This document shows positions 1-64,000 of a DNA stretch of 64,000 nucleotides, piece after piece. This DNA is from Pelagomonas calceolata (taxonomy: Eukaryota; Sar; Pelagophyceae; Pelagomonadales; Pelagomonadaceae), in contig CAKKNE010000003.1 in the NCBI GenBank assembly GCA_918797485.1, forward strand, positions 558,001-622,000, written 5' to 3'. Numbering within the stretch: the stretch's first letter is position 1; each line of letters opens with the position of its first letter. The notes below the pieces were generated by a model. That model saw only the letters and a program-made list of their open reading frames with translations. It ran no database searches and was not told where the DNA came from. The position numbers and the translations under genes are program-made.

Positions 1-2
1 AT

Positions 3-2006
3 TTAGCCAAGCGCGGCGTCGCGCCGTCGGCGCGCGACGCCGCCGTTTCTGTATCATTATGTCGCAAGACCGAGAGCCTCTTCCGCAAGCGCGCGGACGA
101 CCTCGACACCTCGGACGTGCGCCGCGCGGGATTCGATCTCCAGCGGCTGGCGCGCGGCTTCGGTGAGAGAAAAAAAACTGGTTTTTCGACTTTTTCGCGC
201 GAGTGGCAGAGACGTTTCAAAGAGCGAGACGCTGACGCCCACAAGGAATGGTTAGAACAAAGAACACGAGATCTTTCCAAATGGGCACGAAAAGGTAATA
301 TTTCCCAATTCCACGGCGGCGAAGAGGGTTATGCACTGGAGCTGGAAGCGCGCGTGTCCAAATGTGAGGAGATTGTGGACTCCGGCACTTTACCGGGTGA
401 AGCTACTGGTTTGAGGACCGTCCTCGTGGGAGGCTATTCTCTGGGGATCTGGTGCCGAAATGTTGCTAGGAATTACGCCTGTACTGTCAACTACATGATT
501 CTTGATCACAAACCGCTCGTAAAACGACTGGCCGCCCTGGCTGATAGAAACTACGATGCACTGGTAGGAGGCGTCCCTCGGGGATTTCAAATTGCCAGCC
601 AAATCCATCGCGCGGCTTTAACTTGCAAAAAGGGGCTTGATGATGATTGGTCTCCCGTTAGCGACGACGAGCTCATGAAGAACTTGAACTTTGGAAGATA
701 TACGATAGACGAGGAAGCTCACAAGCTGCTACATCTCAGGAATGTAGCGATAAAGAACGGTTTACCTGTGCACGAATCGGAGAAGGTGAAGGATTGGGAT
801 GTGATTAGTTACAAACCGCCATCTCTCGCAAGTGCAAATGCTAGACCTCTATATATTGATCCTTCCCGGCAGAAACAGTATAATCAAATGTCCCTGATTT
901 TCACAGACCCGGAGGGAACCTTGAAACCACCTACGAAAGATGAACTCACGACGAGGCTAGCTGGAAAGCACCCTGATTCCCTAGTGTCGGACGAGCAGTT
1001 CAAAGAGGAATTCGTGGCGGAGTTGCGTTCCTTAGGTGCTTCGGATGAAGACGTCGAGCTTGTGTCGCGGGAATGGGGTGTCGAACGTGGGTCCTCTGGA
1101 CACAAAAAGGGCTTTTTGGATGAAGACGGCAACGCCATTTCTAAGAAGGGGGCTAGAGTTAGATTTGGAGTAGCAACGCCCGCGCCCGCCGAGGCGTTGG
1201 ACGAAAACTGGGCGAGGGACGCGGAGTCATGTTTAGAGACGATCAACAAGCAAAAAGAGCGGAAGCAAAACTCCAAATTGAACCTGGAGGACGTGCGGGA
1301 GACGCTGACGAAGTACGGGTTCACTGGGCCGAAGGCGCCATGGCCCGTTCAAGCTTACATCAAAACCCCCAAGCACTGGCCGAAGAATCCGAAGAAAAGC
1401 ATGCAGTCTGTGTTGGCGGTCAAGCGGTACCTTGAGGGCATCCTCGAAGATGTTGATGCTAAGGCTGGTGGTGTTGGTGTTGGTGTTGGTGTTGATGAAG
1501 AAGGTGTTGAAGATGATGATGCTCTGGAGGGGTCTGCGACGGCGGAGCAGATCTCCGGTTCGGCCCCGGCGCCAGCGCCGAGCGACTTAGATAGTGATGA
1601 CGCGAACGATTTGGACTTCCTGAATGCTGTGTATCCGTCTTCGAAGGCGGAGCAGACCTTAGATTCGGCCCCGGCGCCGGCGCCGAGCGACTTAGATGAT
1701 GGTCAGGAGAAGAAGGAACCGGATGCGTCGTCGAGCGACGACTGCGAAATCATCGAGCCTCCTCCGCCGGCTCCGGTTCCGTCGGCTCCGGTGGATTATA
1801 TGACCATGAGCAGCGCCCAGGCCATGGCGATGACCATTGTTGGCGGCCACGGAGACGCACCGCCGTCCGCCGCTCCGGTCGCGGCTCCGGCCCCGGGCGA
1901 AGCTGCTGAGGTGCCCGCGGCGCCGTCGCCGTCGCCGGCGCCGGCGCCGGTGCCGCCCTCGCAGAACGCCGTCGAGCCCGAGTTCGATTTCGACTCGGAG
2001 TCCTAG
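3..2006 (+). CDS. Unrecognised protein with repetitive acidic tail, 5' partial
   Basis: The frame is open from the left edge of the window to a stop at 2006, so the start may lie outside it; the first in-window part could also be intron, since an acceptor-like AG occurs near 80 and a GTGAG donor-like site near 165. I do not recognise the globular part, which ends around residue 440. The tail is low complexity: a Gly-Val run from GGTGTT repeats, then two copies of a 35-residue unit (SAPAPAPSDLD), then Pro/Ala stretches and a Ser-Asp patch followed by CEIIE that resembles a SUMO-interacting motif. Base composition in 200-1300 is visibly more AT-rich than neighbouring genes, with many non-GC3 codons, which could mean recent acquisition or an unusual gene class. 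It converges on the next gene with about 90 bp between stops. Confidence 0.6.
   Translation, partial: LAKRGVAPSARDAAVSVSLCRKTESLFRKRADDLDTSDVRRAGFDLQRLARGFGERKKTGFSTFSREWQRRFKERDADAHKEWLEQRTRDLSKWARKGNISQFHGGEEGYALELEARVSKCEEIVDSGTLPGEATGLRTVLVGGYSLGIWCRNVARNYACTVNYMILDHKPLVKRLAALADRNYDALVGGVPRGFQIASQIHRAALTCKKGLDDDWSPVSDDELMKNLNFGRYTIDEEAHKLLHLRNVAIKNGLPVHESEKVKDWDVISYKPPSLASANARPLYIDPSRQKQYNQMSLIFTDPEGTLKPPTKDELTTRLAGKHPDSLVSDEQFKEEFVAELRSLGASDEDVELVSREWGVERGSSGHKKGFLDEDGNAISKKGARVRFGVATPAPAEALDENWARDAESCLETINKQKERKQNSKLNLEDVRETLTKYGFTGPKAPWPVQAYIKTPKHWPKNPKKSMQSVLAVKRYLEGILEDVDAKAGGVGVGVGVDEEGVEDDDALEGSATAEQISGSAPAPAPSDLDSDDANDLDFLNAVYPSSKAEQTLDSAPAPAPSDLDDGQEKKEPDASSSDDCEIIEPPPPAPVPSAPVDYMTMSSAQAMAMTIVGGHGDAPPSAAPVAAPAPGEAAEVPAAPSPSPAPAPVPPSQNAVEPEFDFDSES
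1541..1705 (+). repeat. 105-bp imperfect tandem repeat in coding sequence
   Basis: The string GGCGGAGCAGA recurs at 1541 and 1646, each followed by a Pro-Ala-rich segment ending in GAGCGACTTAGAT. The period of 105 bp is a multiple of three, so the repeat changes length without changing frame. Confidence 0.7.
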
Positions 2007-2098
2007 ACGCAGCGCTCCCCGGTCGCGGATGCCCCCCCCCACACTCTTCCCCTCCCGTGTGCGACACCCTGTAATAAGACCGTTTTGTAAACTATAAA

Positions 2099-2761
2099 TC
2101 ACGCGTCGACCCATCGCAAGTCACAGTTTCCCAGGAGAAACGCGGGGACGGCGTCCTCCGCAAGATTCTCGTCGCGCGCCCAGTCCGGCCCGAGCGCGTC
2201 CTGGGCAGCGGTTCGCAGAAGCGCGACGGCGACAGCCTCGGAGTCCTTGACAGCTCGCGCCCGCATGCGGTCGGCAATTATTGCCTTCTTTTCGTCGGGT
2301 GTTCGATAGTCTAATTGTTTGTCTACTACTCGCCGCACCGCGACGCGGCAGGCGCACGTCGTGCCCTGTTCTAATTCGCCAAATTCGGGCAGCAGGGCGG
2401 CTCGCATGTCGATATCCACCGCAAAGGAGAAATCAATCTTTTCTCCGGCACAAACAGCGGCCCTACAGATCCCCAGCGACACTGCGGCAAACGGTTCGGC
2501 CTGGTCGTCGAGGAGCTCCACAATGTAATTATCCCGTTTCCATTCGAAGCCGGGCGAGCTCAGTGATATCTCGGCGAGGACGCATAATCCTTCCTCGGCC
2601 GGCCCGTCGACGGGATACAACGCATACGGCTTATCGACCTCCTCGAACTTCGCGTCGATGTCGTCTTGCGTGACGATGCGCCGTGGCGCGTTGACGGAGA
2701 TGGATTTGTAGTCGAAGGCTGCCGCGCAGAGCAGCAGCAGGAGCGCTCGTATGGCAGCCAT
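2099..2761 (-). CDS. Small secreted or ER-directed protein of unknown function
   Basis: The reading frame gives 220 residues from the ATG at 2761, chosen because it begins MAAIRALLLLLCAAAFDYKS, a clean signal peptide; upstream in-frame codons exist but would bury that peptide. The mature part contains a pattern of paired cysteines (CRAAVCAGEK and TTCACRV) and a long acidic or charged C-terminal helix. No family was recognised. The gene is divergent from the coiled-coil gene at 3085, and the shared upstream region holds a copy of the palindromic promoter motif 126 bp from this start. Another motif, ACGCCATCGATGCG, lies directly upstream of the ATG. Confidence 0.6.
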   Translation of the reverse strand: MAAIRALLLLLCAAAFDYKSISVNAPRRIVTQDDIDAKFEEVDKPYALYPVDGPAEEGLCVLAEISLSSPGFEWKRDNYIVELLDDQAEPFAAVSLGICRAAVCAGEKIDFSFAVDIDMRAALLPEFGELEQGTTCACRVAVRRVVDKQLDYRTPDEKKAIIADRMRARAVKDSEAVAVALLRTAAQDALGPDWARDENLAEDAVPAFLLGNCDLRWVDA

Positions 2762-2886
2762 GGATCGCATCGATGGCGTGCTGGCGTGCAGTTGCAGCCG
2801 TGCAATCGAGCAGTGGCCTGTTCGTCTTGGAAATCCTAGAATGCAGCCTGGCAGCAATTCTCTGCCGCAGACCGCTGCTTACCGGT

Positions 2887-2910
2887 GCTAGCGGCATGTA
2901 AGACACTAGC
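2887..2910 (-). promoter_or_regulatory. Palindromic promoter motif, copy 1
   Basis: Reads GCTAGCGGC, ATG, TAAGACACTAGC, i.e. the motif in reverse orientation. It lies between divergent genes, 126 bp from the start at 2761 and 175 bp from the start at 3085. Confidence 0.65.
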
Positions 2911-3084
2911 AAGCTCCGGCTTTTTGTTGCAGCGTCGCGTTGCATAGGTTAAGCTTCGCGCAAACACTCGCATTGGTGCTCTACAAGCGCTGCGCACCCA
3001 ACTTGCAGAGCTTACAAGCCGACGGCGCTCCTTAGAAGCATTTTGCAACACCCTGGTCAAAAACAGCCTCCTCACAGCCTCACG

Positions 3085-3372
3085 ATGGCGGCTCAAACCG
3101 ACGAGGTCGCCGCATTGAAACGACGAATAGAAGAACTCGAACGCGCCGTCGCGGAGCACGAGTCCGGCGCGGTCGTGGAGCCGCATCTCGCCGCGAACAA
3201 AGACCTCGAGGCGACGTGTACTCGCCTGCGACAACGGTGTGAACAATTGGAGCGCGAGAACAGCACGCTCGCTTTAGCGTTAGCATATCGTCAGGTCAGC
3301 GGCGGCGGCGGCGGCGGCGGCGGAGGAGATGACGACGCGACCGCGGAGATTCCCGCGGAAGGAGTAAGTTAG
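3085..3372 (+). CDS. Short coiled-coil protein
   Basis: A 95-residue protein starting MAAQTDEVAALKRRIEELE. Residues 6-70 form a heptad-rich coiled coil (leucines in LKRRIEELERAV and LRQRCEQLEREN), followed by a run of nine glycines and an acidic end. The stop falls inside GAGTAAGTTAG, a good 5' splice-site match, so a longer spliced form is conceivable, but the next sequence downstream is the 3' end of the antisense Virilizer gene and no exon was found. Family unknown; it may be a small cytoskeletal or adaptor protein. Confidence 0.5.
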   Translation: MAAQTDEVAALKRRIEELERAVAEHESGAVVEPHLAANKDLEATCTRLRQRCEQLERENSTLALALAYRQVSGGGGGGGGGDDDATAEIPAEGVS

Positions 3373-3395
3373 GCTACGTCATTCATAAATTTAGA

Positions 3396-6300
3396 TCACC
3401 CTTTCCGCCGCTTGCGCCGCGGGTCGCGCGCGCCTCGCGGATCCGTCGCCGGCGGCGGCGGCGAGAAGCCCTCCCCCACCCCACCGTCCACCGGAGTCGG
3501 CGCCTCGACGACCTTCGCGCGTCGCTTCCGCGCACGCGGATCCGCCGGCGGCGCGACCGGTGGCGGCGCCGTCGGGTCAGCAGAGAAGCCCGTGGAAATG
3601 GCGGGCGCGGCGCGAGGGGACCCAGGGAGCATACCGGCGGCAGCCGCGCCACGCGCAGCACGCCTAGCGCGAGGATCGGCGGCCCCGCTCGTGGCGGCGG
3701 GCGCGACGGGTGCCGCGGCGGCGGCCGCGCGCACCTTGCCGAGCGCGAGCCGCCCGCGTTTCCGCGAGCCCCAGCCGCCCTGCGAGAGACCTGTGTGGAA
3801 ATCAACAGATGAGTTAGGGAATCGGCGTGGGGCGCCTGAAAAATTGATTTCCACACCGCGACAGACCCGACACACGGATCGCCTCGTCCGACGCCAGGGC
3901 CCCGGCCTCCTCCTCGCCGACGGCCTCCGCGACGGCTTTCCGCACGTGCTTCAGGGGCACGTTCTTCGCAGCGACCCGCAGCAAAGATCGGGAAGCATCC
4001 TCGCCGTCCCAGACGAGCCGCTCGCCGTAGCCTTGGCCAGCACGATTCAACCCGCCGAGACCCTGGTGGCGCCCCAACGCATGAGCCCTATCCCCGCCAA
4101 GCCGCATGGGCGGCTCGTCGTCGTCGTCGTGCTTCGCGACGCATTGTAGGTCAGAGTGCCACTTTTGTAAGGTTGCCGTCTGGCGGTCCGTTTCCCCCAC
4201 AATTTCGGAGGCCGCCTCGCGGCAGCGCTTGGCGACGTCGCCGTCGCTCTGCTTCGCCAGACTCTCGTCCTCATCCACAATCGCTTCGTTCGTCGCGGGC
4301 GCTTGCGACGCGTCGATGAGGTCGCGCGACGCGCGTTTCGCGACGCGGGCATAAGCTTTCAACACATCCGTGGCGTCGCCGGGGTGCTCCGCTTCCAACA
4401 CACTCCAGGCGTCCTCATTTTCATCAGCAAACAACCCCACGGCCCGCTGTAGTCCCTCAGCGACGTCGCCCTTCAATAAAGCGTTAACTTCCACCGGATC
4501 ACAGCGCGCGTCCCAAGCTAATGCTACTGGAGCTCTCGCGCAGTACGCCGCCGCCCGCAGTAGTTTCGCGGCTCGTGACGCCAATCCTTCAAAGACCTCG
4601 CGTCTTTCAGATAAGATTTTGCTTTTGAACTCTTCGGTAGTGTCCTCTTCGGGCGCGTCGGGCGCGTGCCCGGGCCCGCCCTCCCGCAGCGCTTCGAGAG
4701 AGGTCGTCAATCCGGTTACGGCCCTCGTTAATAAAGATGAGCCACCTGAGGAAGAGGAAGCAGCCCCCAGCGCCCTTAAGACGCGCGGCGCGTTCCTTCT
4801 TTCCCGCGCTAAAATGGCCAAGCAGCGCGCCGTCGACGCGTGGACGTGCGCGTCGGCCTTGTGGTACTTGGCCAAAACTTTGGCTAGGGCTCGAGCGAAG
4901 GCCGTCAGAAACGTCGTCGAGATGCCTGAGCCATACACTTCGTTGCGTTCGGGCGGAGGATAGCCCGCCAAGAGAGCGTCCAATGCGATCCTCGATTTCT
5001 CGATATCATCAGAAGCCGTCCGCTCCTGGGCGTCGTGCGTCAGGGCCGCGAGAGACTCCAACGCGAGTCGTAGCAACTCCGGCTTCGGTAATGACAAAGC
5101 GTCGACCAACACCAACGGCGCGCCGCAGGCGAACAGGGCCGTCCTACCGGACGACGAGCAACACGCCTCCCGGACGCCCGTGAGCAATCGCGCCGCGCGG
5201 TGCCAGGCCTCGAAATTTTCGAGCTCCCCGAACATCGCCGCCCGTTTTTCGTGGTCCTGTGCGTGACCGAAGCGGTCGCGTCGATGGCGTGGCGTAGTCG
5301 CGTCGATGGCATCGGAAAGGGACGCGGGCGCGAACCGTCTCGGCCCTTGCAGCGTATGCTTTCGCATCTTTGGCCTTGCCGCACTGGACCGCCGCTCTCG
5401 CTTCTAGGAGTAAGTACGAAGCGGTCTTTGCTCCACTGACAGGCCCGAGATCGACTAAGCCAGCCACGAGCTCCGACCCGACGCCTTGCAAGGCCTTGGC
5501 CGCGCTCTCCAGGCACTTCACGGCGAACTGAATCACTTCATTCGTGACGGCATCGTCCCATCTTGATCTCTGGGCTCTTTGGGCCGTTTCTTGTAACGCA
5601 CGCGCGTGGTTCCGCGCGCCTCTTCTCCCATCCAAACACGCCTGCAATGCTGCTCGTCTAGCATCCGCTCGATCGTCCTCCAATGAGTCGCGCAGCCCGA
5701 GCGAGTAGCCCACATATCCTCCATCGTCTAGATCCGCCACATCTTGTGACGAGGAAGGGAGGCACGGCGCCCGTCGCGGTAAACACCGTTCTAGGGCGGA
5801 CGCGCAGCCGAGCCACGCCGCTGGGGACGACCGGGCGAGTTTCGCGACCGCTTTACATAGTGACGAAGGCGACCACGTTTGAGACCAGTACTTCCGCAAC
5901 AAGAGTACTAAATGCTCAGCTAATGACTTAGCTTGGTTATACAGAGGCGTCTCGACCGGTCTTAATTCGTCCTCGTCCTCCATGCCGTCGTCACAGGCTC
6001 GCTCGTGGAGCAGGGGACCGAACGTAATACATAGCGACGAGATACACTTGAGCAACACATCCAAGACGTCCGCCTCGTCGCGCCATTGTTCAGAACATCT
6101 TATGGATGCTAACAACGTATCAGCTAACGCACAGGCAGCTAAGCCCGTATCTAGACACCTTTGTAAAGCTGAAAACCCCTCCTCCGTGTGGACCGGTTCG
6201 ACGTCCTCATCATAGTCTTCCTCGCCGTCCACACCGAGAGCCGAGACCCTGTTGGCCGCCGTATTTACTTGGTCATTGACGTCTCCAAGTAGAGGCGGCG

Positions 6301-8560
6301 GCACGTCGCCTCGCAGTAGTACGACTCTCGCTGCGACGGCGTCTAGCACGCGAAACACGCCGGAAGGATCTGAAGGTGATAATAACCGTCGCTTGATGGC
6401 CGCACTCAATAAGGATCGGAACGACTCCGTGTCATTCGTGTTCGCCGCGACGATTCTACGAGCTCTTAAACGAGCGTTCAGTGCCGATAAACCGCAGGTA
6501 GCCACTCTTAATGAAGCTTCGTGGTCCAGCGCCTCCCTTCCATAACTCAAGCCCTCGTAGTCCTCGTCCTTGTCAACCTCACCTATATCCTTCGCGACAC
6601 ACGCGGCCGTGTTGCAACAGGTCGTCACTAGCGCATCATCGTCCTCCTCTAGCGAGAAGACGGTCTCCGTGGTCCTTGCTAGAATCCGCAGTCGTCGCGC
6701 GACGTCTTGCACCGACGCGCAAGTCACCTCCCTTGATTCCTCTTTCAGCAACGCGCGCGCCGCAGCCGAGGCCGGGGCCGGGTCGCCGTCGCCACATAGT
6801 TTGCTTCGTACTTCACTTCGTTTCAGGGTTAATAAGCGGCACGCGGATGACGGCGCCGCCTCGCCGAATAATGACAGCAAAGCTAAAGCATGTTCGGCGG
6901 AGGCCGGGTCCGACGACGCTTGTAAGATGCAATCGAACGCACCTTCCGTCTCGCAGACGGCGCGAGTCATACTACTACAATCATTCGACTCGGCGACGAA
7001 TCTAATAGCACTCAACAATTCGGCGCGCGTCGGCGGGCCCGCGTCCTTATCTTGTGTGGAGGATATGCCCGGCAGCGGCGCGCTCATCTCGAAGGCTTCA
7101 GGTCTTTTGACAGGAGCGTCGGGGAGACTCCGAGCTAGCGTATAGGTCAGCCGCTGCGTCTGTACAATATCCGCAAGATCTGAGATGGAGCAGCACTCGA
7201 CGAAGGCGTCTGCTGCTCTTGGGCAGAGCGCCCAGAGTGCGCCGCCGCCTTCTACATCATTCAGTAAGTGGACGAGAGCGCCCAATGCTTCGTTACAGGG
7301 TGCCACCGACGCAGATGCGTCGCGCCGCGTCGCCGCATCCATAAAATCCTTGGCTACGCAATCACTCGTCGCGGCGGCTAGCGCGGCGCAGGACGCCGCC
7401 AACCTGCCTCGCAATAAGACGTCCAGCAACCGCGCATCTACCACAGGTTCCGAGGCGCCCCATTGTTCAGTCACAGATCGGGCCGCCGCGTCGCGACAAG
7501 CTCTTTCTAGTAAAGCGCGCACGGCGTCGCAGGCGCCCGTCGCATCGCGTAATCTAGGCCACGTCGGCGTCGCTAGACATGAAGCCGCCGCGTCTCTCAG
7601 AGAAGCGAGCGCTCGTACGAGACCGCATCTTCTCAAGAAACGGTTCGCATCCTTTACGAATGAGGGGCGCATGATCGGTGAATCTCTCAGTAGTCTACGG
7701 ACGACGGGCGCCGTGTCCAGTTTTGATGCCGCGTCGGGCGACGCCTCCGCGAGACTTCGCAACGCGCCCGCTACACTTTCCACTAGTCTTGGCGGCGCGT
7801 ACTCCTCGTCGAGGATACTACTGGATGAAGCCTGCACCGTATCTAGTAACGCCATCGACGCGAGGGACGCGTCTCCAGCACTACACGCCTGATCGATCAA
7901 CTGGAAGGCGGCCACTTGCGTCTCGTAGTCGTCCGAAGCGATGTTTGACGAGCAGCATTGTATGAGAGCCTCCCAATTGGCGGAGGGCAGCTTCTCGAGC
8001 GCTTGCTGCGGCGTCACGTCCGAGGGCCATTCGTCCTCGGCCTCATCTTCCAAGGATGAAGGTATCGTAGTAGCGTCCTGCTGCTCACCTCGCAATAGTC
8101 GATCCACAACGGGATCCAGGAGCAACCGAGCGCCGTCGCGCGACGGCGTTTCGTAGAACTCGGGGGGTGGCTTGGGTTTGGCATTTTTGGCCTTTTCCGC
8201 CGCCAGCGCCTCCCGTTCTAAGCGAGCTTCCTCTTTCAAGTCAGCTAACTCGCCGTAGACCGCCACGCAGACGCGGTAGTAGTCGCCTCTAAAGGCGAGC
8301 TTCGAGGTGACGACGCGCTCCTTCACGTCGCACGTGCCGCCTCTTGACACGGGGCCCTTGTGTATTTGACTGAGTTCCTTGGCGTCCTTCTTCTGAAAAC
8401 TCAATTCTAATTCAAAGGGTTCCTGTTGGGTCGTCGCGACGACGTCGTGCGCGAGCGTCGAGTGCGGCACAACCGAAAAGCGCTGGACGCGCACCGGCTT
8501 CGCGAACAAAATCTCGTCGTCGTGGGCCCTTCCTAGATGGCCGACGAAGAGGAGGCGCAT
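3396..8560 (-). CDS. Virilizer-like m6A methyltransferase complex scaffold
   Basis: The N-terminus (MRLLFVGHLGRAHDDEILF, then PVRVQRFSVVPH) matches the Virilizer N-terminal domain, which in animals and plants scaffolds the WTAP/METTL3 RNA m6A writer in the nucleus. The rest is a long Ala/Leu/Asp-rich helical-repeat protein, as in Virilizer, with an Arg/Pro-rich tail. I infer three exons: 8560-5336, 5256-3867 and 3790-3396, giving about 1669 residues. Both introns keep frame; the second is an introner whose left target copy (GTCTGTCG) supplies the donor. Using the element's own GT instead would cause a frameshift. The gene is divergent from the MYND-RINGv gene. The N-terminal match is good and the body is assigned by context and length. 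Confidence 0.68.
3791..3866 (-). mobile_element. Introner 1 (spliced MITE-like intron)
   Basis: In gene sense the intron is GTCTGTCG (left target copy), a 68-bp element with termini CGGTGTGGAAATCAA and TTGATTTCCACACAG, then GTCTCTCG (right target copy, 7 of 8 identical). Splicing from the GT of the left copy to the terminal AG restores the reading frame of the Virilizer-like gene. Confidence 0.8.
5257..5335 (-). mobile_element. Probable old introner in the Virilizer-like gene
   Basis: A 79-nt GT-AG intron deduced from the frame change between residues ending KAYAARAET and DHEKRAAMF. It contains two copies of the introner-internal string GCCATCGACGCGAC and ends CACGCACAG, but terminal inverted repeats and target duplication are no longer recognisable, suggesting an older insertion. 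Confidence 0.6.
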
Positions 8561-8741
8561 CTTTTATGTGGTGTGCGGCCTCGCCGCCTCGCTGCCAGTC
8601 TATTGTATTGTGTGCAGCGACGGCGCGCGCAGCGATGCTGCGTCCAGTTTCGCGCAGATGAAAGATCAAGCAAAGCTCCTGCGCAGCGCTGCTTGAATGG
8701 CGCCTCACGCGTGCTGCGCGCGCGGGCCGGCCACATATTAA

Positions 8742-8763
8742 CTAGCGTTATACCCCCACTAGC
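8742..8763 (-). promoter_or_regulatory. Weak copy of the palindromic promoter motif
   Basis: CTAGCG, 10 nt, CACTAGC keeps both ends of the motif but not its centre. It sits in the 368-bp divergent spacer between the Virilizer-like and MYND-RINGv genes, 179 and 166 bp from their starts. The rest of this spacer (8561-8928) shows nothing else. Confidence 0.4.
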
Positions 8764-8928
8764 GTTTTGAGCAGCGCAGGCTGCTTTGACGCATCGAACT
8801 AGCCGGCCCTGCGCGCGTAGAAATAATTGAAATTTGAATATCTCGCGGCTTGCGCTGCGAGCTGCGCCGGAGTCGCTGTGGAAGGCACCAGCCACACAGG
8901 CTCTCTGAGCGTCCGCAGCAAAGTCAAG

Positions 8929-10065
8929 ATGATTCTCACACTGTGTAACGCCTGCGCCGCGACACTGCCTGAGGAGACCGTGCGCTGCGCCGCATGCGCC
9001 ACCGGCTACTGCTCGGAGCGCTGCGAGCGCTACGACCGGCGCCGCGGCGGCCACGGGAAGATCTGCGGAGCTGTAGCAAGCGGCGGCGGTGCCGAACAAT
9101 ACCACGCCGACAAAAAATACGAGGAGGCCGTCGCGGACGCGGTCGAGGAGTGCGCGGAGGACACGGACGGCCAGACGTGCTACATCTGTCTGGAGGACGG
9201 CTCGGAGGAAGGTCTCGTGCGCGGGTGCTCGTGCCGCGGGGCGTCTGGCTTCGCGCACATTTCGTGCCTGGCGCGGCAGGCGAAGATTTTGGTCGCGGAA
9301 GCCGAGGAGAGGGATTTGGACGACGACGCGTTCGATGCGAGGTGGCGGCGGTGGGATACGTGCCGTCTGTGCGAACAAGACTACCACGGCGTCGTGAGGT
9401 GTGCGCTCGGGTGGGCGTGCTGGAAGACGTACGTGGGGCGGCCGGAGGGGGACGAGGTTCTGAGCTTGGCGATGAGCCTGCTTGCGAACGGTTTAGCCGC
9501 GGCAGGACATGACGAGGACGCGTTGCCCGTGCAAGAGGCAGACTTGGCTATGATGCGGCGCCTTGGTGACTCAGAAGATAGCATTCTCGTCGTGCAGAGC
9601 AATCTCGCGATGACGTATGCTTCGCTTGGACGCCTTGAGAAGGCCCTAAGCATGGAGCGAGATATATACTACGGACGTTTGAAACTCGACGGCGAGGAAC
9701 ATGAGAGAACCCTCATGGCGGCCAACAACTACGCAACAGGCCTTCGTGAGCTAGAGCGCTTCGAAGAAACCAAGGCACTGTTGCTAAAAGTGATGCCCGT
9801 GGCGCGACGCATTCTTGGAGAAAGTGATGGACTCACGCTCAAGACGCGGTGGAATTACGCGCAGTCGCTCTACAAAGACGACGGAGCCACGCTCGACGAT
9901 GTCCGCGAGGCCGTAACGACGCTCGAGGAGACGGAACGGACCGCGCGGCGCGTGTTCGGTAGCGCGTACCCGACCACAGAGGGCATTGCGGACGCTCTAC
10001 AAGACGCGCGAGCCGCGCTCCGTGAGCGTGAGGCGTCGTCGCCGTCGCCCTCGGAAAGTTCCTAA
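8929..10065 (+). CDS. MYND zinc finger, RING-CH (RINGv) and TPR protein
   Basis: 378 residues. Residues 6-46 have exact MYND spacing (C6, C9, C20, C23, C28, C32, H42, C46). Residues about 84-160 form a RING-CH variant: CYICLEDG, GCSCRG, HISCLARQ and CRLC. The remaining two thirds are TPR or kinesin-light-chain-like repeats (SNLAMTYASLGRLEKA, ANNYATGLREL, TRWNYAQSLYK). RINGv proteins are usually E2-binding ubiquitin ligases and TPRs bind substrate or partners, so an E3 ligase or adaptor role is inferred. I start at 8929 because the MYND ligands begin six residues later; an upstream in-frame ATG at 8827 would add a non-conserved 34-residue leader. Confidence 0.75.
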   Translation: MILTLCNACAATLPEETVRCAACATGYCSERCERYDRRRGGHGKICGAVASGGGAEQYHADKKYEEAVADAVEECAEDTDGQTCYICLEDGSEEGLVRGCSCRGASGFAHISCLARQAKILVAEAEERDLDDDAFDARWRRWDTCRLCEQDYHGVVRCALGWACWKTYVGRPEGDEVLSLAMSLLANGLAAAGHDEDALPVQEADLAMMRRLGDSEDSILVVQSNLAMTYASLGRLEKALSMERDIYYGRLKLDGEEHERTLMAANNYATGLRELERFEETKALLLKVMPVARRILGESDGLTLKTRWNYAQSLYKDDGATLDDVREAVTTLEETERTARRVFGSAYPTTEGIADALQDARAALREREASSPSPSESS

Positions 10066-10104
10066 GTTTGCGGTAGGTATACCCCTTGGTTTTTCACACA
10101 ACAA

Positions 10105-10830
10105 TTAGCCAGCCGGCGCCACGGCTTCCTCGCCCGCCTCGCCAGTCGACGCGTCCACGTCGATCTCTATCGGATCAGACGAAACAGTCGCCACGGCGAC
10201 GCCGCGGCCGTCCGCAGTAAGCAGCCCGACGAGGCGCCGCTTAGCCGTCGTCCCGTCCTCGTCACTTTCCAGAATGGCCGCCAGGTCGGCTTGGATCGAC
10301 GCCGAGCCCGCGCCCGCGGCGCACGCTTTCAATGGAGCGACCCAGCCCGACGGGTCGACACGAAATAAAGAAGAAGGCGACGCGAGTATAAGGGAGCAGC
10401 CGTAGGGCCGGAAGCCGCCGCGCTGCGTGCGCTCCTGCACGCGGCGGCCGACCTCGGTCGCTAACATCGATGCCGACGGCGGGAAGCCGTTGGTCTTCTC
10501 GAGCTCTATGGCTATCGTTCGCGCTGCATCCACTAGGGAGCGGAAGTCGGCTGGTAGACCCGCATAGGTTGCTATTGTCGTCTCCGTCACCCGCAAAATG
10601 TGCAAGCTGTGGCCCTCGACTACGAGTGCTTTGTCGCTCTTCTTATACGCTTTCGCCAGTACGACACCGTCGCGCGTCGTGATCGCGGCGCAGGGCGGGC
10701 CATTATCTACCGCTTTGCCCGCGAACTCGATCTGTTGGATCCTCCCTTCCGGGCTGAAGGTCGAGAGCGAGAAGGAGTAGGGCGACGTCTTGGCCGCTGC
10801 CAGTGCGCAGGTGGTGAGGAGGCGCAGCAT
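10105..10830 (-). CDS. 20S proteasome alpha-type subunit homologue (alpha-2-like) with leader
   Basis: After the leader MLRLLTTCALAAAKTS comes the proteasome alpha N-terminal signature YSFSLSTFSPEGRIQQIEF, closest by eye to the alpha-2 subunit, then GVVLAKAYKK, GLPADFRSLVDAAR, VGRRVQERTQRGGFRPYG and FRVDPSGW, all at the expected spacing. Alpha subunits form the outer ring and gate of the 20S core in cytosol and nucleus. The start at 10830 gives 241 residues. The hydrophobic leader is odd, since alpha-2 normally starts just before the YSFSL block, and IEFAGKAV replaces the usual IEYALAAV. This may be a diverged, re-targeted paralogue or an upstream ATG artefact. It is divergent from phytoene synthase. 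Confidence 0.75.
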   Translation of the reverse strand: MLRLLTTCALAAAKTSPYSFSLSTFSPEGRIQQIEFAGKAVDNGPPCAAITTRDGVVLAKAYKKSDKALVVEGHSLHILRVTETTIATYAGLPADFRSLVDAARTIAIELEKTNGFPPSASMLATEVGRRVQERTQRGGFRPYGCSLILASPSSLFRVDPSGWVAPLKACAAGAGSASIQADLAAILESDEDGTTAKRRLVGLLTADGRGVAVATVSSDPIEIDVDASTGEAGEEAVAPAG

Positions 10831-10976
10831 GCTGCTAGGGCTGTGCGGCGGTTGGTGGCGAGGTAAGAGCTGGCTGTGCGCCGAGGTATCGAGCAATAAC
10901 GATGAATGCTGGCCAAATTTATCCGCAGGTAGAGGGATGCAGCAAGCTTTTTGCAAGGCCGTCTTTGGCTGTGCTT

Positions 10977-10998
10977 GCTAGTGTCCTACAACGCTAGC
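10977..10998 (+). promoter_or_regulatory. Palindromic promoter motif, copy 2
   Basis: GCTAGTGTCCTAC, AA, CGCTAGC between divergent genes: 147 bp from the proteasome-like start and 211 bp from the phytoene synthase start. Confidence 0.65.
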
Positions 10999-11208
10999 TC
11001 ACGACGCAAATTCACACTCTTGTAACCCTACAGACCCCTCTTGTTGCTCTGCAGACGGATACCGGAGCGTAGTAGCAGGCCAAAAGTTTTTACTTGGTTG
11101 CAGGCGCAGGCGCATCGTAGCTGCTCGTCTGCGCATAAGCTGAGCTGCATGGATCCAGCCACCGCGAGCAGTAGGGAGCAAGCAGAAGAGCCGGCGAGGC
11201 CGCAAACT

Positions 11209-12300
11209 ATGCAGCGCCGCGCGCCGCCGAGGACGTGGCGAGGATCCATTATCGCAGCAGCCCTCTGCGCAGCGAGCGCGAGCGCCCTCGTCGCGCCGAC
11301 GCCGCGCGTGCCCGCGACGCGAGCAAGACGACGGATAGCCGCGTCGGTGGTAGGCGACGACCTGCCCAGCAGACCATCCGTCGACGGCAAGTCGTACGGC
11401 GCCGAGCTCGCGAACGCCTATAAGCGGTGCGGCGAGATTACGAAGATCTTCAGCAAAACATTTTATTTTGGTACCACTTTCTTCTCCCAAGAAAAGAAGC
11501 AGGCGGTCTGGGCCATCTACGTGTGGTGCCGGCGGACGGACGATATCGTCGACTCGCCGCTCGCGGCCATGCTCGGGCCCGAGCGCATGGAGGAAGACCT
11601 ACGCTTGTGGAAGGAGCGCCTGGACCGCATCTGGGTCCAGGAGCCGACGGATGCCCTAGATATGGCTTTATCAGATGCGAAGAAGAACTACCCGTCGATG
11701 GACATCGAGCCTTATAACGACATGATCGACGGCATGCTCATGGACACGCCCGGTCATCAATTATTCCAAGATCGATATGAGACCTGGGATGAATTGTATA
11801 CTTATTGTTACCGGGTTGCGGGTACGGTCGGGCTGATGGTCTTGCCGGTACTCGGTACTTCCACAACACACACTTTGGAGGAGGCGATACCACCAGGACT
11901 CAGCTTAGGCATAGCCTTCCAGATCACGAACATCCTCAGAGACGTTGGCGAGGACGCGCTTCGGGGAAGGATATACTTACCCAGAGAAGATATGGCAAAA
12001 TTTGGCGTCACGGAGGAGCAGATCATCAAAGGAGTCCTCGATGAGAACTACAAGGACCTCATGAAGTTTGAAATACAAAGAGCGCGAGACTACTACGTCG
12101 AGGCCGAGGCGGGGATTCCCATGCTCGCGCCGGAAGCTAGGGTGGGCGTCGCCATGGCGCTGCGCGTCTACCGGGGCATCCTGGACAAGCTCGAGGAGAA
12201 CGACTACGACAACTTTCGCAAAAGGGCCTACGTGTCGAAGCTCGAGAAGTTCCTATATTTGCCCGACGCGTGGAAGGCGACGTCGGGGCTGCCTCCTTAG
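11209..12300 (+). CDS. PSY: Phytoene synthase, plastid-targeted
   Basis: Condenses two geranylgeranyl diphosphates to phytoene, the first committed step of carotenoid synthesis in the plastid. The sequence shows both Asp-rich Mg-diphosphate motifs of the squalene/phytoene synthase fold, RRTDDIVDSP and NILRDVGEDALRGRIYLP, plus FYFGTTFF and YCYRVAGTVGLM. From the ATG at 11209 the protein has 363 residues and begins with a signal-peptide-like segment ending ASASALVAPTP, resembling the bipartite ASAFAP plastid signal of stramenopiles though with Leu instead of Phe after the cleavage point. An upstream in-frame ATG at 11149 would hide the leader, so 11209 is preferred. No intron is needed. Confidence 0.92.
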   Translation: MQRRAPPRTWRGSIIAAALCAASASALVAPTPRVPATRARRRIAASVVGDDLPSRPSVDGKSYGAELANAYKRCGEITKIFSKTFYFGTTFFSQEKKQAVWAIYVWCRRTDDIVDSPLAAMLGPERMEEDLRLWKERLDRIWVQEPTDALDMALSDAKKNYPSMDIEPYNDMIDGMLMDTPGHQLFQDRYETWDELYTYCYRVAGTVGLMVLPVLGTSTTHTLEEAIPPGLSLGIAFQITNILRDVGEDALRGRIYLPREDMAKFGVTEEQIIKGVLDENYKDLMKFEIQRARDYYVEAEAGIPMLAPEARVGVAMALRVYRGILDKLEENDYDNFRKRAYVSKLEKFLYLPDAWKATSGLPP

Positions 12301-12384
12301 TCGTTCTTAACAACCGTATACGTTCTTTTACGTTCGCGGCGACGGGGCGTCATGGAGCGATCCGTTTTAGGCTCAGGCTTTATT

Positions 12385-12408
12385 GCTAGTGTGTTACAGG
12401 CCGCTAGC
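12385..12408 (+). promoter_or_regulatory. Palindromic promoter motif, copy 3
   Basis: GCTAGTGTGTTAC, AGGC, CGCTAGC lies 227 bp upstream of the EEP-family gene, between two genes of the same strand. Confidence 0.65.
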
Positions 12409-12634
12409 AAAATTGCGGCCGCGGCTCGAGTTTCAGGGACCTGGAGCACTTGCGCACTCTCTGGTTAAGGCATCGGTCGTACAAAAGTGCGACGCAGCAT
12501 ACCCGAGTCCAAAAACGCATCCACAAGCGCCGTCGGTTCACAGCATCCGACCGACCCGACATCGACGCCGCCGCGAGCACGTCGACGCCGCCGCCGAGCG
12601 CAGCGCCATCAACGCCGCCGCCGAGCGCGGCTGC

Positions 12635-14464
12635 ATGTCTGACTTCCCCATCCGCTCGCGCAAGGGAGGAGCTAATCCGTACATATCCAGCGACGCTAAC
12701 ATGCCAGAGACGAAGCCACCGAGAGAGCCCGGCGCGGCCTACGTCTTCGTGCCGACGCTCGCGGCATGTGCTCTATTGCTCTTATACGTCGGCGTCGGAG
12801 TAGTAACAGGAGTCTCAACAGACTACGGCGTCTCCAGCGTAAGAGGTTCCTCCGCCAACGTCCTGAGAGTAGCCACCTGGAACGTCGCGGCCATCAACAA
12901 CAACCCCTTCGAGTACTGGATCACGCACGACGACAAGGCCTACAACAAGCTGATGAGCGACGTGCAAGAATTTGTGTCAAATCCGGGCGAGCGAGACGTG
13001 ATAGTCGAAGAGGTTTTTAGTGATCAGATGTGGGACTCGTTATCAAAGAAAATGAAGGACGTAGGATGGGCCGGCGTCGACGAAGTCGACAAGATGTGGA
13101 AGGACGATTTTCGGTCGAGAAAAATAGTAGGAGGCTTCCTGACGGATGCGACGCTTGGCAAGAAACGCCTGGCAAGTATGCCGGACAGGGTCACGAACAC
13201 GATCCGGACGGAAAATGGGAATGTGATGCGGCCGACGGTCATCAATTGTTTTAGCGGCGACCTGGGCACGCAGGAGAAGTGGTTCGAGGCTGTGTGGAAA
13301 TCAAATTGTCGCGGCGCTTCCAATGCCATCGACGCGATGTCAGCTCGATGGCGTGGCGGTGCCGGTTCCTCACCGCTCGAGAAAGGACTCACTGGTTGAT
13401 TTCCACACAGGTTCAAGGAGTGGATGGAGTTCATGTTCGAGACGCGCGTCAAGGACCAGATGGTCTACGAGACGTTGTTACCTATAAAAAGGAGCAAGTA
13501 CCCCGCGCTGTCTGAAGACGAAGAAAGGTTATCGATTCCCCTCCAGACGCTCTGTGGGGCTATTTTTGATGCTATTCTCGTGCATATGATGAACAGCATC
13601 GCGCCGACGACGTGGCAGCCTTTACGAAGCGAGCTGTGCGCCGCCCTGAACTCGCAAAAAGACTCGAGGACCCTAGAAATTCTGGAGAGAACGTACGGCG
13701 ACGCCGACGTCCTGTTCGTCCAGGAAGCCGCGTCGGCCTTTGTGAAGACGGCTTCAGCGTCATTGGGAAGCAAGTACCACATCCTCGCGCCGGCGAGCAT
13801 GGACCCGAAGCGCGACCAGAACTCCTTGGTCTTCCTCTGCAAGAAGCGCTTCCCCTCGACGGCGTCCGAGTTCACCGATGAAGTACTTTCTTCACTTAGT
13901 AAGGCTCCGGTCGCGAACGGCGACTTGTACGCCGCTACTGTGTTTGATTCTTCGAACCGGCCCTTCGTCGTCGCTTCTTTTCATGGGGACACGAACGGCC
14001 TAGCTACTATTCCTGTTACCGATGCTCTACTAGAGAAGATACCAGAGAACCACAAGCTCTTGTTCGGCCTCGACGCGAACACCTACGAGAACGAGAGGGA
14101 GGGCTACCAGGGCGCAGCCAAGTACCAGGCCTTTATCGTCGACAAGGGTCTCGGGTCCCAGCACGGTGTTGATAGTTCTATGGATGTGAAGAGGTATACG
14201 ACGTTCAACGCTCGAACATATCTGCAACCGCAGCTCAACAAGGCCGTGGCCTTCGACGAGCGTTATACAAATATCAACGTCGACCGGAACCCGAAGGACT
14301 TCATCCTCTATACACCTCGGGACTTTGAATTAGTGGACACCGGACGAGACAACACGGGCGAGCGGACGTATACCGAGGACATGATGTTCCCCACCCTCAA
14401 GTTCCCGTCGGACCACGGCGTCACGGCCGCGACGTTGAGGTTATTGCCGCGGCGGCGGGTGTAA
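12635..14464 (+). CDS. Membrane-anchored endonuclease/exonuclease/phosphatase-family protein
   Basis: Two exons, 12635-13281 and 13411-14464, give 566 residues. A single hydrophobic segment at about residues 36-60 (FVPTLAACALLLLYVGVGVV) after a basic N-terminus suggests a type II membrane protein. The lumenal or exterior part has EEP-fold landmarks: RVATWNVAAINNNP near the start, VLFVQEA in the middle, LLFGLDANTYE (the D-x-N pair), and PSDHGVTAATL at the end, the usual catalytic SDH. The family covers DNase I-like nucleases, inositol and sphingomyelin phosphodiesterases, so the substrate cannot be named. An insert of about 300 residues between the first and second motifs is long for the family. 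The intron is an introner. Confidence 0.7.
13282..13410 (+). mobile_element. Introner 2
   Basis: Left target copy GTTCGAGG, element 13290-13410 with CTGTGTGGAAATCAA and TTGATTTCCACACAG ends, right target copy GTTCAAGG (7 of 8). Splicing GT of the left copy to AG gives QEKW-FKEWMEF in frame. Retained, it would introduce a stop. The interior carries GCCATCGACGCGATG and its complement. Confidence 0.85.
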
Positions 14465-14649
14465 AAGTTATAGTATCGGTGTCTATATCCGTCCCTCGCG
14501 TCGGCGGCGTGCCGCGGGCTCGTTTTTAACCCCGTTCTTACGCGGCGAAAACCCGTGACCTAGGCAGCACTCGACGGGCGTCCGGCGCCTGTCTTGTTAC
14601 GGTGCTAGAACTAGTGGGCGGAGCGGCAATGCCTGGCAATGCCTGCATT

Positions 14650-14672
14650 GCTAGTATCTTACAAGCCGCTAG
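14650..14672 (+). promoter_or_regulatory. Palindromic promoter motif, copy 4
   Basis: GCTAGTATCTTAC, AAGC, CGCTAG followed by ATAATCT, 171 bp upstream of the membrane-protein start at 14843. The flank ATAATCT recurs at copy 7. Confidence 0.65.
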
Positions 14673-14842
14673 ATAATCTTGGGCATCGCGGCGCGTCTCA
14701 GCCTGGAAAGCTGCCATTGCCCTGTAGTTTTACGCGGCGCGTCAGTGCGCGAGTCTCTTACGCCATCGCTGCGCTGTGAACTCAAAGTTTCCGGACATAT
14801 TCACGTGTCAGTGCCCAAATCACTGCAAGCCACCAATCAACC

Positions 14843-15859
14843 ATGCACAAGGAGCGCCTGACCATCAAGCCTCGGCTCCAGTCCGTAAGCGGTCGCATCT
14901 ATGTGGCGCGCGAGACCGGTCCTCCCGTCCCGTGGCCGCAACTTATATTGCTAGCCGTCCTCGGCACGGCCGCTATAGTATCGTGCTCCTTCTTACTATA
15001 CGATACAGAAGACGACGGCGCCGCGTTGCTAGCACCGGCGCCTCTACTGGAGATACAATCTCTGGGAATAGCGCGTTTCATACTATTCCTCATCCTGGCG
15101 CACCGCATCTTCCTCATCTTATTCGTGCGGCCGCCGATCGACATCAAGATCGACTACCAGCCCGGGTCTCAACTAAAGAGCATGGGTTCGCAAGTTTTAG
15201 CTGGTGTTGGTAGATTAGCAACATTTACGATCCAGACCTGGACGCTGCAGACGATCTATTTCGGCCTAGTTACGTTAGCGACCCTTGGATACATACAACC
15301 ATACCGACAGATCTCGTACCTCTTCGAGTTGTTGTTTGCGACGTCTCATTTGGTGTCCTGCGTCACTTCGTATGTCTTGGTCCCCACAATGTGCAAGCAG
15401 TGGCTCAAGGGCGATTTCGGCGGCATCAAGGTGTCGGAGATCCCTTTGTTAGGTGTGGACCAGCTCACCGTGCACAACTTTAATATCGTGTCGCTCCATA
15501 TCGATGCTTTTTTATCGGGCCAGCGCCTCGTCCTGGGTCACTGGGGCCTGGCCTTGTCGTATGCTTCCTACTACGCGGCGTTCGCGTGGGCGCGCTGCCG
15601 GTTTATCAACGGCCAGGTCCCCTACTTCTTCCTGGATTACTCACTCCCAACGAAAAGAGCCTACGCGTTCCACCTCGGCCTCGCGGCGATCCTCACAGTC
15701 TACTTCCTCGGCTTTTCGGTGCTGCTGGAGCGCATGGCCTCCCTGGGCGTGCCGTGGCGCTTCGCCGTGCACGCGGCGGTCTGCTACTCGAACATGCGCT
15801 TGCGGGCGCCCAAGGCTTATCTAGAGATCGAGAAGAAGCGCGAGGCGAAGTCGTCTTAA
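14843..15859 (+). CDS. Polytopic membrane protein, possibly AIG1/FAR-17a-like
   Basis: 338 residues with about six hydrophobic segments (for example LILLAVLGTAAIVSCSFLL, FILFLILAHRIFLILFV, TIYFGLVTLATLGYI). The region LTVHNFNIVSLHIDAFL followed by GQVPYFFLDY resembles the AIG1/FAR-17a family, whose members include ADTRP/AIG1 hydrolases of fatty-acid esters of hydroxy fatty acids with a catalytic His in such a segment. The match is weak, so the enzyme role is tentative. The C-terminus is charged (EIEKKREAKSS) and could hold an ER-retention-like lysine pattern. It converges with the RBR ligase gene at a distance of 73 bp. Confidence 0.5.
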   Translation: MHKERLTIKPRLQSVSGRIYVARETGPPVPWPQLILLAVLGTAAIVSCSFLLYDTEDDGAALLAPAPLLEIQSLGIARFILFLILAHRIFLILFVRPPIDIKIDYQPGSQLKSMGSQVLAGVGRLATFTIQTWTLQTIYFGLVTLATLGYIQPYRQISYLFELLFATSHLVSCVTSYVLVPTMCKQWLKGDFGGIKVSEIPLLGVDQLTVHNFNIVSLHIDAFLSGQRLVLGHWGLALSYASYYAAFAWARCRFINGQVPYFFLDYSLPTKRAYAFHLGLAAILTVYFLGFSVLLERMASLGVPWRFAVHAAVCYSNMRLRAPKAYLEIEKKREAKSS

Positions 15860-15932
15860 AGCGCGCGCCACGAAGGGCGGTCGCGCTGTGCTAACTAAGT
15901 ATTCCATGTGACACATACACTTTACTCGCGAG

Positions 15933-17041
15933 TCAGTAGTCCGCGCCACCGCCGCCGCCCCAGCCCCCGAACATGCCGCCCAGGCCCGTGCGGTAGGGCT
16001 TCCCCGTCGACCAGTAGAACTCGTGGCCGCAGGGACACCTGCGCGCGGTCGCGTGACGACGCCGTCGCCGTCGCCGCGACGCGCCCGAGAACACAAAATC
16101 GGACGCCGGACACACGTCATGTGGTCGCAGCCGTGGTTCTTCGTGATCGCCTGCTTGCACTTGGGGCACGGTTTTGTAGCGCCCTTTTGGCGCTCCTTGC
16201 GCATCATTTCGTTGAATTTCTCGTCGGCTTGCGCGTTCTCGATCGACCACTTGTCGTACTTCTCCTGGTGCGCCTTCCGCGCCGCCTCCTGCTGCATGAC
16301 GTAGGCGCAATTGCCGTCGTGCGCCGGGCCGACCTTGCCCCCCACGAGGGGACAGCCCAGACAAAATGCACCGTGGCACTTCTGGCAGATGTGGAGCGTT
16401 CCACTGGTGGCGTGCGGCTCGTAGTAGAACGTGTGGTTGCACTTGTCGCCCGGGCAGCGGCGCAGGCCCTTCTCGTTGCCTTCATCTGCATTTGCCTGGT
16501 CGAGCAGCGCCTCCGTGGCGACCTCCTGGTACTTGGCCCACGTCGCCTTGTCGCCGCGGTCGTAGGTGCAGGCTCTTACATCCAACACGTCTAGCGGTTT
16601 GCGGCACGTTGTGTCCGGGCAGCGGAGCCGGTCGTCAACCTTCTTGTCGTCGAGGGCCGCCTTCAGCGTGCCCGCGACGCACTCGCCGCAGAACGCGTGG
16701 CCGCAGTTCCGCAGCTTCAGGCGCTGCGACCGCTCGACGTCGTCCATGCAGATGATGCAGGAGAACGTGCCGCCGGTCGACCCGCGTTTCGGCGGCGACG
16801 GGAGGAACTGGACCTCATCATCGTCGTCGGCGCGCTTGCGCTTCGGCGCCGAGGCGATGATCTGTACTTCGTCGTCGCTAGATTCGATCTCGACGATGTC
16901 GTCGCGTTTCGGCGGCGCGGGCGGGCGCTGCGGCGGTGCAGGCGCCGGTGCCGAGGCTCCCTTCTTCGCCGCCAGGCGCGCCTCTCGTTCTTCTCGGAGC
17001 TGTTTCAGGTATTGCGGGCTCAGGCTTGAGGTGTCCGCCAT
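15933..17041 (-). CDS. RBR-type (RING-IBR-RING) E3 ubiquitin ligase
   Basis: Two exons, 17041-16116 and 16038-15933, give 343 residues. RING1 is CIICMDDV to RCPDTTCRKP; the IBR contains CPGDKCNHTFYYEP, CQKCHGAFCLGC and a terminal C; RING2 is [27 protein letters not shown], whose Cys in HMTC is the expected catalytic thioester residue. The intron must be removed to join HMTC to PCGHEFYW. Upstream of RING1, residues 50-85 hold two acidic SUMO-interaction-like motifs (DDEVQIIAS and DDDEVQFLPS), which suggests a SUMO-targeted ligase, an inference. The C-terminus is Gly-rich. Confidence 0.85.
16039..16115 (-). other. 77-nt spliceosomal intron in the RBR gene
   Basis: Donor GTGTGTCC, acceptor GCGCAG. 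Removal is required to place the second RING2 half in frame. It has no introner termini; the first eight bases only partly resemble the eight after the acceptor (GTGTCCCT), so an old insertion is possible but unproven. Confidence 0.75.
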
Positions 17042-17208
17042 GGGTATGAGGCTTGTGTGCAGCACAACGCAGCCAATTTATCACGAGGCGCCACCAAAAT
17101 TTGCAAGCGCGCCTATCAAGGCTGCGTGATGATGCTGCGAGAGTGATGCATGCAGCCAGGCAGTCTGTATTGGCGTAACAGCCACTGCTGCGAAGGCTCG
17201 GCTTGCTT

Positions 17209-17231
17209 GCTAGTGTCTTACTGCCGCTAGC
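17209..17231 (+). promoter_or_regulatory. Palindromic promoter motif, copy 5
   Basis: GCTAGTGTCTTAC, TGC, CGCTAGC between divergent genes, 168 bp from the RBR start and 185 bp from the PITH start. Confidence 0.65.
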
Positions 17232-17415
17232 TTGACCAAACCGCCGCCGGACTTTAAGGACGCGCAAACGCCGCGTGGACACACACTGTCCACTGCGAGG
17301 GGCGTGCAATAGCCGCCCTCAGCCTCCGTGCCGGCCCAGGACCGCTCGCGGCCGCGCCGCGCCCAACCCAACGCGGCTGAGACCAGCGGGTCCTGTTCCA
17401 GCGCGCGCGGACGCC

Positions 17416-17937
17416 ATGGCCGCGATGAACATGGAGGAGCGCATGGCGTTGATGGGCATTGGTGATTTATCAGATCAAATAAAACCGTCAGCGTGCTACG
17501 GCCTCAACATAAGTGCACAAAAACCGATCGTCAACTTGTTCCAGGGCGACGAGCGGCTCGTGTGCCAGTCGGCGGAAGACGAGCAGATGATCATCAACAT
17601 CCCGTTCAGTGAAGCGGTCATGATCCACAGCATCAACATCAGCGCCATGGAGGGCGAGGAGGCGCCGGAAGACGTTAAACTTTTTACGAACATGCCTTCG
17701 CTCGGGTTTAGCGATTGCGACGACGGGCCCTGCGCGGCGAAGTTGACGTTGACGGCGGAAGATTTACTCGCAGATAGAGTGTGTGAACTGAAGATGGCCA
17801 AGTTCAACTACGTGAATGTTCTCTCCATCTTCGTCGACACGAATCAGGGTGGAGATGTTACTTCGATAAGCTCGATCAAGATCAACGGCAAGACGCGCGA
17901 ATCGACGAACATGGCGAACTTCAAGAAGGTCGGCTGA
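17416..17937 (+). CDS. PITH domain protein (PITHD1-like)
   Basis: 173 residues that are almost entirely a PITH domain, the proteasome-interacting C-terminal domain of thioredoxin-like proteins. Visible matches include DLSDQIKPSACYGLN, then ERLVCQSAEDEQMIINIPF, NISAMEGEEAPEDVKLF, and NVLSIFVDTNQGGDVTSIS near the end. There is no thioredoxin CxxC domain, so it corresponds to the stand-alone PITHD1 type, linked in animals to the 26S proteasome. The start at 17416 (MAAMNMEER) has good context; the longer upstream frame lacks an ATG near the domain. Confidence 0.88.
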   Translation: MAAMNMEERMALMGIGDLSDQIKPSACYGLNISAQKPIVNLFQGDERLVCQSAEDEQMIINIPFSEAVMIHSINISAMEGEEAPEDVKLFTNMPSLGFSDCDDGPCAAKLTLTAEDLLADRVCELKMAKFNYVNVLSIFVDTNQGGDVTSISSIKINGKTRESTNMANFKKVG

Positions 17938-18102
17938 GGCTAGGCGGCTGGCGGCCGCTTTTTCTGATTGACTGCTGGATTCGCGTCTCCGTGACGGCCG
18001 CACTACTCTCCTATTGTAGTGGGGCTTGATGACGTGATTCTGGCAGGACCCCCTCCCCGTTTTATAACAGCAGCTATTATTGTGCTTCGTGTCTTAGTCT
18101 TC

Positions 18103-19133
18103 TTAGTCTTGTTCGATGGCGTCGAGGCATGCCAGGGCGAGGCCCGCGGCCGCGCGGAAGCCCTCCGCGTCGTCCGGCGTGGCGGCCGTCAGGAGGTAGG
18201 CGGCCGTGCGGTCGAGGGCCACGTCGTCGCGCGCGGGCGGCGGCGGCGCCGACACCACGCGCCGGCGAGACGGAGCCGGCGGAGGCGCGGCGGGCTCTTC
18301 GCGGCGGCGCTTTCTGGGCGGCCTCGGCACGAGCCGCCCGTCGACGATCGGGTTCGTCTGGCGCCGAGCTTGGACGTCGGGAGGAAGCGCGCGGATCGCC
18401 GCGTTGTACGCGTGCGCCGCGGCCTCCTAGAAACGCCCGTAAACCGACTCTTCTTGCCCGAAGCAGACGGAACAAACGGGACCGGCGCACGACAGGGTTG
18501 ACCCTTGCGCGCGCGGCAAGCCTTGCAATTGCCGCAGCGTGTACCCCGCAAGGGCGTCGGCGCCGCGGTTGACGGCGCCGCGGGCGCCTCCTCCGGCGCC
18601 GCGGCGGACGCCGCCGGCGCGACCGGGGGGCGCCGCGGCGCCGCGATTGACGGCGCCGCGGGCGCCTCCTCCGGCGCCGCGGTGGACGCCGCCGGCGCGA
18701 TCGGGGGGCGCCGCGGCGCGGGTAGAACCGGCGCTACTGCCGGCGCCGCTGCAGGCCGCCGCGGCGGAGGTCGCGCCGGCCCCGGCGCCTCGGCCCGGAC
18801 GTGCGCAGCGAGAACGTCTCCTTCGTCCCCGTCGTCCCACCTAATTTCGTAGCCGCCGCCGTCGATCACGCCGTCGACGACGCCCGGGTACCAGCGGTCG
18901 CCCCACAATGCGCTGACGCGGTCGCCGACGGAAAACGCCGCGACAGGCGTCGATACTAGAGCCACGCGCGAGACCGCGCGGCAGTTCGGACACGCCGTGA
19001 GCGCGCCGCGTCGCGTCGCGGCGGTGCCGACGGCGCTGGCCATCTGCGCGAGGCAGGCGGCGTGAAAGCGGTGGCCGCAGGCCAATGCCACGCCGTTGTC
19101 CAGCCCCTCGAGACAAATTGAGCAGTGTTCCAT
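18103..19133 (-). CDS. RING, chromo/Tudor-like and CXXC-type zinc finger protein with decayed AP2-like end
   Basis: Starts MEHCSICLEGLDNGVALACGHRFHAACL, a RING-H2 finger closing with CPNCRAV. Residues about 88-120 (FSVGDRVSALWGDRWYPGVV...YEIRWDDGDEGDV) look like a Tudor/SGF29-type module. After two copies of a 26-residue Pro-Ala repeat comes RCGNCKACRARKGQPC, a CXXC-like DNA-binding finger. Then SGKKSRFTGV resembles the start of an AP2 domain, but the frame ends at 18189. A second frame (to 18103) reads EAAAHAYNAAIRALPPDV and NPIVDGRLV, typical of AP2-domain ends in such algae. About 30 residues between the halves are missing, so either a deletion or a frame slip has damaged the end. Likely a chromatin-linked ubiquitin ligase. 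Confidence 0.6.
18561..18716. repeat. Two 78-bp tandem repeats encoding a Pro-Ala linker
   Basis: GCGCC-rich units with a 78-bp period encode 26-residue copies starting RRPPIAPAAS and RRPPVAPAAS. They differ at only a few bases and keep frame. Confidence 0.75.
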
Positions 19134-19356
19134 TGTGTTTGCGCCACAAGCGAGGACCGGAGAGAGAGGACCGGCCGGCGCCCTAGTCAAAAAAGGCGGT
19201 CTCAGAGCACTAGTTCAAATTTTCGAGGGGCGATGTCCAGCGGTCGTCGGATCGAACAAGCGGCGTCGTCACTCGCCAGGCGGTCTCCCGCGTACGTAGG
19301 GCGGGCCGTAATCGAGATGCGCGCGGCAAAAGGACGCGTCCCGGGTGTTTTGGCTT

Positions 19357-19378
19357 GCTAGTGACTTAGGCCGCTAGC
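19357..19378 (+). promoter_or_regulatory. Palindromic promoter motif, copy 6
   Basis: GCTAGTGACTTAG, GC, CGCTAGC, 224 bp upstream of the minus-strand RING-CXXC start at 19133. The remaining bases of 19134-19457 show nothing else. Confidence 0.6.
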
Positions 19379-19457
19379 TTGCGATCCAAACCTGCTGCAA
19401 ATGCCGCTCGATACAAGCTACAGTATTACGAACAAAACAAGAAAGGAAGGAAGGCCC

Positions 19458-20081
19458 TCACGAGGTCTGCGGCGACCGCACGCGCGTCCGCTTCGGCGCC
19501 GCCCTGCGCCGGACGTTCGGCACGCCCTCATCATCTAAATAGGCCTTCACCGTCTTCGCGTCCGCCCCACAAACGGAAGCAATGGCGTTGACGTCGACCT
19601 TCTTCCTCAATAAAATGGGCTCGTAGAGCTCCGGCGACGCCTTGATTCTTTGCGCGATCGCCACGCGCACGTCCGCCTCACGATTCCCGTCGTCGTCGTC
19701 GGACGAGGAGCTGGCCCCGTCGCGCGCCGGCGTCGGCGCGTCGCGCGCCCGGACCCGGGACTGGGTCAGGTCGACGAGGTCCTCGTCGGACGACTCGGAT
19801 GGAGGCGGCGGCGTGCGATCGCCGCCCTCCGCGGTCGCCTGCGTCAGGTCGCAGCAGGACTCCTCGTCCGACGACGAGTTCTGGAGCGCCTCGACGCCGT
19901 CCTCGAGCGCCGCGAGCGCATTGAGTAAAGTGGCCCTCCTCGCGTCGACGCGGGCCAGCTCCGCGCGCAGCGACGCGGCGCTCGACCAGTCGATGGGCGT
20001 GTGCACGCTCGCCCAGCTGTGGCGTCGCCCGGGCGTCGCGTGCGCGAGGACGGCGGCGCCGTCGTCGCTCGAGTCGTCCAT
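19458..20081 (-). CDS. Acidic Ser-Asp-rich protein with SUMO-interaction-like motif
   Basis: 207 residues, not recognised. Residues 35-65 form a short coiled coil (RAELARVDARRATLLNALAALE), the middle is Ser-Asp-Glu-rich with SSDEDLVDLTQ, a good SUMO-interacting-motif candidate, and ESCCDLTQ shows a related repeat. The C-terminal 60 residues (VRVAIAQRIKASPELYEP to VKAYLDDEGVP) look like a small helical DNA-binding fold, with an AP-rich basic tail. A nuclear role is plausible but inferred. It is divergent from the SMP-C2-FYVE gene. Confidence 0.6.
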   Translation of the reverse strand: MDDSSDDGAAVLAHATPGRRHSWASVHTPIDWSSAASLRAELARVDARRATLLNALAALEDGVEALQNSSSDEESCCDLTQATAEGGDRTPPPPSESSDEDLVDLTQSRVRARDAPTPARDGASSSSDDDDGNREADVRVAIAQRIKASPELYEPILLRKKVDVNAIASVCGADAKTVKAYLDDEGVPNVRRRAAPKRTRVRSPQTS

Positions 20082-20358
20082 TTTTGCGCAGTTATATGTG
20101 CGTTCACGGCGATGACCGCTGCCAGAGACGTCCTCGTGAATCTGCGCGAGCGATGCGCCGCGGCGGCGGGCGTGCGCTGCGGTTTGGCGCTTTTGCCGCT
20201 GCGTGAGGCCCTGGCTGGCTGTCTGGCTGTCACGCGACAGGTATCCGAAGCGATGCTCCAGCGCCTTTTAAACGATTCGTGCGATCACTGGCACGCGCGG
20301 ACAGCGCGCGAAAGTGTCTGCAATGCGCTATGGAGCAAAACGCCGCTTGCTGGTGCTT

Positions 20359-20381
20359 GCTAGTGTCTTACAAGCCGCTAG
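20359..20381 (+). promoter_or_regulatory. Palindromic promoter motif, copy 7
   Basis: GCTAGTGTCTTAC, AAGC, CGCTAG followed by ATAATCT. It sits between divergent genes, 278 bp from the start at 20081 and 169 bp from the start at 20550. Confidence 0.65.
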
Positions 20382-20549
20382 ATAATCTCGAAGGCGCACA
20401 CTCCCGCGGATCGCACAGGGCGCCAGCGCAGCCCCGGGCCGCCCACCGCACGCAGCGGTACGACCACACGTCCTGCGCGGCGGCTGCCCCGCTCCGGGAC
20501 CCCAGGCGAAAGCAGGGCACACCGCACCGCACGGAAGGCCCGAAAGACA

Positions 20550-23096
20550 ATGTACGACCTCGTCCTCTTCGTGTTAGGTGTGGCACTCGCGGAGGTCGCC
20601 ACAACCACCAGATTGAGGGACTGGTCCTGGCACGCTATTATAATCACGCTCATACTCACGATCGTCGCCGTCGCGGGCGCAAGACGAGCGTCGCAGCGAC
20701 AAAGGGACCGGGAGCTCGATCAAGCGGAACGGAAGGGATTCACAAGAGGCTTCAAGGCCTTCAGAGGCGCGGGCAAGGACGAGCTGCGGTGGTTCGACCA
20801 CGCCTTGGAGGTCTTCTACAACCGCTACTGCACGGACGAGCTCCTACTGGCGAATTGGATCCGTTTAACCGTAGAACGGTCCCTGCAGAACCGCGAGCTG
20901 CTCGGAGGCGTCATCTCGGGCGTGACCATCCCGCGGTTCAGCATGGGCGAAAGTCGACTCGTCTGCCACCGCACGACACCGTTTCGGGTAGATAGGCCGG
21001 AGGAGCTCTATCTTGACTTACAGTTAAAATGGTTCTCGGAGTGCCGAGCGAAAGTGGCCTTCGAGTTGCACGCTCTGACGGGTGGTGGCGTCTTCACGTG
21101 CTACATCACGAACGCGTCCTTCGAAGGGACCCTGAGGATAGGCACGACGTTCGTGGACCAGCGGCCCTGGGCCGGCCAGCTCCATTTGTCATTCGTAGAA
21201 ACGCCGAAAGTAGACTTCGACATCGAGGTGCTCAAGGGCTCCGTCACATTACCGTTCGACCTGAAGAAAGTCGTGAGCAGAGCGCTGCACGACACGATGA
21301 CCTGGCCCACCAAAAAATCATTACCCTTCGACGAGTGGTGGGGGCCCAACGCCCTGGAGTTCGAAGGTTCAAAACCAAAAAAACCACCTGCGCTGGGTGT
21401 CTTTCACATTGAAATAGTGGAAGCCAAGGAGCTCATGAAGGCGGGCGCTGGTCGGAAGGTCGGCGTCGGGTCTGCCGACCCCTACGTAAGATGTGATGTG
21501 GACGGTATATCAAAAAGAACCACGGTCATCAGAAAGTCGCAAAACCCGCGCTGGGAAACTCTATTGCATTTGCTGGTGCCGCACCACGACGCTAGGATAC
21601 GGGTGAAAGTTGTTGATGATCAAGTGTTAGGTATAAACGACAAATTGGGGAGCTTCGAGTTCTCGGCGAAGCACCTGACGGCGCCGCGAGCTCTGGTACG
21701 GAGCGAACAACCCGTGTCGAGGGTCGAGCATAGTAACCGGACGCTGCTCAAAGGTCGGGAGAAGCTCGCCGCCTTCTGTCGGAGCCACGTCTTGCGGAGC
21801 CAGGAGGAGACGAAGGAACCCTCGACGCCGCGGCGGACGCCGAAGCGGACGCCATCACGTGAACATTCCATCCTGAAGACCCTTAAGCGTGCCGGGAGCG
21901 GTCCTATCAAGCTCCTAGAAAGGCCGACGGTCGACACGCCGGAGCAGCTCGCTCTGCTGGTGCTGAACCAGCGGCGCGCGCGGAAATGTGATGACGACGG
22001 TAACATAGTAGAGACCGACGTGTCCACGAACGAGCCCTTAGATGTTTGGTTAAGACTCCAGGGCGTGAAAAAAGGCAAACTGAGGACGCGACTGGTCTAC
22101 AGGGACTTTTCACGAGAAGAGTCGGAGCACTCGTTCCTCGCGGCCGTGTACGTGGAAGTCTTGGAAGCCGCCGAGCTCGCGGGGCACAAGGGCAAGAAGC
22201 GCGCGCGCAGCGCCTTTGTAGATATTGAGGTCGGCCGCCAGAAGTACCAGACGGAAACCACCAAAAACGCGAACCATCCGCGGTGGGACGAGGCTGCAAC
22301 GTTCTTCGTGGCCGACCTCGAGACGCCGTCGCTGCGACTCACGGTGAAGGAGGCGGGGGTGGATGCCGCGACGAACCAAGCCACCCGGCTGATCCAGACG
22401 GCGGCCCGGGCGGCGGACTACGCCGCGGGCGCGCACGCGCGCCTGTCCAAGGATGTTGTCTTAGGTGACTTGGTCATTTCCCTATCCTCGGACTTTGGGG
22501 ATAGATGGCTGCCGCTGCAGAACGCTAGATCAGGACGCGTCCACGTCGTCGTCACGCCATTATATCTAGATAGACGTACCTTCCCGGAGCCGCAGAAGCG
22601 GTCCCACGCGTTACTTGACGATGATCATTATCGAAGATCGACGCGGGCCGAGGAGTGGCGGCGCCACGCGCGCGCCAATCCCCGTGCCGCTTTATGGCAG
22701 CCCAAGGAGGACGCCCGGGCGTGCACGCGGTGCAACGCGCGCTTTTCCGACATGTCAAGGTGGAAGCACCACTGCCGGCTTTGTTTGAGAGTCTACTGCC
22801 GGGACTGCTGCCAGAAGCGGACGAAGGTGCCGACGTTCGGCAACAAGACGCCGATGTACGTCTGCCACGACTGCCTGAGGCGGGCGGAGCTCGTGAAGCG
22901 GGGGGAAGCTCGGGCGCGGGACAACGCGTTTCTGGGCGGTGCGGACGAGAGTCCGGCGAAAGTTGCGGTCAAGGTCGACGAGGCGCCGCCGCCGCCCGCG
23001 CCGGGGCTGCTTGGTCGTATGCTGAGCCGCCGCGAGGTCGCCGCGCCGCCGCCCGCGGGGCAAGCCCCACTCGAACTGCAGGCGGCCGTTTTGTAG
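20550..23096 (+). CDS. Extended-synaptotagmin-like SMP, C2, C2 and FYVE protein
   Basis: 848 residues, one exon. Two hydrophobic stretches at residues 3-18 and 25-45 form an ER hairpin as in tricalbins/E-Syts. Residues about 70-245 are an SMP (TULIP) lipid-transfer domain (DELRWFDHALEVFYNRYC, then DLQLKWFSE, ending SLPFDEWWGP). The first C2 (LGVFHIEIVEAKEL, SADPYVRCDV, SQNPRWE) has much of the calcium-binding loop pattern; the second (VYVEVLEAAEL, NANHPRWDE) is less typical. Near residue 718 is a FYVE finger, CTRCNARFSDMSRWKHHCRLC with CRDCC and CHDC, expected to bind PI3P. E-Syts tether ER to other membranes; the FYVE end predicts an ER-endosome contact. Confidence 0.85.
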   Translation: MYDLVLFVLGVALAEVATTTRLRDWSWHAIIITLILTIVAVAGARRASQRQRDRELDQAERKGFTRGFKAFRGAGKDELRWFDHALEVFYNRYCTDELLLANWIRLTVERSLQNRELLGGVISGVTIPRFSMGESRLVCHRTTPFRVDRPEELYLDLQLKWFSECRAKVAFELHALTGGGVFTCYITNASFEGTLRIGTTFVDQRPWAGQLHLSFVETPKVDFDIEVLKGSVTLPFDLKKVVSRALHDTMTWPTKKSLPFDEWWGPNALEFEGSKPKKPPALGVFHIEIVEAKELMKAGAGRKVGVGSADPYVRCDVDGISKRTTVIRKSQNPRWETLLHLLVPHHDARIRVKVVDDQVLGINDKLGSFEFSAKHLTAPRALVRSEQPVSRVEHSNRTLLKGREKLAAFCRSHVLRSQEETKEPSTPRRTPKRTPSREHSILKTLKRAGSGPIKLLERPTVDTPEQLALLVLNQRRARKCDDDGNIVETDVSTNEPLDVWLRLQGVKKGKLRTRLVYRDFSREESEHSFLAAVYVEVLEAAELAGHKGKKRARSAFVDIEVGRQKYQTETTKNANHPRWDEAATFFVADLETPSLRLTVKEAGVDAATNQATRLIQTAARAADYAAGAHARLSKDVVLGDLVISLSSDFGDRWLPLQNARSGRVHVVVTPLYLDRRTFPEPQKRSHALLDDDHYRRSTRAEEWRRHARANPRAALWQPKEDARACTRCNARFSDMSRWKHHCRLCLRVYCRDCCQKRTKVPTFGNKTPMYVCHDCLRRAELVKRGEARARDNAFLGGADESPAKVAVKVDEAPPPPAPGLLGRMLSRREVAAPPPAGQAPLELQAAVL

Positions 23097-23137
23097 CTTC
23101 CTCTTGTGTTGCCGCGGCATGGCGTGGAGGTTGAGAT

Positions 23138-23162
23138 ACCCCACGCCATCGACGCGATGTTT
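23138..23162 (+). repeat. Introner-internal string outside a gene
   Basis: ACGCCATCGACGCGATG, a string otherwise found inside introners, lies just after the SMP-C2-FYVE stop without the introner termini. It may be an eroded copy in a 3' UTR. Confidence 0.4.
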
Positions 23163-23210
23163 CCCCGACGACGCCGCGTCGATCTGTGCTGTGTTCTTTA
23201 ACTCTACGTT

Positions 23211-24020
23211 TTACTCACCCGAGTCATCGGCTGGCCGCCTCCAGACAAACACCTGGAAGCTGCTCCCCTCGTAGGACTGGACCGTGGGCACCGTGACTGA
23301 TTCGAAGCCCGCGGCGCCGCAGTGGCGTTCGAGCGTCTCCTGGGACCGCCAGGCGACCCAGGCTCTCGTTTCCTTCGAGCGGGCCTGGGACCAGCCCTCG
23401 GCGTCCTTGCCGAGCGGCGCGGAAATGAGTAGGACTCCGCCCGGCCGGAGGCACGCGTAGATGTTTGTGAGCGCGTTCGGCAGGGCAGGCGTCGGGACGT
23501 GGTGGAGAGAAGCATTGGCGAAGGCGCCGTCAAAAGCGCGCTCAGGCAAGTCTAAGGCGCACAAGTCCTGCGCCTCGAAGGCCGCCTCGGGAAAGCGCTC
23601 CCGCGCCACCGTCAGCATGCCCTCGGACGCGTCGACGCCGAGGTACTCAATACCCCGCTCGTCGAAGGCTGGATAATCGCGGCCGGCGCCGCAGCCTAGA
23701 TCGACGACTCGTCGCCGCGCGTCCCGCCGCGCCGCCGCGAGCGCATTTCGTGCCTCGACCATGTTCTCGTCCTCTTCGTCGAGTCCAGCATCTTCTAGTT
23801 TCTTGATGTGCACATTTATCGTTGGTATCAGCTCCTCGGCCTCACGCCTTCTTCGATCCTCCGCCACGCCGCGCGGCATCGCCGCCAGCAGCAGCTCGAC
23901 GTGCTCGGCGCTCGCGTGGCGGTTCATTTTGCTGTATTGTGCCGCGACGGAGTCGTATTCATGCTTTGTTTGCTCTACTGCTTCCTGCGTCTTGTCATCT
24001 TCATCGACAATGGGGTCCAT
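23211..24020 (-). CDS. Class I SAM-dependent methyltransferase
   Basis: 269 residues. Motif I is VVDLGCGAGRDYPAF (residues about 105-119), the acidic end of strand 2 is YLGVDASEGML, motif II DGAFANASLHHVP and post-motif LRPGGVLLISAP follow in the usual order, so the Rossmann-like SAM fold is complete. The HHVP stretch resembles small-molecule methyltransferases of the methyltransferase-11/25 type. The first 100 residues are helical and charged and are not recognised. Substrate unknown. The start at 24020 follows no in-frame alternative nearby. It converges on the SMP-C2-FYVE gene with about 115 bp between stops. Confidence 0.82.
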   Translation of the reverse strand: MDPIVDEDDKTQEAVEQTKHEYDSVAAQYSKMNRHASAEHVELLLAAMPRGVAEDRRRREAEELIPTINVHIKKLEDAGLDEEDENMVEARNALAAARRDARRRVVDLGCGAGRDYPAFDERGIEYLGVDASEGMLTVARERFPEAAFEAQDLCALDLPERAFDGAFANASLHHVPTPALPNALTNIYACLRPGGVLLISAPLGKDAEGWSQARSKETRAWVAWRSQETLERHCGAAGFESVTVPTVQSYEGSSFQVFVWRRPADDSGE

Positions 24021-24528
24021 GCTTGGGCAGCCCTGGAGGGCAGCCTGTGCTGGCTCCGCGTCCGTTCGCGGTCACTGTTGGTATGCCGTGTTCGTCGCGT
24101 TCGCTTACGTGGTTTGGCGCCCCACGGGCAGCGTTCCCTGTCGTCGAGGCGCTGCAGAGTCTGATCCACTCGAGAGCTCATTCGAACACGGGTTTTTCGG
24201 GCGGCGGATTCCAGCGCTTCTATCAATGAGAAGAGGCGTCTCCGTCATAACGCGAGACCGGTGGCTCGTCTGGTTCGTCGGCCTCAGCTTTGAGTTATAT
24301 CTGCGCTCTGGAGTTGCCAAACACTCTGCACTCATCGCCCAGTCAGACATTTTACCGATTGGTGCTATCGCGAGGTACTTCACTCTCGCATTACTTCACG
24401 CTCGAAGTTTGGTGGCGCAGGGAGCCCGTCAAGAGCAACACGAAAAGTCGGCCTGTTGCCGCGCAGGAAAAAACTCGTGACGCCGCAAGCTACGAGATCC
24501 GTGACCGCTTAACGACTCTCCTGAGATC
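24021..24528. other. 508-bp divergent spacer without the promoter motif
   Basis: This lies between the methyltransferase start and the TAZ-like gene. I see no palindromic motif, no introner ends and no convincing gene; the open frames here are antisense or overlap products. Confidence 0.5.
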
Positions 24529-25044
24529 ATGAGCACGTCGGCCAAACAAGTGGAGGCCGCCAAGAAGACCGCCGAGGCCGTCTGGGTCGTCGAGCACGCG
24601 ACGCGGTGCCCCGACAACGGCTGCGGCGTCGCCGGCTGCGCCAAGGCCCGGGCCGCGTTGACGTGCCTTGCGACGCGCACCGTGACGGCCTCTGTCTCGG
24701 TCTCCGACATCGACGCCGTGCGAAGCGTGCTCTCGCACCGCGCCCTCTGCCCATGGGCGCGGCCCCGGGGGTGCGCTACTACTCGCGAGGAGCCGTGCCT
24801 CGTCTGCGTCCTCGCGAGCCGCGCGCGCTGCGTGTCGTCCGGAGACGGCTTGGTGCTCGACTTCAGCAAGCGCTCGCCGAACGACGCCGGCTGCTTCACG
24901 GCGCCGCGGGCGCGCGCCGTCACCGTGGCACCCGTCGCGTGGGAGCCGTCGCCGGACGCGCCGAAGAACCTGCCCAAGTCGCCCTCGTTCAACGCCGCCG
25001 CCGCGTCGCTGATGAGCCTCTCCGCGGCGCCGATCGCGTGCTGA
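24529..25044 (+). CDS. TAZ-type zinc-finger-like small protein
   Basis: 171 residues. The N-terminal half shows two His-Cys clusters of the kind seen in TAZ fingers: VVEHATRCPDNGCGVAGC and VLSHRALCPWARPRGCATTREEPCLVC, each inside a predicted helix. TAZ domains bind transactivation segments of transcription factors. The C-terminal half is Pro-Ser-rich and likely disordered. The start at 24529 (MSTSAKQVEAAKK) is the first ATG of the frame. The next feature downstream is the poly(T) tract at 25207. Confidence 0.55.
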   Translation: MSTSAKQVEAAKKTAEAVWVVEHATRCPDNGCGVAGCAKARAALTCLATRTVTASVSVSDIDAVRSVLSHRALCPWARPRGCATTREEPCLVCVLASRARCVSSGDGLVLDFSKRSPNDAGCFTAPRARAVTVAPVAWEPSPDAPKNLPKSPSFNAAAASLMSLSAAPIAC

Positions 25045-25205
25045 ACGATCCGTGTTGCCATCGCCTACCCCTCGTGCCCTACTGCCCTACGATCCGGGAA
25101 TCACCTCCCCCCACCCCAAGGTATCGACCATAATCCTCTTTTTGAATGAATCCGGGAATCCGGGAATACGATAAAGCAATTTGCACCCGTTTTGACCCCC
25201 TTTTG

Positions 25206-25206
<1 letters not shown>

Positions 25207-25249
<43 letters not shown>
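25207..25249 (+). repeat. Poly(T) tract of 43 bases
   Basis: An uninterrupted run of 43 T, unique in the window. Coding sequence of an ABCG transporter begins abruptly two codons after it. Confidence 0.95.
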
Positions 25250-26524
25250 CGCCTGTCCGTCGCGCTGGAGCTCTGCGGCGACCCCTCGTTGTTTCTGGAC
25301 GAGCCCACCAGTGGCCTGGACGCCGTCGCGACGATGTCGCTCGTGCGGTCGCTGCAAGCGCTCGCGAGGCGCGGCGTGTGTTGCGTCGCGGTGATCCACC
25401 AGCCCTCGGCGGCGGCGTTCTTCGCGTTCGATCGCTTGCTGCTGCTACGGGCGGGCGGGTCGCTGGTCTACGAAGGACCCGTCGCCCCGGGCGCCCAGCC
25501 CGCGAAGATGCTCGCGGACATCGGGCGGCCGGTCCACGAGCTCGCAAACCCGGCGGACGCGATGTTCGACGCTCTTACGGAGGATCCCGACGCGCTCACG
25601 AAGGCGGCTCCCGAAGCACCGCCGCTGCCGCCACCGCCGCCGCCTATTTCAACGTCGGGCCCGCGCTACGCGCTCTCGCTGCCGGGCCAGATCCGGGCCC
25701 ACTGCGTGCGGAACGCGCGCGCGATGGTCAGGGAACCGATCTTAGCGCGCATGCGCATCGGCTCCGCGGTGGGCGTCTCGATCGTGTTGTCGATTCTGTA
25801 TGGCGAATTGGACTCAAATTTCGAAGGCATCAACAGCACGATCAGTCTGCTTTTATTTACGATGGTCTTCCTCGCCCTGACGAGCGCGCTGCCCGTCGTG
25901 CTGAGCGTGCTGCCGGAGATCCACGTGACCCAGAAGGAGGTGCGGAACTGCTGGTACCGGCCCACCAGTTACACTCCCGCGAAGTTCATTGTCGAGACGC
26001 CCCTACTCGTCATACCGCCTTTGCTCTACCTGGCCATCGTGGGCAACGTGACGGGCCTCACGCGCGGCAACAACGGTGCGCGGTTTATACGGGTCTACCT
26101 CGCGTGCCTCGCGACGGTGGTATGCACGAATTCGTGGTCATTCCTCCTGTCCAGCGTCGCGCCGACGATGCAATTGGCGGTGCTGAGTGCTCCCGGTTCG
26201 ATCATGCCCATGATGCTGCTGTCGGGATTTTTCGTGAACCAGCGCGACATGACGTGGGTATTTAGATGGGCGACTTATATCGACTACCTGAACTACGTCT
26301 GGCAGGCGCTCGCGATCGCCGGGTTGCAGGATCGAACCTACAACGCGCCGCCGGGCGCGGGTTTGGACACGGGCGAGCAGGTCCTCAAAACGAGGTTGAA
26401 GCTGCCCGACTACACGGGCAGCTGGAAGAAGAACTACTGGGTGAACATCGGCATCCTGGCCGGATTCATCCTCTTCTTCCGCGCCGCCGCGGTGGTGGTC
26501 GTCGCGCGGCGCCTCTCCCGCTAG
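25250..26524 (+). pseudogene. ABCG half-transporter lacking Walker A and most of the signature motif
   Basis: The frame begins, right after the poly(T) tract, with [28 protein letters not shown]: the last residues after the ABC signature, then Walker B and D-loop, followed by the switch His in CVAVIHQPS. The transmembrane half is complete, with about six hydrophobic segments (GVSIVLSILYG, ISLLLFTMVFLALTSALPVV, FIVETPLLVIPPLLYLAIVG, IMPMMLLSGFF, ILAGFILFF) and ABCG-type GFFV. Missing are Walker A, Q-loop and the LSGGE portion, so no ATP site can form. The upstream 160 bp is not ABC sequence. I therefore call it 5'-truncated at the homopolymer; a misassembly that lost the first half is equally possible. 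Confidence 0.65.
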
Positions 26525-26569
26525 CAGCGACGGGCGTTATACTACGGTGATAAGTGTGTGGACTACTAA

Positions 26570-27286
26570 CTAGGTGTACTTGACCCCCCCCATGAACGCG
26601 CGCGGGTCGGGGACTTGCCCGTTGAATTCGGCAGACCTAAAGTCGAAGCCGGGATGCTCCTCCTGAAACCTTTCGATCATGAGCTCGCGCTGGATCTCCT
26701 GGCGCGTGAAGGGGTCGACCTGGCCCCTTCCACCTAAGGCCGTGCCCCACGTTTCTCCTTTTCTCATTTTCGACATGGCCACCGTGATCTCGCCGTCGAC
26801 CATGTAGAAGTGCGACTCTTTGGCGACGATGGGCCCGCCCGTCGGCTCGTCCAGGAACGGCGGGTTGCCCCTTAACCCAAGTCGTAAATGCGACGGCGTC
26901 AGCTTGCAGTCGATCATGTCCGGCGTTACTCCAGGAGGCGGCTTCACATAGATGTTGACATCCTCCAAGCTCTGGTCCCATTCATAAATCAATCGACCTT
27001 CGTGCTTGAACTGGTAGCGGCCGACCTCGCTGCCCTTGGGCGTCAGCGAGCCCACCGACCGGACGCCGCCCTTGGCGTCCATGACGTGGCCGTCGGGCCC
27101 GGCGGCCTCGCGCGTGCGCGCGACGTTGCCGCCCTTGACTTCATTCGTCATCGTCGGCTTCGTGTACTGCGCGCCCTCGGGGATGCCTTGGGGGTCGAGC
27201 TTCTGTTGTGGCGGTGCGGGTGCCGGCGCGTCGTCGTCGCTGTCGTCCAGATTATCAAATTTGCTGTAGTCCGCGAGGCGCGACAT
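26570..27286 (-). CDS. CS/NudC-domain protein
   Basis: 238 residues from the ATG at 27286 (MSRLADYSKFDNLDDSDDD). The N-terminal 80 residues are acidic and disordered. A CS/NudC-like beta-sandwich runs from about 100 to 190: IYEWDQSLEDVNIYVKPP, LRLGLRGNPPFLDE, SHFYMVDGEITVAMSKM and GETWGTALGG. The tail (RELMIERFQEEHPGFDFRSA then GQVPDPRAFMGGV) is a conserved signature of NUDCD-type HSP90 co-chaperones. A role in protein folding with HSP90 or dynein-linked transport is known for the family. It is divergent from the gene at 27690. Confidence 0.85.
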   Translation of the reverse strand: MSRLADYSKFDNLDDSDDDAPAPAPPQQKLDPQGIPEGAQYTKPTMTNEVKGGNVARTREAAGPDGHVMDAKGGVRSVGSLTPKGSEVGRYQFKHEGRLIYEWDQSLEDVNIYVKPPPGVTPDMIDCKLTPSHLRLGLRGNPPFLDEPTGGPIVAKESHFYMVDGEITVAMSKMRKGETWGTALGGRGQVDPFTRQEIQRELMIERFQEEHPGFDFRSAEFNGQVPDPRAFMGGVKYT

Positions 27287-27465
27287 CTCTTGCACGGCAG
27301 TGAGCTCTATACAGAGAGCAAATTTGAGCCGGCAGCGATGCTCGAAACTTGCGTGAGCTCGCGTGGACAGTCGCAGCGATGCGTTAAACAGCCTGAGCAC
27401 GTCTATGGCCCACAATTGCGTGAGCACGCGGCCCGAGCGCGGCACGATTTCGCAAGCAATAGCTA

Positions 27466-27488
27466 GCTAGAGGCTGTAAGACACTAGC
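27466..27488 (-). promoter_or_regulatory. Palindromic promoter motif, copy 8
   Basis: GCTAGAGGC, TG, TAAGACACTAGC between divergent genes, 180 bp from the NudC-domain start and 202 bp from the start at 27690. Confidence 0.65.
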
Positions 27489-27689
27489 AGCGTCAGGATG
27501 CGTCGCGCGAATACGCAAAAGCGCCCATCTTTCATGTAGGCCACCTCGAGTTTTGAATCCGTGCACCCGTACGGGCTCTCCGCCAATGTGATGCTCTGTG
27601 GCAGCTCAGATTTCAAGGCTGCCCCCGCCCTCCCGCTGGACCAGGCTGCCAAAACCTCTGCTCCCGGCCAAACCCTTGCTGCCGAGGCG

Positions 27690-28157
27690 ATGAGCGACCT
27701 GCTCTGCCCCTTTTTCGACGCTTGCCAAAGCGAGGAGCAATCGGACAGCGAGGAGGCGACGTCGCCGCGCGGCTCCGAGTACTCCTTTAGTCTCCTCTTC
27801 CGAGGCGAGAGCGCCGACGAGCCGGCGACGCCGGGCGCACGGTCGCCCGGCGCGCTCTCCGACTACGTCTTCGGCGGCGGCGGCACGCCGGCCGCGACGC
27901 CCCGCCGGAGCCTCTTCGCCAGCGACGCAGACGCCAAGGAGCCCGCGGCAAAGCCTTGGTTTGCGACGTCGACCGCACCACAGAACGTCCCGCCGCCCAA
28001 ACAAAAATCGACAACGCAATGCGTTCTTGAAGCCGTGGGCCTGGCCGCGCCCGAGCCTGAGCCCGAGCCAAAGTCCCGGACACGAGCCGTGCTCGAAGCC
28101 ACTGGCCTCGTTTCGCCGGCGCCGGAACCCAAGGAGGAGAGCGCGAGCTACTTCTGA
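27690..28157 (+). CDS. Disordered protein with internal VLEA-GL repeats
   Basis: 155 residues, not recognised. The sequence is rich in Ser, Pro, Glu and Ala, with putative proline-directed phosphosites (EATSPRGS, GARSPG, PAATPRRS). The C-terminal third has two copies of a short motif, CVLEAVGLAAPEPEP and AVLEATGLVSPAPEP, which could be docking sites. Start chosen at the first strong ATG (MSDLLCPFFD); an ATG at 27591 is in frame upstream. Its stop is only 13 bp from the stop of the convergent glycosyltransferase gene. Confidence 0.5.
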   Translation: MSDLLCPFFDACQSEEQSDSEEATSPRGSEYSFSLLFRGESADEPATPGARSPGALSDYVFGGGGTPAATPRRSLFASDADAKEPAAKPWFATSTAPQNVPPPKQKSTTQCVLEAVGLAAPEPEPEPKSRTRAVLEATGLVSPAPEPKEESASYF

Positions 28158-28170
28158 CTAACACATTCCA

Positions 28171-29427
28171 CTAACTTAAATCATCACGAGAGACCCCGAG
28201 GCACGCCCGCGCCGCGACCTCGACGGTCGGCCCGTCGCCGCACGTCGGCCTGAGACACGCGCCCGGCGCCTCGCACGCGACGGCGCGCCGCGCGCCCTGC
28301 CTCTCGTCCTTGACGCGCTCCAGCACGCGCCAGACGCGGTCGAAGAGCGCCGTGCGGTCGAGGCAGTTCGCCGCGAAGGCGTCGAAGACCGCCGGCGCCG
28401 CCGCCGTCGCGTTGAGCGCCCACGATTGAAAGGCGGCGATCAGGTTTCGGCGCGAATCCCGCCACGAGACCGCACCCACAAATGGCTGGCAAGCGACCGC
28501 TCCTGCCAGGTTCGCCTCGAGCGACGCGAAGACTGGCCGCCCCGCCCTCAAAGCTTCGGTGGGAACGCGCGGGTTCCGGTCGTGGAGCGGGAAGGCGACG
28601 GCGACGTCGGCCGCGCAGTAGGCCCCCTGGACGTCGTCGACGCGGCCGTGGAATGTAGATGAGAGGTTCATCGCGTCGAGCACGCCTCGGAGGCGCGCCG
28701 AGTAGTTGCCGCGGTCCGCGCCGTAGAAGTGCCACGAGAAGCGCCGCACAAAATCCAACCCCGCGGCCTTGTCGAACTTCTGGAAGAACGATAAAGGTAC
28801 CTTCGTGGGCTGCACGGAGCCCACGAACGCCGCGCGGCACGCGGGCGCGCCCGCGTATTGGTATGGTGGCGCCGCCAGCGCCGCAGCGCATTTTGAGGAA
28901 GGCGGCCGCGCGCAGGGCTTCATTTTTAAAGGAGGCTTCACTGTTTTGAGGAAGGACATGACCACGTCCACGAGTGACCCCCACATCTCTTCGCGCTTCG
29001 TCGTATGACCCTCGCTGATGGGCACGTTGGTGACGAGGCTCGCGTTCGCCGTGAGACGGTAGAACTCGCGCAGGGCGTCGCTGTCCCTCCCGGAGCCGAC
29101 GCCCAGCGCGTGGTCGAGGTTTAGTTGAGCGAGCGCATTCCTGGACACGCATTCATCCACAGGGCACAGGCGGCACGCGCACATTTTATTTGAACGCAGG
29201 GCCTCGGGCGAGCACACAACAACTGAGGATCCGTAGGCATCCACCAGGCCCTCTCTCCAACTCTTGGGCGCGGCCCAGCACGCGCGCGGCGCGCTCGTCT
29301 CGTCTTTTGCTCCCGGGATCGCCATGTAGGCCAGCTTCGGCGGCGCGGCGGCTGCTGGTTTTTTGTGTTTGTGGCCGCGCTTGGTTGAGGCGACCGCGGC
29401 GGTGGCGAGGAGGAGGATGCGGAGCAT
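28171..29427 (-). CDS. Secretory-pathway glycosyltransferase-like protein
   Basis: 418 residues with a signal peptide (MLRILLLATAAVAS) and a basic stretch after it. The C-terminal half resembles the nucleotide-sugar-binding half of GT-B enzymes: FVGSVQP, FSWHFYGADRGNYS, STFHGRVDD, and YCAADVAVAFPLHDRNPRVPTEALRAGRPVFAS, where the GT1/GT4 family usually has a Glu-rich pattern. Numerous cysteines and N-glycosylation sites (NASL, NYSA, NLSS, NATA) fit an ER/Golgi lumen location. The donor and acceptor cannot be read. Intronless. Confidence 0.45.
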   Translation of the reverse strand: MLRILLLATAAVASTKRGHKHKKPAAAAPPKLAYMAIPGAKDETSAPRACWAAPKSWREGLVDAYGSSVVVCSPEALRSNKMCACRLCPVDECVSRNALAQLNLDHALGVGSGRDSDALREFYRLTANASLVTNVPISEGHTTKREEMWGSLVDVVMSFLKTVKPPLKMKPCARPPSSKCAAALAAPPYQYAGAPACRAAFVGSVQPTKVPLSFFQKFDKAAGLDFVRRFSWHFYGADRGNYSARLRGVLDAMNLSSTFHGRVDDVQGAYCAADVAVAFPLHDRNPRVPTEALRAGRPVFASLEANLAGAVACQPFVGAVSWRDSRRNLIAAFQSWALNATAAAPAVFDAFAANCLDRTALFDRVWRVLERVKDERQGARRAVACEAPGACLRPTCGDGPTVEVAARACLGVSRDDLS

Positions 29428-29549
29428 TTGCTGCTATGGTCTAGTCATGCCGTGGGGCTGCTCTACCATCATGCCGTGGTACAGAATGTATCGTGCGCCA
29501 TATATGCGGCAGCCCCTCGCACTTGTAAATTCTTTGACGTCGGGAATAA

Positions 29550-29572
29550 GCTAGTATGTCTACACACGCTAA
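29550..29572 (+). promoter_or_regulatory. Weak copy of the palindromic promoter motif
   Basis: GCTAGTATGTCTACACACG, CTAA keeps the left half only. It lies between divergent genes, 123 bp from the start at 29427 and 125 bp from 29697. A second motif, ACGCCATCGATGCGAC, follows at about 29619. Confidence 0.35.
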
Positions 29573-29696
29573 TTCCGGCCTCAACTCGCGCGCGCAGCGA
29601 TATAAGACGCTGCAGACGCCATCGATGCGACATTAAATCATTAGCATTGGTCTGCGTCGTAGCTGCATCACTCACGCTTGCTCACACCTGCAACAA

Positions 29697-31026
29697 ATGT
29701 CCCTACTGCATAAGGCGATGATGCTCCTGACAATCGCGCGCGCGCGAGGCTTTGCTGCACGCGCCGCGGTGCGCGCGCCGACGACGCGCCTGATGAGCGC
29801 TGCGGCGTGGGAAGCCCTGGGCCTCAACAGCGATATGAGCGATCTCGTTTCAAAACAGTGGCCCGAGCGAACGCCGTCCAGTCCAGCGGGCGCTGCCCGC
29901 TCTTTTAAAGCAGGAAGACGACGCCGTCGTGGGTGCCGAGACCGGGAGCGGCAAGACCCTGGCCTATCTATTACCGGCGGCGCAGCGCCGTCGCGAATCG
30001 ACGGAAGCACACGCCCTACCCCGCGGCGCTGGTGCTCGTGCCGAACCGCGAGCTCGGGACGCAGTTGCGGCGGGTGGCGGCGCGACTCGGCGCGGACACG
30101 CAGCCGCCGTTCACCGACGAAAGCAAGCTCTTCTCGCTCGAGGCGCGCCACGGCGGCGCGCTGGCGCGCTGGCCCTACGCGCCGGGCAAGGCGCCCGACG
30201 TTCTGGTCGCGACGCCGTCCTTCGCCGCGGCCTTTGATCGAGATCTGGACCTGTGGGAGGGCCTGTCGACCCTTGGTGCTGGACGAGGCGGACATGCTCT
30301 TGGACGGTGGCTTCAAGAAGCAGCTGGACCGGTGTTTAGTGGCACTGAAACGCGTCGAGCGGAGGAGGGAAGGCAATGACGATCTCGTGGAGGACGTGCC
30401 GGAGCGGTGCCGCCGCGTCGTCGTCGCCGCGACGCTGCCCAACCAGGGGCTGCGAAGCGTCGACGGCCTGGTGACAAAGTGCCAGCGAACGCGACGCGAT
30501 GCGCGGATTTGCCGATGCACGGCGTCGTCTCGACCCTAGAACATGTGTTTGAAAGTGTACAAAGTGATGACGAGCGCGACGCGAAATTGAATGACTTGCT
30601 CGAGAGCACGGAACGGACGATGGTCTTCTGCAAGACGGCGAACCGCGCTTCTGCAGTTTCAGAGCGGCTCGCTTTGGGTGGTATTGCGGCGGCGCCCTAC
30701 ACGAAGGACGTCGACCCGGAGCGGCGCCTGGCCACTTTGGATTTGTTTGCCTCGGCCAAGATTAATGTCCTCGTATGCACGGACCTGGCCGCGCGCGGGC
30801 TGGACCTGCCGGAAGTCGGGTGGTGCAGTACGACGACGCGACGGACGCCGTCAGCCACCTGCACCGTGTTGGGAGGGCGGCGCGCGCGGCGCCGCTGCTA
30901 GTGCCGTCTCGTTCGTCGATTCTTTCCAATACGGACCTCGTGGCGGCGCTCGAGCGCGGCGACACGGTCGAGAACGCGTTTTCGCGGAGGCGGGGGCTGC
31001 GGAAGCTGCGTAAGGAGCGGGTTTAG
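29697..31026 (+). pseudogene. DEAD-box RNA helicase with frame broken several times
   Basis: All DEAD-box motifs appear in order over 1.3 kb but in different frames: LPALLKQEDDAVVGAETGSGKT (Q-distal and motif I) in one, LVLVPNRELGTQL and ATPSFAA in a second, VLDEADMLLDGG (motif II) and VAATLPN (motif III) in a third, TMVFCKTANRA, VLVCTDLAARGLDLPE (motif V) in a fourth section, and HLHRVGRAAR (motif VI) in the last. At least five frame changes are needed. The N-terminus (MMLLTIARARGFAARAAVRAP) looks like an organellar transit peptide. Motif residues are fully conserved, which argues against long-dead sequence and for assembly indels, or for a very recent pseudogene. No intron boundaries explain the changes. 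Confidence 0.65.
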
Positions 31027-31445
31027 TCTTTTTGTTGTTTTTTCGTGGCGCGGCGCGCTTTTTTGTCGACGAACACGCCGTGCCGCCGCTACTCGCCGAT
31101 ACCCGTAAGGGGTTTTGCTACTACCAGTATCCTGGGATGGCATGGATGTCTCCGTGCGCCACGCGTAGGAACCTGTGTTGGCAGCCCTCAGACAAGCTTT
31201 TTGTGGGCCTGATAGTGCCCGCTAAAGACCAAGCGCTGCTGCCAAGCCGTGAAAGTAGAGCCGTCAGTACCTGTTCTCAGCAACCGAGTTGAAAACTCTG
31301 AGCTCTAAGCCCCAGCACACGTAAAACACACCCGGAGCTTTATCCCAGCAGGCATCCGAGCGCGAACGGCGGACGCATTCTTGTCCTCTGCGTTCTCTGC
31401 GCTGTCGACGCACTAAGAAAAGAACGCGCGCACACACTGTGCGGA
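31027..31445. other. 419-bp spacer between same-strand genes
   Basis: No palindromic promoter motif, introner or gene candidate was seen between the helicase and the serpin. The region is less GC-rich than its neighbours. Confidence 0.5.
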
Positions 31446-32705
31446 ATGCCAACCACGAAAACGATGCTCGGCGTCGGTGCGTGCGCCATCGCGGTCGTCG
31501 CGCTCTGCCGCCGCGCCTTACGCACGCCGACGCCGCGCGACGGCCGCCCGCAGCTCACGCGCCAGAACGCGTATCGCACCCTTCCGGGCCTCCGAGACGA
31601 CCCGCCGCCGTCGTACTCACCGAAGGACCTCGTCGGCGGCGCGCCGCCGCGGGCTGAGGGCGACGGCGCGACGCCGGCGTTCGCGCTCGAGCTCCTCAAA
31701 GCCCTGTCCTCTGATCGCGAGAATGTCTTTGTGAGCCCCCTGTCCATCGCGACGGCCCTGAAGATGGCGCTCGCCGGCGCGACGCCCGGGAGCCGCCACG
31801 AGGCGGCTCTCCGGAAGGCGGTCGGGGGCATCGACGTCCAGGTGGCCGGCGTCGACGCGGCGAACGCGTTGTACGCGCGTGCCGATGTGAAGGCGTCGTT
31901 CGCCGACAAACTGAAGCGGCTCTTCAACGCCGCCGCGGCGCCGATGCCGGCGTCGGCGGCGCCCATCAACGAGTTTGTGGCCAAGGCTACGAAGGGACTG
32001 ATCACCAACCTTATTGACGACGGCACGGTCCGGGACCCGATGACGACGGCTATTCTCCTAAACGCCGTGTACTTCAAGGGTACGTGGCTCAAGAAGTTCG
32101 AGAAGGGTAACTCCCGGCCGGGCGCCTTCCAGGCACCAAGTGGCGAGAAGCAGGTCGACTTCATGCGGCAGGAGCAGCGCTATGCTGTTCATAACGCCGC
32201 TGGCGTCGGTCAGGCCGTGGCTCTTCCGTATGCAAAAGACGACCTCCGCATGGTGCTGATTCTGCCCGAGTCGGACGGACTCGCGGGCGCGCGTGCGACG
32301 GCGGCGGCGCTGCCGGCGCGCTGGGCGGAGCTCCGGCCCCTCGCCGAGGACAAGGTTGTGGTGGTGCTGCCTCGCTTTAAGATCGACTCGGGCGTTGTTG
32401 AATTGATGGACGTGCTGGACGCCTCGTTTGGCCTGGGCCTCATCAAGCGCGAGGGCGGGGGCTTCCTAGGCATCGCGGACCGGCCGGACCTCCACGTCGA
32501 CTCCGTGCTGCACCGCGCGGTCATCTCCGTCGACGAGGAGGGTACGGAAGCGGCCGCGGCGACGGCCGTCATAGTGGCGCAACGGGCCATGCCCCGGCCG
32601 CCGCGCGTGCTCAAGTTTGATCGCCCCTTCGTGTTCGCGATCGAGCACGCGGCGACGGGGCGCGTCGTGTTTGCGGGGGTTGTGGCGGAACCGAGCAGCG
32701 CTTGA
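31446..32705 (+). CDS. Serpin, predicted inhibitory, membrane-anchored or secreted
   Basis: 419 residues with a hydrophobic N-terminal segment (MLGVGACAIAVVALCRRAL) that suggests an ER signal anchor. Serpin landmarks follow: NVFVSPLSIATALKMALAGA, ILLNAVYFKGTW, VALPYAKDDLRMVLILPE, the shutter and breach regions, and FDRPFVFAIEH near the end. The hinge VDEEGTEAAAAT has the short side chains needed for loop insertion, so inhibition by the suicide mechanism is predicted. Counting from the hinge Glu as P17 puts Arg at P1 (VAQR-AM), pointing to a trypsin-like or other Arg-directed target. Serpins are uncommon in phytoplankton annotation, so this one is notable. Single exon. Confidence 0.9.
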   Translation: MPTTKTMLGVGACAIAVVALCRRALRTPTPRDGRPQLTRQNAYRTLPGLRDDPPPSYSPKDLVGGAPPRAEGDGATPAFALELLKALSSDRENVFVSPLSIATALKMALAGATPGSRHEAALRKAVGGIDVQVAGVDAANALYARADVKASFADKLKRLFNAAAAPMPASAAPINEFVAKATKGLITNLIDDGTVRDPMTTAILLNAVYFKGTWLKKFEKGNSRPGAFQAPSGEKQVDFMRQEQRYAVHNAAGVGQAVALPYAKDDLRMVLILPESDGLAGARATAAALPARWAELRPLAEDKVVVVLPRFKIDSGVVELMDVLDASFGLGLIKREGGGFLGIADRPDLHVDSVLHRAVISVDEEGTEAAAATAVIVAQRAMPRPPRVLKFDRPFVFAIEHAATGRVVFAGVVAEPSSA

Positions 32706-33072
32706 GCTCTTCTAGTGTGCATGTAAGTGATTTAAACCAATCGAAAAGACAGACTAGCGTTAAGCATACTAGACGCCCTCCGAATCAAGATAGTCAAGCT
32801 TTGTTTGCCCCTTGTGGGCACGTACAGACCTCAAAAACGTAAGCAAGGCGGCGTAGGGATCCTTAAACGACACGCCCTATACTTTTTTTTGCAAAAGCAT
32901 CGCTATCAGCGAATTCTGATTTTGGTGCAGTGAAACTTTGCAGGCAAAGTGGCGCACGCGCGCGCGCCTCGCTTCGTTACCTTCGTCTTAGGCACTCCAG
33001 ATAACGTTGACGCCACGCCATTGATGAGAGCGCGCGTAAATCGCCCCTTGCGAACCGGCGACGCGACGCCGC
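32706..33072. other. 367-bp spacer after the serpin
   Basis: AT-richer than its surroundings, with a T-run near 32883. GACTAGCGTTAAGCATACTAG at about 32754 only loosely recalls the promoter motif. No gene could be supported. Confidence 0.4.
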
Positions 33073-33336
33073 GCCTACGACGACGCCGGGCTCGTCGGCG
33101 GCCTCATCGCCGCGGCCGTCATTGCGATCGCCGCGCTCTGCTGCATCGGAGCCATGGCGAAGAAGGAGAAGGAGGGCAAGCCCGTCTTCGCGCCCGTCCA
33201 CAACCCCGTCAACGAGCGGGTCGCCGAGGCGCCCGGCGTTTTGCCCGCGCCCCGATTAACTCGGCGGCGCCCATCCCAAAGCCCATCCCATCCCTCCCCT
33301 CTGACTAACCCGTTGAACGACGGACGGATGGGATAG
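33073..33336 (+). CDS. Possible small single-span membrane protein, start unresolved
   Basis: The frame reads AYDDAGLVGGLIAAAVIAIAA then LCCIGAMAKKEKEGKP, a credible transmembrane helix followed by a basic cytoplasmic tail (FAPVHNPVNERV). There is no in-frame ATG before the helix: the frame closes upstream at 33037, and the only ATG (33154) lies after the helix. An ATG in a neighbouring frame at 33024 would need a one-base slip or a splice. It overlaps the antisense 3' end of the proline dehydrogenase frame, so one of the two gene ends is wrong. Confidence 0.3.
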   Translation, partial: AYDDAGLVGGLIAAAVIAIAALCCIGAMAKKEKEGKPVFAPVHNPVNERVAEAPGVLPAPRLTRRRPSQSPSHPSPLTNPLNDGRMG

Positions 33337-34915
33337 GAACTAAGTTTAAACAGGAGCGAGATCATCCGACCACGCGCCGCGCCAATTTCGCCATAAGGCG
33401 GGAGCCTCGGCCGCCGGCGCCCGAGCGCGTCGGCGTTCTCCGCGAGGCGCCGCCCGATCCAGGGCGCGAGGTCGCGCGTCGCCCCGAAGAGCACGAGCTT
33501 GTGCGCGCGGCAGCCCGCAGCGGCGAGCGACCGCGTCAGGCCGTCGCAGAGGCCCAGGATCTGCGCGAACTTGAGGCGGTCGTCGCCCCGCTCGAGGTGC
33601 AGCGCGTCCGCCTTCGACAAAGCCTTTCGCAGCTCGCCGGCGTTGTGCGTGCAGAGGAACGCGTGAGCGTCGTCGCCCGCCGCCGCGGCCTCTATTAATT
33701 GGGAGACGGCTGCGTCGTAGGCCGCGTCCGTCTCGGCCTTGGACCCGCGGAGCCGGCCGGCCGCCTTAGCTTCAGCCACGAGGCGCGCGCGCACGAGTTT
33801 GGCCCGAACGCGACCCCGAGGTCCTTGGCGAATGCGGCGTCGAGGGCCAGGCGCGCCTCCGAGCCGGCGAGGTAGCACTGGTACGTGTTGTAGAGCGGCG
33901 GCCCGGGGCGCGCCGGCCGGCCCAGCGTACCTGCGTGGAAATCAAATTTCGGGCGCCCCACGCCATCGACGCGACGTGCTTCCGTAGCGGCGTCTGCTCG
34001 ACGGCGTGGCGATTCTACCGCCATCGACGCGACGTTGTCCTCGTAACAGCTTCTGCTCTCGATGGAGGATCACGGTAACAGAACTCACTGGTTGATTTCC
34101 ACACAGCCGCGTACGTCGCGAACGCGCGGTCCGCGTCGGCGGCCCACGCCTCGAGCGCGCTCAGGAACAGGCGGTCGACGGCCGGCTGCAGGTCGGTCAT
34201 TTCGGCGTCGAGCAAAAGCGCGCCGCCCGCGGCCTCCGCGTCGCGCGCGAGGCGCACCAGGCCCTCGACGGCGTCGTCGAAGTGCTTCCGATGCTCCTCA
34301 CTCAGCTGCGTCACCAGCTCGCCGTCGAGGCGCGCGGCGTCGGGCTCCGGCGCCTGCTGTATCAAGTCCGCGAGCGCGCGGAGCATCGCTCCGTCGGCGA
34401 CGGCAGTGGGCTTGATCGGCACGGTAAGGCCACCAGCGGCGGCGACGAGCTGGCGCTTCCGCGCGAGTTCGAGCTGGACATCATCGGCTTCTTCCACCCC
34501 GTGATCGACGATCGTGGCGATGCCGTCCTCGGCGAGGGCCGCGGCCGTCCGCTTCGCGTCTTCCAGCGTCGCGCCACCCACAAACCGGCCCTCCGCCGCG
34601 GCGCCGACCAGCGAGGCAGCCACGCTCGAGGTCGTCGCGGCCTGGAGGGTGGACTGCGCGATGGCGGTGCCGCCCGGGAGCCGGAGCGCGCTCATGACCT
34701 GTGTCCATCGAGCAGGCGTCGCGTCGATGGCGTGGAAGTTATGATTCAGCCGTAAGCGGAGAAGCGCCGCGAAATTTGATTTCTGCACAGAGACTGACGG
34801 TAGCGCTGCGCAGCAGGGCCGCCGTTCCGACGGAGGCCAGGCCGGCTTGCGGGTCGAAGGCCTTGCTCGACACGGCGAGGCTGAGGCGCCGCAGGCTCGC
34901 GGGGGTACGCAGCAT
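33075..34915 (-). CDS. PRODH: Proline dehydrogenase, mitochondrial
   Basis: FAD enzyme oxidising proline to pyrroline-5-carboxylate on the inner mitochondrial membrane. Three exons: 34915-34799, 34698-34115 and 33930 onward. Exon 1 encodes a transit peptide (MLRTPASLRRLSLAVSSKAF). Family blocks include LLLDAEMTDLQPAVDRL, LYNTYQCYLAG, AKLVRARLVAEA, TDAAYDAAVSQLI, AHAFLCTHNAGEL and FAQILGLCDGLT, all in human PRODH order. Frame slips: the spliced frame and the LVRARL block agree, but YNTYQCYL lies one frame off, so two compensating indels sit near 33900 and 33797 (TTCGGGCC is one base short of the expected GAKLV codons). Homology ends near 33370; the 33075 stop is formal. Both introns are introners. 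Confidence 0.8.
33931..34114 (-). mobile_element. Introner 3
   Basis: In gene sense: GTACGCGG (left target copy), element starting CTGTGTGGAAATCAA and ending GATTTCCACGCAG, then GTACGCTG (7 of 8 match). The interior has three GTCGCGTCGATGG-type strings in the orientation opposite to introner 4. Confidence 0.85.
34699..34798 (-). mobile_element. Introner 4, diverged termini
   Basis: Starts GTCAGTCT then CTGTGCAGAAATCAA; ends CTCGATGGACACAG followed by GTCATGAG. Only GTCA of the target duplication still matches. The right terminal repeat is almost lost while the interior CCACGCCATCGACGCGACG is intact. Splicing at the target GT restores SATVMSALRL in frame. Confidence 0.75.
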
Positions 34916-35094
34916 GGCGAATAACGGCTGATGAGCCAGTTGTGGATCTGTGTGATGACGTGGCCGCAGAGGTGACCGAGAGGCTGAGCCGCGCAAGGAG
35001 GCAAGAGTGAGCAGTACTGGTAGTCAAAACGTGCAACCTATCGGCGCGTCAAGAGCTGTAAGCCGTTCGTTTTTCAGAGCAAAAACGACTGCTG

Positions 35095-35117
35095 GCTAGT
35101 GTCTTACGGCCGCTAGC
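35095..35117 (+). promoter_or_regulatory. Palindromic promoter motif, copy 9
   Basis: GCTAGTGTCTTAC, GGC, CGCTAGC, 180 bp upstream of the proline dehydrogenase start. Confidence 0.65.
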
Positions 35118-35181
35118 GCGATTAATGTAGTCCTAGCACCGTAACATCGATATCGCCACGCCGAACTCACAAGGTACCACG

Positions 35182-35903
35182 TTAGAGAGGCACGACCACC
35201 CGCGTCGGCGACGGTCGCGCGGCCAGAAGCCGCCACGGCCGCCGCGTCATAAGGCGGGTGGCCTGCCGTCTCGCAGAAACAATCCTAGCGCGCGCGAGCG
35301 GGTCGAGGAACGCCGCGCTCGCGAACAGGACCGTGACGGCGAGCGCCTTGAGCGACGTCGAGACGTTCATCGAGTTCACTCGATCTAAGATTTGCTTCGC
35401 CACACCATCCGGTGCGGCGCTCAAGCCCAGTGCCGGCCACGTCCCAGAGGCCGGACTGGGCGATGTTTCACAGGCCCGTCTTCGCCGAATCATATAACCC
35501 GAGCGACAGAAATAAACCAGGAAGCAGCGAGCCGCTGGGGACGAACGCCCGCGTGGGGCGCGCACAGGAACGCGGACTGCAGGAGCGTCACCACGGCGAG
35601 GACGCGCCCCGCGGCGAGCCGTCTAGCTCGCTCGGCTCCATCAATATTGCGCAGCTCGTCGGCGGCCGCCTCTCTAAGTTTCTGTTGCTCGGCGTCGGAC
35701 GGCGGCGTCGGCTCCTCGCTGCCCAGCACCAACTGCATCGTGCGACCCTCCCGCAGCGTCGGCACGGCGTCGATGACGTCCTTCATGAACGGGTTCGGAT
35801 TCTCGAAGTCGTTGCTTGACCGCAGCGGGGTCGGTCGCGGCGGCCGCGGCGCGATGAACGCGGTGGCGGCGTGCAGCAAAAACGAGCAGATGAAGAGTCG
35901 CAT
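35182..35903 (-). CDS. Plastid-directed membrane protein with interrupted frame
   Basis: From the ATG at 35903 the protein begins MRLFICSFLLHAATAFIAP, a signal peptide followed by an ATAFIAP motif matching the stramenopile plastid ASAFAP rule. A short acidic region (SEEPTPPSDAEQQKLREAA) leads to a hydrophobic helix (GRVLAVVTLLQSAFL). This frame stops at 35490, while adjacent frames continue with membrane-protein-like sequence: FVPSGSLLPGLFLSLGLYDSA and then STSLKALAVTVLFASAAFL. Two frame changes, or undetected splicing, must join them. Family not recognised; a thylakoid or envelope protein is a reasonable guess. The exact end is uncertain. Confidence 0.45.
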
Positions 35904-36334
35904 GGCTGCGAATTCGTGCGAGTGATGCGAGCGTCGCCCGCGTCGAGCTCGCTTAGCCCTCAAATGCAAACTTGTAGTGTGAGCTGGCTCCTGCCCAGAG
36001 GTGGCGTACCCGCGTTTCTCGTTCCACGACGTTGCGTAGCGTTAGTGCGACCCAATGCGCACCACTGCGCCCACCAGTGCACTGCACGGCCGCGCTAGCT
36101 CTGTGAGCTTGGTCACACAGCTTTGTTGTCAGCTTTGTGAGGTGCTCTCTGCTCGTAATCTCGGAGCGTACGCGCACGCGTGCGACAGAGGCCTCGCGCA
36201 ACAGTGCAGCACTATCAGCTGGCTGTAGCTAGGACAAATTTGCCGGCGCCGTGACCTCGCAAAAACTTTGGACTGCTGCAGGGTGCATCCTCTCAGCCTG
36301 CAAAGCGCGCGAGCTAGGCCGCGAGGCGTTGACC
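35904..36334. other. 431-bp divergent spacer
   Basis: No clear promoter palindrome. An isolated GCGCTAGCTC at 36088 has one half only. No introner or gene candidate was seen. Confidence 0.45.
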
Positions 36335-37120
36335 ATGCGCCGACGACTCGTCGGCGCACTGCTGCTTGTGCACTGCTGTTCCGGCGACGACGCCACCGCC
36401 GCCGTCGCCGTGACGGCTCAACTCGCAGAAACGTTCGCGGCGGCCTGCAATGCAACTGATTTCCACGCGCTCGTCGATTTGCCGGCGGCGAAATACGTTC
36501 ATGTCATGGACTTCTCCAGGGGAATCGAAGCTGCCATCTCCGCGAAACGCGGCGTGCCTTGCGTTTTGCGCCGCTTGGCCCGCAGACCGGCAAACAGCCG
36601 GTGCGCGCGCTGGTACGTGGGCCGCTACGACGAGGTGCGGCGGAACATGTATACGACAGAGATGTTCGAGAACGCGACGAAAACTATCGATGGCTACGCG
36701 GGCATCCGCGACGTGCACATCGGTCTTGATATCGGCGGGCCCGCGGGCACGCCGGTCTACGCGCCGGCCCAGGGCGTCATTCAAAGCTTCGGCTACAACC
36801 CCGACGCGGGCGACTACGGCCACGTTATCGTTACGGAACACGTGATAGAAGGCGTGCGGTGCTGGATGCTCTTCGGACACCTCGACTCCGCGTCGGTGGC
36901 GTTCAAACGCGTGGGCCAGGTGGTGGAGCGCGGCGAGCGCATCGGAGCGTTCGGCGCATCGCACGAGAACGGAGGTTGGGCGCCGCACGTGCACTTCCAG
37001 GTCTCACTCATTCCGCCGGCGACGCACGACATGCCCGGCGTCGTCTCCGCCGCGCAGCGCGACCGGGCGCGACTGGAGTACCCCGACCCGCGATTGATTG
37101 CGGGGATGTTGTATACATAA
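36335..37120 (+). CDS. Secreted M23-family metallopeptidase
   Basis: 261 residues from ATG 36335 with a cleavable signal (MRRRLVGALLLVHCCSG). The C-terminal half is an M23 (LytM-type) fold: VHIGLDIGGPAGTPVYAP contributes the zinc His and Asp, YGHVIVTEH and LFGHLDS follow, and GWAPHVHFQV gives the H-x-H pair, so the active site appears complete. Bacterial members cut peptidoglycan cross-links. Eukaryotic homologues are scattered and of unclear function; acting on ingested or surface bacteria is one inference, and processing a host glycoprotein is another. The N-terminal half has four cysteines and is not recognised. Confidence 0.8.
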   Translation: MRRRLVGALLLVHCCSGDDATAAVAVTAQLAETFAAACNATDFHALVDLPAAKYVHVMDFSRGIEAAISAKRGVPCVLRRLARRPANSRCARWYVGRYDEVRRNMYTTEMFENATKTIDGYAGIRDVHIGLDIGGPAGTPVYAPAQGVIQSFGYNPDAGDYGHVIVTEHVIEGVRCWMLFGHLDSASVAFKRVGQVVERGERIGAFGASHENGGWAPHVHFQVSLIPPATHDMPGVVSAAQRDRARLEYPDPRLIAGMLYT

Positions 37121-37157
37121 TCTGTTGTCATGCGATCAATGGTAATTACACAAGCAA

Positions 37158-38015
37158 TCAGCCGCCCCAGAAGTAGCAAGCGACGTGGCGGAAGAGCGGG
37201 TCCGGCAATTCATCAAGCGGTAGGCCGCCCGCGGCGCGGCCCCGCGCGGCATAGCGCGTCTGGAGGGCCCGGATGACCACAAGGTCGCGTCTCGGGCCGG
37301 CCAGATGGCGTCTCCAGGAACCGGCAGCCCTCACGGCCCGGAGCGTGTCGAGGCCCCGCCGCACTCGCGCGCGCGCTTCGGATTCTGACCGGACCGTCTG
37401 CAGGAGCGGGAACAGACTCTGTTCGGCCTCGGCCGGGTCCATCGCCAGCAAGTTCAGGTCGGGCCGCGCGCCGGCTCGCAGCAGCGCGCGCACGGTTTGC
37501 AGCTCCCCGAAGGCCGTCGCGACGACAAGCGCGGTGCGGCCCGTGCCCGTGCGCGCGTCGCGCGTCGCGCCCCGCGCCAAGAGTAGTCGGACGACGTCGG
37601 CGGCGCCCTGGCGCGCGGCGACGTGTAGGGCCGTCCACCCATCGGCGGCCTTCTTGTTGGGATCCGCCCCGGCGCCCAGGAGCCGCGCGCAGAGCGCCGC
37701 GTCGCCCCGAAAGGCAGCGTACGCGAGCGGCCGGCTCCGGTGGCCCGACGGCGTCTCGGGGTCAGCGCCGCCGTCGAGGAGGGCGTCGACGCATCTTTGC
37801 GGCCGTGAACCACCGCCACGACTAAGGGCGTCCTTCCTAAACCGTCGCGCGCGTCCAGCGAGAGCCCCGCCGACACCGCCTCGCGTACGGCGTCGACGTC
37901 GCCGGCCGCGCGCGCGCCAGAGCGCGTGCGGCTCTTTTCGCGCTGGCAGGTCGCGGAGCTGGAGCTCCGGCGTGACGCGTCGCGGCGCTTGTTGTTGCGG
38001 CTCCACCTCCATCAT
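37158..38015 (-). CDS. Ankyrin-repeat protein
   Basis: About 285 residues from the ATG at 38015 (MMEVEPQQQAPRRVTPELQ). Four or more ankyrin repeats are seen: AVREAVSAGLSLDARDGLGRTPLVVAVVHG, CVDALLDGGADPET, LCARLLGAGADPNKKAADGWTALHVAARQGA and VVRLLLARGATRDARTGTGRTALVVATAFG. The first repeat is one frame away from the rest: the frame shifts inside a GCGCGCGC run near 37915 and back near 37800, so overall length stays divisible by three. That pattern fits compensating indels. The tail (PLDELPDPLFRHVACYFWGG) is SOCS/F-box-like in feel but unproven. Likely a protein-binding adaptor. Confidence 0.7.
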   Translation of the reverse strand: MMEVEPQQQAPRRVTPELQLRDLPARKEPHALWRARGRRRRRRTRGGVGGALAGRARRFRKDALSRGGGSRPQRCVDALLDGGADPETPSGHRSRPLAYAAFRGDAALCARLLGAGADPNKKAADGWTALHVAARQGAADVVRLLLARGATRDARTGTGRTALVVATAFGELQTVRALLRAGARPDLNLLAMDPAEAEQSLFPLLQTVRSESEARARVRRGLDTLRAVRAAGSWRRHLAGPRRDLVVIRALQTRYAARGRAAGGLPLDELPDPLFRHVACYFWGG

Positions 38016-38557
38016 TCCGGCGTTGCGCGTCGCGGCGGCGCCAGATACAGCAATGCAATGCTCTTTTTGCCTTTTTTTGCCCCACAGGGGTGTTTTCCAG
38101 CGCCGATTTTGCTGCCACTCAAGTATGCAGACCAAGACGAAGCTCCAGAGCCACTTTCAGCTCTCTGGATGGACTTTGCCACGGAGCTTGCATCCAAAAT
38201 GGGGCCAAGGTACGCACCGTGACGAAGACTTTCGCTCTGAGCAGGATACCCTCACCCCTCTCGGCCGGACGGCGTCCCACGGGACGTGCGCGACGAGGTG
38301 GGCGAAGAAACGGAGGCACAGATTTAGCGTCTTTTAGCCTATTTTTTTGCTAAAGGACAAGGAACGGCGCCGCGCCTCAAACAAGCCGCGCGCAAGAGCC
38401 GCGGACACACTGAGCACCTTTTCCAGCGCTCCTCATACCGCAGCTGTCGTGGCCGCAGCGTCAGAGCCGCCGCTTTGTTGGCAAGCCTAAAAAACAAATC
38501 AACTGTTGGAGCCACTCCCGCCTCGCGCGCGCGCCGGCAAAAGACAAAAAGATAATC
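38016..38557. other. 542-bp divergent spacer
   Basis: No promoter palindrome, introner termini or gene candidate were recognised between the ankyrin and Myb genes. Confidence 0.45.
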
Positions 38558-39411
38558 ATGGACACAACCCCACCAGACCGCGAGTTCTGCGCACGCGGCG
38601 AGCAGCTCTACGTCGAGGCGCAGCTCGACCTCGCGTGCTGGCGGCGCAGCTACCCCCAGATCGAGCACCTCAAGGCCGCCGTCGCGGACCGCGAGCTGGC
38701 CGTCGATTCCAATTCGCCGCTGGGCCTGCGCGTGGCCATCGCGCAGGCGGCGCGCTTCCACCACGAAGGCGTGAGCTCGTCGGCGAGTGCGTGCTCTGCC
38801 TCGAGATGACGCTCAACATCCTCACACACATCCACGTCAAGCCCTGGAACGTGCACGCGAAGCGCGCGCTCGCGGATTTGAGGAGGGCGGCCATGCTCTT
38901 CGCCGAGGGCGAGGGCCCTCAGGCCTTCGAGCAGGCGCCCAGCGGGCCTGGCGTCGCCCGCCGACCGCGGCCCGGACTCCTTCGACTACTGCGCGGAGCT
39001 GGCCCGCGCGGGCGCGCGCGGCTGCGCGCGGCCGACCCCTACGCGCGGCGCCGGGCGCTCGGCGACGGCGACGCGGCGACGGCCGCGCGCGCCGCGCTGG
39101 CCGGCGTCGAGCGCATGCTGCTCGACATCGAGAACCAGTACTGTCCCGAGCCCAAGTTCGCCAAGATCATCAGGGGCGACGCGGCGGCGGGCGCGGCGCC
39201 CGGCTTCGTCGAGGCCGCGGGCGCGGCGGCGCCCGAGCCCGCGTTCGCGCCGCAGCCGCCGCCGCCGCCGCGCTTCGCGCCGCCGCCGCCGGCGTTGCCG
39301 CCCCAGCCGCGCTTCCCGCCGGCGTCGCCCGCGCGGCGCGCGCCGCCGCCGCCGCCGCGCCGGTCGCCCGCGCCGCCGCCGCCCGCGCGGCGGTCGCCCG
39401 CGGCGCCGCGG

Positions 39412-39442
<31 letters not shown>

Positions 39443-40401
39443 GCCGCGCGGCGACGCCGGACACGGGCGCGCGCGCGACGGCCGGCGGCGGCAGCCCCGC
39501 GCGGTCCTTCGGCTTCGGCTCGGACGACGACGACGAGATCAGCGAGCCGGCGCCGGTCTCGGAGTCGCAGGCCGCGGCCGAGGACCTCACGGGCCTGCTG
39601 CCCGGCGCGCCCGTGCGCGGCAAGAACGCCAAGGGCTCGCGGAAGCGCCGGCGCTGGACGGCCGACGAGGAGACGGCCGTCAAGGACGGCTACCAGATGT
39701 ACGGCGACAAGTGGGCCAAGATCCTGCGCGAGTTCTCCGTGCTCAGAAAGGGCGGCCGCACGAGCGCCGACGTCCGCGACAAGTTCCGCAACCTCGTGAA
39801 GAAGGACCCGGCGCTCGCCGGGCCGCCCAAGCGCGCGCCGGCCGACGGCCGCACCGACGACGAGGACGACGAGGACGAGGAGGAGGCGGCGGCGCCGGCG
39901 CCCGCGCCGAAGCGCCGCCGCTCGTCCGGCGGCGCCGCGCCGGCGCCGGCGCCGGCCGCCGCGCCGCCGCCGCCGGCCGCGGCGCCCGCGCCCGCCGCGC
40001 CGCCGGCGCCGCGCGTGCCGGCGGACGCGTGGGTCCCCGTCTGCGCCGAGTGGTGCCGCAAGCGCCTCGTGGCCGAGCCCGACGCCAAGGTGCACATCTC
40101 GACGGTCCGCGACGCGTTCGCGTCGTCGACGGCGCTGCCGGCGGCGCACGCGGGCGCGCTGCGCGAGGCGTTCAAGCGCCCCAAGTCCAGGGAGTCCAAG
40201 GCGTTCAAGAAGACGCTCGAGGCGATCGTCAAGGGCAACATCAAGAACCAGGTCGTGATCGACGGCAAGAACCAGGTGGGCATCCTCCACTTCCGCCTCA
40301 AGGGCGACCACGTCGTGGACGACGACGAGGAGGTCCTCTCCGACGCCGGCGCGGCCGAGCCGGCCGCGGAGGAGGAGGAGGAAGAGGAAGAGGAGGAGTG
40401 A
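38558..40401 (+). CDS. Telobox-type Myb/SANT DNA-binding protein with Pro-rich linker
   Basis: Starts MDTTPPDREFCARGEQLYVE. The N-terminal 150 residues look helical (ACWRRSYPQIEHLKAAV; MTLNILTHIHVKPWNVHAKRALADL), perhaps a TRF-homology-like domain. A long Pro-Ala-Arg linker follows, then a Myb domain, RRWTADEETAVKDGYQMYGD with KWAKILREF, ending RTSADVRDKFRNLVKK, the pattern of the telobox in telomere-repeat binding proteins. A C-terminal basic helical domain and an acidic run end the protein. Frame slips occur near 38775 and twice around 38945-39020; the net length is one base short of a multiple of three. Telomere binding is inferred from the telobox only. Confidence 0.7.
39241..39450. repeat. 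CCG/GCC low-complexity tract
   Basis: Dense CCG and GCC triplets encode polyproline with arginine. All six frames are open here, so the antisense frames in this stretch are not evidence of genes. Confidence 0.8.
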
Positions 40402-40568
40402 GCCCTTTCCCCCTTCATCCCCTTGTAACTCCATGACTCTCTCCTTTCGGTCCTGGACTCGTCCGTGCGTTTGCTCTGTGGTCGAGTCAGGGTTGCGCGG
40501 CGGCTGGTTGAGTGGACTACCTTCCTATAGAGCCAAGCCTAGCCTTTCTTACCCAAAACGGGGAAAAG

Positions 40569-40584
40569 AGAGAGAGAGAGAGCC
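40569..40584. repeat. Short (GA)n microsatellite
   Basis: AGAGAGAGAGAGAGAG in the spacer between the Myb and GT32 genes. Confidence 0.8.
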
Positions 40585-40632
40585 ACTTATTGAACCCACC
40601 CCCAGGTAGTACGGACCCCGAGCGCTAGGAAG

Positions 40633-40654
40633 TGCTAGTGTCTCGACATACTAG
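40633..40654 (+). promoter_or_regulatory. Palindromic promoter motif, copy 10
   Basis: GCTAGTGTCTCGAC, ATA, CTAGC, 134 bp upstream of the GT32 start. A CGCCATCGCTGCG string also abuts this ATG. Confidence 0.6.
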
Positions 40655-40787
40655 CCTTCGACCTCGAATTCAGTCGAGCAAACCAGTAGGATTGCTGTAA
40701 TTCTGTCTTAATTCGTTGCATTCGAGCGCAACATATCAACCACAGCACCGCGGCACAAAGGGGGCAGCCGCAAACGCCATCGCTGCG

Positions 40788-41642
40788 ATGAAATACGCAG
40801 TCCTTTGGGCAGCAGCGGCCTGGGCCGACATCCCGAAGCGCCTGATCACGTCGCACAAGCTGCCCCTGGACGAGACGCCGGCGGCGCTGAAGCGGAACAT
40901 TGAGGAATGGCGGACGCTCAACCCAGAGATGGAGTTTACGTACTTCGACGACGCGGCCCAGGCGGCGTGGATGGCGGCGCGCTGCGAAGTTAAAGGCTGC
41001 ATCGAGGCCTACCGCAAGCTCAACAGCGGCGCCGGGCGCGCGGACCTGTTTAGGGTGGCGTGGCTCATTTATGAAGGCGGCTGGTGGTTCGATTCAGATC
41101 TCAAACCGGGTCCCATCGCCAAGGCCTGCGATCTGCAGAGCGCCGCGTCGCTGGACATGTTTGCGGTGCGCGAGCCACGGAAGGGCCACGTGCGCTTCAT
41201 GGTGATTGGAGGAAGGGCGCACCCGCTGCTCAAGGCGACGCTCCGGCGCCAGATCTCGAACATTTTTGAAGCGAAGCGCCTGCCGCCCAAGAAGCAGCCG
41301 CGGACGCTGCACGTCACGGGGCCCTTCACGCTGGGCCGGACGATCTGCGACCCCTTCCGCCACGCGCCGGCGGCGGAGCTGCTCGGGGCCGGGCACGCGC
41401 GCGACGGCCACGAGGGCGCCAGAAGTGTCGCCGCCTTCTGCGAGGGCCCGTTCTTCACCGGCATGAAGGATGGGGATCGGGACCCGAAGGCGGACTGGGC
41501 CGGGACCTACGCCGAAAATACGCCCCTGGCGTTCCGTTTTGATGGGTGCGGCGGCCACTGGCACCGGCCGGGCGCGCGGATGTCGTACGCGGAGGTGCTC
41601 AAGGAGATGAACGTGACGCACCACCTGAAGATCACCGCCTAA
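40788..41642 (+). CDS. GT32 family glycosyltransferase (DXD sugar-binding, OCH1-like)
   Basis: 284 residues starting MKYAVLWAAAAWADIPKRLITSHKL, a signal or anchor sequence followed by the family's IPK-x-I-x-x-x-H entry. The donor site is clear: GAGRADLFRVAWLIYEGGWWFDSDLKP, containing the D-x-D metal motif after the GGWW stretch. Members transfer hexoses, usually mannose, in the Golgi; yeast Och1 starts the outer N-glycan chain. Later blocks (VTGPFTLGRTICD, HHLKITA end) also fit. No TM beyond the N-terminus. Convergent with the esterase gene with only 26 bp between stops. Confidence 0.82.
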   Translation: MKYAVLWAAAAWADIPKRLITSHKLPLDETPAALKRNIEEWRTLNPEMEFTYFDDAAQAAWMAARCEVKGCIEAYRKLNSGAGRADLFRVAWLIYEGGWWFDSDLKPGPIAKACDLQSAASLDMFAVREPRKGHVRFMVIGGRAHPLLKATLRRQISNIFEAKRLPPKKQPRTLHVTGPFTLGRTICDPFRHAPAAELLGAGHARDGHEGARSVAAFCEGPFFTGMKDGDRDPKADWAGTYAENTPLAFRFDGCGGHWHRPGARMSYAEVLKEMNVTHHLKITA

Positions 41643-41668
41643 TGTTCTTGTTGTGACAAACAGTGTAC

Positions 41669-42469
41669 TTATGCCCCCTCCCCACGACTCTGGGCGAACA
41701 ACCAGGCCCACATCGGCGAGTCGACCTTGTACGCCGGCGTCCAGGCGTTGTGGTGCTCCATGTACGCGACGTATGGCGGGCTCTCGGGCGTCTCCTCGTC
41801 CGTCAGCTTCGTGAAGCGCACCGGCGCGTCGAGCTTCTCCAGCGCGGCCACCAGGGCCTCGGTGTCGCTACATGGTACGGCGCTGTCCGATTCCGAATGC
41901 CAGAACCAGCAGGGCGTCTTCGCGAGGAGCGGCGCGAAGACCACGCTCCCGCCACCGCACACGGGAACCACGGCGGCGGCCGGCGGGCAGCGGTCGCTGA
42001 AGCCGTCGCCGCGGCGCGCGAGGCGCGCCGCGAGCGTGTAGGCCCCTAAACCGCCGCACGACGGGCCCGTGACGTAGACGCGGTCCCGATCAACCGCTGC
42101 CATGGCACCTCTTGCCTCCTCCGCAAAGTACGCGTCGATGATTTTCAAGGTCGTGCCGGCCTCGCGCGACGTCTTGCACCACTCCCTTTTTGCTGCGAGG
42201 AGCGGGGCCACGACGACGGCGCGCGGGGCGATGTCTCCGGCGCGTAAGAGTGCTGGAGGGCAGTTTGGCCCTTTTTCAAAAATCTGTTGGATGTCGTCTC
42301 CCCTGGACGACGCACCGTGCAGGTAAATTATCAGAGGCAGCGGTCCGGCCGGATAGATTGGTGTCCAGACCAGGAGCTGCTCGCCCGTCTCGAGGCGGTA
42401 GTGCCCAAAGCGGTCAAAGCTGGCGACTTTCTGCAGTTTCGCGGGGTACAGGGCGGCGAGGGCAGCCAT
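41669..42469 (-). CDS. Alpha/beta-hydrolase, esterase/PHB-depolymerase-like
   Basis: 266 residues from the ATG at 42469. The oxyanion-hole block IIYLHGASSRGDD, nucleophile elbow VYVTGPSCGGLGAY (G-x-S-x-G), acid block WFWHSESDSAVPCSDTE and catalytic His in MEHHNAWTPAY are present in order. This arrangement resembles dienelactone hydrolase and PHB-depolymerase/feruloyl-esterase type enzymes. No signal peptide with this start; the alternative longer frame from 42550 lacks one too. Substrate unknown; soluble cytosolic esterase is the simplest reading. Confidence 0.75.
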   Translation of the reverse strand: MAALAALYPAKLQKVASFDRFGHYRLETGEQLLVWTPIYPAGPLPLIIYLHGASSRGDDIQQIFEKGPNCPPALLRAGDIAPRAVVVAPLLAAKREWCKTSREAGTTLKIIDAYFAEEARGAMAAVDRDRVYVTGPSCGGLGAYTLAARLARRGDGFSDRCPPAAAVVPVCGGGSVVFAPLLAKTPCWFWHSESDSAVPCSDTEALVAALEKLDAPVRFTKLTDEETPESPPYVAYMEHHNAWTPAYKVDSPMWAWLFAQSRGEGA

Positions 42470-42807
42470 TTGTGCTGCTATATTGTGTGGGAATAACTGC
42501 TGCTGTGTCCAGGGCTGCTTCAACGCGCCGGCACGCTCGATCCACCCCACGGTTCACGGGGAGCGTCGATTGGCGTTCGAACTCTGGGGCTGCCCAAGTT
42601 TTGCATCGATGATGGGGGCTCGGGCTCTCGCAGACTCTCGAGCACAAAAGGAAGCCCAAGCTGGAAGAAAAGAACAATGGCGACCACTCCAAAACGCCGA
42701 GGACGAATCAGGCGGCGACTTTCAGCTTGGGTGCCGTAGGTGCCACGTTGGAAGCGGCGCTCTGCCGCCGTGGTCGCCGCTGCGCGCAGCGAAATTGCAA
42801 TCCAACG

Positions 42808-43536
42808 ATGTGCAACACTTCTGGAATCCCCCCTGCCCCGCCGCCAAGTCCAACAGCATCAAGGGTAGCTGGGATGATGCAAAAATTGCAAGTGGCGCAA
42901 AAACCGCCCAGCAGCGCGACGCATACCGTGTCATCAGGCAGCGAGAGCAACGGCACGCCGAGCGCGCCGCCGCCGCGGACGCTGTCCATCTCACCGCTGC
43001 AGCGCGACGACGAGACGGCCGAGCTCGAGGCGCGCGTGCTAAGATTAGCGCGCGCCTGCGCCGCGCGGGGCCGCCGCGCCGCGCGCCGCGACCGCGGGCG
43101 GTCGCAGTCGCGGTCGCGCAGCCGCAGTCAGATCCGCCGCGATGTGCCGCCGACGATGGACTCGGACGCGGACGACGAGCGCGACTCCGAGACGGAGCAC
43201 GCCTCGCCGCTGCGCCACCTCCGGCGCCTCGCGCCGCGGGCGCAGAGCGGGAAGCGAGTGCGCATCGAGGATAACCTTCGCCAGGCGCGCTGCCGGCCCC
43301 GCACGGCGAGCTGGGGCGACGCCGAAGCCGCTCGGACGCGGCGGGCTGACGCGCGGCGCGCGTCACGCGGCGCCACACGCGCGCTGTCGTCGGCGCTGCG
43401 CATGGCGAGAAGCTACCGCACGGGCCTGAACCGCCTCGCGCCGTCCGACGACGAGTCCGAGTCCGAATCGTCCGACGGCGAGCTTTTCGAGGACGAGGCG
43501 CGGTCCGCCTTCGCTGCCGCGCTCTGGGACCTCTGA
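42808..43536 (+). CDS. Arg-Ser-rich, likely nuclear protein of unknown function
   Basis: 242 residues from 42808, the first in-frame ATG after a stop upstream. It includes an RS-type run (RGRSQSRSRSRSQIRRD), an acidic DSDADDERDSETE patch, a basic central segment and an acidic end (SDDESESESSDGELFEDEA). RS repeats suggest RNA or splicing links, an inference. An ATG at 42677 (MATTPKRRG) with good context is one frame off, so a start exon may be joined by a slip or splice that I cannot see; the sequence TNQAATFSLGAVGATLEAAL just after it looks coding. Confidence 0.45.
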   Translation: MCNTSGIPPAPPPSPTASRVAGMMQKLQVAQKPPSSATHTVSSGSESNGTPSAPPPRTLSISPLQRDDETAELEARVLRLARACAARGRRAARRDRGRSQSRSRSRSQIRRDVPPTMDSDADDERDSETEHASPLRHLRRLAPRAQSGKRVRIEDNLRQARCRPRTASWGDAEAARTRRADARRASRGATRALSSALRMARSYRTGLNRLAPSDDESESESSDGELFEDEARSAFAAALWDL

Positions 43537-43631
43537 TCGATCATCACCACGCTCGAGACCGAAGACCGAAGACCCCCTCCGAACCCCTAATCTAATTTGT
43601 CATACTAAAATTTCTCACAGAAGGGTGCTTG

Positions 43632-45121
43632 CTAGGAACCGGCGAGCGCGGCCAGCGCGCGGTCGGGGTACGTCTTGTTCCGCTCGTTCACGATGTCGCC
43701 GCGCGCGCCCTCGATCGCGGCCTCCGCGCCGGCTTCACGGGCGCGCGGCGCCCCGCCACGGCGAAGCGCCTCGATCGCGAGGCACCCCCTGCTCCTGGAG
43801 CGTGGGCTCGCCCGACGCGACGTGTGCCTCCATGGCAGAAACGAGCCGCGCCGCGCCGTCGTTCGCGAGCAGCTTCGCCGCGTTCGCGCCGCTCTTCGCG
43901 AGCACGCGGCAGCACCCGAGCACCCGGCGAGCGAGGCGTCGTCGCCGCAGCACGGCAGCGCGAGGGCCGCGGCGACGCGCTCGCACGCGCCGGCCTCGCC
44001 GAGCGCCGCCGCGTGCGCACTGCCCAGTCGCAGCAGAGCGTCCGCGACGGCCTCGACCGCGGTCTCCGGCTCTTCCAGCGCGAGCGCGCTCCCGAGCAGG
44101 CGGACGACGGCCGCGCAGTCGCCCGAGCTCTCGGCCGCCTCGACTGCGTCGACGATCTCGTCCTCGTCCATGGCGGCGACTGCCGCGGCGTCCTGGCTGA
44201 CCGGCGACGAGGCCGTGTTGACCGTGGGGCTGACGGCCACAACCGGCGCGATGGCAGGCGCCTCGACAACGGGAGCGAGCAGCGCGAGGTAGTCGCGTTG
44301 TAGTACGTGTTCGACGCGTCCGGCGCTGATAACTCGCGGACGACGCGCAAGCCCGCGCGCGAGACCAAGCACCGCACGGTCTCGGGCGTGACGAAGTAAA
44401 ACCCGCCGACCGAGTACTTCTCCTGGGCCTCGAAGCGCCGGAAGCCGTCCGGCGCCAGGAGATTCGACGTCGAAATGAACGCTTTCCCCTCATCCTTTAC
44501 TAAAGCTCGGATCCGCTTCAGACACCGGAACATGGCGTGCGCGTCCATGTGCACCATGACGTCAAAACAGTACGAAGTCGAAATGCGGTGTTTATGTTGC
44601 GGAGCGTAGTGCCGCGGCTTGTCGGAAAACCCGGCGTCGGCGCCGCTGGCGTCGCCGTGGATTTGCGCGAAGGTCACATTTTCCTGGGACGCGAGAGCCT
44701 GTTTCGCGGCCGCGAGCATCTTGGCACTCACGTCGAAGCACTGGAGCTTCGATACGCGAGGCGCGACCATTCTACCGATGCGGCCGCCGCCGCTGCCGAT
44801 CTCGCAGCAATGCGTCTTCAGTGAAACTTCGCTGAGGATCCACTCGTCGACGACGCGTTTTGTATGGGCCGCCGGGGCCCACTCGTCGCCGACGTTTTCC
44901 AATGTTTCTTTGGCTTCACGGTTCGAGGCCGCCATGCCGGCGACCCAGCCTGCCTCGGCGCCCCACTCGCTCGCGTAGACGTCCCAGAGCTTCTCGTTCG
45001 TCTGCACGTTGCCGGCGTCGGGGTAGATGAGCGCGCCGCTCAGCTTCTGGACCATTTGCTGCACCATCTCGTGGCCGCGGCCGGCGGCCTCGCGCAGGTA
45101 TTCTTCCGTGTCGGCTTGCAT
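43632..45121 (-). CDS. SAM methyltransferase followed by armadillo-like repeats, frame interrupted
   Basis: Residues 1-270 form a class I methyltransferase: HCCEIGSGGGRIGRMVA (motif I), LQCFDVSAKMLAAAKQAL, CFDVMVHMDAHAMFRCL and EGKAFISTSN. After SNTYYN the frame changes and continues RDYLALLAPVVEAPAIAPVV, then an acidic MDEDEIVDAVEAAE segment and armadillo-like repeats (GANAAKLLANDGAARLVSAM; QGCLAIEALRRGG) spread over two frames. At least three slips are needed. Whether the two parts are one polypeptide or two genes is open, since no stop-promoter-start boundary is seen between them. The methyltransferase substrate is unknown. A promoter motif lies 184 bp upstream. Confidence 0.55.
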
Positions 45122-45304
45122 TGTTTCGCTGCGTAAGCTGTCGGCGACTCGGAGATGATTACCGCAAGGCTGCTGGTGCTTTTCCCAAAGGCGGAAGCTG
45201 CGAACGATGCTAGCGTTGTTGCAGCGAATCGATGCGGCTTGCGAGCCTTATTTGCATCCACTAGTGCATTACAAGCGCCAAAATCGCGGCTGCGTGAAAG
45301 TCGA

Positions 45305-45328
45305 GCTAGCGGCCTGTAAGACACTAGC
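45305..45328 (-). promoter_or_regulatory. Palindromic promoter motif, copy 11
   Basis: GCTAGCGGC, CTG, TAAGACACTAGC between divergent genes, 184 bp from 45121 and 264 bp from 45592. A half-copy, CACTAGTGCATTAC, occurs at 45258. Confidence 0.65.
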
Positions 45329-45591
45329 AAACAAGACTTAGGGAAGCACTAGTCCTCCGAATGATAAGCAGCGCCAACCGTCTCAATCAGCCGGCCCCGG
45401 CATCTCTCCGCCGGCGTGCGGGCTCAAACTCGATTCGGCTGCGAGCCCAATTAAAAACAGGGCGCGCGACGTCGTGCACGCATAGTCGTGCGCCATCAAC
45501 GCACCACAGACTCGGCTGCCCAAAAACAGCGAACGACGGGCAGCCCTAGGCAAACAAAAACGAGAGCAGGCAGCCTATAGACACAACCAGA

Positions 45592-47889
45592 ATGGCCGAG
45601 CGCAACCCATCGACGCCGACGCGGCGTGTGCGCATATCGAGCGCGTCGCCGACGCGGTCGCCCGTGCGCCTCACGACGCCGCCGCGCACGCGCGCTGGGA
45701 AGCGGAGCCCCTACGCGTCTCCCGCCAGGAGCCCGTACCGGTCGCCGCCGACGACGCCGCGTGGAAGCGCCGCCGTCACCGTGCTCGGCAAGCGCGTGCC
45801 GCGCGTCAGCCTCCCGATCCTCTGGTGGCTTCAAGCGAGGACGCGCGCCGCCGTGCTCGAGAAGCGGTTGAAAAACATGCCGCGGGAAGACCCAAGCGAG
45901 GCCACCGCGTTAAGAGCGCGCGTGGCAGCTTTGGAGGAGGCCGTGCGCCAGGCGGAGTTGCACGCGGCGCGGCAGACCGCGCGCGCGACGGAGGCCGAGG
46001 CCAAGGCCGCGCGGCTCATCGAGGCACCGCCGGCCTACGACACGGCCGAGGGCGAGCGGATATTGAAGGAGCGCCTCGACGAGCTGCGCCGCGGCACGCT
46101 GGACGCGCTGCGCGCGGCCGAGGCGAAGAACGAGCGCCTCGCGGCCGAAAACGCCGCGGCGACGCAGGAACTCGCAGAGTGCCGCCGGAAGCTCGCCATG
46201 GACCACGTCGAGGCGGAGTCGAAGCTCGCGGCGGAGCTCGACCGGCTCACGGCCGAGACCGTCGAGGCGAAGCGCCAGCTCAACGACTGCCGCCGGAAAT
46301 TGGCCATCGAGAAGCGCCGCGCTGAGAACGCTCCTCGGCGCGAGCGGGCGGCTGCAGCCGTCGCGTTGCGGGCCCAAAAGGCCGTCGTGGCGCTCAACGC
46401 CAAGTGCGACGACTTCTGCCGGAAGGTTCTGTTAAAAGCGCACGACGACGTCGCGGGAGGCCTGGACGCGTGGCTCCGCGACAACCGGCAGCCCCTCCTC
46501 GAGACGGCCGCGATCTACGCGGCGCGTCGGCGGCCGTTCTCCGGGAAAAGCGTCGAGGAGCCCGCCGTCGATATAAATGAGCCCGTCCGGCGCATCCTCG
46601 ACGTCGCCACGCGGCGCCAGCAGCTCCTCCCGACGATCGCGCCCCTTGTCGAGGAGCGCGACGCCCGGGCGACGACGGGCTGCGACGCCGCATTGGGTGC
46701 TGTCATGGCCGTCGCCGCGCAGCGCAACGAGGCGCGGTTAATACAGGCGCAGCAGCGGCTTGAGGCGCTGGCGACGGCCGCGGAGCGGGCCGCGGCCGGC
46801 GCGTCCGGCGCCGTCGGCGCCATCGCACACCCCGACATTCAACAAACCATCGCGGACGAGAAGGAGTCGAGACGGACCGCGGCCGTGAGCGAGTTCCGCG
46901 CGCAGCGCCGCGCCGTCGACGCGGAACTCGCCGACCTGCGGACGACGCGCGCGCGCGCGGTCGACTCGCTGCGGAAGGAGCGCGCCGATCGCGCGAAGAC
47001 GGACACCGCGCGGGAGGCCGCGCTGGCCGCGGCGGCGTCGGCATCGAGCCGCCTGACCGCGCGGCGCGTGGCCAAGGCCGTGCGCGAGACCGAGGACCGG
47101 GCCTTCTCGGCGCACGCGCTGGCCCTCGAGGACGCGGCGACGGCACAGCAACAGCGTCACCGCCAGGCTCTGGCCGACGCCATCGCCGCCTGCGAGGCGC
47201 GCCACGCCGAGGCGCTGGACCAGCGCCGCCGCCGCGACGTCGCGCTCGCGGCCTCGCTGCGCGGCGCGAAGCAGCGCGCCAAGGGGCCGCAGCACGTCGC
47301 GGCCTGTGTGGAAATCAACCAGTGCGTCGGGTGCGACAATTCTTCACTAAGTCATGTCTCGGCGATGGCGTGGCCGCGCTGGTTCCGTCGAGCGGCGAGG
47401 AATCGGCATCGCCAAGCCATCGAGCAGGCGTCGCGTCGATGGCGTGGAGGACGACGCGATGATTCAGCACGAACGCGCCGTAAAATTTTGATTTCCACAC
47501 AGGTCGCGGCGGAGCGCGCCCGCGACTCGCTCGCCGAGGCCGCGGCGGCGGTCGACGTCCTCTACCAGCAAGAGGCCGCGCGCATCGACCGGCGGCCGCG
47601 GCGGCGCGAGGGCGCCTACGCGGCGGCGCCGGCGGCGCCGGCGCCATCGGACGCCGCCCTCCCGCCACCGCCGCCGCGCCGGGCGCCTCCGCCGCCGCCG
47701 ACGCGCGCCTCGACGCGCGCTCGCGGCCGCCACGGGACGCCTCGGCCGCCGCCGCCGCCGGCGTCGCGGCCCCGAAATCATCGCGTCGCGGCCCCGTTGA
47801 AGCTCGGCGCGTGGAACAAGACGACGCGCACGGAGCCGATGCCGTTCAAGCACAATTACACGGTTCCTGGGTCTGATGTGGCGTCGTAA
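45592..47889 (+). CDS. Large coiled-coil protein
   Basis: Exons 45592-47295 and 47503-47889 give 696 residues. The N-terminal 70 residues are basic and rich in SPTR, TPR and SPAR sites suited to proline-directed kinases. Residues 85-560 are heptad-rich coiled coil with high Ala, Arg and Glu, including two related segments (LAECRRKLAMDH and LNDCRRKLAIEK). The tail is Pro-Arg-rich and ends with a non-repetitive motif KLGAWNKTTRTEPMPFKHNY, which may be a conserved docking end. A centrosomal, basal-body or flagellar structural role is possible but unproven. Without splicing, the introner would add 69 codons and no stop, so both forms are readable. Confidence 0.65.
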   Translation: MAERNPSTPTRRVRISSASPTRSPVRLTTPPRTRAGKRSPYASPARSPYRSPPTTPRGSAAVTVLGKRVPRVSLPILWWLQARTRAAVLEKRLKNMPREDPSEATALRARVAALEEAVRQAELHAARQTARATEAEAKAARLIEAPPAYDTAEGERILKERLDELRRGTLDALRAAEAKNERLAAENAAATQELAECRRKLAMDHVEAESKLAAELDRLTAETVEAKRQLNDCRRKLAIEKRRAENAPRRERAAAAVALRAQKAVVALNAKCDDFCRKVLLKAHDDVAGGLDAWLRDNRQPLLETAAIYAARRRPFSGKSVEEPAVDINEPVRRILDVATRRQQLLPTIAPLVEERDARATTGCDAALGAVMAVAAQRNEARLIQAQQRLEALATAAERAAAGASGAVGAIAHPDIQQTIADEKESRRTAAVSEFRAQRRAVDAELADLRTTRARAVDSLRKERADRAKTDTAREAALAAAASASSRLTARRVAKAVRETEDRAFSAHALALEDAATAQQQRHRQALADAIAACEARHAEALDQRRRRDVALAASLRGAKQRAKGPQHVAACVEINQCVGCDNSSLSHVSAMAWPRWFRRAARNRHRQAIEQASRRWRGGRRDDSARTRRKILISTQVAAERARDSLAEAAAAVDVLYQQEAARIDRRPRRREGAYAAAPAAPAPSDAALPPPPPRRAPPPPPTRASTRARGRHGTPRPPPPPASRPRNHRVAAPLKLGAWNKTTRTEPMPFKHNYTVPGSDVAS
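47296..47502 (+). mobile_element. Introner 5, best-preserved copy
   Basis: Perfect 8-bp target duplication GTCGCGGC at 47296-47303 and 47503-47510 flanks a 199-bp element (47304-47502) whose ends CTGTGTGGAAATCAA and TTGATTTCCACACAG are exact inverted repeats. Donor GT comes from the left duplication and acceptor AG from the element end, restoring QHVAAERARD. Confidence 0.92.
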
Positions 47890-48044
47890 GCTTCATGAAC
47901 TTGACTACTGTGTAACACACTAGATTTTCCAGCCCAGCGCCGCCGCGCAGCGTTTGTCAAAGCGGGCCGAGGGCCGGGAAAGAGGCTGCCGTACACAGAC
48001 CCGGTCACGCCGGTCGCCGCGGACTGGGCAAGGCAAGACAAATA

Positions 48045-48190
48045 GAACCGGGGCCCCCGGTATAAGGCTGCCCGCACCTGAGCCCCGGGCGCGCCGGCCG
48101 CCGCAAGCGAAGAGGCAGCCCCACCCTAGAACCGGGGCCGCGCCGCAAGACTGCCCTCCTCGTGTTGGCTGAAGAGGCAGCCCCACCCTA
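48045..48190 (+). repeat. Imperfect direct repeats upstream of the MORN gene
   Basis: The 20-mer GAAGAGGCAGCCCCACCCTA occurs at 48109 and again at 48171, and GAACCGGGGCC precedes each. Unit lengths are roughly 80 and 62 bp. The second copy ends five bases before the start codon of the MORN gene, so the repeats are in its 5' UTR or promoter. The rest of 47890-48194 lacks the palindrome. Confidence 0.75.
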
Positions 48191-48194
48191 AACG

Positions 48195-50815
48195 ATGCGC
48201 GTCGCCGTGGGCCGCACGCGGGAAGATCGCCTCGCCCGGCTCCGCGCCACCGAGACGCAGAAATGGATCGCCGAGCAGGCCGCCGGCGCCGAAAAGGCCA
48301 AGAACGAAAAGGCGGCGAACTCGAAGGAGCAGCGGCGCCAGGCGACGACGACGATCCAAGCGGGGCTTCGCGGCTTTCGCGGGCGCTACGAGACGAGATT
48401 TCTTAGGAAGCAGATCTGGGCGGGATTATTGGCACAACGATTGTACAGAGGCTACCTCGGGCGACAAGCGGCCAAGTACAAAAGATGGCAGAAGGCTTCA
48501 GTGGTCAAGTCCATGCCCGCTTTGGAACGACTACAAGAGCGGTCGGAGGTCACCCATTCGCAAGGCGGGTGGGTCGAGTACTACGACCCGGAGACGCGGG
48601 CTCTGTGGTACCTCGAGACCGATACGTATAGGAGTACCTGGGGCCGGCCCGAAGACCTAGATTTTGGTCTTAGGAGGAGGGAGCGCATCTACGACGCGCA
48701 ACGGAAACGAGAACGGGATGAATTATTAGTCGGACCGCCCGAGGCGACGTGGCACAAGGGCTTTTATCTGTCAAGGAAGAAAGAAGAGGAGGAAGAAGAT
48801 AAAGGCATCGTGATCACGGAGAGCGGGTTGGTGCTGGAGATTTCCGATGACGACGACATCAGCGAGTTTTCCTCGGACGAAGATCTGGACGATGAAACGA
48901 CAGTAAAGAGGAGGACGGCGAAGATGGCGGCCAAGGCGAAGAGTTCCGGAGGCGACGGCCCCGACGGTCCCACGGACATTCCGGAGGACCAGATGGGCAA
49001 GGATGTGGGAGGCAAACAAAAAAAAGCGAAGGAGTTCGCGTCGCCCGAAGCTCGTCGATTAGCCAAGGCCCTCGAGAAGGAGGAAAAGCGCGTCAAGAAG
49101 CTGCGGGGCGACATGGGGATTAGTAGAGAACCGGTGGGAGACAACTTGGATGATTTTATTAAAAGAATATATCCAAAGAGGAAGGGTTTATCTTTGAAGC
49201 TCTTCCAGGGCGGGACGCGCGCCGAGGGGTACATGAAAGATGGTTTGTTTGAGGGCTTCGGGACCTGTGTCTGGCCGGCGGATCGAGGGAGGTACACGGG
49301 CGACTGGAAGAATGGTAAGAGGCATGGAGAAGGGATCTACACGAAGCCCGATGGGACGGAGTATGTGGGAGAGTGGAAGGAAGGGCGGAGGGACGGCTGG
49401 GGCTGCCTCTTCCATCCCTGCGGCGAGATGTACGAGGGCGAGTGGCGCGCGGGGCGCATGCACGGTGTCGGAAGATTGACGTCGCTCAACGGCGACGCCT
49501 ACGAGGGGACTTTTGTGGAGAACAAGCCGGAAGGCGTGGGTCGGTTCTCGAAGATGAATGGCGACGCCTACTTGGGGAGATTAGGAGGGGCATGGCGAAT
49601 GGCCGAGGTATACTTTCTTTCGCGACGGGCGAGGTGTACCGAGGCGAGTTCTACGATGATCTGAGGCACGGTAGGGGCGCATGTAGATATGCGGACGGTG
49701 CGAGGTACGCAGGGAAATGGGTCAAGGGCCACCACGAGGGGTACGGCGTCTTCGTGTCCCCGGACGGTGAGAAGTACTGCGGGGAATGGGAGGATTCCCA
49801 GAAAAACGGAAGAGGTAGATATTTCTTCAAGAACGGGGACTTTTTTGATGGGACCTTCGTGAAAGGACTAGCGCAAGGCCACGGCGTCTACTGGTACAGA
49901 AACTGGGGCAACGCCTATAGTGGAAACTGGGTCGACGACAAGAAATCAGGCAAGGGCACTTATGTCTTCGGTACTGGTTCGAGATATGACGGCTGGTGGC
50001 GGGAAAATGATATCGACGGGAAGGGCATTTTTCAGTACAGGCAGGGCGACTCGTATCGGGGCGAGTTCCGGCGCAATCGCAAACATGGCCAGGGCATCTA
50101 CAAGTGGTCGACCGGCAATGTCTACAAGGGCGGGTTCCGGGAAGATCGCATGCAGGGCGAGGGCGAGATGGTCTATGCGACCACAAATCATTATTATAAA
50201 GGGTGGTGGCGGGACAATAAGAAGCATGGTCATGGGTTCTTCCGGTTTGTCGATGGCAACACGTACGAGGGCGAGTATTGCGACGACATCCAGCACGGCA
50301 AGGGCAAATTGACCTATTCACCGGGCAATATTTTGGAGGAGAGCTACGACGGCGACTGGGTCGAAGGAAGGCGGCACGGTATTGGGTTGTACACATATAA
50401 ATTCCAGGACCCCATCGAATCCTACGAGGGCGAATGGTGCGATAACCTAAGGCACGGCACGGGCAAATTAATATACAAGGACGGCGGCTACTACAAGGGC
50501 GACTTCTTGCGGGAGCGGATGACGGGCCGCGGTTTATATGTCTGGCCCGACGGCTCGCAGTACGAGGGCCAGTGGAAGGACAACCAGCGCCACGGCGAAG
50601 GTACCGAGTTGAGCGCATCCGGCACGGTTTTTAGGGGCCAGTACTGGCGGAACATGCGGCACGGGCCCGGCGAGCTGACGTACCTGAACGGGAACCGCTA
50701 CGAGGGCGTCTGGGACCGGGACAAGATCGTGGGACGGGGCAAGTACAAGCTCCTCGTCGGCACGGGCAAGGGGGGCAAGGAGGACACGGTCGGGCTGCGC
50801 GTGTTCGGGTACTAA
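48195..50815 (+). CDS. IQ, WW and MORN-repeat protein
   Basis: The N-terminus has two IQ-like calmodulin sites (TTIQAGLRGFRGRYETRFL and AQRLYRGYLGRQAAKYK), then a WW-like module (GGWVEYYDPETRALWYLE). From about residue 340 to the end run roughly twenty MORN repeats (YTGDWKNGKRHGEGIY, YVGEWKEGRRDGWG and so on). The reading frame changes once at 49575: TTGGGGAGATTAGG needs one more G to continue GDAYLGE-IRRGMANGRG. With that base, length becomes 2622 nt and the repeats run unbroken for 873 residues. MORN proteins act in membrane-cytoskeleton and flagellar scaffolds; calmodulin regulation is suggested by the IQ sites. Confidence 0.85.
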
Positions 50816-50915
50816 CTGTTTTGTTTTTGTAGAGTTCCGTAATTCTGTGATCTAGGCTTAGGCCTCCGGGAGCGGGCGGCGGCGCGGCCGCCGCGAGAGG
50901 CCTCCGGCGCGCCGC

Positions 50916-51869
50916 TCAGGCCTCCTTCTTCTTGCCGAAGCCCTTGAACGGCGAGAAGCCCTTCTTCTTCTTGGGCGCGGCCTCCGCGACGGGCTTGACT
51001 TCCTCGGCGGCCGTCTCGACGGCTTGGGCGAGCTTGTCGGCCTCCTTGCGCACGGAAGACTCGGCCGCTGTCGCCTTCGGCGTCGAGTCGGCGCGCACGA
51101 GCTCCTTCATGGCCCCGAGCTTCGACTGGCGGTTCTCGAGGTAGCTGTCGAGCGCGTCCAGCAATAACGGAAGGAGCACGAGCATGAGGACGAGGGAGAC
51201 GATCGTCGGGAACTGGGGCTCGAGTAAGGTAAACAGGAGGCTGCCGCAGGGGCGCGCCGCCGACGGGCGGCCGAACTTGGCGAGCGCCATATTCACCAGA
51301 ATGCCGCCGAGCATCGGGCAGCCGACCATGATGCCGCACGTCACCGTCACGCGGCCGGCGACGTCCTTGGACAGGATCTTCATGACGTCCTCGAACTGGT
51401 CCTGGTTGAGCTCCTTGCCCGACTTGTTGTCTTTCGCGTACTGCGCGAGGACCTCATCCACCGAATGGCGCTTCGGGGGCTTGACCGCGCCGATGACGCG
51501 GATGGCCTTATTCACCTGCGCCGGCGCACGAGTTAGTCTAGCGTTCGTGACCGCTTAAGTACTCTCCCTCACCTGGAGGTAGACGAGCAAGACGGCCGTG
51601 TAGAGCTCGTCGCTGTCGACGGTGCCGCCGTGGTCGTGGTCGACCTCCTCGAAGACGCTCTTGATCATGGCCTTGAACTTGGCCCGCGCGGAGCGCCGCG
51701 CCCAGGAGACGATGCAGTAGACGGTGATCGAGGCCAGTACCGCGGCGACGGCGCCCATGACCATGATCGTCTTCGTCGAGGGCTCGCCGTAGGCGCACTT
51801 GTTCATGATCTCCATCGGCACGCTCTCCTGGCGCTCCAGCGGCGCCGGGCCCATGGCGGTGTCGGCCAT
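50916..51869 (-). CDS. EF-hand membrane protein
   Basis: Two exons, 51869-51573 and 51515-50916, 298 residues. A TM helix (TIMVMGAVAAVLASITVYCIVSW) is followed by an EF-hand, FEEVDHDHGGTVDSDELYTAV, whose 12-residue loop has D, D, G and E at calcium positions. After the splice comes a second helical pair-like region (QDQFEDVMKILSKDVAG), then two hydrophobic segments (VTVTCGIMVGCPMLGGILVNM; IVSLVLMLVLLPLLLDAL) and a Lys-rich tail (KKKKGFSPFKGFGKKKE). A calcium-responsive membrane protein is inferred; the family was not recognised. Confidence 0.7.
51516..51572 (-). other. 57-nt ordinary spliceosomal intron
   Basis: Donor CAG-GTGAGG and acceptor GGCGCAG-GTG. It has no introner ends and no target duplication, so it is a conventional, very short intron. 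Removal joins VYLQ to VNKAIRV in frame. Confidence 0.8.
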
Positions 51870-52104
51870 CGCGTCCCGAGTCCCGAGACCTGCGCGGCGG
51901 TTTCGCTCGTCATGAATCAGCGGCCGGTTGTCGTGTCCCTCCACTCCTTTCTCGTCGGTCGCGCGACGCGTGCGCCGCGATGGGAAAACAGGCTTCCTCC
52001 AGGATGTGGCTGTTTTTTGTCCTGCCGCGCGACGAGCGCCGAAATTCGTGCCCGTAGTATTCCGACGATGATACAGTACTGTTAAATCGCCTCAGAGCTC
52101 CCGC

Positions 52105-54049
52105 ACAGGGCGTGAAGCTCGAGCTGTAGCCGAGTGGCTGTGGCCTAAAACCTGTTTTTCCACACGGTTGTTGCCCGTCTTTGGAGTGGGCGCGTCGGAC
52201 AAGGCTGTTTATAAGCGGTTGAGGAAGCTAGAAGGTTTTGAGAAAGTGACGAGTGTCGAAGGAGCAGCAATGCGGCCGGCGGGCGCCTTAGCAGTGGCCA
52301 CATTTTCATCTTTACAAAAGGCGTCGCAAGCGTGCCAGCGGCTCGATGGTGCTACGTTAAGGGGGGTCGAAGCTCGCGTGCCGCCTCGAGGCGCACGTCG
52401 ATAGATCAAATGAACAGAAAGGTAGGTTAGTCGTGCGCAATTTGCATTTTAGGGCGTTGGAAGAGGACCTGTTGGATGCGTTCATGGCGTACGGCCCGCT
52501 GCGCGAGGCGCGCGTGCCGCGCGTCGGCGAAAAGTCGCGGGGATTTGGCTTCGTCGAGTTCTTCTGCGAGAGCGACGCGCGGCGCGCTTTGAAGGCCGCG
52601 TCTTCTGGTAAATTTGCGGTGAAGGGGCGGCCCGTGGCCGTGGACCAGGCGACGCCGAAGTCCGACCATGTCGTGGCGGCGCCCGAGCCCGCCCAGGCGT
52701 CCGAAGACGGCGCCTCGGCGTCGGGCGACGAGTCCGAGGCTGCCGAGGCGTCGGACGCCGCCGAGGAGGACAACGAAGACGCGGGTGGCGAGGAGTCTGA
52801 CGCCGCCGAGGACGACGACGACGAGGAATCGGACGACGAGGAGGCCTCGGAAGACAAGAAGCCCGACGACGTCGCCGAGGGCCGGACGCTGTTCGTCAGG
52901 AACGTGCCCTACGGCGCCACCCGAAAAGCCCTGGCCGAGCTCTTCGCGAAGAGTGGTAGTATAGAAAGCGTCCACGTCGTCAAGGACAAGGCCACGGGCC
53001 TGGGGAAAGGCTCGTGCTTCGTACGCTATTCTTCGGCGGACAGCGCGACGAACGCGACGATGGAGGCGTGGGCCCTCGACGCGCGGCCCTTGATTGTGGC
53101 TCTAGCGGTTGATCAGTCGACAGCATCGAAGCTGAGAGACGAAGTCGGCCCCGCGAAAAAACGCAAGCTCGAGCACGCGTTGGTCGGAGGCGACCGGCGC
53201 CACGTGGCTCTGAGTAGAGAGGGTCTCATCCAGAAGGGCGACCCCGCGGCCATTGGTGTTCCGGAAAACGATCTTAAGAAGAGAGAACGGGCGCGCCAGG
53301 AGGCGGCCACAAAATTGAGAAATCCATTATTCCACGTGAACCCGCAGCGGTTATCCATAAGAAACCTCGCGCCGCACGTCGACGCGGCCCTCCTGAAGGA
53401 GTTGATCGAGGCGGCCGGCGTCTCTCCGAAGGATGTGGGCGCGGTGCACGTGGCCCGGGACAAGGTGCCGACGGTGCCCGGTAAAAAGCCCAAACCCGGC
53501 AAGTCCAAGGGTTATGCGTTTGCCGAGTTTTCAAGTCATGCGTGCGCCATGCGGGTCTTGCGGTTTGCGAACAACAACCCGGAATTAGCGAGTTACTGCG
53601 TGCCCCGCGGCAAAAAAATGGGGAGTGAGGTGCCGCGGCCGATCGTGGCCTTTGTCGTCGAGGACCACCGGAAGGTGGCCCTGCGCCAGAAACGGGAGGA
53701 CGACGCGAAGGCGAAGGCGACGGCGCCGTTGGACGGGCCGTCGCGCAAGGAGCGGCGGCGGGAGAAGCGCATCGCGAACCGGCTGGAGAAGAAGCGGGCC
53801 CGGAAGGGCGCGGAAGAAGTTCCGAAGGCTCCGAGGAAGGTCGTGGACGACGGGTTGATGCGCGACCGCGCGGACGACCGCGCCGTCGAGCAGGTCTTCG
53901 ACGCCGCCGAGCGCAAGCGCGACAAGAAGCGGAGGAAGAAGAAGGCGCCGGAGCAGGACGTCGAGTACGCCTACAAGGCGCCGCAGCCGGCCTACCTCGC
54001 GTCGCTGAAGAAGGCCGTCGTCGCGGGCGAGGGCCGGTGGTTCGAGTAA
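52105..54049 (+). CDS. Multi-RRM nucleolar ribosome-biogenesis protein (Nop4/RBM28-like)
   Basis: Four RRM-like units: a degenerate first one (VFGVGASDKAVYKRL), a second starting GRLVVRNLHFRALEEDLL with GFGFVEF, a third after an acidic linker, LFVRNVPYGATRKALAELF with GKGSCFVRY, and a fourth, LSIRNLAPHVDAALL with GYAFAEF. The segment PRPIVAFVVEDHRKVALRQK and the basic tail match Nop4/RBM28, a 60S-biogenesis factor. The first RRM is one frame off: TTAAGGGGGGTC near 52361 carries a six-G run, and a one-base change joins it to KLACRLEAHV...GRLVVRN. No in-frame ATG precedes RRM1; the frame opens after 52071, so the start or an upstream exon is unresolved. Confidence 0.8.
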
Positions 54050-54058
54050 ACAGTTGTG

Positions 54059-54478
54059 TCAGTTAGGCAGCTCCCAGCCCTCGGGGACGTCGATGCCGAG
54101 GACCTCCGCGGCGCCCGCGGCGCCCCGCACGCCGTTGACGATCGGCCCGCCGTCGGCTTTGGGGCCGGCGCCGTCGACGCGGACGTTCGGGCCCATCGTG
54201 CACTCGTCGAAGCAGCCGTGCTCCGTGTGCGACATGTCGGCGGTGAGCACCTCGACGCCGTCCGGCGCCAACGCCTCGAAGATGCGTAGCGTTTTCAAGC
54301 TACCTTTTTTCTTGCAGTGCTTTTTCGTGCATACTTCGACCCGCGCGACTGATGCGACGACGCGCCGTCGCTCGTGAAGCTGCATCGGCTGCGTTTGCAG
54401 GGCGCTCGCGGCGATAAGCACTGCCAGGAATGCGATCGCTTGGCAAGGTACGGGCAGCACCCACCATAGGAGAATCAT
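54059..54478 (-). CDS. Thioredoxin-like [2Fe-2S] ferredoxin-domain protein, organelle-targeted
   Basis: 139 residues. The domain VEVCTKKHCKKKGSLKTLRIF ... HGCFDECTMGPNVRVDG has the four-cysteine pattern of thioredoxin-like 2Fe-2S ferredoxins (C-x4-C-x3-GS, then C-x3-C). The leader MILLWWVLPVPCQAIAFLAV and AASALQTQ suggest a signal peptide with a plastid-type cleavage region. The role is electron transfer or iron-sulfur handling; redox partner unknown. The stop is only 9 bp from the Nop4-like stop, an extreme convergent pair. Confidence 0.7.
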   Translation of the reverse strand: MILLWWVLPVPCQAIAFLAVLIAASALQTQPMQLHERRRVVASVARVEVCTKKHCKKKGSLKTLRIFEALAPDGVEVLTADMSHTEHGCFDECTMGPNVRVDGAGPKADGGPIVNGVRGAAGAAEVLGIDVPEGWELPN

Positions 54479-54833
54479 TTTACTGCGCTGCTGATGAAGC
54501 TCCTCTTGTCTACAACGTGAAATTTGCTGCAGTGCAGATGGATGCAAGCTGCTTCAGAGGTGTCTACGGCGTCAAATTGCACGTAGAAATGCTCGCGTCA
54601 GATGCAACACAGCACGGTGGTCGCGTATCGATCCGAGAGGCGTTCGCAAAGGTGCTACTGCCGAACCAAACACCCACTCACCACGTACCCTCGATTTATT
54701 GTCAGATCGCTAAGAAGACACACTAGAAGCCAAGTTTGCGCGCTCTTGCACGCGATCAATCCTACGTCGTCCCAAAAGGAAGTATAAGAACCACTAGTTA
54801 CATGTATGTAGGAGGAGGAGAAAGGAAGCAACC
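54479..54833. other. 355-bp spacer between minus-strand genes
   Basis: AT-richer than neighbours. No promoter palindrome, introner ends or gene was seen; an isolated ACTAGTTAC at 54793 is not convincing. Confidence 0.45.
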
Positions 54834-55373
54834 TCACGACCCCTTCTTGGTCTCGTCGTCGAAGGACTCGAAGCCCACGGTCCGGTTGATGCCCAGGATC
54901 CGCACCCGATGCATGCCCGGCAGTTTGGGCAGGATGCAGAGGAGCGCGTAGATGGGGACATGTATGGTCAGTGCTTGTCGCGAAAAGTCCGCCGCATTTA
55001 AATAAGCCAGCAGGACGAGCGTCGGCACGATGAGGAAGACTTTTTTGGTGGCGGACCACGACGCGCCGCCGTCGAGCTGCTCCCAGACCGTCAAATCATC
55101 GTAATCGCCCTGCGCGTGCGTGTCCGGCGAGCCCTTGGCCCAGTGGAAGAAGACGAAGGTCACGAGCGCGTGTGCCACGTTCGTCGCCGACAGGGACTGC
55201 TCGGACGTGTAGCCCGAGCCGTGGATCGCGCCGTAGACGATCAGAATGAGCATGACGTAGGTCGCCGCGAACCTTGTGGTATCGATCTGGAAGCACTCCA
55301 CCGCCACATTTCGCTTCGGGTCCGGGTCCATGCCGGAGAGGTAGTTGTCCGAGTAATTTCGTGGGACGGGCAT
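54834..55373 (-). CDS. ORMDL-family regulator of sphingolipid synthesis
   Basis: 179 residues from the ATG at 55373 (MPVPRNYSDNYLSG). It matches ORMDL along its length: ATNVAHALVTFVFFHWAKGSPDTH, DLTVWEQLDGGASWSATKKVFLI, ILPKLPGMHRVRILGINR, with four hydrophobic segments. ORMDL proteins sit in the ER membrane and inhibit serine palmitoyltransferase when ceramide is high. The region after GINR is short and acidic. Divergent from MPP alpha with a promoter motif between. Confidence 0.88.
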   Translation of the reverse strand: MPVPRNYSDNYLSGMDPDPKRNVAVECFQIDTTRFAATYVMLILIVYGAIHGSGYTSEQSLSATNVAHALVTFVFFHWAKGSPDTHAQGDYDDLTVWEQLDGGASWSATKKVFLIVPTLVLLAYLNAADFSRQALTIHVPIYALLCILPKLPGMHRVRILGINRTVGFESFDDETKKGS

Positions 55374-55685
55374 CTTTCTTTGTCGGGCACCGCGGCGTCG
55401 AGCGTCGAGCGTGGGCGGCGGGCGCGCCGCGGCGGCGTCGGCGTGTCGGCGGCGCAAGGGCGGCTTTGGCGAAGCCCTGGGCCGCTTGCGGGCGGCGGAT
55501 TGACGCTGCGGCGCTGGCGGAACGCGCGGCGCTGCGCACGGCGGTGGGGCCTTTCGGGGCCTAGCCGGAAGCGGGGCGTTTCTGTACGCTTGTTATGCGT
55601 GCGGCGGCAGTATGAGACGGCCAGAACGTCTCGCGCTGCTGGATGAGCTGTTGGAGCCGCCAAAGAGAGCCGACAAAAATGGCTT

Positions 55686-55710
55686 GCTAGTGTCTATACA
55701 TGCCGCTAGC
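55686..55710 (+). promoter_or_regulatory. Palindromic promoter motif, copy 12
   Basis: GCTAGTGTCTATAC, ATGC, CGCTAGC between divergent genes, 313 bp from the ORMDL start and 191 bp from the MPP alpha start. Downstream, a GGCCCGGGCCTC and CCCAGCGATTTCGAC direct repeat pair lies near 55810-55870. Confidence 0.62.
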
Positions 55711-55900
55711 TGCCTTCGCTTTTGCAGGGGCCAAGCGCAGCCGCTGCGCAGCATACGTGCCCTCATTTGACGGCGAGGAGTTCTCTTGCAACGTATAACT
55801 GCGCCGCGCCAGCGATTTCGACAGGCGCCCAGCCTCTGGCCCGGGCCTCTCCCTGCCTCTGGCCCAGCGATTTCGACGCCCGGAGACGCGACGTTGCACC

Positions 55901-57379
55901 ATGCGGTCCGCCCTGCGCCGCGCGACGGCGGCGCGGCGGCGGCGCCACAAGAGCGGCATGCCCGCGGACTACGCCATGGTCCCGCCCTTTCCCCGCGGCG
56001 GCTGGAACGCGCACCAGCCGCCCTTTCCGGAGATTGCACCAACGACCCAATTGACGACGCTGCCGAGCGGCTTGCGGGTCGTCTCCCAGGAGACGCACAC
56101 CTATATGTCAGCTATCGGCGTCGTGATTTGTGGTGGAGCGGCCGACGAGAAGGCCCACCTCGGGACTGTGGGCGGCGCGCAGCTCGCGGAAGTGTGCGCG
56201 TGGCGAGGGACGAGGAACTCGTCGACGGCCGACGTGCTGAAGCGCGCGGAGGCGTGCGGGGCGTACCTGCACGCGAACGCGCAGCGCGAGCAGACGCTCT
56301 ACTGTATTGATGCTTTGCGAGATAAGCTCGAGGACGCGACGCAATTACTTGCGGAGGCGTGCCTGCTGGGTCCGGACCTCGAGGCGCCGGGCGCCATGGA
56401 CGAGGTGCGCGAGGGTATGGAGCTAGCTTTTCTGGACGCGACGCAGGACGCGCGCGTCCGGGAAAACATCCACGCCGCCGCGTACGGTTCATCGCCGTTG
56501 GGCGCGCCGCTCCTCTGCCCGCCGTCCCAGCTGCACACTTTGTCCCCAAAAACGCTCGCGGACTTCCGCGCCTTGATCACGCAGCCCCAATCGCTGGTCG
56601 TCGGGGCGGGTGTCGGCCACGACGAACTTATTGCATTGGCCGAAAAACACTTCGAGCCGCACCTGCCTCCATCAACAGCGCCACTGGCGATCACACAGTC
56701 GCCTTACGTGGGCGGGTGCGTCCTGGCCGAGGAGCGGGCCCCGACGCCGTCTGGTTATGCTGTTGAAGCCACACCTCAAGTGAGGATTGCCTGCGCCATG
56801 CGCGCGCCCGAAGGAGGGTGGCATTCGAAGGATTTGATCGCTTGTTGTGTGCTCCAAACTCTGTTGGGGGGTGGCGATTCCTTCTCCGCCGGTGGACCCG
56901 GCAAGGGAATGTACTCTCGCTTATACAGAGAGGTGCTCAACCGGTACCACTGGGTCGAGGCCTGCGAGGCCTTCGTGTCCATCCACGATCGGGAGGGGTT
57001 ATTAGGTATTGTGGGGGCGTGTGCTCCTGCAAGTGCGCATCACTTGACCGAGGTGCTCATGTCCAATCTGTTGCGGTTGGGCCAGCAGCCTGTTGAGAGA
57101 TCAGAATTGGACCGGGCCAAGAACATGCTCAAGGTCAACGTGTTGACGCAGCTCGAGTCTAGACTGGTGTTATTCGAAGATATTGCGCGGCAGGTCGCGA
57201 CTTTTGGGAGGCGCCAAACTTTGCAGGAGATGACGGCGGCCGTCGACGCCGTCACGGAGGAAGATATCTTGAGGATAGGGCAATACATGTGCGCGGCGCC
57301 TCCATCCATGGCGGCGCACGGCGAGGACCTGTCCAGGGTGCCGCCCTACGAGCAGGTGCGGTCCTGGCGGCTCCGGTAG
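55901..57379 (+). CDS. Mitochondrial processing peptidase alpha subunit
   Basis: 492 residues. An Arg-rich N-terminus (MRSALRRATAARRRRHKSG) serves as a presequence. TTLPSGLRVVSQE starts the M16 fold, and the flexible glycine-rich loop typical of the alpha subunit is present, LLGGGDSFSAGGPGKGMYSRL. The inverted zinc motif HxxEH is absent, as expected for the non-catalytic alpha partner; it recognises presequences and works with beta in the matrix (in some organisms as part of the bc1 complex). Additional blocks such as LNRYHWVEACEAF and QLESRLVLFEDIARQVATFGRR fit. Single exon. Confidence 0.92.
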   Translation: MRSALRRATAARRRRHKSGMPADYAMVPPFPRGGWNAHQPPFPEIAPTTQLTTLPSGLRVVSQETHTYMSAIGVVICGGAADEKAHLGTVGGAQLAEVCAWRGTRNSSTADVLKRAEACGAYLHANAQREQTLYCIDALRDKLEDATQLLAEACLLGPDLEAPGAMDEVREGMELAFLDATQDARVRENIHAAAYGSSPLGAPLLCPPSQLHTLSPKTLADFRALITQPQSLVVGAGVGHDELIALAEKHFEPHLPPSTAPLAITQSPYVGGCVLAEERAPTPSGYAVEATPQVRIACAMRAPEGGWHSKDLIACCVLQTLLGGGDSFSAGGPGKGMYSRLYREVLNRYHWVEACEAFVSIHDREGLLGIVGACAPASAHHLTEVLMSNLLRLGQQPVERSELDRAKNMLKVNVLTQLESRLVLFEDIARQVATFGRRQTLQEMTAAVDAVTEEDILRIGQYMCAAPPSMAAHGEDLSRVPPYEQVRSWRLR

Positions 57380-57450
57380 TCTTAAGTGTTTAATAGCGTT
57401 AGTTAATCGATAAGTTGTGCGACGACGGCGACGTGTCGACGGCGCGTCGA

Positions 57451-57797
57451 CTAGGTCTGCTTCGGGTGGAAGCCGTGCCAGAATTTGGGGGTGACCGCGT
57501 GCTTGATCGTCAGCGCGTGGATGTAGCACGCCGTCAGCGTCAGGACGGCGGCGAGGATGCGCCCGACGACCTTGAAGAAGCGCCACGCCCGTGTCCGTAT
57601 GGATCTGGTACGTCGACATCGTCAGCGTCACCATCGGAAACACGACGCCCCACCAGTTCGGAGCGAAGGGAATGCCCGTGCCGCCGCCGAGGCCGAGGCG
57701 GCTGCTCAGCGACGAGTGGTGGAAGGACGTGGACGAGGCCAGAAAATACACCCAGACTCCGAAGCCCCACAGGAACAAGCCGATGGCGATGGCTCAG
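57451..57797 (-). pseudogene. C-terminal fragment of a TDT/SLAC1-like membrane transporter
   Basis: The frame gives AIAIGLFLWGFGVWVYFLAS, then PNWWGVVFPMVTLTMSTYQI, a pattern seen in tellurite-resistance/dicarboxylate (TDT, SLAC1-like) channels, and after a one-base slip RFFKVVGRILAAVLTLTACYIHALTIKHAVTPKFWHGF. The frame starts abruptly after a stop at about 57797 and no upstream transmembrane segments precede it, so the first roughly eight helices are missing. It looks like a decayed remnant, or a short gene whose start I cannot place. Confidence 0.45.
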
Positions 57798-57941
57798 ATT
57801 GGCTTCAATGGCGCCTAAACCGCGACAGGAGCACAGGTTTCCGTTTTTCCGCTGGATGCGCGCACTCAGAGGGGCCTCTTTGATGAGCAAGGAACTCGGC
57901 GCGCCCGATCAACCGAGATCAGCGCGCTGGGAATATGGCGA

Positions 57942-57965
57942 GCTAGCGTCCAGTAAGACACTAGC
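57942..57965 (-). promoter_or_regulatory. Palindromic promoter motif, copy 13
   Basis: GCTAGCGTC, CAG, TAAGACACTAGC, 117 bp upstream of the aldo/keto reductase start, the closest spacing in the window. Confidence 0.65.
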
Positions 57966-58081
57966 AAGCTGGGAGAGCCTGGTCGCAGCTCAGCCGCACG
58001 CCGGCGCAAGAGCTCCACAGTTCGATATTTCGACCGCTCGCATCTGTTTGACAACTGGCGCTGTCGCTCCCGTGAAACACA

Positions 58082-59119
58082 ATGCGGCTCGCCTCGCGCC
58101 TCGCGACGGCAATGATAGGGGCGGCCCGCGGCCTGTCCCGGTCGTCGCCGCGCATGAGTTCGCTCAGCAGCGCCCCGACCGTCGCGCTCAACGACGGCAC
58201 GAGCCACCCGCAGATCGGCTTCGGGACGTACAAGGTCGGCTTCATCCCCGCCTCCGCCTCGGCGGCCGTCGCCGGCGCCGAGGAGAGCGGCGGCGAGGTC
58301 GCCACTGCCACGGACATCGTCGGGGACGCGCTGGACGTCGGGTATAGGTTTCTGGACTGCGCGCAGTTCTACGGGAACGAGGTCCAGGTCGGCGAGGCGA
58401 TTAAAACATCAAAAATTCCCCGGTCGGACTTATACTTAGCCTCGAAGTGCTGGTCCGATGCGATATATGACGGGCCGGCCGCCGTCCGAGCGCAAGTCGA
58501 GCGGTCGCTGCGTGATTTAAACACGGAGTATCTCGATTTGTACCTGGTCCACTGGCCCGTGCCGGGGAAGCACGTCGCCGCCTACCTCGAGCTCGAGAAA
58601 TGCCAAGCGGAAGGCCTCGTGAAGTCCATCGGCGTCTCCAACTACGCCGTCGAGGACATCGAAGAGCTCCTCAGGGAGGCGTCGGTCGTCCCGGCCGTGA
58701 ACCAGATCGAGTTCAACCCCTTTTTGTATAGAAGGAAGACGCTGGACTACCTCACGAAGAAGGGCATCAAAATCCAAGCGTACCGGGCGCTGCGCGACGG
58801 CAAGGCATTCGACGACCCGACGATCAACGCCGTCGCGAGTAGGCACGGCGCGACGCCGGCCCAGGTACTGGGCGCCTGGTGCGTCGCCAAGGGCGCCATC
58901 TACATGCCCAAGTCGACGCGGCGGGAGCGCATGGTCGAGAACGCGGACGTTTTTGACCTGGCGGCGGCGCTCGACGCGGACGACTTTTCCAGGCTCGACG
59001 CGCTCACGACGCCCGAGGCCATCGCGGCGTACAAGGCCCTCTACGAGAAGTGCGTCGTCCGCGACACTCCCTTAGACGAGTCTGATCCGGGCATCAAGCG
59101 GGATATCACGGCCGGCTAG
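58082..59119 (+). CDS. Aldo/keto reductase, possibly organelle-targeted
   Basis: 345 residues. NADPH-dependent carbonyl reductase fold with the four catalytic residues in the expected blocks: FLDCAQFYGNE (Asp and Tyr), LASKCW (Lys) and DLYLVHWPVPG (His). The segment GVSNYAVEDIEELL and the C-terminal cofactor block IYMPKSTRRERMVENADVF follow. An insert (IPASASAAVAGAEESGGEVATATD) separates strand 1 from helix 1 and is unusual. The first 25 residues (MRLASRLATAMIGAARGLSRSS) are basic and amphipathic, a mitochondrial-type leader; a second ATG at 58154 (MSSLSSAP) would give the cytosolic form. Confidence 0.88.
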   Translation: MRLASRLATAMIGAARGLSRSSPRMSSLSSAPTVALNDGTSHPQIGFGTYKVGFIPASASAAVAGAEESGGEVATATDIVGDALDVGYRFLDCAQFYGNEVQVGEAIKTSKIPRSDLYLASKCWSDAIYDGPAAVRAQVERSLRDLNTEYLDLYLVHWPVPGKHVAAYLELEKCQAEGLVKSIGVSNYAVEDIEELLREASVVPAVNQIEFNPFLYRRKTLDYLTKKGIKIQAYRALRDGKAFDDPTINAVASRHGATPAQVLGAWCVAKGAIYMPKSTRRERMVENADVFDLAAALDADDFSRLDALTTPEAIAAYKALYEKCVVRDTPLDESDPGIKRDITAG

Positions 59120-59157
59120 TTTTAAGATTCTTAGTAACAACACATACATGGACGCCG

Positions 59158-60504
59158 TCACCCGACGACCGTCGACGGGACGTAGGCCCCGTGGCAGGGC
59201 ACGGCCGCGGCCGCGTCCGTCCGCGGCGGGTCGCGCCCGACGCAGCCGCAGGCCGTCTGGTTCGCGGAGGGCAGCCGGCAGCAGCCGTTCGTCCACCTAT
59301 CTAGATTGCGCTCCGTCTCCCAGTATAGCGATTTGCCGTCCCAGGCGCCGCCCTGCTCCGCGTCCAATTCATAAATCTGGCTCTCGAGCACGGCGTCGCG
59401 CGCGAAGGGCCGCCGGTCGAGCCGGTGGCGGAAGGCGTCGCGCACGTGGCGCTGGCCGAGGTCGAGGCGGTGGCCGCACGCGTGCTGGTCGATGACGGCG
59501 GGGTCCTTGGCCCAGGCCTGCGAGCAGCCCCAGCAATCCAAGAACTGCGGCGCGGGCGCCCGGCCTTCCACTTCGAGGAAGCGCAGCGCCGTCGGCACGC
59601 TCACCTCGTGGTGGAATTTAAACTGCGTCCCGCAGAGTTGCGCAAAGTCCGCGAAGATGGGAGACGGCAGGTAGAAGAGGTCGGCCCAGGCGGCGCAGGC
59701 CTCGGGCTCCTTCGCACGTGTCGGCGCGCTCGCGGCCCACGCGCGGCGCGCCTGGTCCTTCGCGTCGTGGCCCCACGTCCATTCTCTATCGACGTCGAGC
59801 GCCTCGCCGCCCAGGCAGTACCGCCCGAAGACCCGGAACTCGCGGACGGCGTCGTCGGGCGGGCGATTCAAACCCGCCGCGAGCGTCCACGGCCGCTTGA
59901 GATCCAACGCGCCCGCGTCGACCTGTGTGGAAATCAACCAGTGTGTCGGGTGGACTTCACAAAGTCGTTTCTCGGCGATGACGTGGCCGCGAACGCGCCG
60001 TAAATTTGATTCCACACAGGCGTCGACGCGGTGCGCGAACGACGGCGGGTCCAGCCAGAAATCTAGGTGCGCCACGACCGCGCCGGTGACGCCCCCCGTC
60101 CCGCGCCAGTGGGGCCGCAGCCACGGCGGCGGCTCGTCGCGCCTCGAAAACGTCGCGAGCTGCCCGAAGAGCTGCGCGTAGGCCGCGACGTAGGGGTCCC
60201 GGCCGGCGCCGCGGCGGGCCAAGAAGCAGGCGACCCCATACCGGTCGCAGGCGTCCTGCGAGGGCACGGTCGCCGTCGCGCCCGTCGCTTCGTGCGAGCG
60301 CCGCCGGCCCGCCGTGCCCGGCAGCACGAGGTAGGCGACGCCGCCGAACCAGCGCTCGTACCTCCTGGAAATGTAGAGGCGCTCGACGAAGGCCTGATGG
60401 CTTACGAGCAGCGTGCCGCGGAGAGTTTCGGATGCTGCAGCTGTGCTGCTGCCGGCCAGCAGAAGGAGTAGCGTGCCGCATCGATGGCGTCGAGGCTGCG
60501 GCAT
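59158..60504 (-). CDS. Secreted Cys-rich protein of unknown function
   Basis: Exons 60504-60028 and 59922-59158 give 413 residues. The ATG at 60504 (MPQPRRHRCGTLLLLLAGSS) starts a signal peptide. Mature blocks include YERWFGGVAYLVLPG, CDRYGVACFLA, VVAHLDFWLDPP, YLPSPIFADFAQLCG and FLDCWGCSQAW, with about 18 cysteines, and an end rich in Cys (NGCCRLPSANQTACGC). The D-x-W/D-F pattern recalls extracellular glycosyltransferases but no family is assured. The introner lies after the Val-Asp codons; unspliced, its 105 nt keeps the frame open, adding 35 residues. Confidence 0.6.
   Translation of the reverse strand: MPQPRRHRCGTLLLLLAGSSTAAASETLRGTLLVSHQAFVERLYISRRYERWFGGVAYLVLPGTAGRRRSHEATGATATVPSQDACDRYGVACFLARRGAGRDPYVAAYAQLFGQLATFSRRDEPPPWLRPHWRGTGGVTGAVVAHLDFWLDPPSFAHRVDACVESNLRRVRGHVIAEKRLCEVHPTHWLISTQVDAGALDLKRPWTLAAGLNRPPDDAVREFRVFGRYCLGGEALDVDREWTWGHDAKDQARRAWAASAPTRAKEPEACAAWADLFYLPSPIFADFAQLCGTQFKFHHEVSVPTALRFLEVEGRAPAPQFLDCWGCSQAWAKDPAVIDQHACGHRLDLGQRHVRDAFRHRLDRRPFARDAVLESQIYELDAEQGGAWDGKSLYWETERNLDRWTNGCCRLPSANQTACGCVGRDPPRTDAAAAVPCHGAYVPSTVVG
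59923..60027 (-). mobile_element. Introner 6, opposite orientation to introner 5
   Basis: The 97-bp element (59923-60019) is flanked by a perfect duplication GCGTCGAC on the plus strand (59915-59922 and 60020-60027), which reads GTCGACGC in gene sense. On the plus strand its left part (AACCAGTGTGTCGGGTG) and right part (GAACGCGCCGTAAA) match introner 5, but here the host gene is on the minus strand. Confidence 0.92.
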
Positions 60505-60650
60505 TGTCTCCGGTGACACTCAATAGATTAGGATGGATAACCGTTACAGCACGCAGTGCAACGGGTCTAGTCTAGCCCTTGCAAGCACAAGTAGACCCGC
60601 GGCGGCTGGTGGCTAGGCAGCCAAGCGCAAAAAGCGCAGAGGAAGGGGCA

Positions 60651-60673
60651 GCTAGCGGCCGTAAGACACTAGC
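60651..60673 (-). promoter_or_regulatory. Palindromic promoter motif, copy 14
   Basis: GCTAGCGGC, CG, TAAGACACTAGC, 147 bp upstream of the secreted-protein start at 60504. Confidence 0.65.
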
Positions 60674-60737
60674 AAGTCCGGGGAAGCCTCATAGTTACGT
60701 AACTAGCCTAGGCCTGTCCAATTGCACATAACAGAAC

Positions 60738-63700
60738 TTAGAAATACACCCTCATCGTCGACGCCACATCCTGCCGGCACATCGGGCAGCTCTCCGTCGC
60801 GTGCCGGCCCGCGCACCCGGCGCAGAGGACGTGTCCGCACGGGACCAGCGCGATCTCGCGGTCGCCGTCCATGCACAGCGGGCACTCTTGCGTCGACGGC
60901 GTCGCGATCGGCGGCGGCGGCGGCGCTGCGGGCGGCGGCGCCACGGCCGCCACCAGAAGCTTCTCAGCATCTTCTGGTTTGATCGCAATGTCCACGAGGT
61001 CACTGATCGACAAAAGCGGAAGGGCCTCGATATCAATCTCCTCCGCTGCCAGCGCTCCGGCTATGTGATTCAGGTCGAGGCGCGCCAGGAGGGCGGCGAG
61101 CGGGGCGTCGAGCGCATACGACGCGCCGGCGTCCGCCGCCGGCGCGGTAAGTAGCGGCAGGAGCGACGGCGCGGGGCCGGCGTCGGGCGCCTTCTCCTCG
61201 TCGGCCGGCACGGCGCGGCTACCGGCCGTGCGTCCGGCGAGGCGGCCCAGTTTTCTCAAAGCTTCTTCCGTTATTGACCCGGCGTTTGATTCCAGCTTCA
61301 GTAAATCCTCAACGGCGTGCCTCGGGACATCCGCGTTTTCGTGTCGTGTCCTCCGCGCCGGCGTCGCGTCGTCCTCATCATCATCATCGACGGCGAGGTC
61401 AGAAAGGGCCCGGCGGGGGGCGGTGGGGGCGGCGGGAGGCTTCGGCTGCGGCGGTGGCGGCGGAGGCATCGCTACGGCCCCGACGCTGGAGATAACAATG
61501 CGCGGACCGTCCTGAGAGATACGCAGGCCGGCAGGAGCGGCCACCGTCCGCAGTAGCTTAAGGGCGCCGCCCTTCGGCACTGAAAGTCCACGCGCCGCCG
61601 GGCTTTTGTAGAACTGCGCGAGATCCGTACCGACGATGCGGCCGCCCCGGGAAACGATCCAGCCGCGGAGCGCGCTCGCGAAGGCCATGGCGGGATTAAC
61701 TTCGCGGGCGCGCGGCGCCGCAGCAGGGGGCGCCTTCGTTCGGGCGCGGGCGCGCGGCGCCGGCGCCGACCGCGAAGCTTGTTGTTTCGCCAGGAGCAGC
61801 AAATCGTCGTCGTCGTCGTCCTCAGACGAAGACGAAGACGACACCTCCGCGGCGGAGGCCGGCGCGGGCGCGGGCGCGGGCGCGGGCACCGACGCTTTCT
61901 TGCCTTTTTTTCTGGACTTCTTCGTGGTCCCCGGCCTGTGCTCCTCGGCCTCAAGCGACGCGAGGAGATCTGCCGCCGCCTGGTCCGCCGCCGCCTGGCG
62001 CGCGGCCGTGTCCTCAGCCGCACCATCACCAGCGCCGCCTCCGCCAGTGCCGCCTCCGCGCGCGGCGCGCCGCTTCGCGATGCGCTTCTGGACTCCTATC
62101 GCCGCCTCCGCGAAGGCGTCGAGCGCGACCACGACGCAGTCGTCGCCCAGCTTCATGAGCGTCTTGAGCAGCTTCTCGGCCGTCTTGTGGCCCTTTTTAC
62201 CCCACTTCGCGAGGTGGCCGTGTTCCTTGAGCGCCATCGCCACCGGCACGAACAAGGCCTTGCTAAATTCGGGCGAGTCCTTTCGCATCATCGATTGCGA
62301 TAGGTAGCGCAGAAACTCGTAGACGATCCGCGCGGACGGCCGGCCCGCGTCCTTGGCCTGTGCATAAATCAACCGGTGAGTCGGGTCGAGCTGGCGTCGC
62401 GTCGATGGCGTGGATGTCATAATTCAGCAGTGGCGGAGATTTATGCACTGTCCTTGACAATGTCGAGCAGCGCCCGAAAGTGTTCAAGCGTGAGTTTTCC
62501 GACGTGTTCCCATCGGTGGTCATCGTAGTCGTAGCCGTCCGCGCTATCGAGTCCCGCGCCAAAGTCCCAGCAATTGTCATCGTCGAACTTTGCCATGAAG
62601 TCGTCAGGCAACCGCAGCGACCTAACGCACAGCAGCAGGGCGGCCACGTCCCTCACCTGCAGGCGGCCGTCATGTTTGTCATAGAAGCCGGGGGACGGGT
62701 AAGCAGTAAAGACTTCGAAAATACCAACGTCCGTCGGAATTTGGATCCAATCGGCACAGCTCAAGAGCGGCAACAGGACCTCTACGGTTTCGTCGCAAAT
62801 GAGCAGTGGCACAAGGCCCAGCCTTCCTGGTGGAGAGTGCGTCGTGTGCTTGATTAGCGAAGCGACGAGGACACCGGCTCTGGTACCCCCCTTCAAGAAC
62901 GCGCCACCGCGGGCGAGGGCCCGCGCCATGACGTAGACCACGTCGCGCGAAGGCGGCGCGGCTGTCAGAAGCGCCAAAAGAGAATCGGTGATCAGATTTG
63001 TGCTCGCCTCATCACTGTCGGCGGCGAGCCGGCAGAGGGCAACGGCCACACGTATAAGATTCCTCAGAAGCCCCGCGTCCGTGCGCGGGGTATCCGTCGA
63101 CACGCGTAACAAATGAGAAAACGTTCCCGGAACCGCACCAAGCATGGCGGGCCTCGTGCTCTCGCGCACGATCACATCGACTAGCGCGTCAATGGTACCA
63201 CGGTCCGTCAGGTCCACCCACGTGCTGCCAGCGGATACAACATGTTCGACGAGCACAGCGACCGCCGAGTGGTAGGCCTCGTCGTCGGCGCCGTCCGCGT
63301 CGCGGGCGGCGACGCGCATGATCGCGGCGTCGACCGCCGAGAGCGAGAACTTGGCAGTCATTGAATTTATTAAATCCTTCAGATCCTGCGCCTCCGGACA
63401 AGAGGTTGTCAAGACTAGCGCACAGCCGTCGGTCGGCGCCTTTGGGACGTAGTTGACGAGCGCCACCATCGCGACGGATGCTATAACACTGTCAATCGCC
63501 ATGTCCCCGTCGCCGAAAAAAAGATCATACGCCAGCACCATCTCCGGCAATGCCGAGGCATCGTTCAGGTTCCTGAACTCATCTCTTAGCGAGGTGAGTT
63601 CATCTATGTCATCTGGGCCGACAGGGGGCAAATTGGACCGCCTACATCTAGCGGCAAGGGCGCGAGGCAGCCCGCTCGCCCGCACCGGACGCAGATTCCA

Positions 63701-64000
63701 GGCTTGTGCATTTGAAAGGAGCCGGGCCGCGACGGTGGCGGCGGTGTAGGCGATGCGTTGCGAGGAATCGCAGTCCTCGTCGTCGTCCTGCCCGTCGGTG
63801 CGCAGCGCGGCCGCGAGAAGGGCGCAGAGACAGCGCTGCATTTGGTCATCGAGGTCGCATGTCGCGGTACGGAGGGCGATGCCTGCCAGCGCGATCACGC
63901 TTCCCACGCACTCCCGGAGCTCTCGCCTCAGGCGGCCGGCACTTCGGCGCACAAACTCGTCCGCCAACTCGCCGCGCGCCTGCCGCCGCCGGCCGCCGGC
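60738..64000 (-). CDS. Large RING-finger protein with SAM-like domain, 5' partial
   Basis: Two parts are joined by an introner: LLDI then AKDAGRPSARIVYEF. The frame is open to the right edge at 64000. The upstream 510 residues are helical repeats (HEAT/ARM-like: LPEMVLAYDLFF, ALVDVIVRESTRPAM). After the splice come a helical block (ALFVPVAMALKEHGHLAKW), an Ala-Pro-rich region with a possible winged-helix/LOTUS-like segment (LRGWIVSRGGRIVGTDLAQF), a SAM-like domain (LAALLARLDLNHIAGALAAE and ALPLLSISDLVDIAI) and a C-terminal RING, CPLCMDGDREIALVPCGHVLC with CAGC and CPMCR. An E3 ubiquitin ligase with scaffold repeats is inferred. Confidence 0.7.
62358..62458 (-). mobile_element. Introner 7, variant terminal repeats
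   Basis: Target copies GTCAAGGA and GCCAAGGA (7 of 8). Ends are CAGTGCATAAATC and GGTTGATTTATGCACAG, a second terminal-repeat type, with the shared interior CCACGCCATCGACGCGACG. Without splicing the frame would stop after LLDIVKDSA. Confidence 0.85.

Follow-up and report, generated by a model that had tools for sequence, protein, structure and literature searches.

The genome of Pelagomonas calceolata raises the question of why one interrupted palindrome recurs upstream of so many genes in a window of 64,000 nucleotides (C3:558001-622000; the assembly holds 32,445,274 bases in 8 contigs), and what might read it. The RCC100 genome is described as six nuclear contigs of 32.4 Mb together with a plastid and a mitochondrial contig, at a GC content of 63% (PMC9481584). 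First-pass annotation of the window had reported 14 clear and two weak copies of the palindrome and suggested that it could be the main core-promoter or insulator element of the lineage. The observation proved real and was partly confirmed, and the interpretation is partly supported. All 14 copies were recovered with matrix scores of at least 15. Independent gene calls placed eight of them in divergent gaps, the number that had been assigned to divergent gene pairs, and six in tandem gaps, while none of the 14 fell in coding sequence and none in a convergent gap of the window. The copies and two degenerate relatives are as follows.

2887..2910, minus strand: palindromic element, spacer 4 nt, divergent gap; exact match to the literal pattern; score 45.7.
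8742..8763, no strand assigned: degenerate relative with perfect half-sites and another core, in a divergent gap without a strong copy.
10977..10998, plus strand: element, spacer 2 nt, divergent gap; the plus-strand gene is a squalene/phytoene synthase (PF00494); score 38.2.
12385..12408, plus strand: element, spacer 4 nt, tandem gap; score 43.5.
14650..14673, plus strand: element, spacer 4 nt (final base A), tandem gap; score 41.3.
17209..17231, plus strand: element, spacer 3 nt, divergent gap between a RING/IBR protein (minus) and a PITH-domain protein (plus) (Pfam); exact literal match; score 46.7.
19357..19378, plus strand: element, spacer 2 nt, tandem gap; score 38.8.
20359..20382, plus strand: element, spacer 4 nt, divergent gap; the plus-strand gene is a C2/FYVE protein (Pfam); score 44.5.
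27466..27488, minus strand: element, spacer 3 nt, divergent gap; the minus-strand gene has a CS domain (Pfam); score 37.1.
29550..29573, plus strand: degenerate relative, score 7.8, in a divergent gap without a strong copy.
35095..35117, plus strand: element, spacer 3 nt, tandem gap; exact literal match; score 40.1.
40634..40655, plus strand: weakest accepted element (first placed at 40633), tandem gap; score 15.5.
45305..45328, minus strand: element, spacer 4 nt, divergent gap; the minus-strand gene is a methyltransferase (Pfam); exact literal match; score 47.6.
55686..55710, plus strand: element, spacer 5 nt, divergent gap between ORMDL (minus) and an M16 peptidase (plus) (Pfam); score 34.8.
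57942..57965, minus strand: element, spacer 4 nt, divergent gap; the plus-strand gene is an aldo/keto reductase (Pfam); exact literal match; score 46.9.
60651..60673, minus strand: element, spacer 3 nt, tandem gap between two minus-strand genes, the upstream one a RING finger gene (Pfam); exact literal match; score 46.7.

The literal pattern GCTAGTGTCTTAC-N2-5-CGCTAGC was exact in six of the 14 copies, a number that none of 100 shuffles reached, and seven copies deviated from it by 1–3 bases. The copy at 40633 was missed by a pattern search allowing four mismatches and was recovered by the weight matrix. Both weak copies fell below the threshold for acceptance. Of the window ORFs tested, 12 of 20 matched a Pfam family above the curated cut-off on the called strand. 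The called coding segment of the CS-domain gene extends to 27466, and its best ATG lies at 27286.

Statistics were drawn from a 304-kb sample consisting of the window, 22 stretches of 10 kb each, picked beforehand at round coordinates, and two orthologous stretches (L045 and L046) that were retained although they had been fetched as orthologues. Stretches L001–L008, fetched for containing the motif, were excluded. The same 304 kb served for training the weight matrix and for scanning with it, and a site was accepted at a matrix score of at least 15. Long ORFs were used to train a phase-specific Markov model, which called 228 coding segments covering 74% of the bases; all distances given below are to called coding segments and not to annotated start codons.

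The element is 27 bp long and has the form (TT)GCTAGTGTCTTAC-N0-6-CGCTAGC(T), with a matrix consensus over the 304 kb of TTGCTAGTGTCTTAC-spacer-GCCGCTAGCT. It is composed of two inverted half-sites, GCTAGYG, and an asymmetric core, TCTTAC. CTAG is near-invariant in each arm, and the flanking TT (upstream) and T (downstream) are present at 63–72%. The spacer between TAC and CGCTAGC, given earlier as 2–5 nt, proved to span 0–6 nt, with 4 nt (AGGC-like) as the commonest length; among 60 copies it measured 4 nt in 25, 3 nt in 14, 2 nt in 12, 1 nt in three, 5 nt in three, 0 nt in two and 6 nt in one. Among the 100 exact-arm copies listed, all on contig 1, the corresponding numbers were 66 for 4 nt, 24 for 3 nt, five for 2 nt, three for 0 nt and two for 5 nt, and the commonest letters of the 4-nt spacers were A, G, G and C. 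The flanks hold almost no information; a few columns exceeded the 99% null level, and three of these belong to the five bases directly upstream of the element.

The element is abundant throughout the genome. The exact 13-mer GCTAGTGTCTTAC occurs 1,741 times (869+872), and there are 1,322 full sites (646+676) in which both arms are exact and the spacer is 0–8 nt, the reversed control giving zero in both cases. Allowing up to one mismatch in the 13-mer gave 3,251 occurrences vs 12 for the reversed control. The matrix scan of the 304 kb returned 57 sites at scores of at least 20, 60 at 15 or more and 63 at 8 or more, and hence there is hardly any tail of decayed copies. Three shuffles of the same sequence contained none at 16 or above (mean 0.67 at 14 or above, 4.0 at 8 or above), and the reversed sequence none at 10 or above and two at 8 or above. 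The 22 stretches (220 kb) held 41 sites scoring at least 15, with at least one site in 19 of them, which extrapolates to a genome total of about 6,000 copies (95% interval 4,300–8,200) at a density of about one per 5 kb. The 60 sites were divided 30/30 between the strands. The sole low-GC 10-kb stretch that was sampled (L014) had no site. Matches were also paired at near-equal coordinates on contigs 1 and 5 (48575/48534 and 283581/283535), in agreement with the >99% identical duplication published for the ends of these contigs (PMC9481584). Reverse-strand matches among those listed for contig 1 ended at ~0.78 Mb in one search vs ~1.70 Mb in another; a strand domain along this contig was rejected, as the whole strand counts are balanced.

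The sites are placed on the promoter side of genes. In the 304 kb, 34 of the 60 lay in divergent gaps, 22 in tandem gaps, one in a convergent gap and three at stretch ends, and none lay in called coding sequence even though this makes up 74% of the sample. The proposal of a palindrome-ended, promoter-side element found throughout the genome is thus supported (of the sampled sites, 0/60 in called coding sequence and 1/60 convergent). The enrichment in 5' regions that had been put forward as a check was likewise found, with 1.29 sites per kb in divergent and 0.81 in tandem gaps vs 0.11 in convergent gaps and 0 in coding sequence (divergent vs convergent p=0.0007; tandem vs convergent p=0.016), the scarcity in convergent gaps resting on 9.1 kb. 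One of the 55 convergent gaps had a site, just 21 of the 55 reaching 150 bp; this site, L009:3664, is in a gap of ~1 kb with no gene called inside.

A strong site was present in 34/56 divergent gaps and in 22/93 tandem gaps, many of which are short and some of which are introns; among tandem gaps of at least 350 bp the number was 17/35. Leaving out L045 and L046, the counts were 32/53 divergent, 20/88 tandem and 1/51 convergent. The window itself had a strong copy in eight of its 15 divergent gaps of at least 150 bp, or in ten when the two weak copies are included. The earlier statement that the palindrome marks nearly every 5' intergenic region was in consequence too strong, and so was its description as the main element, 22/56 divergent gaps being without a strong copy. 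Degenerate copies did not fill these gaps: in 19 motif-less divergent gaps of 150–1199 bp a relaxed half-site palindrome was found in one, or in six when one mismatch was allowed, and most motif-less divergent gaps are thus truly without the element.

Where present, the element is single and central. The 34 divergent-gap sites occupied 34 different gaps, while 9.2 collisions were expected and none of 20,000 simulations was collision-free; the 22 tandem-gap sites occupied 22 gaps with 4.3 collisions expected (P=0.004), gaps below 150 bp being excluded from both tests. Two exact 13-mers 37 bp apart at C1:575887 and 575924 are a counter-example to a strict rule of one per gap. For 33 divergent-gap sites (gaps of 800 bp or more excluded) the mean distance to the nearer coding segment was 170 bp vs 114 bp under uniform placement, a value reached in none of 5,000 simulations, and the median distances of divergent-gap sites to their two coding segments were ~193 and ~203 bp. 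Divergent gaps with a site were shorter than those without (median 434.5 vs 509.5 bp, p=0.0096). Occupancy by gap length was 0/2 below 150 bp, 1/1 at 150–249 bp, 7/7 at 250–349 bp, 16/24 at 350–499 bp, 9/19 at 500–799 bp and 1/3 in longer gaps. Tandem gaps held 11 sites in the orientation of the gene and 11 in the opposite one, at 57–396 bp from the downstream coding segment (one at 1,529 bp; median ~185 bp). An oriented core promoter of the TATA or initiator type was rejected on these grounds, and the earlier reading of a core-promoter element is not supported in its strict sense.

One central copy in more than half of the sampled divergent gaps, together with none in called genes, points to a putative docking site, probably for a protein that opens shared promoters. 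That the element is the site of a multipartite factor that defines bidirectional promoters in the manner of the general regulatory factors (GRFs) of budding yeasts is, in our estimate, true with a probability of about two in three. The other half of the first-pass proposal was an insulator or boundary, at which a bound protein would keep the two divergent promoters, or a promoter and the gene upstream of it, apart without activating them. The position in mid-gap, the single copy per gap, the neutrality of orientation and the presence in tandem gaps all suit such a function. The element is also like the sites of BEAF-32 in lying between closely apposed head-to-head genes and like those of Drosophila Insv (ELBA/Insv) in being palindromic (PMC6911014), although it differs from both in sequence and length. 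ELBA-dependent insulation, however, is reported to act alike on divergent, tandem and convergent pairs (PMC6911014), and a general boundary could sit in convergent gaps, yet a single one of the 55 has the element (with 21 long enough to reach 150 bp). Occupancy of all seven divergent gaps of 250–349 bp is moreover less natural for a pure separator than for a shared activator. Sequence alone cannot separate insulator from activator; on this balance we consider insulation unlikely.

Conservation of the element was evaluated in a sister lineage. Genome contigs of bacteria and archaea gave six matches when scanned, with ~17 chance matches estimated for 257 Gb, and viral contigs scanned with one pattern gave none; records near the P. 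calceolata genome may be absent from both collections. The comparison with P. calceolata covered four of the six matching contigs (L031, L034, L032 and L035), all of which align to it, L032 and L035 over part of their length only; the matches in L033 and L036 may be due to chance. Contigs in the MAG labelled Spirochaeta sp. MED672 are mis-binned pelagophyte DNA from a sister lineage, which is known from contigs of that MAG alone. L034 is collinear with C6 over ~10 kb (83–94%, depending on the segment), 7.8 kb of L031 align to C6 at 82%, and L048 and L050 match C6 and C3 at 76–87%; the comparison covered these four of the six MAG contigs (L031, L034 and L048–L051). At scores of at least 14 the six contigs (43.4 kb) held 14 sites, four divergent, seven tandem and three at ends, with none in coding sequence or convergent gaps. 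L031, L032, L034, L035 and L048–L051 had been chosen for holding the motif or a near match, while the P. calceolata counterparts and the additional copies in L034 are free of motif-based selection.

Conservation in relatives, a further check that had been suggested, was found in the pairs L034/L045 and L031/L046, in which the site is common to both lineages at five of six orthologous positions; L034 and L045 are discordant in their gene calls over some orthologous stretches. All five P. calceolata sites scoring at least 15 in L045 and L046 are kept in the sister lineage. The sixth position, L034:459 (score 24.5), has no counterpart above 8.1 in P. calceolata. Motif identity was 88, 96, 67 and 88% in the four orthologues of the same orientation. 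Six of the eight 50-bp flanks, at 34–49% identity, were no closer than unrelated sequence (median 44%, 95th percentile 54% for unrelated 50-mers), and the other two stood at 64 and 72%. The fifth orthologous element is inverted, being 93% identical on opposite strands between uninverted flanks, which fits an orientation-neutral function. The L031 site falls past the end of alignable sequence. L032 and L035, which are closer (89–96% over the parts that match), share the site inside alignable sequence and therefore say little about constraint.

Spread of a very short mobile or copied element into open promoter DNA, where it would be retained with no transcriptional role of its own, would account for a long and little-varied sequence with information above need, for its inverted ends and for the copy that was flipped between uninverted flanks. 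This we hold to be improbable. Target duplications of 2–8 bp, named earlier as a sign of a MITE, were not in excess in 57 copies under three boundary definitions, and there is almost no flanking homology. Decayed copies are nearly absent (63 at scores of at least 8 vs 57 at 20 or more), no called gap of the sample had two copies (the genome pair 37 bp apart aside), and the positions shared between lineages have mostly diverged flanks. A MITE or introner remnant was rejected on the same lack of duplications and decay and on the diverged flanks at shared positions; as to insertion differences, the small sample of six positions contained one clear copy present in the sister lineage only. The introner elements of pelagophytes are, like the element, dispersed repeats in the same genome, but they are ~210 bp long and form introns (PMC9481584), whereas the element is 27 bp, promoter-side and almost without conserved flank.

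A replication origin or chromosome-organising site in open intergenic DNA seems still less probable: it would be intergenic and orientation-neutral, a spacing of ~5 kb and the absence of a site from low-GC L014 would suit it, but the density is apparently high for origins, and the bias towards 5' rather than 3' gaps speaks for promoters. Inverted arms with an asymmetric core also recall tyrosine-recombinase sites, which have a fixed core length; this type was rejected because the spacer varies.

The arms were inspected for compensatory changes in the 60 copies and no clear case was found. The outermost pair was G-C in 44 copies, with one-sided change in 14 and two-sided change in two; one copy had G-T and one a double change to T-G, at which RNA wobble is possible. 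The T-G arm position was T-G in 56 copies, C-G in one and T-A in one, and each pair of the CTAG part varied in 0 or 1 copy. The lack of clear compensation argues that the element acts as duplex DNA, and a hairpin of RNA or DNA was rejected. An RNA hairpin or small RNA made by transcription of 5' regions is thus highly improbable, since, although on one strand the ends could fold into a 7-bp stem that includes one G-U pair, the outermost pair cannot pair in 14/60 copies, orientation relative to genes is even, and the window had no Rfam match at gathering scores.

Returning to a factor that opens shared promoters, the proposal is that a sequence-specific nuclear protein or complex of the lineage would bind the element as double-stranded DNA, making dimeric or multipartite contact with the two inverted GCTAGYG half-sites and the asymmetric core TCTTAC. 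A single bound site in mid-gap, ~200 bp from the adjoining coding segments, would keep the intergenic region open at the level of chromatin, and transcription could then start on either side, such that one site would activate two divergent genes. A long, bipartite, orientation-neutral and central sequence that is kept amid changing surroundings suggests the site of such a factor common to two genes.

The least explained property is its excess of information, which a simple activator site would not account for. The information in a site can be compared with the bits needed to locate it in the genome. Summing the matrix columns gives ~35 bits, somewhat inflated by training on accepted sites, whereas by our own arithmetic ~6,000 sites among 65 million positions need ~13 bits. 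The difference suggests more than one reader, for instance two half-site subunits and a reader of the core. Counting against a promoter-opening factor are the spacer of 0–6 nt, which is unusual for a rigid dimer, the copy at L034:459 without a P. calceolata counterpart, the convergent-gap site L009:3664 and the 22/56 divergent gaps without a strong copy. The fullest version, in which a pelagophyte-specific complex with two half-site readers, a core reader and a flexible spacer would read the 27-bp, ~35-bit site as the mark that defines a bidirectional promoter, each intergenic region having one central site that serves two genes, is put forward tentatively and may well be wrong.

The nearest functional analogues appear to be the GRFs of yeast and bidirectional-promoter factors such as ZNF143. 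Abf1 recognizes a gapped two-part site; we know of no palindromic half-site structure for ZNF143, and the likeness to the latter is functional, compared by description and not by sequence. Yeast GRF sites (Abf1, Reb1) are thought to recruit chromatin remodellers and to set nucleosome-free regions, they are located in the promoter regions of many genes, and their repertoire shifts between lineages (PMC2897762). The element resembles them in its location, which is intergenic and on the promoter side of many unrelated genes, and differs in its 27 bp and ~35 bits, its single central copy per gap and its variable spacer, features that are compared here at the level of sequence only. For ZNF143, binding is described as typically upstream of an initiation site and as stimulating initiation, and the element shares with it and other human bidirectional-promoter motifs an enrichment in bidirectional promoters (PMC11118474).

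Limited literature searches found no published description of the element, in line with what the first-pass annotation had stated. The main text of the genome paper (PMC9481584) likewise lacks the terms motif, palindrom, promoter, regulatory element, cis-regulatory, transcription factor and bidirectional. A literature search with the letters CTAGTGTCTTAC matched one yeast diphthamide paper.

A very specific motif in 34/56 sampled divergent gaps would give direct access to the protein responsible for opening promoters in this organism, and it would predict shared promoters from sequence. It also provides a natural test of the reason for spending far more sequence information than promoter marking needs. 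If the fullest version of the proposal is true, one very long motif, and not short degenerate elements, marks promoters genome-wide in a eukaryote.

Alongside the palindrome, the 27-bp two-part promoter-side element, a second dispersed element, reading about GGCTCAGGCTCAGGCTAGTTACGTCGCAGGGTTCCCCG, was observed.

Copies of the second, GGCTCAGGCTCAGGCTAGTTACGTCGCAGGGTTCCCCG-like element
Window 60697-60708, minus strand: copy in the window
L020:697, L021:5426, L027:6075, L029:3913 and L029:4069: further copies in own-genome stretches

In the 304-kb sample (the window, 22 stretches of 10 kb and two orthologous stretches), GGCTAGTTACG was found at 7 places with at most one mismatch. Tandem gaps hold 6 of these. 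Each of the 6 shares its strand with the genes on either side, and 5 of them have the palindrome downstream in the same gap. The seventh, carrying a mismatch, is in coding sequence. Genome-wide, CTCAGGCTAGTTACGT was counted 112 times versus 0 for the control. The second element is possibly a terminator-like or tandem-gap element. In the same sample GGCTGCCCC occurs 11 times in divergent gaps, 5 times in tandem gaps and 4 times in coding sequence, and GGCTGCCC/GGCAGCCC is enriched in divergent and tandem gaps both with and without the palindrome, GGCAGCCC also occurring 18 times in coding sequence. These strings perhaps represent another promoter motif.

The P. calceolata genome paper (PMC9481584) describes a putative centromeric low-GC region. 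The palindrome may be absent from it, since no site was found in the sampled low-GC stretch of contig 1 (L014, C1:2700001-2710000, 48% GC) and, among the matches listed, no exact forward-strand copy of its 13-mer falls between C1:2600152 and 2963178 (C1:2600165-2963177). No coding segments were called in L014 by the gene model, which was trained on high-GC genes.

Introner-like repeats
Window 13304-13380 and 47388-47464: 77-nt inverted pair
L034:299-455, sister-lineage contig: repeat of roughly 156 bp, with dozens of copies in the P. calceolata genome

The palindromic element at L034:5351-5376 lies in the opposite orientation to its counterpart in the same gap of the orthologous C6 stretch (L045), and its flanks are not inverted relative to C6. 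L031 and L034 (NZGT01000041.1 and NZGT01000013.1) are contigs from a MAG that carries the label Spirochaeta sp. MED672. Both are syntenic with the P. calceolata genome at about 82-94% identity by segment and are mis-binned eukaryote DNA. These mis-binned contigs serve as a sample of a sister genome.
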